A stretch of DNA of 64,000 bases from Siphonodentalium dalli. Its lineage: Eukaryota; Mollusca; Scaphopoda; Gadilida; Siphonodentaliidae. Position 1 is the stretch's first letter; each line of letters begins with the position of its first letter. This document shows positions 1 to 64,000 of the stretch, in pieces. Made by a program: the position numbers and the translations under genes. The stretch covers positions 53,547,899 through 53,611,898 of the forward strand of contig CP136067.1 of the NCBI GenBank assembly GCA_032622095.1, in the 5' to 3' direction. The notes below the pieces were generated by a model. That model worked only from the letters and a program-made list of their open reading frames with translations, did no database searches and had not been told where the DNA came from.

Positions 1-936
1 GTGAAGGATTGATAGCAATTGACGTCATAAAAACATAGAATAACCTACAAATAGAGCAGAATATTTTAACTAGTATCTGTATCTGTAGATATTTCAGTGC
101 AGTAACCAATTCTGGTTTTAGACGCACTGGTCCAGGTGCTACCATGGCCAAGTAACTTTATAACTCTGGTGAATCCAGTGGCGTTCTTTAACATGCACAC
201 ATGTACACCGGGGCGTGTACATGGGTCAGCCATTAATGGCTGTGCCTGATCGGACAGCGTACTGCACCCATGACAACATACCTGGACAAATGTTGTAATG
301 TGGGGGGGGGTCTGCATTTTGCATTCAGATCTTATTCAGTGATCTCGATTGAGACTTTTCAGCCTGACAAACTTGGTAGCTGACCGAGTTCTGATTTTTG
401 TCAGAATACCCTGACCAGGTTGTGATCCCCGGTCCGCTAGGCATGAGAGACCAGAACACAACCTCTCGGCTACCAACTTGCGCTGCAATGGCAGATTTTG
501 CGAAAAGCAAATGTTATATTTGTTCCAGTGACAGGAACGGGGGTAATTGTATTTGTATTTGTAATGATTACAAATTTGGGAGTATTTGTATTGTATTTGT
601 TATCAAGAATTCTAGTAGCTAAAGTTTTGTATTTTTAATCAAATATTTGAAAAATTAGAGAGTATTTTCAATTACTTTTTGATTGCTTTAGATTACGTCT
701 GCACCAGTGAGTCCATTAATATGGCAAATTTGCCACAGCATGTCAGCATGCATCTAAATTAATGACCATTATTTATGTTATATATGAAGGTATACTAATT
801 AAATGAGTTCTAATCATAACAAAATAGATCTTTACAATTTTTCATCTGTTACATTTGAGCAAAATTCAGTGTGCATGAAAGATATCTTCTGTGCAATGCT
901 GGTGGATATCCAGCCTCTGATTTTCATATATCCATG
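1..936. other. No gene recognised (upstream TTC17 intron)
   Basis: AT-rich sequence with short chance frames. A GT/AT-rich stretch at about 542-603 repeats GTATTTGT-like words. No exon with resemblance or good splice borders is visible. It presumably lies in an intron of TTC17 upstream of the first exon seen here. Confidence 0.5.
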
Positions 937-1187
937 CAAGCCTTGAAATAGTGTGTGTCATTTGCATCATGAGGTCCCCAGAGGGTGAATTTAGTGATGC
1001 TACACCGCATAGCGGGCTAGCATCACCAAATTTACCCTTGGGGACCTCATTCTGCTTACACCTCAGCAGAATGAGCTTCCCAGAGGGTGAATTTGGTGAT
1101 GCTAGCCCACTATGTGGGGTAGCATCACTAAATTCACCCTCTGGGGACCTCATTCTGCAAATGACAGACACCCTATTTCAAGGCTTG
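937..1187. repeat. Family D palindromic element, short form
   Basis: The ends are inverted repeats (CAAGCCTTGAAATAGTG and its complement). Inside are palindromes with GAGGTCCCCAGAGGGTGAAT and TTAGTGATGCTA. Open frames on both strands (951-1247 and 866-1171) are the same palindrome read twice, not genes. Related copies are at 35684-36121, 45104-45520 and 49258-49390. Confidence 0.85.
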
Positions 1188-4100
1188 TATCCATGGTATA
1201 AATCTCTATTTAAATGGCATCGCTTATGTGCATATTCTACAACATAGGATCCAGCACTTTATCTAGATTTAAGCCAAACTTTGTTTTAGGTTTTCGGAAA
1301 AAGAATGTGCCCTCTTCATACAAAAGTGAGACTTTTTGGTGGAGGACAAATTGTTGTTACTGCATCAATGGCAACCTTTCAATAAATTCTTCTAGATTGA
1401 AATTATCACTAATATATCTTAAAGGTGCCCTTTATCTAAGAGATATATCTTCTATTTGTCTTCTTAACACCTTTTTTTATAAAGAGAATAAATGCAAAAA
1501 AGCTTTAGTAAGTATATAGGGGGTGTTTCGCGATGGAGTAAATGATGCACGCCACTGCTGTTTAACGCTGATTTATTGGTTTCAGCCTGTGAATACAGAA
1601 AGAACATCATAAGACCTTGATAGAATAAAGGCTGTACGCATGCAACATATGTAATCCAATAGCAACAATACATGAAATATTCAACTAAACCACATATATG
1701 TGAGGTGGTAAAATAAGCAAAGCCATATAGATGCGACTTAGAGAATTGACATGGAGAATAAACGAAATATACACCTCGACCACACATATGCGAGGTAGCA
1801 ATACAAAGCACGATTACAGTGATCAAATTAATACAATATGTTGACAGTAATTTAACAGTAACTCGCCGATAACCGCATAAGAATGTTCATATTCTCTTTC
1901 AATCATAATGCAGGTTCACATACAATGTACTCGACAGTCATAAAGCATAAATTCCGCACACTGCGATCACATGGGTTGAGCTCAATGGATTAATCACCAT
2001 CAAGTCTAGAACTGTTCAACATAGGGCACCGCATTATAATCACGTTCCACTGCAACCACGATTTAGACAGACAAGTCACATTTCTAGAGTCAACTCACAC
2101 TGTTCCCTGATTATCGCATTCACTGATTCAGATTCACACACTTTGAACAATATGTTAACTTACACGTTGGCGGGCATTCTAGACCGTGAGCAGTGCGACA
2201 TACTAGATACAAGGTTCAGTTGTATTGTCAGCTTATCCAGCAACAATTCAAGTCCAACGTTCGTTGTGTGTCAGTTCCAAAACATGTATTGCAAATTATA
2301 CAATCGATAAGCAAAAAACAGTCAGCGCGGGAATCACCCGTCAAAGGACGCTCGCTAAAAAGACAGACTGTCAGCTATGCATAACTGAACTCCAACTCAG
2401 GCGTTACCTGGAGAATATACTGACCGCAGATACAATAACAGATTATAGTCAGAATTAAACACTTCTATCACAGCGTGATACAGAGGGTATTTAGTGTTTT
2501 TGAGTGGATTCCAAAAATTATCACAGGAGTGAAGCCACTAGCAAAAATAAACATTTGTCTTGATCACGAATGAGATAAGTTTCGGTGTACAATCAAAAAC
2601 ACTAGAATTGCTTCTTTTTATTATATGCATTTTCCAAGGAAATTCACCACTTACATCAATCATTGTTCCTGTATAAATCACCTTCAATTGATGAAACAGA
2701 CTGACAACTATTCTCAGCCCGTTTTCATAGTCTTACATTTACTTAACTGTCTGCCAAAGATAAATATATTTGTCATATTAACCAATTTCTTTCCACTTAA
2801 GTTTGTTGAATTTTAACATAAAACAGTTTTTATGATGACTATAACAATTAAAGTTATTTTGTCTGCTGATCAGTGAGGATTTTGAAATATTTTCACTGTA
2901 CATTGGTAAACTCCTAAGTGAATTGGTCACAATTTATCAACCCTTGGAAGATAATATTCACCTCGGCCTGTATATTATCTAACAATGATTTACTTAGGAA
3001 CCTTTTGTCAGCTTATAATAAAATAACATATTCTAGCTTATTAATTACTTTCTATTCATTCTCTTGAATGGTGAGGGATTTCTTTTAAATTTCATTTCTA
3101 ATTTAATATTTTTACTTAAATCTATGTTCATTTATGTTAACTGATATGAATTGTAAGAGCCATCTATTGAACACTTTCATTACTGAATGTGTTCTCCTGT
3201 TCAGTTATCAAGGTCTACATTGGAATGGTCTATTATTCATTTGAGGGGTGTGTTTTGATAATATAAGTGCATTTGTTCAACAAATGGCCTTTGGTCTTAG
3301 GATTAATTCATCAAAGCTCTGCTTTAGGTGATTTTTGGTAATTAGCTCAACTTGTACATACCTACAACTTATAGCTTTTGTTACAATAACAAATATGTCT
3401 CTTCAGAAAAAAAATTCTGTGTTTGTTTTCAACGGTAGGTTTTGTCGTTATTTTTTTCTATTTTGAGCATATTAGGCCAATAACATGAACCTAAATTTTT
3501 CATATTTGAAATAGGAGACATGGTATGTATACCTCCTTTTATGCCCAGGGTCTGCGCTGGGCTGAAATTTACTTTTGCCAAATATTTTACCAAATGAAAA
3601 GATTTTTTGCCAAATTATTGAATGAATACTAGTAATCCCTCCGCTTGCCGATACTAATACTAGCGAATTAGCTACATCTTGATAAATTTGTTAACTTTTC
3701 CTAAACCTTATAACACACCACTAATACAATTCCATTGTAAGACTTTCCTGAAATGAATGGTATTGATTGACCAATATTATTCAACTTTCTTGCAGAATTA
3801 AAAGTGACTTGCCAAAGCTTTTGCCAAATGAAACTCTATTTTCCCAAATGTTAATTATTTTTGATATCGGTAATAATACCCCCACAACGAGTTTACTGGA
3901 ATCAGCTCGTTCGTCCGTCCATGGACACAATTTTGTCTGAGCTTTTATTCCTACATTTTTCGGTCATTATACTATTTTTAACTTGGCACAGATATTTAGC
4001 ACCATGGGAACCTGTCCACCTGCGATTATGAGGTCCTAGTTTGAATGCTCTATGACACACCAGGAGGGAATTGCGAACAACAACTGATCATTAATATCTG

Positions 4101-4239
4101 CATTTCATGGACATCTTTAAAGCAGCAGCATGTGTAGTAAATATTAAACAGGAAACACTGTAACCGATTAGCCAGCACTATGCTTGTGCACTCATTACAA
4201 TTTGACAACATGATACAATTGATAACCTTGACATTGCAG
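1188..4239. other. Intronic sequence, no gene recognised
   Basis: Holds scattered short frames without resemblance, a fragment of family E at about 3165-3260 (AATGGTCTATTATTCATTTG), a repeat with TTTGCCAAATGAAA words at 3548-3860 (also at 12240-12310 and 43000-43100), and a CGTCCGTCC fragment near 3910. No exon could be supported. Confidence 0.5.
3548..3860. repeat. Dispersed 'TTTGCCAAATGAAA' repeat
   Basis: Begins GGGTCTGCGCTGGGCTGAAA and carries several TTTTGCCAAATG words. A close relative at about 42990-43105 begins GGGTTGGCACTGGACTAAAA and ends with GCAATGCGAACCCTGG; a third fragment is at 12240-12310. The GGGTT..GCACTGG start and GCGAACCCTGG end suggest inverted termini. Confidence 0.55.
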
Positions 4240-4287
4240 ATGGGAAAAACATCGACTCAGCACAGTGCCAGCGGCAGCTTAATGAAG
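4240..4287 (+). CDS. TTC17: Candidate TTC17 linker exon, 48 nt
   Basis: An open 48-nt block lies between an acceptor (CATTGCAG) and a consensus donor (AAG|GTATGT). It is phase 1 on both sides, and the residues between the split codons read GKNIDSAQCQRQLNE. Its final G joins the GT that opens the 8336 exon, giving a glycine followed by TV. Vertebrate TTC17 has SGTV at about this point after the second TPR block. The exon is short and poorly conserved, so splice signals and phase carry the call. Confidence 0.5.
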
Positions 4288-7200
4288 GTATGTTAGTGCT
4301 CTTTCTAAATGTACTACACTGGCATGCATTAACATAGTGATGTAAGGCCAAAAAAAAAAAGGTTTTGGTTCTCAGGCACCGCCGCATTATTTTTTTTTTT
4401 TTTATCAACATGTCCATAGCAGATATGTGTTGAATATTAGTGTGCATTGAGCTCTAACATGTAATGTGTTAAAAAGTGACTTGCAGGCTTACAACATGAA
4501 GTAGATGACTACAATTAAGAAAATGATTAGCTGATCCTCATGCTCTTCTTACAATTAGTCATTGTGAACAACTTACACTAATTGTAACTTTATACAATTG
4601 AAAGGCACAGGACTAAATTCAGGATCACATATTAGAATGGGGAGGTATCAGTTTTTAGACAACAATAACAGTAGTTAATGTCAGGGGCATTATATATTGT
4701 TAGGTAATCCCAGTCATACACTAGTAGTACAATGTCATTTTTATATAAGACTAAATGAGTTTATATGCATAACAGTTCCCTCTACCTTTCTGGTTATTAC
4801 TAGACAGAGGAAGGTATCTTTGTCTATGCTTACTATGCGCAGAAAAAAATAAAAAATAAAAATAAAACCCTCCCTCCCTCATTGATTTGAAGAAAAAAAT
4901 TGCCCAAGAACCAAAACACTTTTTTTTTTTGGCCTAACCTACATGTATATTTACTGAGATTAGGGTTAATGTCTAACATATCCCTTCACTGCAATTTACT
5001 CCTATAATTGTTTTCACAATAAGAGGAGAAGTTTATTTAAAAAGCAACTCACATTATTCCTAACCAAAGCCTAGGGCCTGAATGTCCATCTCTTGTTTAA
5101 ACCTGGTTTAACCATCAATAATAATCGATGGTAGTGTTTAACCCTTTGATGATGGGAGCTGCGCTGGTGCAGCATTAAAGACCCTGTCCAGTGCATTATC
5201 TTATATATGCGAGTCTCCCATAGGGAGCCTCCCATATATAAGAGAATGCACTAGCTTACAAGGTCAAGGCACATATTGTTAGGCCAATGCATTCTCTTAT
5301 ATATGTGAGGCTCCCTATGGGAGAATCGCATATATAAGAGAATGCATTGGCACAGGGTTTTTTTTTGCAAAATTTCAGGAAGCTCCAGTCAGGTTAAAGA
5401 CATGTATAATTATTTTAGTGAATGAGACTGATGCTTGAACGACCAGACACTTTGCTAACTGGAAGGCTCTGAAAATCAACTAAAATAGTCCAACTCAATC
5501 ATACAATTTCTTTCACATGTGCACCAATGAGATCATATATGCTGTAAATGCCTATTGGTTGGCGTTGTGTTTGGTAAATATGAATAAAACCACAAAGCAG
5601 TAAAGCATTGTCAATTGTTTAAGAAAGGACACCTAAATGTAGCTATTAATCATCATTGTTATGTGTACTCATACCATAGTATGGTACACATTGTGTTGAC
5701 ATCCGGATTGACCACTCGTCGTTCATTCATCTGTCCATCCATCTGTCTGTCTAGCCATCTGTCTGTCCATAGACACTTTAATCATGGTACGATAACTCAA
5801 ACATTTTCTATCCGATTGAAAAGAAATTTTATATATGACTTTCTCAGCCCAAAATACAGATCGAGTTTGAATATGGGCTTGATTCGATTTCTTCAAACTG
5901 AGTTATGGCCATTTTTCGAAAAAAAATTCACTCTTAAAAATTCCTTGCTCAATTTAACAAAAAAACAAAAAACATATCTTAAAAAATATATAATATAAAT
6001 TTTTTTTTTTAAAGTTAACAAAATTTGAAAAACTAACACCATTATAACTTCCGCTCTGTTAGAGGGCTCTTCAACATTTTCTTCTTTGTAATGAGGTTTA
6101 TATCATTCTTGTTGATAGCATCCGGGAAGAATTATCAGTGGTGCCATGCTGATCAACCCTTCCCAAATTGCTTCCTGTGGGGAACATAGTATCCATTAAC
6201 ATTGTTAAACCCTTTCATGACTGGAGCAGCACTGATGCAGCATTACCGATTCTGTGCCTGCGCATTCTCTTATGCGAGTCTCCCTATTTGACCCATAAAT
6301 TCCAGTAGTTTGTTCTTTTATGTACATTTGTCTATAATAGTACAAAACAGTATACTCAATAATTCAATATCAAAACTTTAAATTATGATTCCGATCATAG
6401 TAATTTACTGTCGCCAAGGGATGGGTTGAACATCTGCCGATCATGATCGGCCTCTCGTTTTTGTAAGCATGTGTGACTTCTAATTAATTGTTATCAAAAT
6501 ATACACAGGTCAATTTCTCTTGATTAACTATTAAATAGTGTAAGCTTTATGGTTTTAGTGAGATCTGGTGATATTCTGAGATGTGATCGCTGATTATGGG
6601 TTTCAAACTGTTTGTAAAAAAAAAAAATTCTTAGGCCAATTTAAAAAAAAAAAGCTGGTCATTCATCCGATAGCACAAACCCTTGGCATATGATAACTGA
6701 ACCATGATTTGGATCATTTGACTTTTTGAATGCAGCCACTAACTGATATATTGAGACTACTGCACATTATGAGATTAGTTTTACAGTTGAAACCAGTATA
6801 TATTTAGAGATAGAATCATATGCACAGAATTTGATGAATATTTTATGCTAATGATCTAATTTATGTTATGGCTCAAATTGATCAGAACTCACAGAACAGC
6901 AACTACAATAGCGGAGATATGCAACATAAATTCCTAACCAGATTTAACCCTTTACCCAACATAAGGTCCCTGTGCCAATGCATTCTCTTATATATGCGAG
7001 TCGACCATAGGTCGCCTCGCATATATAAGAGAATGCATTGGCTTAACACATTAAAAATTATAAAATTGTTAAAGAATGTAAGGCCAATGCATTCTCTTAT
7101 ATATGCGAGGCGACCTATGGTCGACTCGCATAAATAAGAGAATGCATTGGCACAGGGCTAACTGTAACTATCACAATGTGGTCAAGGAGCCGGTTCCAAT

Positions 7201-10200
7201 GATATCCATATTTGTATGGCTATATTGAGACAGACCGAAGATATTTTAGGCTGTTGAAGCTTCATTTGGCCGGTTTTGGCCGTTTTGTTGGGTAAAGGGT
7301 TAATGCGATGTTTTCATAAAAAAAAACACATATGGCAAAATTTTGAAACTTTATCGAATCTGTGGTTTTGTACGATTGTCATATAAAGAAACTATGCCAA
7401 GCAGGCAATACTAAATATTGAAACACTGGCTCATAATCAGACTGTTCTACCCTACTTTAAAATACCATGCTTTTTATGCCTTATCATATGATCTGGGTAC
7501 ATAATACCTATAATTGTAGACAATTTTCTTCTATTCTCATTAATATTTGTAAATATGTTATGTCTCAATACTAATGCAAATTTAATGTAATATGAGTTGA
7601 GAAAATAAACTAATTGCATGGAGGGTTAACCCAGGAATTAAACCAGAGATAAAAATTCAGGCATAGTTTGTTTGTTTGTTGAGTTCTGCATGCATGGGTT
7701 AGTTTATGTATATATACGTTTTAGATTTAAACATTTGTTATTGATTATTTATTGGCAGTGGATTGAAGCTAATATAAGCTAATATAAGCATATATATTGT
7801 TTTTGGATTTCAGCTATTAGTTTGACAACTTATTTTAAAGTTTGACGTCATTTCTCAGTTGAAATTCTAAGAAGCATTTGCACCACGTTATCGATTCAGT
7901 AAATGCATTCTCATGTTAGATTGATTTGAGAATTTTTGAAGTCACATACTAATCACTAACATTTACTCTCCTTGTCAGAAATAATATGATTGATTAATTT
8001 CCTGCTCAATTTAATTGACATGGTTGCTATTTGGAGCATTCCAGAGTTTCTACAGAGTGTTATGTTCACTCTAGTAAAAAAAAAATTCACTTGTAACACT
8101 TAGTAATCTGGTTTCCTTTCAAGGGGAAAAATATTGAAGCACTGATCTGAACTGTTGTGGTTTTTGTCCAGTGTTTCAAAGCATTGTTCTAAAATCGTTA
8201 GATTATGTGTTTGTGTCATTCTACAGTCAGTTTCCTTGTGACCAAAATTAACTATTCAAACTCAAGTGGTGCTTAATTCTTAATGACAAACACATATTTT
8301 TCTGACACACTTCAATTTAAAATCCTACATGTCAGGTACCGTAAAGGGCAAATTACCCATTAGGGAAGCACAAAAGGATTTCACTGGACATGCAACTAAA
8401 AAAGAACACACAGTCACTGCTCACAAGATTGCCAGTAAAGGTACCAGCGATTTCTTTGGACTGTTTTTAAGCATGTGTTATCAGCTGGTCTTGCTATAAC
8501 GATGTGATGTTGGTTGGTCCCTCTGATTTATATATGATGTTTGTAGAAAAAACAATGCTGTTTACCCTTTGATAACTGAATGGATTTCCAATTTAACTTT
8601 ACTAAATATGACAAGTAGTTGCCTGGAAATGTTCAGCTAATAAGTTCAAAAATAGCCCATCTGTTGAACTTATTATCTAAACATTTCCCACAATTGAATA
8701 TTCTGTACTTGTATTAACATTTCATCTGTCTGTCATCTGTTTTTTTTTTCACCAGAACATCCCTTAAAATAAATAATAGACCATTCTATTGTATACTTTT
8801 ATGACTGAATGGGAGAATCCATTTGGTAAAGAAAGGGTTAATTATAAAAGTGAGCAATGGAACGATCTTCATTTGTAGGGATTTTCACATCATATAAGAA
8901 ATAGATGACAGACAGTGACACCTTTTTGGGTTCTTTTCAAAGGATGCTCAGCTAATAAGTTTACTCTTTATACATACCAGTTGAGCATCCCTACAAATAA
9001 ATCAATGGGAATTAAGTAATGGCACATCAGCAAATATTCAATTTTCAAAGGATTTTAGAGAACAAAACATTTCAACTATGCACAAATGGAAATATTTACT
9101 ACTTTATTCAGGACAAATTATTGGGTGATAAACATACGGATATGTTTCCGCCAAAAATTGCTCACTGCATGTAATTTTTTTATAGCATTGATGCTGTTTT
9201 CTGCTTATTTGGATATCAAATTTATGAAAATAACTAATTTTGGCATGATAACTGGCTATATCACATGAAACCCCTATTATATCATTAAAAAAGCCATTAG
9301 ATATTTTCTAATCTCTCACTAGTGAATAATAAGCACGGGCTTCCAGCCAACTTCGCAGCCTGGCAACAAATGACTTTACATTGAATCAGGCAGATTAATA
9401 CTATTTTGTAAAGCCAACATCAACGGACAATTCAAAATGATTGCTTTGTTCATTAAAGTTAAATTATTGTCCCTCTTCGTTGCACTAACCAAAATCGACA
9501 CAAAAACAGAGGCAAATTGATGGACTATATTTTCCGTTGACAGCTCGAGCACGCAATACTGTCGTATACGGTTGTGAAGCATCTCAGCCAACAATGGAAA
9601 TGTGTGTATTTTTAAGCTGCTGTTAAGGATTTTGATTTGTTAAAAAGGCATAAATCTCTAGTTTTGTTCATGTGATATACAAGATCTTCAACTCGTTATG
9701 TCGGGATATAAGATTTTATGAAACTCGTTTCATAAATTTGATTCACAACTCGTCTATGACACGTTGTGAGTCAAATTTATCAAACTTGTTTCATAAAATC
9801 TTATATCCCGACATAACTTGTTGGAGTTCCTCTATATTCCATTCTGAACACCTCAGTGGAGTGTTCCACAACACTTTTGACATTTTCTTTATATAATAGC
9901 TTTATCTAGGTTCATTCCAATTTGCTAAAAACCTTAAACTATCAATTTTGAGAAAAATGTGATTGCTTTTTCTTAACATGTCAGTACCAACTTTTTGCGT
10001 GTAAACTCTGAGTTGACTTTATCAAGAAATTTATTAGCTTGCGATTAGCTTGATGCATTAACATTTTGACTGCTGTTAAAAAAGTGTGAAAAGCATGGGT
10101 ACTTGCAGGAACATCAAGTTAGATAGTAATATAACAAAACAATTGTATGGCGAGCCTTTAAAATTTGACCTTCTCCAGGTGACCTTGGCCTGGTCATCAT

Positions 10201-13200
10201 AATCATTTTTTTTTGGCTGTTCTTGTAGCGATATTGCCTTGAAAGGAATCACAGTGTTGCTTTTTTCTACTGACATCATAGATTAATCAGAACCCACCAA
10301 GATCACAAGAACTGGATATTTCCGCTAAAGGAAGCCGTTCACACTGAACTATATGGATATATGTCCTGCTTTGTAAAACCACAGTAGGGGTTAACTTTTT
10401 GGTCGCCTCCCGACGTATGTGCTTGCCAGATTAGTCAACACATGAACGCTCCCAATATACCCAGCTTACTCGATTGGATTCTTCAGTTTTTGAAAACACG
10501 GAACAATTGTAAGTTTGAAGCGAAATGGTCCATGAATTCTAAACCGATAATTATAAAAATGAATGGGCAGGCAACCAGAAAGTTATATTGTATCGACAAA
10601 GTGTATTTGTTGAGTTGGGTGAAACAGAGAGATACTCCCTTATACATCCAGCAGTTACACAGTAGGAAATAAAACTGAAGAATCTAATCAAGTACAGCCA
10701 GTTATATTGGGAGCGTTCATGCGTGACTAATCTGGCAAGCACATACGTCGGGAGGCGACCAAAAAGTTAACCCCTTTCCTACTGTGGTTTTACAAAGCAG
10801 GACATATATCCATATAGTTCAGTGTTCAGGCTTTCTTTAAGGAAAAATGTATTATACTTTTAAAAATAATATATTTTGACCATGTATCTGATGACATGCA
10901 TGGAATGGTTTAATTTCATACTGGATGATATATAGCATATTGCTACTGGTATCTTAAAAATGTCCTCTCTGTTTGCCTATCTCAAACTGAAAACCCTCAC
11001 GAAAACTCATGAATATTCACTGCACACGTATGGAGACTGTGTTGACATGTCCTTTATTGGAATACATGTTCTTTGTCTGAATATTTTTTATTGCCCAATT
11101 CACCTTGACCTTTCATAATGAATTTGCATGGAAGACAGCATGAATTTAGGTAATTTTTTGCATGCCATTCCCATCGTGGTCAAGCACTTATTATTACTTG
11201 TATTTATCATACTTAAATAAATTATGAGTTAGGATTGTTTATGTCATTCCCATTATTAATTCTAATCTCTCAATTCATCAATATTTAACACAAATTATTA
11301 TTTTCTATTTGATCGTATATGGATATGTTATATTATACTGCTTATACAGCTAAACATTATTGATGTATAGCAGAAAAACAGCCCTAGCTGTGTGTCTGGA
11401 GAAGCTCGTAACAAATTTGTAAGACTAATTATAGACCTAATAAATTTCTTCTGGCCCAATGTCAAATTCCAAACTTGATGAATAATCTATGACAATCTCC
11501 TTTGATTTCTGGAACCGATGGCAGGTTGTAGGATTATCAGTACATTGGATCAATGCGGTTATAGGTTAATTGGCTTGGATCACATAAAACATGCTATAAA
11601 TGCACTACAATATAACTCATTGTTGGCACTGAGTAATGCCATATCAGTAAATATCTACTTTGTTATATGCATGTATTTCATCTTCTTAATGTCGCCAGCG
11701 AGATAGTAGCCCAAGGGAGATTCGATCTCTATCTCACTTGGGACAATGCTTGTGAATTTGAGCGTGTGATCTGCAATGTGTGTGTTTCATCCTCATTAAT
11801 AAAAATAAAAAATAAATGGGAAGATATTGCAAAATTTGGCCATTTTGCAGAGATAGAATTCATTGATGATGAAGAAGAGATAAATGCGAAGGAGATAAGA
11901 GCAATTGAAGCAATGGGTTTCGTTAAAAATGATAAGCATGAATCAAAGAACGAACTGCAAGTTCATAATAAGGAGACCAAGCGGGAAGAATTAGAGGATA
12001 AAAAAGAAGCAAGCCAACCATTAGACCGTGTGGAGTCGAATGTCGAGGAGGGCGATTCTCGTGATGAAATTAACATCATTGATGATGGTGAATATGTTGT
12101 TGTCTGCTCTTATAGATTGGCACTTTTTTATTGTCTTCTTACTTAAACAGATCGGCACTTTTTTTACAGCCCTCTCAATTTGTTTTGACAATTGTTAATG
12201 CCATGGTCAACAGGGTACACGTTACCGCTTGCTATATGCAGAAATAATTAACATTTGGCAAAAATTATTTTCATTTGGCCAAAAATTTGGCAAGTGAGCT
12301 TTAAATTAATAGAAAATAGCTGAAATTATAGAAACTTTTCCCCTGTCTCGCTCCCAGAATGCAACATAATTCAAACTAAGATATAGAGTTATCCCCTTCC
12401 ATTGAAAATAATAGACTTTGCAGTAGTCCAGATGAAACTTAGGTATAGAAAACACATCAGTACCTCAACAAAAACAACATGTTCACAGTTTGTTACACCG
12501 GATAAGTTGATAATACAATGTTTTGGAGCTTCCTCTTTCAAATTGTACATAATATGGCATATATTTTATATAATGTGAACTTGGGGTTCAAAAATTAAGT
12601 AGGCCTTTAATAATGAAAATAAAAACAAAGTTGATCTATCTGTATATGTACTTACTGATGATTGTTGTTATACAGACGTTTATGTTACTTCACATGAACT
12701 ATTTTGAAGGCCCTTTAACCCTTTCAGTGCCAAGTCCGATTTTTGTATCAACCCATATTTCCTTGATCATTTTTCAAATTTATTGATTATAATAATGTGA
12801 TACATTGATGGAAAGAGCTCTTAGAGCTCTTGTATTATTGAAGTATATGCCGTATGAGTCTGTGTTAATAATAAATGGGAATAAAATAAAGTAACACCAT
12901 TTAAGACTCATTTGAGTTTTTAAAAAACACGAGCTTTCGGCTATCTAGTAGCCTTTATCAAGTATGAAGTGAAGCTCTTGTATCACATTATTATAATCAA
13001 TAAATTTGAAAAATGATCAAGGAAATATGGGTTGATACAAAAATCGGACTTGGCACTGAAATGGTTAAGTTGATATCGGAATTACTGTAGCAGTCTGGTT
13101 CTTCATTTGCTGTCAGATGAAACTCGTCAAGTCATTACAGACGGCATTTCGGGTGATGCGAGCATTATAAAGCAGCACATGAATTAAGATCTTGAATTTG

Positions 13201-16200
13201 TCAGTCTCCATAGTTGTGAAAGAAGGATGCTGCTGAGTAATCCCACAGACCTATGTCTGTTTGTTTAAATTATTATCTCAACACTTCCTAAGGGAACTAT
13301 TCATCAATGAGTATTTAGTAAAGAAAGGGTTAAGTTTGTACTAATTTTGATTCAGATGCAGAAACTGTACATGATGCACCAACATTGTCTGTAAGGATTG
13401 CTTGGCACCTAGTACATAACATCAATATCACAAATATTCCAATTGAGAGGGCTGCATTTCGTTTACACTGATTCTCTGTTTCTTTTTTTCAATTTTGCTC
13501 AACTTTTAGTATAATGTAAAATTCTTCAATTATTGCTTTTGGCAAAAAAAAATATAATGGTATCACAGACAATTAACTCATAAATAGCTTAGTCTCATAG
13601 ACTATAATTAAACATTGAAAACATATGAAATCGTCAATATCCTGGAAATGCAGAATATTGATACAAGAGACAGTAACAAAAAATTGTCAAGTTACAGAAA
13701 CCTTGATAGAGTTTTAGGCCATTTTTTTTCTTTCTTAATTTGGGAGTATTGCCTGTCAAAATGACGGGTATCAATGTTCTTTGCTACTTTATGGTAGTAT
13801 AGTATCTTGAATTTTTTTTATCATTTTTATTGGAAATTAGGCGAATCGAAGACACGCTGTAGGATATGGTCCAAATTTGGGCTAAATCGAACATAAGAAT
13901 GAAAAGTTATTAATGCACAAAATGTGTGACAGAGTTACACACATAACTTATCTTTAAAAATAATTATCCGTGTACCAGCAAATAAAAATAGAGTGGCCTA
14001 ATAAGCTTTAACCCTTTCATGATGGTAGGTACGCTGGTGTCGCATTAAAGACCCTGCGATGCATTCTCTTATATATGCGAGTCTCCCATAGGGAGCCTGG
14101 CATAAATATAAGATAATGCTCTGGCTTACAAGGCCAATGTAAATATTGCTAGGCCAATGTATTCTCTTATACCGGTATATGTGAGGCTCCCTATAAAGGC
14201 GACTCACATATAAGAGAAAGCATTGGCACAGGTTTTTTGCAAAATTTCAGGAAGCTCCAGTTAATGGTTATGAAGGAGATCTAGATTTCTGCAGCATCAG
14301 GTGTTCATGTAGTTTGCTGCAATTAAAATATGAGAATCATTGTATCACCTTCTGCAACTGGAAATACCAACATGCCTACTATTCCATTAAAGAATATAAC
14401 TTAAGTTTCAAATCTTTGAACAGCTTCAAGTTTTATATGTGGTTTACTCGCTGGTTTAGCCACAAAAAAATTCCCAGGCAGAGTTCAAACCTCAAGTAGG
14501 TCTCTTTTTATTTATATGAAGACATTGATAGAGAACACTATGATAGCTGATGTTAGCCAATTGTTGGAACTTTTAGTTCTAGGATTCTCGTAAATCTTTG
14601 TATAAATCTTTATATATACATGTACATGTAGTTGTGTTGTGATATCCTCTCAGATTTCGACCAGTGGTTTAATTACTTGCTTTGTCTTTTATTGCATCAA
14701 ATAATTTTTGATTTCCTTTTTCAGTCTTCAAATTTACTAAACAGTCAACATTGTGTTTCTGTATTGCACATTACTACTTTTTTTAACTTTAGCTTTATTT
14801 TTAAGCACCTATCAGAGACCAAGTTGCTTTCATCTAAACAGCATGCGATATCACATATGGTAGAGGGTGGTGTAGGGTGAACGCCAAATTCATGCCTATC
14901 ATAGCACAAATGCCATGTTCAGACCCGGAACAGACATGAATTTTGGCAATGAATACACCACTTGCATAATTGAAGATTAAATATACTTATTGCCTTGAAT
15001 TGTAGTATAGAGGACCTTGAAAACCCTTGATAATTTCACATAAATGGCGTTGTTTAATGATACTGTGCTCTTTGCGAGAAACTAAACAACACTCGACCTG
15101 TATTTTTTCTGACACAAAGTATGTTTTGTGAATAATATCGCATCCAAATCATTATGCTGTACTATTAGTATATTTTGAGGAAATTATCATAATTTGATAA
15201 ATGATATTTCTAAATTATAACCTACAATGAACGCCGCCCGTCCCTTTAACAATCACACATCAGACCCAATGAAATTCAAGGCCCTTTCTTAACTAAATGG
15301 ATTCTCCCGCACAGTTCTGTATCTGTATCTGTAGAATGTCTGTGGCCTTAGGCACACAGTTATAAAAGTTGCATATTGGAATGGTCTATTATTCATTTGG
15401 AGTGGTGTTCAGGATACATAACTTTGGTGGGCTTCTAAAAATGTCATACCTGTAATGCCCTAATTAATCGACTGCTTAACCACAACAGAATTATGGGTAA
15501 CTTTTCGGGATTTAGTCGGAAATATGGCTTGTTGCCATTCATCGGACAGCTCTTGGGGAGAGCTTTCCGATGAATGGCAACAAGCCATATTTCCGACTAA
15601 ATCCTGAAAAGTTACCCATAATTCTGCTGCGGTTAAGCAGTCGATTAATTAGGGCATTACTGTACCTGCAGTGCTAATTAGATACAACATTTTAGAGCCC
15701 ATCGACGATAAGCAGATGACAGATGGAGAGAAAAAAACGATATTAGAAGAGCAGAAGGATTCCTATTCATTGGTGGGAAATGTTCAGATAATAAGTTAAA
15801 TGAACTTACTATCTGAACATTTCCTTAAGGCCCTAAAAGACGTTGATGCGAGCAACGCGTATGATGTGATCATTGGGATTTCTGCGTCAATGGCACCAAA
15901 ATATTCTCATGGAAATTCCGTCATCCTACATTGGGGGTTGATCCTCTCCTTTGTTTTGCATCTTCAAATGGCAACATGGCAGCAAGTCATCACATATAGT
16001 AAATATCTGGTCGTTTTTCACAAGGGACTGTAGGCTCATTAGTCGAGTCGAGTCAATGACACTGAAATAGTCTTTTGAATGCCATGTCCATCCATATTCC
16101 ACCCATTCTGTGTATGTTTTGTATCATGCAGAGCCTTGTTATATAACACTTCATACTTAGAACTGCTATACTATGTTGAATTTGAAGGAGCCGTTCTGTT

Positions 16201-19200
16201 TGCAACGATTGAAAATGGCAATGTTCACAGATTCCACATCCGTTGTCTATCTCCGTAATTGAAAAAAAACAAAAAAACACGCGAGTAAACGCACTGAGCG
16301 TCAATACTGAAGTCGCGTCCCTGTCTGAATAGCCCTTAAGGGAAATGAGTAATTAGTATAGAAAGGGTTAAAACTGTGCATTCTATACTGATAGCAGGAC
16401 AATTTCTCATTATCTGAAATGTTCAGATAATAAGTTCATTGTAATGATCGATATACTTGTAGTATGACTGACTGATGATTTTCGTCAAGTAAACGTGGTC
16501 ATTTATAACAATATTCCATGATCTACAGAAATACTTGTGGGTATATTTCAGTAATCATTGCTATAGGAGATGCACAAGATAGAACTGACGCAGATGGGGT
16601 GGTTATCCGTAAGTTTTTGTGGCACAGTCTGGTGGCTGTTCTATTTTTATCCCACCTTGACGAAATAACCACCTCGCTTTGACAACCGGAAGCTATTTCT
16701 ACCCTTGTAACTAATCACTTAGTATTTATTGATAATCACTTTATTTAGTTCAGCAAAGTACACTCACATTCTATTTCTTATTAGTCATTAATAATAACGT
16801 AACATTTTGACATCATCTGATTCAGATTTTGACGTTTTAACCCTTTCTGTACTGAATGTATTCTCCCACCGAGTTTTAAGAGTAATATTTAATCATAAGC
16901 TGTCAATCCATGGCATACTGCAAAAACAATTGGATCCCACACATTTTGCCATTAAGGTTATTTCTCAATAACCTAAATTTCTTCATCACTTTCCTGCTAC
17001 AGAAATGACAGCTGCAGCGACGAGTGACCATGCCTATACCGTGTGCCTAAAAATGTACATGAAAACTATTTGATAATTCCTTTAATTTAAAATGGAATTT
17101 CCTGTTGCATCAAAACTCCTTGAGGCAGGACTACCCTGCGAATAACATTACTGTTAATTAATCATCAGTACTTCAGTGCATAAGCACCTAGAGAAATCAA
17201 CAAGACTCATACGTTCTAACATTTGCAAAGAAATAAAGTTTCAGAAACTAACAACTCATGTCACAGCAGAGATATGTCTGGAACACGTATATAGGTGCTG
17301 CCACTGACCATGCAGTGCATGCACACATTCACTAGCCAATCACAACCATCAAATTTATGAAGACACTTGGTCATCGACAACTGGATTCTTGATTGACAAT
17401 TTCAACTTTAGGTGTCCTTTTCTTCGGAAAAAATCTCAAAGTTGTATGCTCATTTTACTTCTATACCTTCTACTTATGATGGTCTCCAATGTAATGATGG
17501 ATTAAATTATAAGAAATATCTCTTGTTTCGATTAAGGTTATGAGTTATAACCGAAATGTTTGAAAGCAAATTTACTGTAACTCGCTATGCTCGCATTATA
17601 GAATTTGTCTTCAAACTTTTCAGTTATAACTGCATAACCTGATTCAAAATAATAGTTATATCTTAAATATATAGTGATGGTCTATTATTTATTTGGATGA
17701 GTGTTCAGGAGAATGAGCAGACGACAGACAAACATAAAAATATTATAATGCAGAAGGATTCCTGTTCATTGGTAAGAAATGTTCAGATGATAAGTTCAAC
17801 ATACTGCTGTTTGTTGAAATTATTATCTGAACATTTTCTAAGGGAGTATTTAGGAATGAGTATTTATTGAGCATTTAGTAAATAAAGAGTAACATGTTAA
17901 CCAAAAATCTTACGGATAACTACCCTTCACACGTCTGACTGGTGAATATGAAGGAAACTTGGTCTCTTCCTACATCGTGCCATGGTTTCATATTTATCTC
18001 ATCGTTAATTGGCTATGTATATGTGTTGAGAACATTAACCCTTGTATGACTGGAGCTTCCTGAAATTTTGTGAAAACCCTGTGCTAATGCATTCTCTTAT
18101 ATATGCAAATCTCCCATAGGGAGCCTTGCATATATAAGAAAATACATTGGCCTAACAAAATTTACCTTGATCTTGTAATCCAGTGCATTCACTTATATAA
18201 ACATGTATGTGAGGCTTCCTATGGGAGCCTCACATATATAAGAGAATACATTGGCCTAACAACTTTATCTTGTAAGCCAGTGCATTCTCTTATATATGCG
18301 AGGCTCCCTATGGGAGACTTGCATATATGAGAGAATGCACTGGCACAGGATCTTAAATGCTGCACCAGCACAGCTCCCATTGTGAAGGGTTAATTGGCTA
18401 TGTACATGTATATGTGTTGACAACATTAAAGAGTAATCAGGGTTTCAGTTCTTCATTTCCGTTTTCACCATTTCCAAGATTTGATTTGTAATGGCATATG
18501 CCTATGTCTGATGTTGTAAAGAGAATAGAAATAATTGATGCCAATTGACCATATGGTACATACATCAATGCTTTAGAAATGAAAAGTTTCTCGCCATAGC
18601 ACATTTACATCCGCTGTTGCCATCCAGGATACCATCTAGTCGTTTATACATGTATGAGGAAAAAGAGGCTATTTGTCAGATAAAAATTATATATAAAACA
18701 AGATGGCATCATTCAGGTGGCAATTCTTGCCTCAAATCAGTTTCTTTATGGAATCTAAAAAAAATGCAAAACATGTTTCATAAAATTGGCTCAGAACCCT
18801 GAATACATCTCTAATTGAACCAAGTGAAATATTATTCCATTGTGAAACAATATACTTTGTTTATACTAAAATTATTAGTTTACATAGCTTAGAATACACT
18901 TCATCAAAGTCTCAGGGATTCGATCCGAGTCCATAATGATATGATATGAAACTTTACTTGTTAACAGCCATCCTTGTTTTAGGGATGTCTGATGGTTCAG
19001 TCACGGGCCAATCGACGATGGCACAGGTTCAAACCCTGGTTCAGGAATTTTGTCTTGGGTTTGGTAATGACTCGGATCAACCCTCTGAGAGTTTGGTGAA
19101 GTGTATTTTAAGGCATGTAAACAAAAATCTTTCCATACAAATGGAATTGAGAAAGCGATATCTTAGTTGTTTTTGCTGGAGTTTTGAGGAGTAAAGATGT

Positions 19201-22200
19201 GAGTATTGGTTTTAGATTACTTGGTCAAAGAAATCATTCATATTCGACTCATCACCTCATTGATTTTATTTCAAGGTTGTCGAGCAAAGAAACAATTTTC
19301 CCGTGAGTTCAATTGCAAGACCGCACTTAATGATGAAGATACATGTATATATAGAATGTCCACTTAATTTGACGGGATACACGGTTCATTATGGTTTTTG
19401 TTCAGTGTGATTCATCATACATAGCTGATCATACAAGCATAATTCAACCTGTTATCTTGTCAAACGATGTGTATATTCCTGTTATCCATCACACAATTTA
19501 AATTAGCTGTCGAAAGAGCTACATGTAGCATTCTCTGTCAAAAATATCACTCATGTTTCAAAAGAAAAGCTACAGAAGGCTTTCGCGATGTGTACAGCTG
19601 AAAATTTTTACCAAGTTTGTTAACACTTCCATGACTGGAGCTTTATTACGAAAACTCTGTGCCAATGCATTCTCTTATATATATGCGAGTTTCCTATAGG
19701 GAGCCTCGCGTATATAAGAGAATACATTTGCCTAACAATATTTACCTTGACCTTGTAAGCCAGTGCATTCTCTTATATATGTGAGGCTCACTATGGGAAA
19801 CTCATATATAAGAGAATGCATTGGCACATGATCTTAAAGGCTGCACCAGCGCAGCTCCCATTATGGAAGGGTTAAACTATTATTACCAAGAAGAACATCG
19901 AAAATAGAAGTTATTTTTTCTTATTTTCATTATCAATAATTCTCAAGTGATGAGATTCTGTGTGTAGAAAGCATTGTTGGTAAATATGAACTGTAACAGT
20001 AAGGCACGTTTACGTATTCAGCAACAAACAGTAACTCTAAAATACAGTACGCTAATTATGATCAGTTGCACTCCACTTTGTATTTTCTCATTAAATTATT
20101 TGCGACAGCACTGGCAGCACTCAATTGGCCTTATATTGTCTTCTTGTATTAACTAAAATTTGGATACCTCGAGAAGCAGATATTCATTTAGGCGATATAA
20201 GCTACTTGGGTATCATTCGCACAAGTTGCAACTTGTTCTTTGATAGGCGAAGTTTCCCATTGAGAATGCCTCGAGGTGCTTTAACTGTTTATGATCATGT
20301 GATGGATAAATATCAGGTATCAAAGAAGCTTTGCCAATGAACTGACCAGGGTTTTCTTATTTGCTTCTAAGTTCACATCTTGGGACTTTTTGCAATGTTG
20401 TGGCTTTTAAGTTCACAATTAATCAACATGTGCTGTTTATCAATTAACTCATATATTTTTAACTATTATTATAAAACTAAATGAGACGTATATTCTATTT
20501 TACTTTTAATTAATGTATAGTGACATATGAATGAAAATTTATTCAACGTAATCATACAGTCACATGATCTGAGTCTCCATATTGTGGTATGAAGAAATAG
20601 ATCGCTCCAATGCAGTGATACAAGGTTTATTTTAGTGTGTCTCATATCATGACAATTGCCTGCATCTCCCAAGGAGTCACTGATGTTATTATGGAGAAAA
20701 CTTTAAATAATTTTCATCAATTTTGTGTTGGCAATTAAAATTATTTTGTGGACATAGACTACCTTTGATTAAATTACAGTCTGAAGACACCAGTAAAATC
20801 GAATGCAAAAGGTGAAAGATACCATTATGGCTTGAATTTTTTTTATTAATTATAGCCGTTTATATTGGCAATTCCTGTAAACCTCAAGGGAGTTATGCAG
20901 TTTTGTTCTGGTTCAAAGGATTGTGATATGAAAACAGATCATAGTACTCTTATGATCCATTCTGTCAGAAAAGTTTTGCAAACTACAGGACCATGCATGC
21001 AAACATGTACATTGTATGTAACCCAAATCGGTTTTTATTTTAAATTTGTTTTAAAACATATATAAACGTATGTCTGATGGGATAAACTAGTACATGAGCT
21101 GTGGAAATTAAATATACACATTCAAAAATCAGTAATCGTTAAAAAAGGCATATTTATAACTGAAATTTACAAGGTATTGATTGTGTCCTGATTTTGAACA
21201 TCAAACACACCTCAACCATTTAATAGATGTTCGTAAAATGCACAAAAACTCCTTTCTCTTGTAAGTACAATGACTCCTGCAACAACTATCTAGCTCATCC
21301 ACTGCATGAATTCCAGATAGCAACTAATCGAATGTCTGAAGCGACTGTTTAGAGATTACATTAGTGACATAGGATTCCTGGCCTTGAGACTACAATGTAT
21401 AGTCATTAAATTGAAGATAACTAATATTGATATTCATATTATAAAATTATTAATCACCTAATTATTCCTTAGCTTCAGGCCTCACCTTGCGAGGTAACTT
21501 GGAAGAATTCTGTTATCTTCTGCAATCTTCTTTCCATTGCCTACCATTTGCACAGGTTAATGAGTGTTCTGTTCTCTACTCGTTTTATTTCCTTGCTTGC
21601 AGAAGTTTGCTAAAAAGGTTGTTGGTAATGCTATGTATTTTGTTTAGGATCAAGGTATCGAGGTGTATAAAGATCAGGTATTTTACAAAACTTGTGTTTC
21701 ACTGGATATACCCATTCGATAAACAGGTTGGGATTTTAATTTTTTCTCGTTGGGTCAGTGTTACTGTTAGGTCAACAAGTATGAAATCTTTAACACAGAG
21801 TGCAATCCTATAATACAATAATTGTGTTGTCAAACTGAAAAAAATTGATGATTGCCAGAAACGTGACATGAGAATACTAAAAACGTAGCTTGTTGACACA
21901 AAATAAGTGATATGATTTGCTTGGGTATTGGTCAGACATGTTAAGTTTTGAAAATGGCAATCCGGGAGATTTTGGGGAGGGACCACCTCCAATTTGTGAC
22001 CAAATTTCCTGTTCACCAACTGGTTTATTATATATATCACCTGCAATAGGCAATCACCTGTTAAACACAACCACCTAATTTTTGGTTCAAAACACAAATT
22101 CCACCTGTGTTGATCGAGAGACCACCACCATTTATTAAAGAGAAAGAAGCAGACACTTTGTTTAAACTAAGTAAAAATACTCAGAATTCCGCCGGATATG

Positions 22201-25200
22201 CGCGAAACTGAAAGTATAAAATTGGAATAAATTACAAAATGGACTCATCTTACAGTTTAACCCCCAAAAGAAATGGACTTATTCAACCATTTATTAAAAC
22301 ATTTTAAGCAGCAGAAACCATGTTTAAAATAAGTAAAAACGAACCTGAGTTGCACAGGACCCGCAAACGAAATGGACACATTCCGTTCGCAATGCATACC
22401 ACTAATCAGATTAATTCATAAGTATCCATTACTTAGAAATGTTCATCAATGGGGCCTTACAATACAGCTGCACACTTGTGATTTTATGTATTGTATACTA
22501 TAACAACACCCTTTATACATGTGGCTTCACCAGAGTGTTAAAATAAATTATTATCAGTCACAGTTCACCACTGGTCAGTCTTCAATCAGACATCAAAAGT
22601 TACGGATGCTACATTCTGTGACTGTTAATGTGTGGATATTTACGGTACCGGAAATAAGAAAATCACTGTCATGGGAAAAACCCCACAAATTCACATCGTT
22701 TTTTTTTATTTTGAATGCCGGGTTTTGCTGAATCCGGGAGAAATTGGGGGTTATCCATATTTGCGGAATTGCCGTGGCTATCCGGGAGTCTCACGTACAA
22801 TCCGTGAAACTTAACAGCTCTGGTATTGGTCATGAATATCCACATCAGCATTGTATATCTCTCTGTTTATAATTAGTGGATAATCATCTGGTATTTGGTG
22901 ATTGAGAAAGGTCCAAGTAACAAAGCGAATCTAAGCTAAGACTTCAGCTTGCCATGTCGGAGTATATGCTGTATAATATGTATTTTCAGCCCAGTTTGAT
23001 GACAGGAACTCAAGAAAAACGAACAATGGTCGGCTTCGAATTAACCTTGAAGATTATAAGTTGTTTTAATGCTCAATTAATTCACACAAAAGTGTTATTA
23101 ATTATGTTATCATCTCTTTTGTGTACTTTGCCGTATTAATTCACACAAAAGTGTTATTAATTATGTTATCATCTCTTTTGTGTACTTTTAGAATATAATT
23201 TATCTCTGTAAAGCTTACCGTGAATAGCTTTGATTTCGTTGTCATTCAATATTCGTGGTTAACCCTTTCATGACGGAGCTGCACTGGTGCAGCATGAAAA
23301 ATCCTGTGCCAGTGCATTCTCTTATATATGCAAGCCTCCCATAGGGAGCCTCACATATAAAAGGGATTGCACTGGCTTACAAGGTCAATGTAAATATTGT
23401 TGGTCCAATGTATTCTCTTATATATGTTAGGCACCCTATGGGAGACTCACATATATAAGAGAATGCATTGGTACAGGGTTTTTGCTGAATTTCAGAAAGC
23501 TCTAGTCACGGAAGGGTTAATTAAAAAAAAAGATAATTTCGTGGGGACATGAATTTGTGGATTAGAGATGTTATTTTTCCATCTAAAGTTCTCAACATGT
23601 TCAGCTATATACCAGTACTAGGTATTATGACAGTTTTGGGTAGTCGTTGTTAAGAACTGAGATGCTGATAGGTCATTGTTTTAATAGTCATTGTGTTAAC
23701 ACTTTACCCAACAAACCGGCCAAAACCGGCCAAATAAATCTTCAACAGCCTAAAATATCTTCAGTCTGTCTCAATAGAACCATACAAATATGGATATCAT
23801 TGGAACCGGCTCCTTGACCACATTGTGATAGTTACAGTTATGCCCTGTGCCAATGCATTCTCTTATATATGCGAGTCGACCATAGGTCGCCTCGCATATA
23901 TAAGAGAATGCTTTAACAATTTTATAATTTTTAATGTGTTAAGCCAATGCATTCTCTTATATATGCGAGGCGACCTATGGTCGACTTGCATATATAACAG
24001 AATGCATTGGTACAGGGCCGTTATGTTGGGTAAAGGGTTAATAGCTAACGTCTTTATTTAAAACTTTGGCTAGATAGTTATAACATTGTTTTATTTAACC
24101 GGCATGTGACAAAACCATTAGCCTTTATTGAATATGAAATCTGATTAACTGTTTTTGCACAAAATAATATAGAATTGATCAGAGAACATAATATGTTCAC
24201 AATAAACAATAGGCTATGTTATATAAATTATTATGTTTTGTCTTGCCTTCCGTGTTTTATTACACCAATTTCATGACAAACTGAAAATGGACATAACATA
24301 TTATCTTCGGTCTTATCTCTTTCATTGTACATTAATATTACGTCCACCAATGTAGTTTCAAATACTTTGTTGGCTCTTGAATTTGTAGTATGGCCATATC
24401 ACGATATCGCATGAATTAAAATGATTTTTTCTGTTTGTGTGTTAACACCAGCAGATATTTTTAATTTTATTTATCATTGTTGTGGAAATTTAAAATATCC
24501 TTGCCATATTACAGGTGATCTGGCTGAAAAGTTGAATGAACTGAATGAGTTTTACATGAAAAAGGAGGCCTGCACAGGCGAAGACTGCAATAAATTCAAG
24601 CTTGAAGTGAGTCCGTATTTTGTAAAGCCACATAAAGTTTTCTAGGTCATGCCATGAATCTTTACTCTGGTTAATGCCGTAGAGATCCTATTCCACCAGT
24701 ACAACACCTTGGAACTTTTTAAAGTTTTTCACAGGGAATCTTATAAAGTCGAAAAAATAACACGGGAAATATATTTCTTTGCTATTATCTATTCCTCATT
24801 AATGTACTTCACTGTAGGTGGATGTCCCAACCCAAAATTGCATGCTTTTGTCTGACTTTTATGAGCTGATATCGCAATAAACATTAAACTAAATACCCAG
24901 GAGAAATTCCATAATTGTAAGCGACACAATGCAAAATCGCAAATTCACTAAGATCAAATTTCAAGTTGGTACCTTCACCTACAGTATTAACCCTTTACCC
25001 AACAGAACGACCCTGTGCCAATGCATTCTCTTATATATGCAAGTCGACCATAGGTCGCCTCGCATATATAAGAGAATGCATTGGCTTAACACATTAAATA
25101 TTATAAAATTGTTAAAGAATGTAAGAAAAAATGGTAAAAAGTGTTAAAAAAAGATTTTTTTTAGGCCAATGCATTCTCTTATATATGCGAGGCGACCTAT

Positions 25201-28200
25201 GGTCGACTCGCATATATAAGAGAATGCATTGGCACAGGGCATAACTGTAACTATCACAATGTGGTCAAGGAGCCGGTTCCAATGATATCCATATTTGTAT
25301 GGTTCTATTGAGACAGACCGAAGATATTTTAGGCTGTTGAAGCTTTATTTGGCCGGTTTTGGCCGGTTTGTTGGGTAAAGGGTTAACCCTTTCATTACGG
25401 GAGCTGCGCTGGTGCAGCATTAAAGATCCTATGCCAGTGCATTCTCCTATATACATGTATGTGAGCCTTGCATATTCAAGAGAATGCACTGGCTTACAAA
25501 GTTAATGTAAATATTGTTAGGCCAATGTATTCTCTTATATATGTGAGGCTCCCAATGGGAGACTCGCATATATAAGAGAAGTATTGCCACAGGGTTTTCG
25601 CAAAATTTCAGAAAGCTCCAGTCACGGAAGGTTTAAGGAACAGATAATAACTATGAAATATATTCCCTGCATTATTTTTTCGACTTTAGAAGGTTCCCTG
25701 TCAAAACGTCAAAATGTTCCAAGGTTTTATACTGGTGGAATATGATCTTTACGGGCTTTAGCCAGAGTAGAGATTCATGGCATGTTCATAAAGTCTACAG
25801 AAACGTAATTATATTTATCATATGACTTGCACCTTTTATTGGGCTTCAGATATTGCAAAATTCCAGGTGTTATTAATTAGTAACTAATAACACCTTCCAT
25901 TGATATGATTGGTATATTTTGCAAAGCTCAAAGCGTCTTTGTGAATGGCTGTCACCTACAAGTTCTAGGTCAAGTTCATGCACGTGTAAATAGAACTATT
26001 TCAAAATACGCACACTTGGTGTCAGAAGCGACCAGACATAGTCTCTCGTCTGACCAAGTTTCCACTGTTCCTAATATTCATAATTGGACAAACTAACAAT
26101 ATGTCAGAAACTATTAAAATAATTTAATCGCTTATGTATACCTAAAGTTTCAATAATTTATATCTTATTCAATTAAATCAACAAGGTGGAAAATTCGATG
26201 AACACTCGAAGAACCAGACACTAAAAGCTCTCTATAATCTACGTTCAAATGTCATATAATACATTCACAATCTGATTCTGAGCAAATTATAAATTCATGT
26301 TATGCTAAATGTAATATCAATTTAAAACATCTTTGTTTCGTTTCAACATTCATCATTGATAACATTCCTGGCACGTTGAAAATGCCCAGGGATTGTACTT
26401 GGAAGTGAAGTGAATGAACTTGCAGGTTGGAACAATTTAGTGATAGTTGCCATGATGATGGGATAGTTTAAGCTCTAAATCTTCCCGAATCAAATATTTA
26501 TCCTTTACTAAATATTATCTAAATAGTTCGGTAGTATATGAAATTCTAATAACATGTTTTGGGAATCAGTAACAAGGATCGAACCATAGAACTATGTTTT
26601 ATGTGCGGATGCATGCATTCACTTCGTAACGTCGTGAATCGGATCAGGCACGCTCTTCATATAACCTGAATTCTTTTAGTTTAACCAATTTCTATTATGA
26701 TAATGTAGTATTTATCATGAAAATCAACTCAAATCAAGTTTTATGATAAATAGAATATGAAACTCGTCTGGATTTTCCGTTTTGTTTAACCCTTTCAGTG
26801 CCAAGTCCGATTTTTGTATCAACCGGACTTGGCACTGAAAGGGTTAAACGGATAATTCTAAGACTTGTTTTTTTTAGAGAAACACTCATTTCATATCCTC
26901 TATATATTTGATAAGGCTTAAAAAAGAGACCCATGTCTCCGCTAACCCGACCGGGCTATTCAAATTCCCTGAATCACATATTTTATTGAGCTCTGCACAA
27001 AATAAAAAACATGGGCCACTTATTAGTCTGTAAAATAAATAAAATGGATTATTATAGCCATTTACTATATGTAATTTTCTCACAAAAAATGAAGTTTCAA
27101 AGAGCTGTCATCACTTCTCGTCTGACGATCCATCTTGGTGACATGTGATTCATTGATCTTCTAGTGATTTTTCTTTCAAGATGATTTGAATAAGAGAATC
27201 TGCTGATAAACTACATAAAAAATTTATTGTAGATTTGTTATTGTGTGGTTATCTCTGGCAAACGTGGATTTGATACCTCCGTGTCGATTTTTGAACCACT
27301 CAAATCTGTCATGTTGTTCAAAATTGAGATCCAGGTATCAAATCTTCGTGTACGCTATACCCCCAATTTTGCTCAAGTTAGCTTATTATATCCATTTAAC
27401 ATACAGGCAAGTCAGCGACCTCACATCAAATTGGACATGGTTGATGGGGACATGCGACATCGGAAAATATACATCCAATCACCAAACGAGCTCCAGGTTG
27501 AACCAAATGAATGTGTCATCTTCAATGATGGGTCAAGGTCAATCGGTTGTAGCCGTGAAGAATTCCAAAACTATGTAAGTAGACTCTCGTCTACCCTATG
27601 GTGATAGTGTTACATTCTTACATCTATTCTATGGTGGATTTATTCTTATTGTGAAGAAGGTGCATTTTGATACAAGGAGTACTGACTTTGCCCAGACATA
27701 TCCATGTAAAAGCCCTTCTAGACAACATGCGATGCATGTGCGACATGCTTTGCATGTATATAGAGCCAAACTAGATTAAACTTATCATTAATGGAGATCT
27801 TGACATCACTTTTAGTGTGAGCTAGCCCTGCATGTGTTTCATTCATGGTGGCAGATATTGTTTACAAATTTATATCTTCCTTGATCTAAACCTGGTTAAA
27901 CCTATGAAAGGAAATGATAAATAAATTAGTTTTGTTGTTACCAGGGCACGGTTTAACTGGATTTGCATCGCGATTTTTAATTTCTACTAACCTATTTACA
28001 ATGAAAAAACTTGTTTTGGTAGGGAATGCTATACAAAATCTACAAAGTGATGCAAAATGCTATACAATTTTAAAACATTAAAATGACCCATGGTTGTTAC
28101 TATATAGTTCATTGATTTGGTTAGCCAAATTAGAAGATTTGAATTTTGGCACCTTTTATAAAAGAGATATTACCATTAACAGGTATTGTAATTTTGTTTC

Positions 28201-31200
28201 ATCAAACTCATCGGCTTTTTGAAATGCAATACAGCTTTTTACTAAGAAAGTTTTTTATTTCTTATCATATTTTGCTTGATTACTAACAATGGTGTGAGAC
28301 TAACACATTTAACAAATTCAACATAATATGATGTTAATATAACATATTTTGAAGCATATCTGAACATCGTCATTCACAATATTAAAATCACCTTTACTAA
28401 CAATTTCTTTTATTTTCTTTCCATAGCTGCAAAATTGAGGATGGGGTTTGACCTTCATGTAGTATACATATTGTTTATGTGTGTGTTTCCATTCCTCTCA
28501 GTGAGGAGATATTAGATGTGCTGATGGAATTGTGGGGAGCCTAGTATAAGTTTGATTAAATGATGTTTTATCTTTTATGTAATCTTTGGTTATGACAACG
28601 TAAACTTGGATAAATGGGGAATTGAAGATGTTTTTAAGGTCGCAGGGTAATTTTTGTGAAATTTATTGGCACACATAAAACCCTAGTTTTCAAGTGATAT
28701 GTGTTGGAGCAACTGCTCCCATAGCTCCCATATAGTGCAAACAACTGTAAAATGGAATGAACTGTTTTAATTTCTCACTGACACAACTGATTGGAATCTA
28801 TATAAAATTAATACATAAAAGAAGAAAAATATGTCTCACTAAATTCTCTCTTAGATGTGTTTTATGGTTTTAAAATGTAATAATAAAATCTTATTTTATG
28901 GAAATCCAAATGAGAACTGTCATGGGTTTAATTTGTTTATAACTGTCATGTTGTGACTTAATCATAAACAATAGACTTGCCTGCCACTGACGGAGTTAGC
29001 TGACCAATAGTTAATATTTCACTTGTAGTTGTTTCTAGATTGCTTTTTCAGAAGTTAAGAAAACATTATATTCTCAGACTTAACATTTAAATCGATGATT
29101 CCACAGCCTACCATTGAGGCTGATCATTGAGGTTGCTAGGAGACAATAGTCTGCTCAATTAATTTTGCAGCCTTTTCTTATGCTGATTTTCACACACAAG
29201 AAAATACATTGTTCTCATCTTTAAGACATGAAAAATTTAATGAGTGTCACCCTACGTGAATTTAGAAAGACATTGTATAGTCCTGGATAATTTCCAAACA
29301 ACTGCACAAATTGCAAGTTCAGTAAATTATGATTAGATTAATAAAAATGGTCAATTTCATACTGAAAGTATTCACTGATATACAAATTAGTGTAACAAAT
29401 ATCATTTCAGAATTTTGAGTGCAGCAAACAACCGGCTCAGTTGCTGATGGTAGAAATATCTGCAAATAATAATTTGATTGACAACTTTGGATATCTCCAT
29501 TAGTTCGGTCCTATCTATTGAGTTCATCGATGCTTAGTTTGTACCAATAAAAATACCAAATAGCATATATATGCAGAGCTATTAATAGAGTTAAAGCTAA
29601 GCTATGGTCTCATGTACATTCCATGATGGGCACTTTATATCAAATAGATGTATTTGTGGCAGTGGGGGTATTGCTACTACAATATTATGAATCACAACAT
29701 TGATTTTGGCGACCTGAATTAAATGTGATTAACCTCATATAACAAGTCCAACCTAACACTAGGTTAGCCCCCTTGAAATTATATGCCACACTATTGGCAG
29801 TACTCATCTTCATATATTATATATTTATTATTAGCTTAATATTATTTAATAAGAGATTTTTCTTTCTTTGTTATTATATTCCGTCCAGATTTGTGTTAAT
29901 ATAAAATTCATTTGAGGAAACCTATGTTTGGTATGATTTATGAATTAATTGGTATGTGATTTTATTAATTTGTTTGAAAAAGTTTAAATGAAATAAAAAG
30001 AGATTGCTATATGCTAGAAGAAAACACACAGTGGCTGATGGGGTCAATGTCATATTTATTAGTACAAAAATGCACACCAGAAATCCTATATCGGATGTAG
30101 GTCTCTAGAACTCTCTATTAAAATTAGGTTCTGTTTTGAAGGGATTCCCTCCATTTCATTGGAGAGTGGCACAGACTATGCACGATTTCATTGGTTTATG
30201 TCATCACCGTTCACTTCACAGATCTGAGGTAAATGACGCGTTGACAATTTTCCCACGCATTGTCAAACTCAACTATTGTTGGAAAACTGAATACAGGCGA
30301 TATATCCATAATTCATTTTACTCATCGCAATATAGGAGACATCATCTTAAAGTTTTTATCAGTCAACGATATTCATGACTGATTATTATTTCGCATCTTG
30401 TTGTATTTATAACTATTTCTAAATACTACGATTCTCACAAACATTTACTTTGCCAGGAATGCACCCAATATTTGGAAACGGTTTATTACGTCATGTTGGG
30501 AATTCCACATCACATAGAAATTAAATGTAATGGACACTTCTAGAGACGTACATCTGTTAGGATATTAGTCGTCTTTTCAAAGAGACTGACATGTCGTATG
30601 ACATGGTTTGTTGCGGGGACCAGCCATAGCAGATTTTCAGTGCGTAGTGACTACTCCCTGCCACAAAAGTACGGCGAAGTGGTCTTTCTCTAGAGCGAAG
30701 TGCATGTTTGAAAACTGAAGTCGATCCGTAGTCGCTATATAACCAAAATACGAAAAATGTAATATGTAAATTATAATTATGATACAATGGTTAAATATGG
30801 AGTCTTTGTATTCACATCATATCCATAATAACTATGGATAAAGCACAAACATAATTGTGAGAGATTGGCTGCATTTATTTCCTAATTTCGCTGTTTAAAT
30901 CATATACCGATACAACAATGATCCCATTAGCCACTCTGATAAAAGTGTTGTTTTTGTCGCCACCATCAAGTTTTAATACAGTAATGCCCTAAATAATCAA
31001 CCTCTTAACCACAGCATAATTATGGGTAAACTTTTCAGGATTTAGTCGGAAATATGGCTTGCTGCCATTCATCGGAAAGCTCTCAGTGAGAGCATTCCGA
31101 TGAATGACAACAAGCCATATTTCCGACTAAATCCTGAAAAGTTACCCTTAATTCTGCTGTGGTTAAGGGGTTGTTTATTCAGGGCATTACTGTAGCTACA

Positions 31201-34200
31201 ATTTAATACCGTACAAAGATTGATATAGGAATACTCAAATGTATATTATTATTAAATGTCTCTTCTAGATACTGATGCAATATGATGAAGTCAAAATATT
31301 CAATAAATATACACATTCATCAGCTAATTTGTTGTTTATTTATAAAATATTGGTTTTATATAATGCTTAAAGCCCCACATAATGTTTAAAGCCACATACT
31401 ATATTACCAGGTATTTTAATCATATTCTATATTTAATTTCACCCCAGTTGGTGCAAGGGACATGTATTAAAGCCACTTGGCAGTTTGCGCTCCAAAATAC
31501 ACTTGATAATATTCACTTTTGAATTTTTCCCAGTATCAAAATAGGTTGATAAATACTAGAACTACCTTCTATGAGCGTTATATGTCTCAGAAAGACACAT
31601 TGAAGTCATAAAAATACAACTTTGAACACAATGTTTGGGTACCAAACAAAAAAAATGTTTGGATCCCAAACAAAAAAACAACCATTTGCATGGCATGGAA
31701 CAAAAAAGAGCTTTACGTCTGTTCCTGATATGTGAGAAATAAAGAGCGTTTGTTTTACTTCTGTGCAAAAAATTTACAACAGCTGGAAAATGGCTGTGAC
31801 CACGCTGGTGACCATGGAAAGTATTTTTCAAAGCATATGAAGCCGGTATATCAGTGTTATGTGTTTTTGTCAACCTATCTTATACCTCCTTCCAAATTAC
31901 GAGAACAGAATTTGGAAGCTCGAATGAGCCATGTCCATTTATATGGAATTGTAGCCATTGAATTAGGGTCCTGCGAATATTCGGTATTCAAAATAATATT
32001 CGATTCGACCTGAGTATTCGATTTGACAATCAGTGGCGAATATCTATCAATTATCTCTGTTTACCAACACAATTCTATCTTATATCAGAATATTCCCCAC
32101 ATGTGAAAGTGATCTGGTGAAAAGCAGCATTCTATAAGAAGCACACATCCCCTAATTATGAAGGTAGTTCATCTTGAGGGTCCCTTTCAGTTTGCTGACC
32201 AACCTCCATCTTTGAAAGTAGTAACTTTGATATGCTTACATGATGATCTTACAGGTCATAGTTTGACGATATACGCCTGAAAACTACAGAGGAAACAGAA
32301 TGCATTGCCGAGATCACCAATAGTTACTCTTGAAATTCAACATTCAGTATAGTCTATATTAGTCTTTATGGTGATCGTTTTGATCCTGATGGTCAGACTG
32401 GAAGACTTACAGTAATGCCATAAATAATCGACTCCTTAACCACAGCAGAATTATGGGTAACTTTTCAGGATTTAGTCGGAAATATGGCCTGTTGGCATTC
32501 ATCGGAAAGCTCTCAGCTCTCTTAAAAAGTTACCCATAATTCTGCTGTGGTTAAGGAGTCGATTATTTAGGGCATTACTGTATGTGACTTTATAAATTGT
32601 GTATTACTAGCTACAATGAGGTCACATCTTATAATTAGCATTCAAACAAGGAACATACACATGGCACTTTGATATAAACTATACATGTGATGTCCGTTTC
32701 CAATTCTACATGTATGTGGGGAGTGCCGGTGTTTCTAAATATAAACAGATTATCTAATGACGTCATTTCAAAGTTCATTTTCTGTGTTAGTACTAATGTA
32801 ACCCCATACTGAATCAGATACATGTCATCTATTCACATCTATTTAAAGAAATAGAACTGTAATGGTTATCATAGATGTCCAACCTGAAATCGGGTTATTA
32901 TATATACTGTAACTATCGGTGTCTAAACAACAGTTTTGCGAATAATAGGCCTAAGCATGATGACTATTCTTGTTGGGTGCATACTTACCATCCTCTGATT
33001 TATTGTTGTACTTAGTATGTTGACATAGAACTTTGCTTTCTTTTTGGGATCTAATGCAAAAATTACAAAAACAAATTATTAAGTTTTTATTTCTATACGA
33101 GGATTGGTTACAATAGGTTATATACCACACTCAAAACATGGAGATTTCTCACTAATCGCTACCAGTCACAGAACTGATATATTCGATTCGATTCGCGAAT
33201 ACTATGCAGTATTCGATTCTGTTTCTTATCGATCATATTCAAATATTTTCAGGACCCTACATTGAATACAGTAATGCCCTAAATAATCGACTCCTTAACC
33301 ATAGCAGAATTATGGGTAATTTTTCAGGATTTAGTCGGAAATATGGCTTTTTGCTTTTCATCGGAAAACTCTCACTGAGATGAATGGCAACAAGCCATAT
33401 TTCCGACTAAATCCTGAAAAGTTGCCTATAATTCTGCTGTGGTCAAGGAGTCGATTATTTAGGGCATTACTGTTCATATTGTTATATACCACACATTTAT
33501 TACAAGCCGAAACTACTACATGTTGACATTGTCGCTAACAGGTTTTCACCAGACTTATATCACTATATGGGAATTATAGTATTGAACTTACCCAACATAA
33601 GGATGTAGTATAAATACAAAACACAACTTGCATCATAATCTCATGTCTTTTATCAATCTCATTGTGGATGGCGCATAGTTACTGACTCGAGTGCCTCTCA
33701 TGAAATCAATCCTTGCAATGTCTGCAGCTCATTCGATAAAAGATTCTTGATGAAAATGTATGTTGTATTCTGTAGAGAAGAGGAAGCTCTAAAACATAGA
33801 TATAGCAAAGTTTATGTATCTGGTGGGTAAATATTTAACATGATATTTCATTATCGAAGTACCAGTTTGTTTTAGGCAGTTCTGTATTTGTATTGATCTG
33901 GACAGTAATTGCTAATTCTTTTTCGAATGAACCAAGCAAACTTTTTTCTTACAATTTGCATTTCATTGCTTCACAATTCATTGCGGTTACAAACAGGAAA
34001 GTCTAATGAGCGATTGTCCATCAATTTGTGGATACTTCTCGGCCACAGATTTTCTCCATCTTGGTGGAATAAAGCTACATGTATATACTATTGGGTCTAT
34101 TTATGTGCTATTCTAATTGATACATTTTGATAAGAAATGAGAATTTGTTCACACACATGAACACTCATTCTGAACGCCAAACTATCTAGAGTGCTCCAAA

Positions 34201-37200
34201 GGGGTCCAATGGGGGTAATGTTTTACAAGGAAGATAATAGTGCAGGTTAAAACTTTCAAAAGTGACTAACAGTCATGGATGGAAAAAGGTGTGCCACATT
34301 GGTGATCATTTTTTTGCCAATTCACATGATTTAAACCAAGTTTATATATAGGTGTCTTCATGGTACAGAGAATGGTTGCATGGTTTAAAGATATCAAAGT
34401 CTTGAGTCAGGGATGGGGGCACCAAAATTAATAGAAACTTTATGGTCGTCGATTTCCACCAAACATACACATCTCCATAATATATGATGAATCTAAAGGT
34501 GTAGTTCAGCAGGTCTAAAGTGGTGCTGTTCCAGTCAGGGATGGAGGTTAGTGAGGGGCAGAAAAATTTATAAAAATAATTTGGCTGCTGATTTTCACCA
34601 AACTTGCAAATAGTGATCTCTGTCATATACCATCTATTCAGCCAATTCCTATGTACTAAACAGTTATTTTTAACCTGGGCAATGCTTGTTGACCCTTTCA
34701 TGATGGGAGTTGTGCAGCATTAAGATCCTGTGCCATTGCATTCTTTTATATATGCACATGGTTTTCGCAAAATTTAAGGAAGCTCCAGTCATGGATGGGT
34801 TAACCCTTTACCCAACAGAAGGGCCCTGTGCCAATGCATTCTCTTATATATGCGAGTCGACCATAGGTCGCCTCGCATATATAAGAGAATGCATTGGCTT
34901 AACACATTAAAAATTATAAAATTGTTAAAGAATGTAAGAAAAAATGGTAAAAAGGCCAATGCATTCTCTTATATATGCGAGGCGACCTATGGTCGACTCG
35001 CATATATAAGAGAATACATTGGCACAGGGCATAACTGTAACCATCACAATGTGGTCAAGGAGCCGGTTCCAATGATATCCATATTTGTATGGTTCTATTG
35101 AGACAGACCGAAGATATTTTAGGCTGTTGAAGCTTTATTTGGCCGGTTTGTTGGGTAAAGGGTTAACAGTGCCAGCTATATAAATAATCAGTGATGCAAT
35201 CGTTATATGGGCCTTTAACCTTGCTTAAAGATGCTTTTAAACATTACACAATTATCTTTGCCATCCAATGAACTGCCTACAATCTTCTAACAGGTGCTCC
35301 TCTGGTTTTATCAGAAAATGTTCTGACACTGATCAGTATGACTAACTGACTGGTACCGACATATACCTATACTAGTATTTAAAGAAGCATCCGATTTCAC
35401 ACCCCTATATTACTTTTTCTTCGCCTTCAGGGATAAAAATATTTGATTTGAGTCGAGGAACCCACCCCTCAAAGCTCAGAGTTATCAGATTTCAATATTT
35501 TAAATCTGTTAATTTAATTTTATCTGTGAAATTGCATTGTAATTGGATGACCATTGTATCAGATTGTGCATCTTTTAACAACTGGGTACCATGAGGCCAT
35601 CAATATAGAAACAATCTTACCCAATGCTAGACAGCAGATTCAACATCATGGAAACAACTTACTCTGCTGTGCCATCACACAAGCAAGCCTTGAAATAGTG
35701 CGTCTGACATTTGCATAATGAGGACCCCCAGAGGGTGAATTTAGTGACGCTATCCTGCAAAGCAGACTAGCATCACTTAACTTCACCCTCTAGGAACCTC
35801 ATTCTTCTTGGGCCTCAACTGCTATGGGAGACCTAGAATCAGATTGAAGTTCCCCAGTTGAAGTAGATGATGTTCACCCATTTGTCTCCTCGATTATTCA
35901 TTAGGCAAATTTGGGGATATAGAAACTGATCAGAAGGGAAAAAGTAACTAACAACGATATTAATTTGAGACTACAGATACTTCCTAGAAGATGAAGCCTA
36001 AGCAGAATGAGGTCCCCTGAGTGTGAATTTAGTGTTGCTAGCCAGCTGTGTAGGGTAGTGTCACTAAATTCACTCTCTGATGACCTCATTCTGCAAATGA
36101 CAGATGAACTATTTCAAGTTTTGCAAAGAAGTCACTGTTGAATACACACAACATCCGCAATTGAGTTGTGAATTTATTTCAATGGGTTGAATTGAAATTT
36201 GACTCTACCAACTGAGCCACACCCTAGTTATAAATGTGACACTTTAGTTTCTGAGAAGAAGAAAATCACTGTATCTCCTCTTTTTTTTTTTTTTTACCAA
36301 AAACACATTTCATTATGAAACAGGAATCTTTGTAACACTCAACCACCCTGAGCAGCAAAGTGTGAGACCATGTGCGTGAAACATCAGCGGTCAGATGCTC
36401 GTAGCCTGTTTATATATAACCATGGGTATATGCGAGAAATACACAATGAAAACACACTCCACAGTTTGGATCGATAAGCCTTGCCCTGTGTATTTTGATG
36501 TTGCGTTTTTTGACAATCGTTCTTCCGTATCATTTCTACAACACAATTATCGTCTTACTTGCAGCACAACGTTACCGTGTGATCGCCATGGAAGCATTTT
36601 CATTCAGAGTATGGTCAATATATTGCCGCCTGTTCAGTGTATTCTCGGATAGAAAACAAATAGGCCTATGCCGAAAGCAGAAGCGAGGGGCACCCCTGCA
36701 TGGTTGAATCTGGGATATTTGGCACTCGGGACTTGGCTGGGTGGTTTTCGTTGGGGTGGTTTCCCACCTTGGAATTTCCAACTGCACCCCACCCCATTGA
36801 ACCACACCAAACTCACAAGTTTCCGTAATTCAGTTTTCACACCCCCCTCCTGTGCTATTATTTTTCCCAAATGTTCCCTCACAGACTACTAGATGGTAGC
36901 CTATTCTAAATTGACCAGTTGTCTTGTGGCCACTGGCCATACAGGGGATGAAAAGGATGGTTCGGCCCAGTATGAGATTAAAAAATCCTAACATCTAGTG
37001 GTATAACGCCAGACAAATTTACACCCAGATTTTTTTTTTCTTAAATTAATTAGCAAGTAACTACTGGCAATGGCACAGAACACGATGGTTAGGCCCGATG
37101 TGAGAACATTTTGAAAATCTGAACATGAAAATTTGACAATCCTAACATCTAGACGGCCTCAAGCTTTCCAATTCGGGGAAATTTTTAACCTGACACTCAC

Positions 37201-40200
37201 CCTTAGATTTGAAAATTGCCAACTGATGGCCATTTCAGTCCAGAATTTTGCAAATGAAAGGGGAAATATGCAAATGTTGGTCTAAAAACAACAAATTCGT
37301 CACTAAGAAATTGTTGGAAAATCAAACAACGAGAACAATTTCAACCTAATTTTGGAGGGATAGCCACCCCGTCGGTGAGATCTGCAATGGTCAACCCAGT
37401 AGCTGAAGCCCGCCCCCCCCCCCTGTCGGGGAATCGTATAGCCCCTGCGTCGGGGATATCCCCCGTTTGAAATCATATAAATATTTTAAAGGAGAAGACC
37501 ACATATGGAGCAGAAATCAGTGGGAAATGAGCTCTCATAACCACAAAACTACACTAAACCCAAATTGATTGCAGTGGCATAAAGTATATATATGGTATCG
37601 TTCTGTTGGCCTCTCTATATCATATAAATACTTTTTCTAAAAACCCTTAAACTAACTCGACATGCGATTTCTCTGCGCTCCTGTTGTGCAAATTCTAGTA
37701 TAAAAAGTGCGTCTATTCCAGACAAATTTCAAACAGTAAATATGACCAGACAAGACATAGAAACCGCTATTCTCATTACCAATCTAACGACACCAGTCGA
37801 ACATGATTACCTTTCAAAGCAATAACATTGGGCACCAGGTTACGGACAACCACAGGAACACACGCCATGGATAAATACACAGTCAAAAGAATGGTGGTTT
37901 TTTTTTGTACGGTTTTATCTGGCATATACCCATGGTTATATATAAATGGGCTACGAGCATCTGACCGCTGGTGTTTTATGGATATATTTTTTAAATGATG
38001 TGTTTGTTGAACAAACTATTTCCTGCAATAACTTTAAAAGGTCTGCTGAGATTTACAGGTGAGAAGAATATTCATGAACTTACAGTAATGCCCTAAATAA
38101 TCGACTCCCTAACCACAGCAGAATTATGGGTAATTTTTCAGGATTTAGTCGGAAATATGGCTTGTTGCCATTCGTCGGAAAGCTCTCAGTGTGGTTAAGG
38201 AGTCGATTATTTAGGGTATTAGTGTAGTGTTGTGCTTTTGTCCCGATCTATATTTTGAACACTATTAAAGGTGTTCAGCTCTAATCCTATGGAAATTTCT
38301 TGTTTAATCACTCTTGACCCTTTCGTGACGGGAGCTGCGTTGGTGCAGCATTAAAGATCCTGTGCCAGTGCATTGTCTTATATATATGGGGGACTCGCAT
38401 ATATAAGAGAATGCATTGGCACAGGGTTTTCACAAAATTGCATGAAGCACCAGTCATGGAAGGGTTAATAAGTGAAATATGTATGACATCAGATGCTTAT
38501 GAATTTGTTTGCATATTACTACAAACATGATGTCAAAATTAAAGGTGTCTCATACAAATATCTACTTTGGAAAGTATTGTCTGTGAAAAGAAACCCTATA
38601 TTTGTTTTTTATAGCTTTTTAGCTCACCTGAGACGAAGTCTCCGGTGGAGCTATAGTCATCACTCCTCGTCCGTCCATCCATCCGTCCGTCCATCCGTCA
38701 ACAATTCTTTAAACCTTTTCTTCAGAACCATAAGACCGAATGGGTTCATATTTGGTGTGGATGTTCCCTAGGTGACTCACATTCAGATTTGTTCAAATGA
38801 GGTCACTGGGTCAAATAGTTGCAAAAGCAGGGCCATAACTATTCCTCCATAGTAATTCTTAGAATGACTTCTCAAGAACCATTGGGCTGATTTAGCTTAT
38901 ATTTGGTATGGAGGGTCCTTGGGTGACTGGGGTTCAGATTTGTTCAAATGGGGTCACTGGGTCAAATAAGGGCAGAGCCAGGGACACAACTCTTAAAAAA
39001 CAAAAAAATCCTGCTCAATTTAAAAAATAAATAACACCATTATAACATCCACCAGGGTGACTCAACCAAATTTGGTTTAAATCAGTCTAAAATCAAGAAC
39101 ATGCAAACAGCTAGCAGATACTCAGAGCTCTATGAGATATGAGGAAGGTGTCTGCAATCACAGAATGTTTACTTAACACCATATAGAAGTCACATTGATT
39201 ATAAAGTAATAAATGAATTGGCAGTGTTAACAAAATCTGATTGGAATGACAGCTCCTTTGATTAATAGCCTAAAATTCTCTGCCTGTTAAAGAGTTTGTA
39301 TATAAATGACCCATAGCTTATGATAACAAACTCCCAAGGGCAAGTGTGAATGATGAATCTGACAGTTAGGCCAGTAAAACTAAATACCTGTTTTCTCAGG
39401 CCAATACATATGGGAAACTGGATGAGAAAGAAGGAGGCATTTTTCTTAGGTTACCTGAAACGAAGAATTGAGACATATTTTGTGTGAATGGTCCCTAGGT
39501 GGCTGGGATTCAGTTCTGTTCAAATGGGGGTCACATGGTCAAAAAAGTGGCATAGTTAGGGACCTAACTCTTTCCATCCATAGTTATTCTTAAAACATCT
39601 TCTCAAGAATCATCGGGGCTATTTAGCTTATAATTGGTATGGAAGGTCGTTGGGTGACAGGGATACAGATGTGTTAAAATAAGGTCACCTGGGCAAATAA
39701 GGGCGGAGCCAGGGACATAACTTGTCCATCCATTGTAATTCTTAAAATGTCTTCCTATCAAGAACCATCAGGCCTATTCAGCTTATATTTGGAATGGGTG
39801 ACAAGGATTCAGATTTGATTCAGAATTGGATCACTGGGTCAAATAGGGTCTGAGCCACGGACATAATTCTTATTTTTAAAACATCTTCTCAAGAACCATT
39901 TGGCATATTTAGCATACATTTTGGTATAGAGAGTCCTTTTGTGACTGGGATTCAGATCTGTTGAAATGGGTTCACCAGGTCAAATAGGGGTGCGACCAGG
40001 GACATAACTCTTCCCCCATAGTAATTCTTAAAATGGCTCCTCCTCAAGAGCCATCAGTCCTATTTAGCTTTTATGTAGTAACTAGTATGGAGGGTCCTTG
40101 TTAGCTCAACTTACTTTTGTAAGTTTGAGCTATTGCCATGGTTTGGCGTCCGTCGTCCGTGTATCCGTCAACAATTTCCTTTGGCGCGGGCTACAGGTTG

Positions 40201-43200
40201 TACCTTTGGTCTGATCTTCATGAAATTTGTCATGAATGTTGACATTGACATGTAGATGGGAACAAGTCATTTTGGGGTCATTCGGCCAAAAAACATGGCC
40301 GCTGGCAGCCATCTTGGATTTCAAGATTCAATCCATTGGCGCGGCCTACAGGTCGTACTGTTCATCTGATCATCATGAAATTTGTCATTGATGTTAATAA
40401 TGACATGTAGATGAGAACGAGTGATTTTGGGGTCGTTCGGCCAAAAAACATGGCTGCCAGCAGCCATCTTGGATTTTACTCTTTGCATGACTAAATCCTT
40501 TGGCGCGGGCTACAGGTCGTTGTTTTGGTCGGAAGTTTATGAAATTTGTCATGGATGTTAACACTGTCATGTAGATGGGAATGAGTGATTTTGGAGTTGT
40601 TCGGCCAAAAAACATGGCCGCCAGCAGCCATCTTGGATTTTACTCTTTGCATGACTAAATCCTTTGGCGCGGGCTACAGGTTGTACCTTTGGTCTAATCT
40701 TTATGAAATTTGTCATGAATGTTGACATTGACATGTAGATGGGAACGAATCATTGTGGGGTCATTCGGCCAAAAAACATGGCCGCTGGTGGCCATCTTAG
40801 ATTTCAAAATTCAATCCATTGGCGCGGGCTACAGGTCGTACTGTTCGTCTGATCATCATGAAATTTGTCATGGATGTTAATATTGACATGTAGATGGGAA
40901 CGAGTCATTTTGGGGTCGTTCGGCCAATAAACATGGCCGCCAGCAGCCATCTTGGATTTTACTCTTTGCATGACTAAAACATTTGGCGTGGGCTACAGGT
41001 CGTAGCTTTGATCGGAACATCATGAAATTTGTCATGGATGTTAACAATGACATGTAGATGGGAACGAGTGATTTTGGGGTCGTTCGGCCGTAAAACATGG
41101 CCGCCAGCAGCCATCTTGGATTTTACTATTTGCATGACTAAATCCTTTGGCGCGGGCTACAGGTCGTTGTGTTGGTCGGAAGTTTATGAAATTTGTCATG
41201 TATGTTAACACTGACATGTAGATGGGAACGAGTGACTAAATCCTTTGGTGCGGGCTATAGGTTGCCTTTGGTCTAATCTTTATAAAATTTGTCATGAACG
41301 TTGACATTGACATGTAGATGGGAACGAATCATTGAAATTTGTAGGTCGTAGCTTTGGTCAGATCTTCATAAAATTTGTCATGGATGTTAACAATTATACG
41401 TAGATGGGAATGAGTCCTTTTGGGGTCAATTGGCCAAAAAAATGGCCACCAGCAGCCATCTTGTATTTTACTCTTTGCATCACTAAATCCTTTGGCGCAG
41501 GTTAGACATTTCAATTAGCACCTTTCCTATTCCTCCATTTACTGTCAACCATTAAATTATTCCCCTACCTAAGTTGAGCTACAGTGTCATTGACACTTTC
41601 ATATTACTTGGGACTGGGTTACACGATTTGTTAAAATGGGTTCAACCAATCAAGAAATGGCATTTTGTGTATATTGCCTATGGAGAGTTGGGATTAAAAT
41701 TTGTTTGTATGGGGTCCACCATTATAAAATGGGGGCATGTCAGGTTGTAACTTTGCCACAGTTAGGAAAGCTTGAGGTATCAGTTGTAAAATTCCAACAT
41801 GTGCAAAGAAATTTTACGAACTTGGGAGTGTGCTTGCTTCAGTTGGGAGGGAGCAGACTATGGACTATGTGGGGTGGGGGGATCTGGACCATATTTCAAG
41901 GTGGACACCCCACTGCTCAACAGAGACCCTCTAGGCTACGTCCCTCTTTAGGAATACTTGTTTTTAAATGAATTTGACAAGTACTAACTCTTAAGGTCTT
42001 CCGAGTCCCAGTCTTCTCAGTCTTTACAGTCTGGTGAGCGTCTCCACAGTCATTGACTGTCTTGTTTGTTGTCAGGAGACAAGAGAAATGAGCGTGTCCG
42101 TCTGCAAGTCCATCCGAAAGATTTGTTGTCGGATGATAACTTGGAATAATATTCAATAGAATTTGATGAAACTTGATATGTGGCCTTCATGTGAGAAAGT
42201 CCCGATCAAGTTTGAAATTGGGTTCATGCTGACCATTTCTGATGGAGTTATGCCCCTTTTCAACTTAGAATTTGCTGATTATTTTGTTGTTGGTTTGATA
42301 ACTCAAGTGATGATTATCCGATAGCTTTCAAATTTAGTATGTGGACTAATCACCTGAAAATTTCAATCAAGTTCAAATTTTTTATCATTTGCTTATCAAA
42401 ATAATATGGCTATTTTTTACGAAAATAAGATGTTTGCAATGGCGGAGTGGGATAGAATCTGATATGCATGGGTTTGTATGGTAATCTGCACAGAGATAAC
42501 CAGATTTGTGTATCTGGTCAAGTTTGTCAGTTACTTTGCGCTCCACATGTAAAACTGACAATGCCGTTATATGACTAGCAGCTGAAATGATGATAAACCC
42601 CAATTAACTAAACCAAACCTTCAAAATTCTAATGAGTGCTATTTATAAATATTGGTAATTTTAGGTAGAGGATATTGAGGATTCAAGACCAGACATGGAA
42701 GCCCTGGAGTCGTTTCTATGGGAACATCTACAAAAATCACAGTACAATTCATTCCCTAATAAGTATTCCGAGAAACCAGAGTTTGTTGAACTTCATGTTC
42801 CTGCCGACCCACCACCAAATCGTACTCGCAAACCAAAGGGGCCGAGTCCTAAGTCCCGCCTCCAGAGACGCATTAAAGTGAAAGCTAACCTCGCGCATGG
42901 AAAGCCTGAAGATGCTATACCATATGAGCTGCAAGAAAGCCAGATTCCAGGTGAGAAATTGTGTGGGCTGCTCTTGGTCATAGTAGTTACCAGGGTTGGC
43001 ACTGGACTAAAATTTTCTCTTGCCCAATTTTTTGCCAAATGAAATGTGTTTTTGCCATATGAAGTTATTTTTTACCATTGACAAGTGGCAATGCGAACCC
43101 TGGTAGTTACTAGTATTCATCATTGGGATTCTAAAAAGTTGTGACCTCTAAAACCTAATTTTACTGGAGGTTAAACAAGAAATTATGGCCTTACTCCATG

Positions 43201-46200
43201 GGAAAAAATTACCCCCCCCCCCCTTATGTCCCCCATGCTCACCTGGCAATGCATATTAATTTTCAAATGGATAGTCGATTAGGAATCGGAACGACTTGTT
43301 CTTCGTTGAATTCCAGTGTCGTTTCATCGGAGAGGCTCCAATTAGATTTGTAGTTATTCAAATTTGGTATTATGCAATGGTTGTTTGTATACACATTAGT
43401 TTGTCAAGAAAGATCATTCAATTATACTTCTACCAAAGCTGGGGTAAGAACCGTCACTGGGATACACAATTTAGTGTATACCTGTGATACTCCCGCGAGA
43501 ATATGACCTCAACAAGAGCCAAAGATACATAATCCACAAAAAGTGAAAACCGAAAAGCGAAAACACTTTGCATGCAGTGGGGTGCCTTCGTCCTAAAAAA
43601 AACAAGTTATCTCTTGAAATAGCAGTGATGTCTACTAATTCTTTGGTATGATATCTGTAATCTTTCGTACCATAGTTATGTAAGATAAACTTTTATGTTT
43701 ATACTTCTCCTGATTGATTATAAAATGATTTTTTATTGTACATGTATAGCATTCTAGAAGTCGAAAATAAGTCATACATGGCCACAGTTTTGCTGTTTTT
43801 TTCAACACCCGCTAGCATGAAGCACGTGTATTCAGTGGAATAAGAACAATTGAATATATTATTGTCTATTACAAGTGGAATACAAGCCAGATTGTTTTTC
43901 TTTTTGACTTTGTCAGGAGCAATGACGTAAATTACATGAACTATATCCTTTTCCTTCATGCCTCAATTGTTGACAATTCATCAGACTTAAATCACAAGTA
44001 TGGAATCAATGGAGGTTGCAGTTAAAGATTGAGCTTACCTGAAACAAGGGTGTGTAATAAATACAGAACACAACTTGCATCAGATTCTTAAATCTTTTGT
44101 CAAACTAGTTGCGGATGGCAGATATTCACATTTCACATGAGGTCCGCTCTCATAAGTTGTGAAATATATTCTTGTGCCGTCTGCAACTCATTCAATAACA
44201 ATTCTTGATTAAGATGTGCTTTGTGTTCTGTCTACTTCCACTGATTTGATTCATTTTTGTCACCCATGATGAGAAGGATATGCCCTCCATTCACTCCCTA
44301 TCAAAATAATACAGTCAGATTATCCTACAAGGAATAGTTTTGAAATATGACTTATAGCATAAATTAACAAATACAATGTTATGAAGGGTTTTGGACATTT
44401 AACCCGTTGAGTGCCAGGGGCAGATCTCATCGGCCCTAAACCTACAAAATAAGTCTGTTAAAGAATATAAGAATAAATTATTAAAATTGTAAAAAATTGT
44501 AAAAAAAAATAAAAAAATAATAATAATTGTTAGGCCAATGTATTCTCTTATATATGCGAGGCGACCTATGGTCGACTCGCATATATAAGAGAATGCATTG
44601 GCACAGGGTATATGGGTTGATACAAAAATCGACCTGGCACTCAAAGGGTTAAAATATGCCAGTTCTGAATATGTCCATTTCTTCCACATTGTAGATACTA
44701 CTCTCCAGGTTGGAAAAAGATTGGTGGTTGCCATGCCAACATTGTTGCAGTGTGAAACAATACCAGAGGTGAATTTCAGACAGTTCACCAGTACATGGCT
44801 TTCTGTGACAGCAAAAGGAATCAAGTAAGTATTTTTGTCTGTCCACATAAATAAAGAATCTCCTGATCAGCCATGGGTTAGCCATATCATCAGATATCAA
44901 TAAACTTTGGCAATAATGTTCGCCATCATTAACCCTTTCATAATGGGAGCGGCGCTGGTGCAGCAGTAAAGGCCCTGTGCCAGTGCATTATCTTATATAT
45001 GCGATTCTCCCATAGGGAGCCTCGCAAATATAGAGAATGCACTGTCAACAAGTCAACAAGACTACGATAGACTCTGTACCGGTATGTCATTATGACTCTT
45101 AGTCAAGCCTGCAAATAGTGTGTCTGTCAATTGCAGAATGAGGTCCCCAGAGGGTTAATTTAGTGAGGCTTTCCCGCATCACCAAATGCACCCTCTGGGG
45201 ATCTCATTCTGCTTAGGCCTCATCTTCTGGGAAGTATCTATAGTCTCGAATTATTTTTAGTTTTTCCCTTCTGTGAAGTTTCTATATCCCATAATTTGCA
45301 GAAGATAAAACGCATAATCGGGGATGATTAATGGGTGATAACTTCAACTGGGGAAATTTCATCTGATCCTAAATCTCCCATAGCAGTTGAGGCCTAAGCA
45401 GAAGTAGGTTCCCAGAGGGTGAATTTGGTGATGCTAGCCCACCATCTGGGATAGCATCACTAAATTCACCCTCTGTTGACCTCATTCTGCAACATGACAG
45501 ACACACTATTTGCAGACTGGCTGTAAGTATATGTTTAAACAGATTGATTTCATTGATAAACATATTCTGTTGAGTTGTATATTCCAGGATTCGAGCATAA
45601 AAATAGTTTGTGAATGAGCTGCCGAGGTGACAACTGTTTTCATGCTCGATTCTCCGAATATCCAGCGAAACAGGGTATGTTTATCGCCATTGTAATTCAA
45701 TCCACCAAAACAAATAATTTAAAATGAACTGCACGAAAAGAATTTTGATTGGCATTACATGTCTGCCGTCTGTTTTTATTACCTCAACACCCCTCCAAAT
45801 TAATAATAGTCTGTTCCAATGTATACTTTTATAACTGAGTGGAAGAATCTATTCAGTATAAAAAGGGATAAAAACTATTTACTCAATTGTTGCAGTTTGC
45901 GGGACCACATAGACTTTGACATACCACTAAATACAGGACTGGAGGAGCCTGAGTGCATGACAGACTTTGTTAGTGTGTCGTCACTGGACCATCTTCCGAG
46001 CATATCAGACAGGGACAATCTAGAGTATCATCCTGAGTCTGGCCTCCGAGAGGTAAGTTCAAAGCATATCAAGGCCCTTGTTATAGTCTGGTCGGAAAAG
46101 CTACATTTGTGGAATACTAGAACCCTAGAGGCATTTTTGGGGAAAAGCATGAAACTAAGTTTTCTAGCATAATTCAAGTATGCTGAATCCAACGAGGGTG

Positions 46201-49200
46201 CCTGTCGCTGCCTGTGACCCATATTTCACTCATAAAATCAACTTAAAGTCACATACTGTTTTTATTGCCGCGAAAATACACTATGTCAATATCGAGACAT
46301 ATGTCACACTCGTTATACATATAATCTCATGAACATGGGAATACTTTGTTATTCGAATCACCCCTCGTGACCTTTCTGTCAGAACTATATCATCACCTGC
46401 TATACATATATGGACAAGTATGTTATTTAATAAATAAACGCTCTGCATGAAATCACACCCGGTTGAAAGTTCTGTGAATCATGATTAAGTTGAAAATATG
46501 ACGTTTTTTTCACAAATATCTTCTAGATCAGTTCATGCTGTTTGGAACTGGTTGAGTAATGTGACTTTATTTTGTGTTTTGTATATTAACTGATCATTGG
46601 AGTAATTAAATGTGCAATTATTGGGGTCCTAGCCCCTTCCCTCAAAAGTTCGATTTTTTAGAACGAAGCATAAAATTTCACAAAAAATCACAATTGGGAT
46701 TCTAGTCATATTTCAACAAGAAATGAACAGAACTTTGTAATCTAAGTGAGGCATATCATTACCTATGAATATTCCAACTCATTGGAACCAAAATTCTTAC
46801 TTTGGCTCAAAACGGCTGCCAAAATGGCCACCAAAATATGGAAAATAGTAAATATTGCCCCAGCGTGTCCTGCAATCGCTTACAAGTTGTGGTTGATGTA
46901 TAAAATTGGCTATTCTGCATCCTATACATTGAATACTAACATGTCTGATGCACCATGGTTAATTGTTACTATAATATTGTCACCACTGACATCACCAAAA
47001 ATATTGGACTTTTCTCTCAAAAACTTGACATAAATATCGGCAAAAATTAACTGTGATCAGGTATGGACCATTTTTTCAAGTAAAGTGTAACTGTCTTTGG
47101 ATTCAAATGTGTTTATTGTTTTGGTCTATCTTAAATGTGTCACACTACAGTATTTATAGACCAAATTGCTCAAGATGGCTTCCAAAATGGCAACAAAATT
47201 TGTAAAAAAAAATTTTTTACATATATCCCGAACATTATTCTCTGTGTTATCCGAAAAGGTAATAAATTGTGACTTACTTGGTTATTATACGTGTTAGTTA
47301 ATTAACTGACAACTATATGTTCTATTCTGGTTGTCCCAGTTCCGTATGGGGCATGACAATTTCATTTTAAAGTATTGTATTTTGCCCGAAAACCTCTTTT
47401 GTGATTCTGGCCATATTATGGACAGGAAATGGGCAGAACTTTGTGACGGAACCGAGATGAACCATAATCTGTGGTTATTCTGGTCCATTATGATAACAAA
47501 AATATCAACTGGATGCAGGGTGGATGCCAAGATGGTAGTCAGGGAGTTACTCTATGCTCATAGGTGAGGTGAATAGGTATCCAGGGAGTTATTGTATGTC
47601 ATGAATGATGTGCATAGGTATACCAAGAGTGACTATATGGTTATGTGTGGGTTGTCCATGGTAAGATGTATAGGTATTCAGGGAGAGGTCATGGGCATGT
47701 GTGATGTGAATCGGTATGCATGGAGTGACTGTATGGTGTATGGTTGTGTCTATCCAGTACGGCTGCACCCGATGTGCCTCTATGGACATTGATGTGGTGT
47801 ATGTATATAGCTACATGGTCATCTATGTGTTGATTATGTATATATGGAGTGACTGTAAGGTCATGGGTGGGATGTACATGTGTTGTATGTATAATCATGG
47901 ATGGGATGTGTGGATAAATAGGGAGTTATTTTATGGTTACGGGTAATGTGTATAGGTATACATGGAATGACTGCATGGTCATGGTTGAAGTGTATATGCC
48001 TACCTGGAGTAAGCTGGGTGGACATTATCGAGCGTGTGAGTGTATAGGGGGTGTCCTTGTGTTACATAATTATATCTCGTGGATGTATTATCATTGGTGG
48101 GTGTATAGGGTTTAGCTGTATGATCATGGATGGCGTGTATGATTATACAGTGAGTTGCTGAATTGTCATGTGTGAGGGGTATATGCAAGTATGGAAGGGA
48201 AGGTATGAGTGGTCGTGTGTGCAGGTTTTTGTATATCTGGAAGGGCTGAATTGCCGTTGGTGAGGTCTATATGTATTCCTGGAGTGACTCTATGGTCTAG
48301 GGTGGGTTGCATATGTATATACCGAGTGGTTATATGACTATGTGTGTCGAATATGTATACATGTAGTGAATGTATGGTCAATGGTGAGATGAGTACATGT
48401 AGGTATACAAGGAGTGACTGTATGGTCATAAATGTAATGAATATCTATACAGGGAGTGACTAAATGGTCATGTGTCAGGTGTATGGGTATACCTGGTGGT
48501 CCTACTTGGTGACTCGTGGCGGTATGGTCATGTGTAGGTTATACAGGTATACACACGTGTTGCTATATGGTCATGGGCGAGAGGTATGTGTATATAGCGA
48601 GTGGCTATATGGCCATGGATGAGGTGCATATGCATACATGGAGTGACTTTTCTGACATGGCTGGGGTGTTTTAGTATATCTTGTGTCGCTATTCGGCTAT
48701 GGTGTGACACATAGGGATACAGGGAGTGACATGGCCAATGGTGAGGTGAATATGTATACAAGGATTGACCATGATCATGTATGAATGTTTTGAATAGGTA
48801 CACACGGGTGACTATATGGCCATAGGACAGGTGAAGGAGTATACCAGGTGGCATGGGTGAGGGTATGTGTATGAAGCGAGTGGCTATATGACGATTGGTG
48901 AGGTGCATATGTATACCTGGAGTGACTCTATGGTCATTGTTGTGGTGTTGATGTATATATTGAATGTCTATTTGACCATGTGTGTGGATAATAGGTATAC
49001 AGGGGATTACCGTATGGCCAATGGTGAGGTGAATGAATGCATTGGTATCCACGGAGTGACTATGGTTATGGGTAATGTTTAGGAGTATACCCGGTGTGCC
49101 TCCATTGTGACTCGTGGCTGTATGGTAATCCGTGGTCATGGGCCAGGTGTACGTGTATACATTGGGTCACTATATTGTTATGTGGTGTTTATGTATATAT

Positions 49201-51042
49201 GGAATGACTGTGTGATAATGGGTGCATATAAATTTCATAATAAAGAAACTTTCCAGAGAAGATGATGCCTTAGCAGAATGAGGTCCACAGGGTGAATTTG
49301 GTGATGCTAGCCCGCTATGCAGGATAGCATCACTATATTCACCCTCTGGGGACCTCATTCTGCAAATGACAGGCACACTAAACTCAGGCATGTTTGGAAA
49401 GTGGCAGCACGGACCCTGATAACAATGAAGATAATAGCTTCGTCACACAAGATTCTTAGCTGGTGTGACTCAAAATATTTTGCTGAGGCCTGGCTGAGAT
49501 ATTCTTGTCTGCCTCAATTTTTTCCTGTGTCAATGTGATTATTTATCATTTTTCCCAATCCCAAAAGCAAAACTAAGTCGGTTATTAAGATCAACGTTGG
49601 TAGAGATCTTACTGCAGAGTAAATGAATTCAAAGGACAGCATGTTTTTATCCAATGCTTGGCTCATTTTCAAAACACATTGATCTACCATATTCCATGGT
49701 AACGTGACAACAAATTGTAAAAAAAAAAAAAATATATATATATATATATCCCTGTCTGCATGTTATCAGAAACAGAGACATTTTTGGTTTGGCTTAAACA
49801 AAATTATATTTTGCAGATATTTTGAAAATTTTCATAATTGTTCACGTTATCATGTTATTTTCCAGGTCCTGCAGAGATTACGAGGTGAGACTGAAACAAC
49901 AGAGGTCATAGGAGCCAGGATAGCTATAGCTCTAGAACAGGTGTGTTCAGTAATTTAATCATTGAGGTGTGAATGGAACTTCCATACATTCTAAGATCAT
50001 ACATTTGATAGTCTATTCATTTTCAGATACTATAAGCAGAAGACAGACAGAGAAACATCCTATTGTTTCCATTTATTCATTTGTAGGGATGTTCAGATAA
50101 TAAGTTCTGTCACAGGGGCTTGTAACATGTTATGCTGCCCCTCTGTACTGTCTTTCATCCACCCTTGATGGACATCATGGTACAATAAAACGACAAGGGT
50201 AATTGTATGAATCATTGTGATTTACCACCTCTCCGAAAACGATCAAATTTAGATGAATTATCCGAACATTCACATCTATAAGCTTTTACTGTCAAGTGAA
50301 TAATGTTAAGACATAAGTAAATATCAGAGTCCTGCAAAATTAGGTTGCAAATGGAAGTGGAAAATATAAAATAATTTTCAGAATTACCAACTCATTTCAT
50401 CACTTTAAAATATCATTGGAGCGCTCTGTTCACCTCTTGACATCCATACGCGTACACACATAAAATGTCATGCTGTGTGCGGACCAACTTCAGCACACTA
50501 GTGGTCACTCATTATTCATAACTGGAACTAAGAAATTAGAGCAACGATTGTCTCTCGACATTTGAAACAGAGTATGCCGTACCAGGATTGTTAATGATAA
50601 TAGCCTTTCTACAGAGTATCAGTTTTATGGTCTTTGGGATATTCCCAATATTTTTCCACAGGCAAATGGGGCCGAACATCAATGGCCCTGCACATGACAT
50701 CATTTCTTCATTCAGCAGTGAAGAAGTTAATATATATGCATAGTCATAAGTGACCTTATAGGGATGGTATCTCACCAAGTGAATTCTATTGATATTGGGC
50801 TCTTGTTTCATTAATACTCATGCCTTTATTCTCTGTGTGTTTGCAGAATAAGACATCGTGGGTCCTGAATAATATAGCGGCTCTTTACTGGAGAGTCGAG
50901 GGGGAAGCTAAGAAAGCTGTGGATTGTCTGCGTCTCTCCTTGGCTAATTCCCCAAGGGAATACAAGGTATGTCAGTACACTCTTTATTTTGAATATTTTT
51001 GATGACCAATGATTTAGTCCAGGAGATATTGGTCGACCTCTG

Positions 51043-51075
<33 letters not shown>

Positions 51076-52574
51076 AGGACTAAACTTCACCCCACTAATT
51101 TTCTTCCTTAAGATCTCCTCTAATTTTTTTCACTTGTTAACAAGAAAAAAAAGTGGCCGCAGAGACTCCAGACAAGATGGCGTCCATCATGGCGGCCATT
51201 TTTATACGCCCTTTTGAAAAAAAGGCCGTATTATAGTATTGGTTGGTAAGTCCGGGCGGGCGTCCGTCCGTCCGTCCGTTAACCTGTTGTCCGGATGATA
51301 ACTTTAGTTAGAGTGAACCAAAATTAGTAAAATTTGGTATGTGGGTTTATTAGCCGAAAAGTAAGTTCAAGTTCGAATTTGGGTTCCGCCCGCCAATTTT
51401 CACCGGAGTTATGCCCCTTATTTGACGTTTTTTGACTTGAAATTTGTTGTCCGGATGATAACTTTAGTATAGTTTATCGGAATGAATACAAATTTGGTAT
51501 ATTACTTTCTCCCACCAAAACACAGGTCAAGTTCGAACTTGGGTTCTGTCCGACCATTTTTGGCAGAGTTATGCCCCTTTTTCGACTCAGAAAATTCAGT
51601 TTTTCTTATGTTTTTTGGTTTCCGGATGATATCTCGATTTTGGAATGTTTATACGCAAAACCCGTTTTTTTGTGGATTACATATATCGAAATACAGCTCA
51701 AGTCCGAATTTCGTTTTAATCCGAAAATTTTTGCGAGAGTTATGGCCCCTTTTTTGACGTAATTTGACTTAGAAAATCCCTGAAATTTGTTGTCCGGATG
51801 ATAACTTTAGTTAGAGTGAACCGATTTCAATCAAATTTGGTATGTGGGTTTATTAGGAGAAAAGACAGCTCAAGTTCGAATTTGGGTTCCGTCCGCCAAT
51901 TTTCACCGGAGTTATGCCCCTTATTTGACGTAATTTGACTTAGAAAATCCCTGTTGTCCGGATGATAACTTTACTAGAGCTTATCGGATTCAATGATAAT
52001 TTGGTATATTACTTTCTCCCACCATAACACAGGTCAAGTTCAAATTTGAGTTCTGTCCGCCAATTTTTACCAGAGTTATGCCCCTTTTTTACCAGTTTCC
52101 GCCGACCCAAGATAGGGCGTATATTGCACGCCCAGCGTAGCTCTTGTTTTTTAATGCACCAGGTCTCTTTGATCGCCATTATAGTAAAGATGATAGCACA
52201 TGCTATTTTTCTGACATGTTACCACCTTTCGTTTGTCTCTGTGGGAAAATGTTAGACTTTTTGCGTCATGTTATACATTTATCATATAGAGGAGTCATTG
52301 GCGAACACATGGGGACCATAATATGCATTCATTGCGGGATATTTTTGTCCGATATCACGTTTTCCCAAATGCCGNNNNNNNNNNNNNNNNNNNNNNNNNN
52401 NNNNNNNNNNNNNNNNNNNNNNNNNNNNNNNNNNNNNNNNNNNNNNNNNNNNNNNNNNNNNNNNNNNNNNNNNNGTCATTACAAGCATTAAAATCTTTTT
52501 TTTTCAGACAGGAGGAGCTGCTTGACTGGATTGAGACATCAAAATTTCATTCAAGGCCTGATATGATTATCTGA
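4240..52574 (+). CDS. TTC17: TTC17, 3' half of the gene (multi-exon, interrupted by assembly gap)
   Basis: Seen: a chain of + strand exons at 4240-4287, 8336-8440, 11851-12087, (16567-16608), 24515-24606, 27407-27574, 42665-42950, 44695-44824, 45896-46052, 49866-49940, 50847-50966 and 52508-52574. Every junction from 4240 to 50966 is phase compatible. The C-terminal exons follow vertebrate TTC17 in order: a block ending STWLSV, then HIDFDIP, SLDHLPSI, VLQRL, IGARIA and ALYWRVEGEAKKAVDCL. Known: TTC17 is a large TPR protein linked to actin organisation and ciliogenesis through CATIP (C2orf62). Inferred: the window holds the inter-TPR linker and the start of the last TPR block; the N-terminus and second TPR block lie upstream. 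Exon order and phase are the strongest evidence. The linker exons are identified mainly by phase and position, because this part of the protein is poorly conserved. Confidence 0.88.
5138..5397. mobile_element. Family B2 TTAA element with paired hairpins
   Basis: TTAACCCTTT start, TTAA end, and the GGAGCTGCGCTGGTGCAGCA left and GGAAGCTCCAGTCA right blocks typical of B2. It carries two hairpins built from GCATTCTCTTATATATGCGAG arms and a CTCCC-ATA-GGGAG tip. TTAA flanks and CCCTTT ends resemble piggyBac-type non-autonomous elements; the superfamily is an inference. Confidence 0.85.
5690..6190. repeat. Pearl-like element fragment
   Basis: Starts near GTTGACATCCGGATTGACC, followed by a CTGTCTGTC/CCATC microsatellite and one core unit (ATGACTTTCTCAGCCC...GAGTTATGGCC). 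This is the single-unit form of the tandem-core elements at 38633-41650 and 51205-52150. The frame at 5615-5998 is repeat-derived. Confidence 0.55.
6205..6290. mobile_element. Family B2 fragment, truncated
   Basis: TTAAACCCTTTCATGACTGG and a shortened first hairpin (GCATTCTCTTATGCGAGTCTCC), then unrelated sequence. The right half of the element is absent. Confidence 0.7.
6944..7303. mobile_element. Family B1 TTAA element with paired hairpins
   Basis: TTAACCCTTTACCCAACA at the left and its complement TGTTGGGTAAAGGGTTAA (with one change) at the right. Two hairpins of about 65 bp sit in the left part, each with CGACC-ATA-GGTCG-type tips, and the second is the reverse complement of the first. 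The right part has a GTGGTCAAGGAGCCGGTTCC block. Copies are at 23696-24041 (inverted), 24987-25386 and 34800-35166. Confidence 0.9.
8336..8440 (+). CDS. TTC17: Candidate TTC17 linker exon, 105 nt
   Basis: This open 105-nt block is phase 1 on both sides, bounded by TGTCAG| and AAAG|GTACCA. It reads TVKGKLPIREAQKDF and continues with a Lys/His-rich stretch. The G that closes it plus AG at 11851 makes Glu, the first residue of the acidic exon. The donor is weaker than elsewhere in the gene. The same GTACC follows the AG at both ends of the exon. Assignment rests on phase and on GTV matching the vertebrate SGTV position. Confidence 0.55.
8570..8841. mobile_element. Family E element, short copy
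   Basis: Left end CCCTTTGATAACTGAATGG, central palindrome GGAAATGTTCAGCTAATAAG / CTTATTATCTAAACATTTCC, right end GAATCCATTTGGTAAAGAAA then GGGTTAA. It shares the AATAATAGACCATTC block with the other E copies. Confidence 0.7.
8870..9000. repeat. Short inverted repeat related to family E
   Basis: ATTTGTAGGGAT at 8871-8882 is mirrored by ATCCCTACAAAT near 8987-8998. The interior has GCTCAGCTAATAAGTTTAC, like the E palindrome. A similar start occurs at about 50083. Confidence 0.5.
9688..9824. repeat. Palindrome of about 137 bp
   Basis: Left arm AACTCGTTATGTCGGGATAT and right arm ATATCCCGACATAACTTGTT pair, continuing through AAGATTTTATGAAACTCGTT and its near complement. The tip is GTCTATGACACG. 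Only one copy is seen in the window. Confidence 0.85.
10325..10839. mobile_element. Long-TIR element, about 515 bp
   Basis: Arms of roughly 140 bp pair: ACTGAACTATATGGATATAT on the left and its complement on the right, then GGTCGCCTCCCGACGTATGT and its complement, ending in ATGAACGCTCCCAATATA. The interior of about 240 bp has only chance frames (10442-10672, 10551-10742), which run into the TIRs. It is non-autonomous; no target duplication is clear. Confidence 0.85.
11851..12087 (+). CDS. TTC17: TTC17 acidic linker exon, 237 nt
   Basis: The acceptor is CATTTTGCAG and the donor ATG|GTGAAT; both borders are phase 1. It encodes 79 residues, very acidic at both ends (IEFIDDEEEI near the start, VEEGDSRDEINIIDD at the end) with a Lys/Glu-rich middle, so probably disordered. 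Vertebrate TTC17 has a Glu/Ser/Asp-rich stretch at the same place, just before the helix of the next exon. The frame is also open further upstream, but that part is AT-rich, carries no resemblance and lies before a good acceptor. Confidence 0.65.
12295..12720. repeat. Dispersed repeat G, copy 1
   Basis: Contains GGAGCTTCCTCTTTCAAATT, ACACCGGATAAGTTG and GAATGCAACATAATTCAAAC. The same blocks occur in reverse complement at about 58615-59080. Neither copy has coding potential. Confidence 0.75.
12715..13068. mobile_element. Family C TTAA element
   Basis: TTAACCCTTTCAGTGCCAAG at the left; the right end is its complement with one change (ATGGTTAA). Arms extend inward through TTTTTGTATCAACCCATATT to TGATTATAATAATGTGATAC on both sides. 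The middle holds CACGAGCTTTCGGCTATCTA, unlike the arms. Confidence 0.85.
13165..13333. repeat. Family E right-end fragment
   Basis: Contains AAATTATTATCTCAACACTT, CCTAAGGGA and the E right terminus GAGTATTTAGTAAAGAAAGG followed by GTTAA. The left end is not recognisable. Confidence 0.55.
14008..14264. mobile_element. Family B2 TTAA element with paired hairpins
   Basis: TTAACCCTTTCATGATGG start and GGAAGCTCCAGTTAA end. Two hairpins with CTCCC-ATA-GGGAG tips, both partly eroded; the second has an ATACCGGTAT insertion in its stem. The − strand frame at 13998-14207 is hairpin-derived. Confidence 0.82.
15277..16371. mobile_element. Family E element with nested family A copy
   Basis: Left end near GGCCCTTTCTTAACTAAATG, right end GAAAGGGTTAA. 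It carries TTGGAATGGTCTATTATTCA at the left and the GGAAATGTTCAGATAATAAG palindrome at 15775-15825. A complete family A element (15447-15664) sits inside, so E is older than that A insertion. Frames at 15800-16033 and 16053-16304 have no recognisable product. Confidence 0.65.
15447..15664. mobile_element. Family A snap-back element, copy 1
   Basis: A nearly perfect palindrome: arms of about 105 bp run from GTAATGCCCTAATTAATCGA through GGATTTAGTCGGAAATATGG to CATTCATCGGA, then return. The tip is CAGCTCTTGGGGAGAGC. Ends fit TA flanks and a CAGTAATGCCC terminus, as in Tc1/mariner-pogo elements; the superfamily is inferred. Confidence 0.9.
16567..16608 (+). CDS. TTC17: Possible 42-nt TTC17 micro-exon
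   Basis: GCTATAG| precedes a 42-nt block that ends at a perfect donor (TCC|GTAAGT). It is phase 1 on both sides, so it can be included or skipped without changing frame between 12087 and 24515. The residues between the split codons are DAQDRTDADGVVI, acidic like the exon before it. It sits between two family E elements (15277-16371 and 16837-17900). The acceptor has a weak pyrimidine tract. It could be a cassette exon or a chance match. Confidence 0.4.
16837..17900. mobile_element. Family E element, long copy
   Basis: TTAACCCTTTCTGTACTGAA at the left, GATGGTCTATTATTTATTTG near 17675, an AAATGTTCAGATGATAAGTT / ATTATCTGAACATTT palindrome at 17785-17835, and TTAA at the right. The stretch 16900-17660 shows no recognisable frame. 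Confidence 0.55.
18035..18393. mobile_element. Family B2 element with three hairpins
   Basis: TTAA at both ends, in reverse orientation (GGAGCTTCCTGAAATTTTG left, GCTGCACCAGCACAGCTCCC right). It has three hairpins of the GCATTCTCTTATATATGC type instead of two. It is flanked by a direct repeat (TTAATTGGCTATGTA...GTGTTGA.AACATTAA) at 18005-18038 and 18390-18431. Confidence 0.85.
18946..21677 (+). CDS. Possible nested multi-exon gene for a Cys-rich secreted protein
   Basis: Not recognised. At 18946 an ATG opens a signal-peptide-like start (MKLYLLTAILVLG), then QTLVQEFCLGF. Downstream, several open blocks have splice-like borders and compatible phases: 19276-19302 (donor GTGAGT), 20192-20316 (IIRTSCNLFF; donor CAG|GTATCA), 20856-21006 (VMQFCSGSKDCDM), 21479-21555 (NLEEFCYLLQSSFHC), 21648-21677 (GIEVYKDQ). 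Several blocks contain an F-C...C pattern. Together they would give a small secreted Cys-rich protein inside a TTC17 intron, on the same strand. Some donors are weak (GTAATG, GTACAT, GTTAAT), the first frame can also run to a stop at 19194 as an 82-residue protein, and no family is recognised. Chance is a real alternative. Confidence 0.25.
19620..19875. mobile_element. Family B2 TTAA element, reverse orientation
   Basis: TTAACACTTCCATGACTGG start and GGAAGGGTTAA end, with two hairpins (tips TTTCC-TATA-GGGAG and GCTCACTATGGGAAA, both eroded). It lies within the span of the possible nested gene at 18946-21677. Confidence 0.85.
23075..23189. repeat. Tandem duplication, 59-bp unit x2
   Basis: ATTAATTCACACAAAAGTGT ... 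TCATCTCTTTTGTGTACTTT occurs twice, 59 bases apart, nearly without change. Each unit is itself an inverted repeat (ACACAAAAG / CTTTTGTGT). The identity indicates a recent event. Confidence 0.9.
23259..23520. mobile_element. Family B2 TTAA element with paired hairpins
   Basis: TTAACCCTTTCATGACGGAG start, GGAAGGGTTAA end. Two hairpins (tips CTCCC-ATA-GGGAG and its complement) separated by a TACAAGGTCAATGTAAATAT spacer. Confidence 0.88.
23696..24041. mobile_element. Family B1 TTAA element, inverted
   Basis: Opposite orientation to the copy at 6944: it begins TTAACACTTTACCCAACAAA and the GGAACCGGCTCCTTGACCAC block precedes the two hairpins. The right end is TGTTGGGTAAAGGGTTAA. Hairpin 1 has lost its last bases (AATGC then TTTAACA). 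Confidence 0.88.
24515..24606 (+). CDS. TTC17: TTC17 exon with amphipathic helix and two cysteines
   Basis: The exon lies between CCATATTACAG and GAA|GTGAGT, phase 1 in and phase 0 out. It encodes DLAEKLNELNEFYMKKE followed by ACTGEDC, with two cysteines six residues apart. Vertebrate TTC17 has a similar short helix (EEILALVDEFQ) after its acidic stretch, which fits the order here. An ATG-led frame begins upstream at 24421, but that sequence is intron-like. Confidence 0.75.
24987..25386. mobile_element. Family B1 TTAA element with paired hairpins
   Basis: TTAACCCTTTACCCAACAGA start, GGTAAAGGGTTAA end. It has two near-perfect hairpins; the spacer between them is longer than in the 6944 copy (poly-A and TTTTTTT additions). 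Its right TTAA (25383-25386) is also the left TTAA of the next B2 element. Confidence 0.92.
25383..25636. mobile_element. Family B2 TTAA element abutting a B1 element
   Basis: TTAACCCTTTCATTACGGGA start, shared with the B1 copy, and GGAAGGTTTAA end. Hairpin 1 is reduced (ATATACATGTATGTGAGCC); hairpin 2 keeps GCTCCCAATGGGAGA. Confidence 0.87.
26786..26846. mobile_element. Minimal family C element, 61 bp
   Basis: Only the termini remain: TTAACCCTTTCAGTGCCAAG then TCCGATTTTTGTATCAACC and the complement of the terminus, GGACTTGGCACTGAAAGGG then TTAA. It is a solo palindrome left by deletion of the interior. Confidence 0.9.
27407..27574 (+). CDS. TTC17: TTC17 exon, 56 residues
   Basis: This exon has the acceptor TTTAACATACAG, the donor TAT|GTAAGT, and phase 0 at both borders. 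It encodes HIKLDMVDGDMRHRKIYI near the start and VIFNDGSRSIGCSREEF near the end. The KLDM block and the GSRSIGC block align with the LDLQGIRVL and ARSSC region of vertebrate TTC17. The open frame runs back to 27245, but that sequence shows no resemblance and lies before a good acceptor. The intron that follows is about 15 kb, the longest in the window. Confidence 0.78.
30977..31194. mobile_element. Family A snap-back element, copy 2
   Basis: TACAGTAATGCCCTAAATAA at the left and its complement at the right; arms pair almost perfectly around AAGCTCTCAGTGAGAGCAT. TA at each end. Confidence 0.92.
31964..33259. mobile_element. Non-autonomous hAT element, 1.3 kb
   Basis: The termini are TAGGGTCCTG and CAGGACCCTA. 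Subterminal sequences are rich in ATTCGATTCG and CGAATATTCG words, typical of animal hAT ends. The 8 bases on each side are identical (CATTGAAT at 31956-31963 and 33260-33267), the target duplication length of hAT. No transposase frame is present. A deleted family A copy (32408-32582) is nested inside, and another family A copy starts at the right target duplication. Confidence 0.93.
32408..32582. mobile_element. Family A element with internal deletion, copy 3
   Basis: The left arm runs to CATCGGAAAGCTCTCAGC; the right arm resumes only at AAAAAGTTACCCATAATTCT, so about 45 bases of the right arm are missing. It is nested in the hAT element. Confidence 0.9.
33267..33474. mobile_element. Family A snap-back element, copy 4
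   Basis: TACAGTAATGCCCTAAATAA start; ends GGGCATTACTGTT. About ten bases of the stem tip are lost (CTCTCACTGAGATGAATGG). It begins within the right hAT target duplication. Confidence 0.92.
33580..33790. repeat. Dispersed repeat I, copy 1
   Basis: Blocks AACACAACTTGCATCA, TTTTATCAATCTC, TCTGCAGCTCATTCGATAA and GATTCTTGATGAAAATGT recur in the same order at 44030-44235. The ends look like inverted repeats (AATACAAAACACAACTTGCA / GTTGTATTCTGT). Confidence 0.65.
34395..34670. repeat. Two-unit tandem repeat, about 130 bp
   Basis: CAGGGATGGGGGCACCAAAA...GATTTCCACCAAAC at 34407 is repeated at 34536 as CAGGGATGGAGG...GATTTTCACCAAAC. The − strand frame at 34342-34701 spans the repeat and has no recognisable domain. 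Confidence 0.65.
34689..34803. mobile_element. Family B2 element, interior deleted
   Basis: TTGACCCTTTCATGATGGGA start and GGGTTAA end, with half a hairpin only. Its right TTAA is the left TTAA of the B1 element that follows. Confidence 0.85.
34800..35166. mobile_element. Family B1 TTAA element with paired hairpins
   Basis: TTAACCCTTTACCCAACAGA start and GGTAAAGGGTTAA end. Both hairpins are almost perfect. It has the same CATATTTGTATGGTTCTATT right block as the other B1 copies. Confidence 0.93.
35384..35520. repeat. Dispersed repeat J, copy 1
   Basis: Blocks ATTACTTTTTCTTCGCCTTC, GAGTCGAGGAACCCACCC and AAATCTGTTA match 53459-53595 in the same order (ATTACTATTTCTTTGGCTTC, GAGTCGAGGAACACACCC). 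Confidence 0.6.
35684..36121. mobile_element. Family D element, full form
   Basis: CAAGCCTTGAAATAGTG left end, complement at the right. Two GAGGTCCCC-type palindromes flank a unique spacer of about 200 bp (AACTGCTATGGGAGACC...). The spacer recurs inverted in the copy at 45104-45520. Confidence 0.8.
36381..37975. mobile_element. TIR element, about 1.6 kb
   Basis: CAGCGGTCAGATGCTCGTAG and TATATATAACCATGGGTATA at the left are mirrored at 37922-37970. The interior (36720-37430) contains CACCCCATTGAACCACACC and CTGATGGCCATTTCAGTCC blocks that also occur, diverged, at 63170-63610. Overlapping frames at 36395-36892 on both strands lack a recognisable domain. Confidence 0.75.
38081..38226. mobile_element. 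Family A element, right arm mostly deleted, copy 5
   Basis: A complete left arm to GAAAGCTCTCAG, then directly GTGTGGTTAAGGAGTCGATT and GGGTATTAGTGTA. Most of the second arm is gone. Confidence 0.9.
38314..38468. mobile_element. Family B2 element reduced to one hairpin
   Basis: TTGACCCTTTCGTGACGGGA start, GGAAGGGTTAA end. A deletion fused the outer arms of the two hairpins into one (CTTATATATATGGGGGACTC). Confidence 0.87.
38633..41650. repeat. Pearl-like tandem array with nested tandem element
   Basis: Starts TTAGCTCACCTGAGACGAAG, then a GTCCGTCCATCC microsatellite and degenerate units of about 148 bp (GGGTCACTGGGTCAAATA, CCAGGGACATAACTC, TTCTCAAGAACCAT). A second element (40101-41607) interrupts one unit; the array resumes with GGACTGGGTTACACGATTTG. 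Known: bivalve pearl elements combine a microsatellite and a tandem core and are considered Helitron-like. Confidence 0.7.
40101..41607. mobile_element. Inserted tandem-core element with higher-order units
   Basis: TTAGCTCAACTTACTTTTG start and CCTAAGTTGAGCTACAG near the end form inverted termini. A CGTCCGTCGTCCGTG stretch precedes nine core units starting TTTGGCGCGGGCTACAGG at 40181, 40336, 40500, 40664, 40819, 40983, 41147, 41246 (short) and a partial last. Unit lengths run 155, 164, 164, 155, 164, 164, 99. Many − strand frames here are repeat-derived. Confidence 0.8.
41990..42400. repeat. Diverged pearl-like core units
   Basis: TTGTTGTCGGATGATAACTT, GGAGTTATGCCCCTTTT and GATAACTCAAGTGATGATTA words follow a GTCCGTCTGCAAGTCCATCC stretch, as in the element at 51205. 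It lies just before the TTC17 exon at 42665. Confidence 0.55.
42665..42950 (+). CDS. TTC17: TTC17 exon with basic Arg/Lys-Pro linker, 286 nt
   Basis: The acceptor is TTAATTTTAG and the donor CCAG|GTGAGA; phase 0 in, phase 1 out. It begins VEDIEDSRPDMEALESFLW, then has FVELHVPADPPPNRTRKP and a basic KGPSPKSRLQRR stretch. Vertebrate TTC17 has a comparable VKRVKKPKG basic linker just before the C-terminal TPR block. The methionine at 42695 is internal, not a start. A 'TTTGCCAAATGAAA' repeat begins about 40 bases after the donor. Confidence 0.85.
44030..44235. repeat. Dispersed repeat I, copy 2
   Basis: ACAGAACACAACTTGCATCA, GCCGTCTGCAACTCATTC and AATTCTTGATTAAGATGTG follow the order seen at 33580-33790. 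Confidence 0.65.
44399..44652. mobile_element. Chimeric TTAA element: family C ends, one B1 hairpin
   Basis: Left end TTAACCCGTTGAGTGCCAGG; right end GGTTGATACAAAAATCGACC and the family C terminus TGGCACTCAAAGGGTTAA. The interior holds a single B1 hairpin (GCGAGGCGACCTATGGTCGA tip) preceded by an AAAAAAAT-rich stretch. The C termini and B hairpin otherwise belong to separate families. Confidence 0.88.
44695..44824 (+). CDS. TTC17: TTC17 exon ending in the STWLSV block
   Basis: The acceptor CCACATTGTAG gives phase 1 in; the donor is CAA|GTAAGT, phase 2 out. A later AG at 44707-44708 would break the frame set by the previous exon, so 44695 is chosen. It reads VAMPTLLQCETIPEVNF and then TSTWLSVTAKGI. 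Vertebrate TTC17 has PSPDECLKLRWVEL then VSTWLAVSSKNI with the same spacing between the proline and STWL. A family C/B chimeric element ends only about 45 bases upstream of this exon. Confidence 0.9.
44929..45046. mobile_element. Family B2 fragment, left half
   Basis: TTAACCCTTTCATAATGGGA, GCGCTGGTGCAGCAG and the first hairpin (CTCCC-ATA-GGGAG tip), then AACAAGTCAACAAG and unrelated sequence. Confidence 0.8.
45104..45520. mobile_element. Family D element, full form
   Basis: CAAGCCTGCAAATAGTGTG at the left; AGACACACTATTTGCAG at the right. Two GAGGTCCCCAGAGGGT-type palindromes flank the same spacer as in 35684-36121, inverted. Confidence 0.8.
45775..45880. repeat. Family E end next to a TTC17 acceptor
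   Basis: AACACCCCTCCAAATTAATAATAGTC, then TTCCAATGTATACTTTTATAACTGAGTGG and AGTATAAAAAGGGATAA match an E terminus. The exon acceptor is at 45895. Confidence 0.6.
45896..46052 (+). CDS. TTC17: TTC17 exon, HIDF / SLDHL block
   Basis: The acceptor TTGTTGCAG takes the phase 2 codon; the donor GAG|GTAAGT leaves phase 0. It encodes LRDHIDFDIPLNTGLEEP and VSSLDHLPSISDRDNLEY. This matches the vertebrate ITEHIDF..P...EEP-like and MHTLDHLHGVSNR segments in order. An end of a family E element lies within about 20 bases of the acceptor, leaving little original intron before the exon. Confidence 0.93.
47535..49225. repeat. Degenerate minisatellite, about 46-bp unit
   Basis: The unit is roughly GTGAGGTGTATAGGTATACA followed by GGGAGTGACTATATGGTCATG, repeated for about 1.7 kb with much variation. 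The longest frame in the window (− strand 48528-49139, 203 residues, rich in His, Thr and Ile) is produced by this repeat and is not a credible gene. It lies in a TTC17 intron. Confidence 0.9.
49258..49390. repeat. Family D half element
   Basis: GCAGAATGAGGTCCACAGGG and the complementary arm CCCTCTGGGGACCTCATTCT, followed by GCAAATGACAGGCACACTA. It has one palindrome only and directly abuts the end of the minisatellite region. Confidence 0.8.
49866..49940 (+). CDS. TTC17: TTC17 exon, 25 residues
   Basis: The acceptor is TTATTTTCCAG and the donor CAG|GTGTGT; phase 0 at both borders, exactly 75 nt. It encodes VLQRLRGETETTEVIGARIA and then IALEQ. Vertebrate TTC17 has VLQNLG and IGTRIAKVLEK at the same position, immediately before the NQTSWVL block that starts the last TPR region. 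Confidence 0.93.
50847..50966 (+). CDS. TTC17: TTC17 exon, first helices of the C-terminal TPR block
   Basis: The acceptor is GTGTTTGCAG and the donor AAG|GTATGT; phase 0 at both borders, 40 residues. It reads NKTSWVLNNIAALYWRVEG and continues KKAVDCLRLSLANSP, close to vertebrate TTC17 (NQTSWVLSSMAALYWRV, KKAIDCLRQAL). The alternating small and aromatic residues are those of a TPR helix pair. A run of 31 C residues begins 78 bases after the donor. Confidence 0.95.
51045..51075. repeat. Run of 31 C
   Basis: An uninterrupted poly-C (poly-G on the other strand) 78 bases after the 50847-50966 exon. It is flanked by TTTAGTCC and GGACTAAA, a short inverted pair. The true length may differ because sequencing of such runs is unreliable. 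Confidence 0.95.
51205..52150. mobile_element. Pearl-like tandem-core element with inverted ends
   Basis: ATACGCCCTTTTGAAAAAAA at the left and AGATAGGGCGTATATTGC at the right form inverted ends (ATACGCCCT / AGGGCGTAT). Inside are a GGGCGTCCGTCCGTCCGTCC microsatellite and about five units starting TTGTCCGGATGATAACTTTA at 51284, 51449, about 51617, 51789 and 51954. Each has TCAAGTTCGAATTTGGGTTC and GAGTTATGCCCC. The frames at 51482-51762 are repeat-derived. It lies between the last confident TTC17 exon and the assembly gap. Confidence 0.8.
52375..52474. other. Assembly gap, 100 N
   Basis: Exactly 100 N bases, a conventional placeholder for a gap of unknown length. It falls between the 50847-50966 exon and the probable last exon, in the place where the next conserved TTC17 TPR exon is expected. 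The real gap is therefore probably long enough to hold an exon. Confidence 0.99.
52508..52574 (+). CDS. TTC17: Probable last coding exon of TTC17
   Basis: A long T tract and CAG| at 52501-52507 lead into QEELLDWIETSKF and a stop at 52572-52574 (phase 2 in). It lies 33 bases after the assembly gap. The vertebrate C-terminus after the last TPR is short and variable, so resemblance cannot confirm it. The TPR exon that should precede it (family motif DVPLISLANIL) is not seen between 50967 and 52374. It could instead belong to an alternative transcript or another gene. Confidence 0.55.
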
Positions 52575-53458
52575 TAACCAATCATAGAATCATGTTTCCT
52601 GTCAGAGTGCTTCTTGCAGACACTGCATGGTGACCCTTAATACCAATATTATTAATTCTGTCCAAGACTGGATGAGGAAGGATTTCAAATGTTATTCGGT
52701 GTACATGTACTGGATACATGTACTGTATACATGTACTGTAGATGTTATCAGTATTCGTCCATGCATGACAATGGTGATGACATGTGTGTTGTTGCTGTGT
52801 GACAGTGAGTCCTGGGTCTTCTGGCTATACACATGTACCATATGTATACCTACGGACGGTATGCACTGAATCCAGTACCATGCTTACCTGGTAACTAGTG
52901 CACACTGCAGCGAAGGGGAGGCTTTAATTTATAACCAAATGACGATCAATGTGTTCATCAAAGGCAAAAATGACACATATATGTATGCATTCCTTCCTTG
53001 ATGGAGACCGATCAGTGACCTCTACATTTTATCAGACTTATGTGGTGAAAATCTTGGCAAGTGAAGTTAGTGAATTCAATTCTACAACAGACATGTACTT
53101 GTATGCTTCATCGAGTCTCAGAAAATGTGCACTATGGCATCCAGTGTATGCATAAACTTGTTTATATTTCATACTACATTGACCAGAATTTGGAGGTGTA
53201 CCAGTTTCAAATCTCCACACAAAGCACAACAGTCTCAAGCCTTGTTTCTGAGCTTATCTGAAGGATATGAACTTTTAATTGACATATTATTGCAGTATGT
53301 CAATATAATCAGATTCATGTACACATACAGGCCTTAAAATCCATAACAGAATCAAAATATTCTAATGTTCCTTTATCTTTGTCAACCTGCTGTATCACCA
53401 AGTAATCTGTACAAGGAGCTTAAAGTGGCTTATACATGTACCATACATGCACATTTAA

Positions 53459-53595
53459 AGATAGATAATCCGAGTTCACGCTCCTCAATTACTATTTCTT
53501 TGGCTTCGGGGGTAAAAATAATTGTTTCGAGTCGAGGAACACACCCTTTAAAGTTCTGAGTTACAAAATATAAATTTTTGAAATCTGTTATTTTT
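53459..53595. repeat. Dispersed repeat J, copy 2
   Basis: Matches 35384-35520 in order (TTTGGCTTCGGGGGTAAAAA, GAGTCGAGGAACACACCC, GAAATCTGTTATT). No shared reading frame is evident. Confidence 0.6.
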
Positions 53596-54072
53596 CACCG
53601 CCTTGAATATTTCCCGGCCTAGCAAATATTCAACAAGCCGACTGAGTCGACTGACCTAATCTTGATACCAAGTTGCGATGAACAAAATGTTGATATATAA
53701 CATGTTTTGGAAAATGTTACACTAGAGTTGACAGTACTTAGTTAGCATTATGTTTTGGTATTTAATCGATTAAGAAATGTTGTTCTTGGAATCTGATGGT
53801 ATGGAGACCATCAATTCAGATTGTTTACCTTTAATTGTCCATGCTGACTTTAAAGCATAACATATGTTATCTTTATTTTTTGTATCCCTGCATAAAATGG
53901 GGTGATAAATTTATATTATACTCACATCTGGTCTTTCGATATTCTGTGAGTTAATTAATTTATATGAAAGAATGTCATTGCATGCTAGCAATTCTGATAA
54001 ACATCACTGTTACAGTGACATTACCATCCAATGTTGAATAAGTCCAATAAGATGCCAAAGTTTAATAAAAAC

Positions 54073-54334
54073 TTAACCTTTCCATGACTGGAGATTCTTG
54101 AAATGTTGCTAAAACCCTGCGCCAATGCATTCTCTTATATTTGCGAGTCTCCAAAATGGAGCCTCACATATATAAGAGAATACATGGCCTAACAATATTG
54201 ACCTTGACCTTATAATCCAGTGCATTCTCTTATACATATGAGGCTTCCTATGTGAGACTTGCATATATACAAGAATTCACTGGTACATGATCTTTAATGC
54301 TGTACCAGCGCAGCTCCCATCATGAAAGGGTTAA
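54073..54334. mobile_element. Family B2 TTAA element, reverse orientation
   Basis: TTAACCTTTCCATGACTGGA start and GAAAGGGTTAA end, with two eroded hairpins; the right part has GTACCAGCGCAGCTCCCATC. Confidence 0.85.
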
Positions 54335-56096
54335 ACATTGCATGGCCAAAGCATTGAAAAATATTCTGAAAATAATATTTTAATAGACTAAAATATGTTT
54401 AACCTTCTATGCGATTACTAGTAGCAATGTTTGTTGACAAATCACTGTAACAGTTTTGTTTACATAGCAATGGTTCCAACAGGAGAAATTTCGTTATTGG
54501 AAAACTTTCAATAATTAATATAGGAATCAGGAATTCATGTTTTTCTGAGTGGTGATGTTTTTACGAACTGTTGTTTGTTATATGTTTGGCATATTTACTC
54601 ACTATGAGTGCCTTGGGTCCCTTTAAAATGATTTGAAACACTCAATGAAATATCTGCACACCAGTAGATTATTTTGTAGGGATTTTAGTGTGATGAGAGT
54701 CAGAATCATGATTCTTCGTTTTAAGGCCTGTATACATTCGCTTTTATCCATCAAAGGTGCTCCAGACACTTCATACCGCTATAATCATAGTATGTACATG
54801 TACCTTGTTTTACAAACTTTTATGTTATTTTGCATGACCGCACTTCAAAGAACTCTAAAGCCGCTCATGCACTTTATGCATCAATTTAAAATTCTGCAAC
54901 TTAATGCATCAATTTAGAATTCTGCACTTTTATCCGCATTTTTATCACAAAAAGTCTGGAAATACTAGTGAGTACTAGTGCTATACTATTAAACATGGAG
55001 ACTATATACTGTGAAAAGACTTGATAAAGTCTTAATAAATTTAACAGTTGTTTCCAGTAGAAGATAGACAAAAGCTCTTTAAGTTCCATATTTGCAGTGT
55101 TTTACACTGAGCATTAAGAGCATCTCCTTTTATTCTCAGCAGAATATATGCAAACAACATGGTATAAATTATAATGAAAATGAATTTATGACTCCAGCCA
55201 ATAATTCATTATCATTATAAATACCATGTTTGCATTGTTCATAGAGCACACAGGTGTTGCACTTATCCATGGGGCAAATTCATTCATTTGTTGCATATAT
55301 TCTGTTGAGTATACAAGGAGATGGTCTCATAATTGGCCGGATTTAGTGTACCCTTTAATGCTTGTAATACATGCATGTACTAGTACCTGTTTAGACCAAG
55401 TTTTCCGTGTCCACAACTTGTGGTATCGGTTGGGTTGATGCTGTTTTGGACCGAGTCCCATCCCGATACTCTTCTATAATGGACTTTACGCCCAGAATTG
55501 TGGGTTGAAGTTATCTTGATTGTAGCACTACCAGTATTTCGTCAGATTAGGTCAAAGTGACGCTTTTTTATAGGAACATAGAGGGCAGCCTTTCCCAAGC
55601 GTGATGATTTCAAACCTGCATATACTTAAAGTAATTGACCATCTCTAACGTGGTGTTACCCAGGTAATGCTGTGGTATTACACTGCAGTAATTTCCAACA
55701 CCATGGTAAGGTTGTCACTTGAACACAAAACAGCACCACGATGGATGCGGTATGCAATTAAAATGCAGTGATTCTCCTTATATCTTTGGAACTTAAAGGA
55801 ATGGATGGCCTTCGTTATAGGTTATAATTTATAAATAACATTTACAAAAAGTTTCCCAAGAATATACTAATAGTATAGGATAATGTTCATATGAATGCGT
55901 TATTATCCACAAAACACACTTTGTGTGAGTCAATCGTTTGTTTATATACAGCAGTAAATAGTGAGCGATAAGCAAAACACTCAACACCGTTGCGATTGTT
56001 TAATTGAGCGATTCATGGTGACCCATTCAACACTTCAAAATCTTGAGAGGTTATAGAAGAGTAGCCGTACAGGACTCGATCCAAAACAGTTTCAAC

Positions 56097-56313
56097 TGCA
56101 GTAATGCTCTAAGTAATCAACTCCTTAACCACAGCAGAATTATGGGTAACTTTTCAGGATTTAGTCGGAAATATGGCTTGTTGCCATTCATCGGAAAGCT
56201 CTCAGAGAGCTTTCCGATGAATGCCAACAAGCCATATTTCCGACTAAATCCTGAAAAGTTACCCATAATTCTACTGTGTTTAAGGAGTCGATTATACTCG
56301 GGGCATTACTGTA
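56097..56313. mobile_element. Family A snap-back element, copy 6
   Basis: TGCAGTAATGCTCTAAGTAA start and GGGGCATTACTGTA end. The arms pair almost perfectly around AAAGCTCTCAGAGAGCTTTC. The + strand frame at 56043-56363 is the palindrome translated. Confidence 0.93.
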
Positions 56314-56446
56314 TTCGATATCTCAAGTTGTTGCATACCGAAAAGACTTGGGCTAGTACCTGAACAGTAAACCTGCAATCTGCATGATTCATGAAACAGC
56401 TATTGAAACCATGCTGTATATACTCAGAATTACACAATTTTTTTTA

Positions 56447-56556
56447 TGGGTTTGTTGATACGACACGAGTGCTAGCGCACAATGACGGAATGAACAGCAC
56501 ACCCTAGAGTTCTATCTTTCCTCAATGGCACAAGTGCCGTATCAACAAATCCATTA
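56447..56556. repeat. Inverted repeat, about 110 bp
   Basis: GGGTTTGTTGATACGACACG is mirrored imperfectly by GTGCCGTATCAACAAATCC. A single copy. Confidence 0.65.
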
Positions 56557-56969
56557 ATACAAGTGTCTTTCTGTTTATTACACATCACCCGTCCTAGAAT
56601 ATGTGCATTTAAAAATACAGGGTTACGATGTTTATTAAGGCACATACAGTGCTTGTTTTGTCATGTGTGATGATTTTTTTTCCTATCGTTTGAACTGGAT
56701 ACTCAAATAACAGAAATTGTTATATATTTTTTTTGCAACCGACAGATTTGAGGTAACTCTTTCTATAAATATATTGAAAATCATGTGTCGGGATGTAATT
56801 ATTAGCAATCAATATATTTTTTGTTGCGTATATAGGTTTATACAATTTTAAGAGGCAGAACAAGATACAGGTACTTTGTATAGTTTCATTTCGCGAATGT
56901 ACACAGTATCTTGTTTGGCCACTTGCAATTTTAGAAACCCATAACTGTAACGAGAAATTGTTGATATTT

Positions 56970-57481
56970 AAAGTTTAAAGGTACGGGAGGCCTTGGCGGT
57001 GGGTATGCTGTGAAAATATTTCCACCGGTCAAAAACCGCCACAAACAGAAAGAATATTAAAATGCAGACAGACTTTGTCCGTATACAAATAAGAAATATC
57101 GCATAAACAGTATGTTATTGTCATATGCTTGACCATTCTTATGTAAACAAAAGCATAAAAAGGTACTTTCCTGGTGTTTGTTTATATTATGATGGTAAAC
57201 ATAAAGAGCGTTCAATGTTGCTGAATTTTGATATGGAACGAATAAAGAGCATTTATATCATTTGTGTGTGATTAGCCAGTAACACTGTGCTGCCTTCTGT
57301 AACACAATCAGGCTCCTGCTTAGGTAGGTCTTAGGTAGGTCTTTATGATAGCATGCTGTTTACGCGATGGTCATGGTATATATGAACAAAACTGTATGCG
57401 TTTTAATGTTTTTCTGTTTACGGTGATTGAAACAAATATGAATATTTTCGACAACTATAAGGCCTCCCGTGCCTTTAAGCC
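56970..57481. mobile_element. Short-TIR element, about 510 bp
   Basis: TTTAAAGGTACGGGAGGCCTT at the left pairs with AAGGCCTCCCGTGCCTTTAA at the right. The interior has no supported frame; a TAGGTCTTAGGTAGGTC direct repeat is at about 57323-57342. Confidence 0.7.
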
Positions 57482-57619
57482 CCCTTATTGTCTCTATTAT
57501 ACATTTAACAATGATATTTACAAAGAAGTTTTTATATTCAGAATAAATGTCAATTGTATATTTAAAAACATATTATATATTAATTTAAAAACAAATTATA
57601 TATTAATTTAAAATTAAAT

Positions 57620-58150
57620 GTTTTTCTTAATTAAGAATTGTTTTCTAATATATCTTTCCTAATTGGGGAAAATATTCCTAGTTAAGAAAACTTGTTTTCC
57701 TTACTTAGATTTATTTTCCTGCTTGAGAAAATCTCATTCTAGAAAAAATTGGCATCACTTAAGAAAAAATATCTTGACGATATTTCTAACTATAGAAAAT
57801 ATAATTTCTTGTTCTAGATTAATTGTATAGCTTTCTTAAATTTCTAGCTATTCTCCCAAGATAATCGCAGTATCTTAAACTTATCTTATTTCAAGAAAAA
57901 TAAACTTATGTGAGAAAAACAATCTTTCCTACATTAAGAAAAAAAATCTATACTAAGATTTTTTTACTAGGATTTTCTTACTAAGATTACTGTGTTTTCT
58001 CAGACAAGAAATTTTCTCAGACAAGAAATTTTCCCACCCTTTCATTTCTTGACCTAGAAAATATGTTTTTTCTTATTTTTCTAGCTATTCTCCCAAGATA
58101 ATATCTCATTTCAAGATTATTTTTTTCCTGAATTGAGAAAATATTTTTGG
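57620..58150. repeat. Degenerate AAGAAAA / TTTTCTT low-complexity block
   Basis: About 530 bases in which TTTTCTT, TTCTAG, AAGAAAA and CTAGAAAA words recur on both strands at short irregular spacing. The words GCTATTCTCCCAAGATAAT and CAGACAAGAAATTTTC are each repeated. Confidence 0.7.
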
Positions 58151-58614
58151 CAGTGCAGACTCAGCTGTCCACAATCGATGATCGAACACATGCGTCGTCG
58201 TGAATCTGGATGAACCCGAACTCAATATATCGATGTTGTGAATTTAAAGGGTAACAAGACACTCGCGTGTAGTTGGGGTAATTGTGATTTAAAAAATATA
58301 ATAAAACCATCACCACTGAGGAGAACATTGAGAAATAGAGACTTTATTCTTATTTTTAGTATTGATAGCTCTCCAGCGACACTATTTCGCATGTTGAAAC
58401 CTTTGTTATGTAATCTTAACTGCTGTGGTGAACGTCATTTTTGCCAACAACCATGCCTAATGCAATCAAATATTTTAGTTGAAAATAACTTTTTTTCTGA
58501 AATATTTGTATTTCTCTAACCTTTTATAATGTAGACCTTACGTGATTTGATCAGAATATGTTCAACTGTTTGTTGATAAGATAGCTAGCACTGTAAGAGT
58601 AAAGTATACATAAC

Positions 58615-59080
58615 AAAGGTTTTAAAGGCCCACTTAATGTTCGTATCACATATATAAAATATATGCCATATTATATACCATTTGAAAGAGGAAGCTCCAA
58701 AACAACTTATCCGGTGTAATAAAATGTGAACATGTTGTTTTTGTTGAGTTACTGACGTGTTTTTTTTATCTAGATTGTAGTTCAAATTGTGTTATTTTCA
58801 ATGGAGGGGGAATAATTCTAAATCTTAAGATATAGTTATTCCCCTTTCATTGAAAATATATTTTAGTTTGAATTCTGTTGCATTCTGTGAGCCAAAACGG
58901 GGGGATCTTTCTATGATTACAGCTGTTTTCTATTTCTCTATGGACATCTTCTTACACACATACGTTTCGAATTGTGATGAAATGTAGTATTTTAATCATA
59001 TTGTTATTAAAACCGCGTATATATCAAGGCACTATTAAGAAATAATCAGTGACTCGAAAATTAAGTGAGCCTTTAACATG
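58615..59080. repeat. Dispersed repeat G, copy 2 (inverted)
   Basis: Reverse complement relative of 12295-12720: TTTGAAAGAGGAAGCTCCAA, CAACTTATCCGGTGTAA and TTTGAATTCTGTTGCATTC. Confidence 0.75.
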
Positions 59081-61736
59081 CGATGGTCTCATCATTGAAA
59101 AGTTATCAATAATTAGAATAAGAATAAGGTCTATCTATTATTCCATGTTACTCTTAGCGACGATGGTTGTCATAACGTTGTATGATTTTCAATATTACGA
59201 CTGCATTTGACACCATTAAATTACAAAAAAACTACGTTTTCTGTACCAGAAAATAATGAGGTCTTATCCATGAGCCCATTAATGCGAGGTATTAATGGCC
59301 AGATATTGACTTGAAAAAGAGTAGTTTAACACGATTTAAATTTGTGTCAGGCTATCGTTAACTACAATGAATGCCTCTTATAAACAGCGTCCATGATTCC
59401 GTCGCCTAAAAGTGGTAATAGCAAAGAGCGTTCTCAATTATGAAATTTGTTCGTGATGGTTAAATTGATTGCAAGTATACCTTCCATTGTCTTTTGCCTG
59501 CTATAAGCCGAAACTTGGCTTGGGAAATGCTGAGTTATTTGGTGTCAAATCTGATCGTGAATATATAACCTTGGTGATGTAATCTGCTGGCGGATTTATA
59601 TTATGCTCTTGTATATCGAGGGTGCAGGCGTTCACTCTTTTGTTTTTGTTTTCATCTCCGTATTACCTATACTACTACCACACGCACACATACCACGCGC
59701 GAGGTTTCTATTCGCTCTATGCCATGACGCTTTCATATAGCAATTCAAAGTATTCTATTTAGTAGAAAATACAAACATAATGTAAACGTTGTTTTAAAGC
59801 AAACTTCCAATAAATATGCTGTATTAACAGCCCTTCCCCGGCTTGAGATATCATATAATTATGATACATATGTAGATGCTAGATACTCCAGACAGAAATA
59901 CACGCGTGACACACCATTAATATACGCACATGCCCGATGACGGGTTTCTATATACACTGAAACTACATGTACACAATTATACCTCCACTTTTCCAAATAG
60001 GGGGATATTCTGATGTCAGTCCGTACGTCCACATGAGTATATAATTTATATCAACATGGGTTGTCCTATATATTGCATGGGGATTCGTCATCAGATGTAC
60101 TTTAAACAGTACAAACACCAGCTGGGGATGTTGTTTACGTTTTCTGTTCTTGAGTTATCTTTCTTTGAAAATGAATTTCTTAAATTACGCGGTCCTGTCG
60201 TTTATAAGTGTTAGGCATGCCCCATAACCCGTAACATCGTCTTTAATCTTAAGTACTATCTCGTACATCCATAATGTTTTGGGTTAAACCTCCACAGATG
60301 TTTACTGATCACAAAAACATAACTTAAGAAACGAAATTTCCTGGCGTTTCATTCCTTGTTATGTCTCCTAACTCTGTTTTCGGACACCAACAAGCACCTG
60401 AAAAGATGGCGTCCAATATTGTTGACCTGGTTAGTTGATATTTATGTTGGAACTTTTCGTGTGGATTGTTTTTTAAACAAGGTATTGTGCTCTCCAACAA
60501 AAGAACACTTGGCACTATTAAATCCAAGATGGCCAACAAAATGGCCTCCGAAAATGTGAAACATCGAGAACTACTTAGGTATTTCTGCTAAATCGTTTCC
60601 TGTTGGAGAGAACTGGTGGTCGATTATGATATGTTTTTTTCCAAAACATTTTAAAGCAGAGCAAAACGCGCATTCAAAATATATAAACATATCTCAGTAT
60701 TAGTGTTAGAAACAAACGGTATTTGTAGGAATTTCATTCCTATGAGACAAAAAACAAATAACCTACAAATATAAAATGACCGTCAATGTGGTGTCACAAA
60801 CAATCATATTGACTGTTGCCATTATTTATCTTCTCGAAATACACCATAATATCTCTATCAGGTTTTCTCTATCTGGCTATTTAGTGGCATGCCGATGCAG
60901 TACAATTATTATTCAACAAGACTGCCAAAATGGCACGCGTGAGTGGGAAAATTTACCATTTTCATGTATTTCTGCTAAATGTTTCCTGCTGGTTGAATTG
61001 GTTATGATTCACGATTCTTTGTTTATGCCGGGGGCCCGTTGATCGAATGAAAATAGCAATACAATAAGTTTTCAATCTGTCGTTTATGTACACATATTGT
61101 ATTATATTAATTTCAACGAGCTTGTGACTGATGAGTGCGTTAATTCACGACGAATTGTTTTTAAATTGCTAGATTAGCTATACAGATACATGTTGATATA
61201 CGTGTACCTATTTTTGTTATGGTGATTTCTATAGACCTACATATATATGTGATTCAATTATTGGAGTAAGATGTGATATATATTATGTTCAAGTGTGTAT
61301 TTTCAAATCTTTTGATATTGTACCACATTGGTTCCATCCAACTATTTCATCAATAAATCTGCACATGCATCTACATCACGTTGACTTCGCCTCGGTGAAG
61401 ACAAACGGATTCGACTCGGATGTCTTTTCATCTCAGTAATCTACATTGATATCGTCTGATAGTATTAATGTTTGTTAAATATTTTATATTTTCTTTTGTT
61501 TGCTTTGTTAAATTCAGCTTACCACTCCACCTTTCGATTTGACATAAATTCAATCCCATACTTGTATAGCATGTAGAGGGGATAACATAGAATGAGACAA
61601 CTAATAAAGTGAACCGCTTGATAAACACCAAACAAAAAATGAGTAAGTTCCCACTGATATATTACACTTTATTTCACGAATCCTGATGCCGATTGTCGGT
61701 AATTCTTTACAAGTATATTCGGTATATTAAGACTAA

Positions 61737-62190
61737 TTACTCTAGTAGCTGAGGAGGTTTTGTATGCACTTTTATGGCCAGAGCAAAACTCTTCATGAAT
61801 CCACTAATTGAAGGTACACGAACAATATTTGGTTGGTGACACATTTCCAAAATTGGGCCCTTAAAAATGGATTGTTTTTGGTTTTTGGCAATTATCTTAA
61901 AAACCATTAACTTTTGGATATGAAAATGTATTACTGACCCCCATAATGTGGCCATTCCGCAGATTTTGAGTGGTTACTCGACCCCCTATGTCCAACGGTT
62001 CTGGAGATATAGTCACGGCGGGTGGTAGTACTTCGCGCAAAAAGGGGCGTGGCCATTTGACCCATTTCGCCCTCATTGGGAAATGTGTCACCAACCAAAT
62101 ATTGTTCGTGTACCTTCAATTAGTGGATTCATGAAGAGTTTTGCTCTGGACATAAAATTGCATACAAAACCACCTCAGCTACTAGAGTAA
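61737..62190. mobile_element. Long-TIR element, about 454 bp
   Basis: TTACTCTAGTAGCTGAGG and the complement CTACTAGAGTAA mark the ends. The arms of about 110 bp continue through AAACTCTTCATGAATCCACT and GGTTGGTGACACATTTCC. The interior of about 230 bp has overlapping − strand frames that run into the TIRs and are not credible genes. Confidence 0.88.
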
Positions 62191-63169
62191 ATGAAGTGAG
62201 CTGATGTCGACCCGCTCAGTGCTTACATGCTTTGTTGGTCGTTCAAGCATGTAGCCACACATCATAACATTAGTTGTAATACCACTTCTGAAGATATCAT
62301 CGAAATGTTTTTTTAGGGGGACTTACTTTTTGGAAGTGTTTAAATATCAACGAATTGAATTACATGTAGTATTGGGATTTCGTGATTATCAGGGGCAAAC
62401 TCCAGGCAGAGTTATCTCCCATCGCTCCGTTGATATATCACTACCACAAGGACATTTTGGTAAGGATGTCTGACATGATCTTAGTTCTTATGTTTTAGGA
62501 TTAAAATTGGCTATGTCTAGCTCAGTTCATATTGTTCTTATCAATATCAATACCGAAAGAATTACCATTATTGCAAACTTGTGGTGGTCAAAATAAGATA
62601 ATAGCACTGGTGACGAAATATAGTTCGACGATACGTAAAAATAGATGTATCGGTCCGCAAAGTAACATCCTTGTGGCAGTGATCAATCGCAGTGATAACG
62701 GAGTGGGCGCTGCATGTAGTTTGTATCAGGGGTAGACAGCTGCGTTTGCTCTCAGGAATATGTTTGTTCGCCTTTCTGCAGCTGAAAATATACAAGTTAC
62801 AGTGAAATTAGTGGCCAAAGATACTAATGGACACCACGGGAAATAAAATAATGCCATCACAACCCTAATTATTCTCATTAAATTTGTGGATATCTCCCTG
62901 AACTTTTTCTATTCAGCTATTCGCCCTTTATATACTAAATGGATTATCTCAATCAGTTATAAAAGTATACTTGGGAATAGTCTATTATTCACGTGGAAGG
63001 GTGTTCAAGACAAAAATAAGCAGACGACAGATCACCAGATTTCAGAAGGAGTAGTGTTTATTGGAGGGAACTGTTCAGAAAATAAATACAACAAACGACC
63101 TGGTATGTGGACACCCCTCCCTCAAATGAAAAAGTAAGAGCATATTCGGACACATGGACGTGACAAGAG

Positions 63170-63610
63170 AGTGTTCATATAGGGTTCCACCCACACGTTT
63201 CCAATTGCACCCCTTGAGTAAGACCAAACTCCCAGTTTTGCGAAATTCAATTTGCACCCACCTACCTCGGATTGAAAGTTTCCAGCTGGTACCTCAAGTT
63301 TCCACCTGTTAGAAATGTCTAACCTAATACTACCAATGATTTGGAAAATGTACATCTGATGGCCATATAGGCCACAATTTTGACTAAAAGTCGAACAATA
63401 TGCTATTGATTCAGACTCACTGGTCTCAAATCAAATTTCTCACCAATTACTGGTTGTGAAATTAAACAATGAGAACAATGTGAGCCTGTATGTGGTGTAA
63501 ACTTGATTGTATCTGCCTATGAGGTATGAAATTTCTAACTGTTGAAATATTTTGACCAACGTTGGGGAGAGACATCCACCAAGCCATCAAACACCTGAAC
63601 CGGTCACCCC
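63170..63610. repeat. Copy of the interior of the 36381-37975 element
   Basis: TTCCAATTGCACCCCTTGAG, AAAGTTTCCAGCTGG, TCTGATGGCCATATAGGCC and AATTAAACAATGAGAACAAT follow the order of related blocks at 36760-37350. No TIR is seen here, so it is a fragment or a different family member. Confidence 0.6.
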
Positions 63611-64000
63611 ACCGTGGCCGAGTCGCTGTTCGGCCGAAATGGTATGGTCGATAAAATTTAACTATTAAACTATTAATAATATGTTTGTATATTCATAATT
63701 TAGTGTACAAATAATATAATCTCAATCGTCGCTGTACTATATATGAAACCACTGTGATATTTAACACAAATTTGATCTTACAAATTAATAAATACTATTG
63801 GTATTTCATGGTATTCATTTTTTCAGAGTTGATTCCAGGGGCCGTATTCACCAACTCTGCATTGATTTTATTATAGTCCAGTTAGTTTATATCGGACGAG
63901 ACTCAACGCAAACCAGTCTGTGGTCGTCGCTGTATAGAATTATCCAGTCAAGGGGACTTAACTATTGACTATTGGCTATCGCCGGTTACACAAAATAAAC

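Follow-up and report, generated by a model that had tools for sequence, protein, structure and literature searches.

Paired stem changes in hairpin-bearing piggyBac-type MITEs of Siphonodentalium dalli are best read as founder states of subfamilies

The ends of piggyBac and piggyBat transposons carry TTAA and CCC-type termini, as do the miniature elements (MITEs) described here. Two described systems lie close to these elements. The CMITE of Acropora corals has been tied by its authors to piggyBac (PMC2872659), and pairs of piggyBac and piggyBat CRDs are described as binding palindromes near the transposon ends (PMC11707139). Our literature search turned up no TTAA MITE described with subfamilies of internal palindromic hairpins.

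The window, that is the whole stretch of 64,000 nucleotides analysed here (contig CP136067.1, positions 53,547,899 to 53,611,898), contains two sorts of hairpin-bearing repeats, B1 and B2, which are piggyBac-type MITEs, flanked by TTAA and with CCCTTT-type termini. Their core reads CCCTGT, a 69-nt hairpin with arms of about 27 bp, a spacer, the same hairpin inverted, and ACAGGG, so that the two hairpins of an intact element are mutually reverse complement. One B1 copy, folded as single-stranded DNA, reaches -35.4 kcal/mol versus a shuffle mean of -6.6. Exact B1 tips (CGACC-ATA-GGTCG) occur nine times in the window and exact B2 tips (CTCCC-ATA-GGGAG) seven times; with up to two mismatches the counts are 10 and 14, against shuffle means of 0.21 and 0.67, respectively. 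As the preliminary description had reported, between B1 and B2 the left side of the stem changes from GA to TC and the right side from TC to GA, while the ATA loop and the T.C mismatch stay as they are. Because the hairpins come in reverse-complement pairs, B1 and B2 elements differ at eight tip bases rather than four.

All four locations previously proposed for B1 are indeed elements that run from TTAA to TTAA. The first (6944-7303, plus strand) has inverted termini CCCTTTACCCAA and two hairpins, one at 6974-7042 (plus strand, tip GAGTCGACCATAGGTCGCCTC), where T.C is the sole imperfection, and one at 7083-7151 (minus strand), which is the reverse complement of the first except for one arm base. 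The others lie at 23696-24041 (minus strand, hairpins 23855-23911 and 23944-24010), its body running opposite to that of 6944-7303, at 24987-25386 (plus strand, hairpins 25017-25085 and 25165-25233) and at 34800-35166 (plus strand, hairpins 34830-34898 and 34955-35023). The right TTAA of the 24987-25386 element also belongs to an adjoining B2 element. B1 hairpins are found under other element ends, too: a B3-ended element at 44399-44652 (plus strand, ends CCC[G/T]TTGAGTGC) has a single one, at 44534-44602.

Among the B2 elements, the one at 23259-23520 (plus strand, two B2 hairpins) is complete and passes the end test, whereas the remainder are more decayed. On the plus strand, these are 5138-5397 (right terminus decayed; B2 hairpins 5187-5255 and 5283-5351), 14008-14262 (decayed, right boundary approximate, one exact B2 tip at 14083), 18035-18393 (three hairpins), 19620-19875 (decayed), 25383-25636 (first hairpin decayed; the neighbour that shares its TTAA with a B1 element), 38314-38468 (a deletion derivative with one remaining hairpin) and 44929-45043, a left part with one exact B2 tip (45007) for which a right end was sought and not found. 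A decayed element at 54073-54334 (minus strand) bears its ends the other way round from the 5138 element.

Taking fetched loci and the window together, we recovered 61 TTAA-to-TTAA elements, a figure that speaks to existence and not to frequency, as the search demanded TTAA and CCC at one end at least and duplicate loci are still included. In 25 of the 61, both ends scored as B1-type and two B1 hairpins stand in inverted order. The inverted termini start with CC[C/T]T (CCCTTTACCCAA, CCCTTTCATGAC, CCCTTTCAGTGC) and lengths range from 211 to 472 bp, with one element of 572. Judged by these lengths and by the window's open reading frames of at least 140 aa, the elements are short and appear to lack a transposase gene; there are three such frames, one of which overlaps a listed element and extends beyond it (44399-44848, minus strand). 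In the one pair of B1- and B3-ended window elements that we compared, the hairpin is identical at 67 of 69 positions and the right terminal part at 40 of 152 aligned columns, so that across families, as far as this pair goes, the internal region is kept better than the termini. Across the host genome of 2.23 Gb there are 119,200 exact B1 tips.

The same genome holds at least 128 stretches that match the piggyBac domain DDE_Tnp_1_7, some elements being counted twice. Two of the 20 transposase loci fetched are full elements with TTAA-CCCTTT ends, which clearly match each other (CCCTTTATCTGCTATA) and differ from the MITE termini. Neither an autonomous element with MITE ends (CCCTTTACCCAACA) nor the hairpin arms (17 bases, up to two mismatches) were found in those 20 loci, and we therefore infer both the driving transposase and its binding to the hairpin.

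The preliminary description had suggested that the folded form is copied, recognised or homogenised as a unit, and had named unpaired stem substitutions in the genome's copies as the pattern that would count against this. Genome-wide, that is mostly what the copies show. At pair 6:16 of B1, one-sided changes number 3,482 (1,622 + 1,860) beside the 119,200 exact copies, and two-sided changes 44, of which 38 are still paired; one-sided exceed paired copies 92 to 1. Doubles to A:T at this pair (double CpG transitions) do exceed expectation 2.5-fold (36 versus 14.4), yet they were not deduplicated, and with at least four likely duplicate-locus pairs among the 36 places (L027/28, L029/30, L031/32, L037/38) and spacer variants common to L002, L004 and L031, the figure of 36 overstates the number of independent events. 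A non-partner CpG control, for which one pair was counted, is in excess as well (27 versus 12.7 expected, 2.1-fold; p = 0.53 against pair 6:16). We considered compensation within individual copies at this pair and rejected it as the main cause of the A:T excess, most of which the control accounts for; we assign that excess mainly to copies that would differ in age or methylation. Pair 1:21 exceeds the control, with 38 paired doubles versus about 11 expected (3.4-fold), where G1-to-A singles were set equal to C21-to-T singles on the grounds that the opposite strand presents an identical context. The two pairs combined reach 1.37 times the control (p = 0.17), the A:T expectations being derived from the A/T share among the first 100 listed places (81/100 and 70/100). 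Covariation among copies, followed genome-wide at these two stem pairs, is weak at most.

Whole hairpins from fetched loci were compared as well. We used 219 of 225 hairpins, dropping six unclassed B2; seven exact duplicates had been removed earlier, near-duplicate loci (L046/47, L104/106, L109/113, L112/117) were left in, and many of the hairpins had been picked by tip. In this sample there are 430 one-sided cells versus 13 Watson-Crick two-sided cells, five of the 13 being CpG doubles at pairs 24:46 and 25:45. True partners yield 34 two-sided cells where 22.2 are expected (p = 0.012, with shared ancestry left in), and six controls with slid partners yield 8-17 each, 1-5 of them Watson-Crick; the slid-partner test excludes B1 pair 6:16, B2 pair 5:65 and the T.C columns. 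The Watson-Crick share is 13/34 for true partners versus 19/75 for the slides (p = 0.18). There is possibly a partner-specific excess in these hairpins, a weak one, and it speaks against the source-copy reading that we favour below.

Such an excess is what we would expect if template switching, or conversion from arm to arm, homogenised ordinary copies, so that paired change were a mutational product and selection unneeded. Hairpins are reported to be made and maintained by template switching (PMC8794818), and template switching is reported to homogenise the arms of inverted repeats and invert their spacer (PMC8604942). In nine otherwise exact B1 contexts the loop reads TAT in place of ATA, a complete inversion that takes three changes; about 0.12 such copies would be expected from independent hits, even granting a generous 1% per site. 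These nine inversions show that copying directed by the hairpin or by its inverted sibling occurs, if rarely (a literature search on loop inversion gave nothing relevant, judged by title), and weak copying between arms is possible in view of the partner-pair doubles, both those at 1.37 times the control and the fetched cells above. As an account of ordinary copies, however, template switching seems improbable to us. The paired doubles beyond control come to about 20 (interval -6 to 46), which, set against some 4,900 copies changed on one side, is no more than about 0.9%; the T.C mismatch persists in 196 of 202 hairpins; the nine inversions compare with 119,200 exact copies; and there is no clear flip of a whole tip in a scan of 202 hairpins, which flagged five as flip and 27 as both. 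Reading the rows among the matches listed, we took the flagged hairpins to be TTACAAGG spacer resembling the tested motif, cuts at locus edges, single-hairpin derivatives and a decayed tip.

If copies rarely change in pairs, how did B1 and B2 come to differ by paired changes? A third tip form, Bi (CGCCC-ATA-GGGCG), is one base pair away from B1 and one from B2, with the states T:A, C:G in B2, G:C, C:G in Bi and G:C, A:T in B1, so that the change between B2 and B1 could go pair by pair. We estimate 164 copies of Bi: doubles at pair 7:15 number 195 and are C:G in 84 of 100 among the matches listed. The alternative intermediate, T:A/A:T, has two copies. A B2-type end stands near 38 of the 40 Bi-type loci fetched; none of the 21 with another recognised hairpin has a second Bi, and Bi occupies only one of the two hairpins in B2-ended elements. 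The hairpins of B2 elements can be told apart by their spacer: of 69, 26 and 19 were classed, the latter as CTAACA-side, with 23 unrecognised and one of another class. Arm pair 5:65 is A:T in B1, in Bi and in most CTAACA-side B2 hairpins and G:C in the other B2 hairpin, while the flank CTAACAATTTTT stands inverted next to both hairpins in three loci (L164, L165, L170) and in a further locus (L035) a left end of B2 type is combined with a right end of B1. These observations strongly suggest that the tip changed in the order B2, Bi, B1, that the B1/B1 core came about by inverted duplication of the CTAACA-adjacent hairpin, replacing the other hairpin, and that this core was later placed under different ends through exchange at the hairpins. 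Divergence of the outer arms gives no order of Bi and B2 (5.6% versus 4.9-8.3%).

Paired change seems to be a matter of the few founding source elements. Substitutions among copies of B1, Bi and B2 are mostly one-sided, whereas founder changes, whose counts are tiny, are three paired to one one-sided; the corresponding ratio among copies is 13 to 430 (Fisher p = 1.5e-4; p = 7e-4 when three one-sided founder states are counted). The one-sided states include pair 8:62, unpaired in 16 of the 19 B2 hairpins on the CTAACA side (C.A in 10, A.A in 6), and pair 5:65, which is G.T in 6 of 19. Could the source lineages simply have drifted, the founders of Bi and B1 having had, by luck, two independent pairing hits, with symmetry unconstrained? 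One-sided founder states do exist, as do single paired doubles such as the 36 A:T copies at 6:16, many of them in hairpins otherwise close to perfect and with various types of element end. Chance nonetheless appears a little less probable still than template switching, as pairing holds for three of the four founder changes counted (binomial p about 1e-4) despite the predominance of one-sided copies, and the majority hairpins of B1 and Bi are fully paired save for the constant T.C.

A stem might also be kept because the hairpin works as RNA, be it a small-RNA precursor or a structured transcript, and the length and stability of the stem would fit, as would its unchanging loop and internal mismatch. 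We regard this as very improbable: the window has no match at gathering score to any Rfam family, the steps from T:A to G:C and from C:G to A:T have, going by the letters alone, no G:U route, and the hairpins occur as inverted pairs inside elements that resemble DNA transposons.

The explanation we favour, at a probability of roughly 0.6, is that selection on the source copies of piggyBac-type MITE subfamilies, to a greater degree than repair acting on each copy, accounts for the paired stem. Founder states are the best reading of B1 and B2, which would be subfamilies within one piggyBac-type MITE group, probably mobilised by piggyBac transposases of the host. Copies with a symmetric hairpin would go on transposing, the palindrome being a putative dyad site for a protein; the simplest candidate binder is the C-terminal domains of the transposase, acting as a pair; the rare two-sided changes themselves may come from template switching or from two independent hits. 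What survives of the folded form acting as a unit is the structured paired change, the intermediate Bi tip, the inverted duplication and the rare inversions of the loop.

More tentatively, the inverted hairpin pair may be a self-contained transposition module, a dyad that the transposase would read, with symmetry selected in sources only, tip steps of single pairs and a point of exchange for ends. If so, new ends acquired at that point would bring the core new transposases, and RNA-like covariation would be a property of the master lineage in a group of DNA transposons whose hairpins exceed 100,000. Covariation can arise among copies or among founders, and the two, which look similar, are told apart here. 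The 119,200 exact tips of one genome allow a direct count of how often one-sided change, paired change and loop inversion occur. They offer a natural measure of hairpin-directed copying versus point mutation for a palindrome with 27-bp arms, and the exchange of ends suggests a route by which one MITE core could sit under several piggyBac-type ends.

How do these hairpins compare with described ones? Those of PMC8794818 are alike in that multi-base paired stem changes are attributed there to reverse-complement copying; that account concerns reconstructed histories of RNA genes, whereas we deal with DNA transposon copies in one genome, in which a clear footprint is rare (nine inversions). The palindromes of piggyBac and piggyBat are given as about 12-19 bp, in autonomous elements and, for piggyBat, at one end only (PMC11707139); here, in contrast, 69-nt hairpins lie in small elements and are a candidate binding site only. 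CMITE, as described, shares the TTAA target site, CCCTTT-type ends and tandem arrays, and likewise has several families with different termini around a common, better conserved internal region (PMC2872659). Its printed 60-base core has no clear homology to the B1, B2 and B3 elements, with local scores of 20, 16 and 16 against shuffle means near 15.7 and shuffles as good in 6 of 200 (B1, marginal), 105 of 200 and 90 of 200 cases, respectively. At about 100 bp and an estimated 1,600 or so copies (PMC2872659), CMITE differs from the elements of S. dalli, which mostly measure 211-472 bp, have paired hairpins and account for 119,200 exact tips.

Small elements in the window are bounded on both sides by TTAA and carry CCCTTT-type inverted ends, and the intact ones contain two 69-nt hairpins, the second being the reverse complement of the first. 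Exact tips number nine for the B1 subfamily (CGACC-ATA-GGTCG) and seven for B2 (CTCCC-ATA-GGGAG), which bears out the paired stem change that the preliminary description had reported. With the G that follows TATATGC taken as base 1, B1 has G:C at pair 6:16 and A:T at pair 7:15, where B2 has T:A and C:G respectively. Folding energies computed for single-stranded DNA lie far below those of shuffles in every hairpin folded: -35.4 and -35.0 kcal/mol for two of B1 type, -21.7 and -32.5 for two of B2 type, and -36.7 for one with a third tip form, Bi. The B2 element at 18035-18393 has three hairpins instead of two; abutting B1 and B2 elements have one TTAA in common at 25383-25386; and at 26784-26849 a CCCTTT-ended palindrome of 54 bases lies between TTAA sites, its ends B3-like and its interior almost empty. 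Positions 52375-52474 read as 100 consecutive N, marking either an assembly gap or sequence that was withheld.

Across the host assembly, which has 2.23 Gb in 9 contigs and is eukaryotic judging by size and repeats, TATATGC-N21-GCATATA has 159,719 matches, compared with 87 for the reversed control, and the exact 25-base B1 tip has 119,200 (59,729 + 59,471). Both bases of pair 6:16 are unlike B1 at 17,578 places (control: 12), and most of the 50 matches listed among these are B2-like. Units of ~11.2 kb stand in tandem at ~826,000-926,000 of one contig (G000 C1), most with a B1 hairpin pair ~149 bases apart. At three fetched loci (L112, L117, L119) B2 ends recur at ~107-base spacing and hairpins stand in tandem at 96-base spacing.

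Do the copies themselves change in pairs, as expected if, as had been proposed, the folded hairpin is copied, recognised or homogenised as a unit? In B1 context, base 6 alone is altered in 1,622 copies, base 16 alone in 1,860, and both in 44, comprising 36 A:T, two T:A and six unpaired combinations, the last fewer than the 10.2 expected. The A:T doubles, each of which amounts to two CpG transitions, reach 2.5 times expectation; a control double of non-partner CpG changes, A6 with T21, reaches 2.1 times (27 seen versus 12.7 expected, a figure derived from 1,150 single-T21 copies). At a second partner pair, 1:21, there are 38 paired doubles against ~11 expected, the single count behind this expectation being assumed. 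Jointly, the two pairs exceed the control 1.37-fold, but not significantly so (p = 0.17); partner doubles beyond control come to ~20 (interval -6 to 46), as against ~4,900 one-sided copies. Among 219 fetched hairpins we count 430 one-sided and 34 two-sided cells (22.2 expected, p = 0.012), 13 of the latter Watson-Crick, compared with 8-17 two-sided and 1-5 Watson-Crick cells when partners are slid. Given these copy counts and slid-partner cells, copies decay mainly on one side of the stem, and there may be a weak partner-specific effect. A sibling hairpin was recognised in 18 fetched loci of the 36 A:T doubles and never shares the change (0/18), so that these changes struck single hairpins.

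In B1 context, 195 copies have both bases of pair 7:15 altered, and C:G makes up 84 of the 100 matches listed (~164 genome-wide if those listed are typical). The resulting Bi tip, CGCCC-ATA-GGGCG, is the exact midpoint of B2 and B1; the alternative intermediate has two copies. We fetched 40 Bi-type loci (36 C:G and four one step away from it): a B2-type end lies within the fetched stretch in 38, and none of the 21 with another recognised hairpin has a second Bi. Among the complete elements, six run Bi-then-B2 and one B2-then-Bi, and two have a lone Bi. Because outer arms diverge by 2.1-2.3% in B1, 5.6% in Bi and 4.9-8.3% in B2, B1 is the youngest form, and these values give Bi and B2 no relative order. 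From nesting, copy numbers and ages together, we infer the order B2, then Bi, then B1.

How, then, did both hairpins become B1? Within B2 elements the two hairpins are unlike at arm pair 5:65, which is G:C in 22 of 26 hairpins next to the TTACAAGG spacer, and A:T in 12 and G.T in 6 of 19 next to the CTAACA spacer. The pair is A:T in 29/31 Bi and 96/102 B1 hairpins, and at three loci (L164, L165, L170) the inverted flank CTAACAATTTTT adjoins both hairpins. The simplest reading of the B1/B1 pair is an inverted duplication, in which the CTAACA-side hairpin and its flank would have been copied in inverted orientation, displacing the other hairpin; the four arm differences between B1 and B2 would then need no four parallel changes.

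Pairing appears to be mainly a property of founders rather than of copies. Majority B1 and Bi hairpins are paired at all positions save the constant T.C mismatch. Of the four founder changes counted, those at 5:65, 6:16 and 7:15 are paired; the fourth, at 8:62 in B2 hairpins on the CTAACA side, is one-sided. Numbers are small and founder states were delimited by our own choice; with that in mind, 3:1 differs from the 13:430 of copies (Fisher p = 1.5e-4; 7e-4 with two further one-sided founder states included, namely G.T at 5:65 and A.A at 8:62, each found in 6 of 19 CTAACA-side B2 hairpins). Selection among source copies most likely accounts for founder pairing, with template switching a possible source of variants. 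Nine tips genome-wide carry the loop inverted to TAT in otherwise exact B1 context, three changes for which independent mutation predicts far fewer than one copy; seven adjoin ordinary spacers, with three kinds of outer flank, and two loci (L161, L162) are derivatives with a single hairpin. Template switching or short conversion from the sibling hairpin, which yield the same product, may have inverted these loops. The idea of unit-wise copying, recognition or homogenisation is supported in part: founder pairing and loop inversions speak for it, the mostly one-sided copies against. At L035 the left end is B2-type and the right end B1, the two being joined across the hairpin region; at L023, which has B2-type ends, the hairpin at 153 has a tip half B1-like and half B2-like. 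Exchange of this kind can account for the presence of a single core under several ends.

At least 128 stretches of the genome match the piggyBac transposase domain (some elements counting as two), many with open frames. Clear TTAA and CCCTTTATCTGCTATA ends flank 2 of 20 fetched transposase loci, both with a small palindrome, CGCGAC-ATAA-GTCGCG, near one end; the hairpin arms were found in none of the 20. In PMC11707139, piggyBac and piggyBat are described as having a palindrome near an end bound by two CRD domains, in piggyBat at the left end only, and by analogy the 69-nt hairpin is a putative CRD-type binding site.

Other repeats in the window include a separate family, up to ~200 bases long and itself a near-perfect palindrome (15452-15660, 31029-31143, 33268-33473, 56114-56294), a third hairpin-repeat family of GCAGAATGAGGTCCCCAGAGGG type (1066-1158, 45133-45212, 45413-45475) and tandem arrays of ~155-164-base units (40195-41441 and 51285-52105). 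The literature searched yielded no description of paired-hairpin cores of the B1/B2 kind, and the core of the coral CMITE elements has no clear homology to the window elements. CMITE is nonetheless the closest published case we found: according to its description (PMC2872659), a conserved core is common to families with different ends, much as one core lies under different ends in the B1/B2/B3 group.
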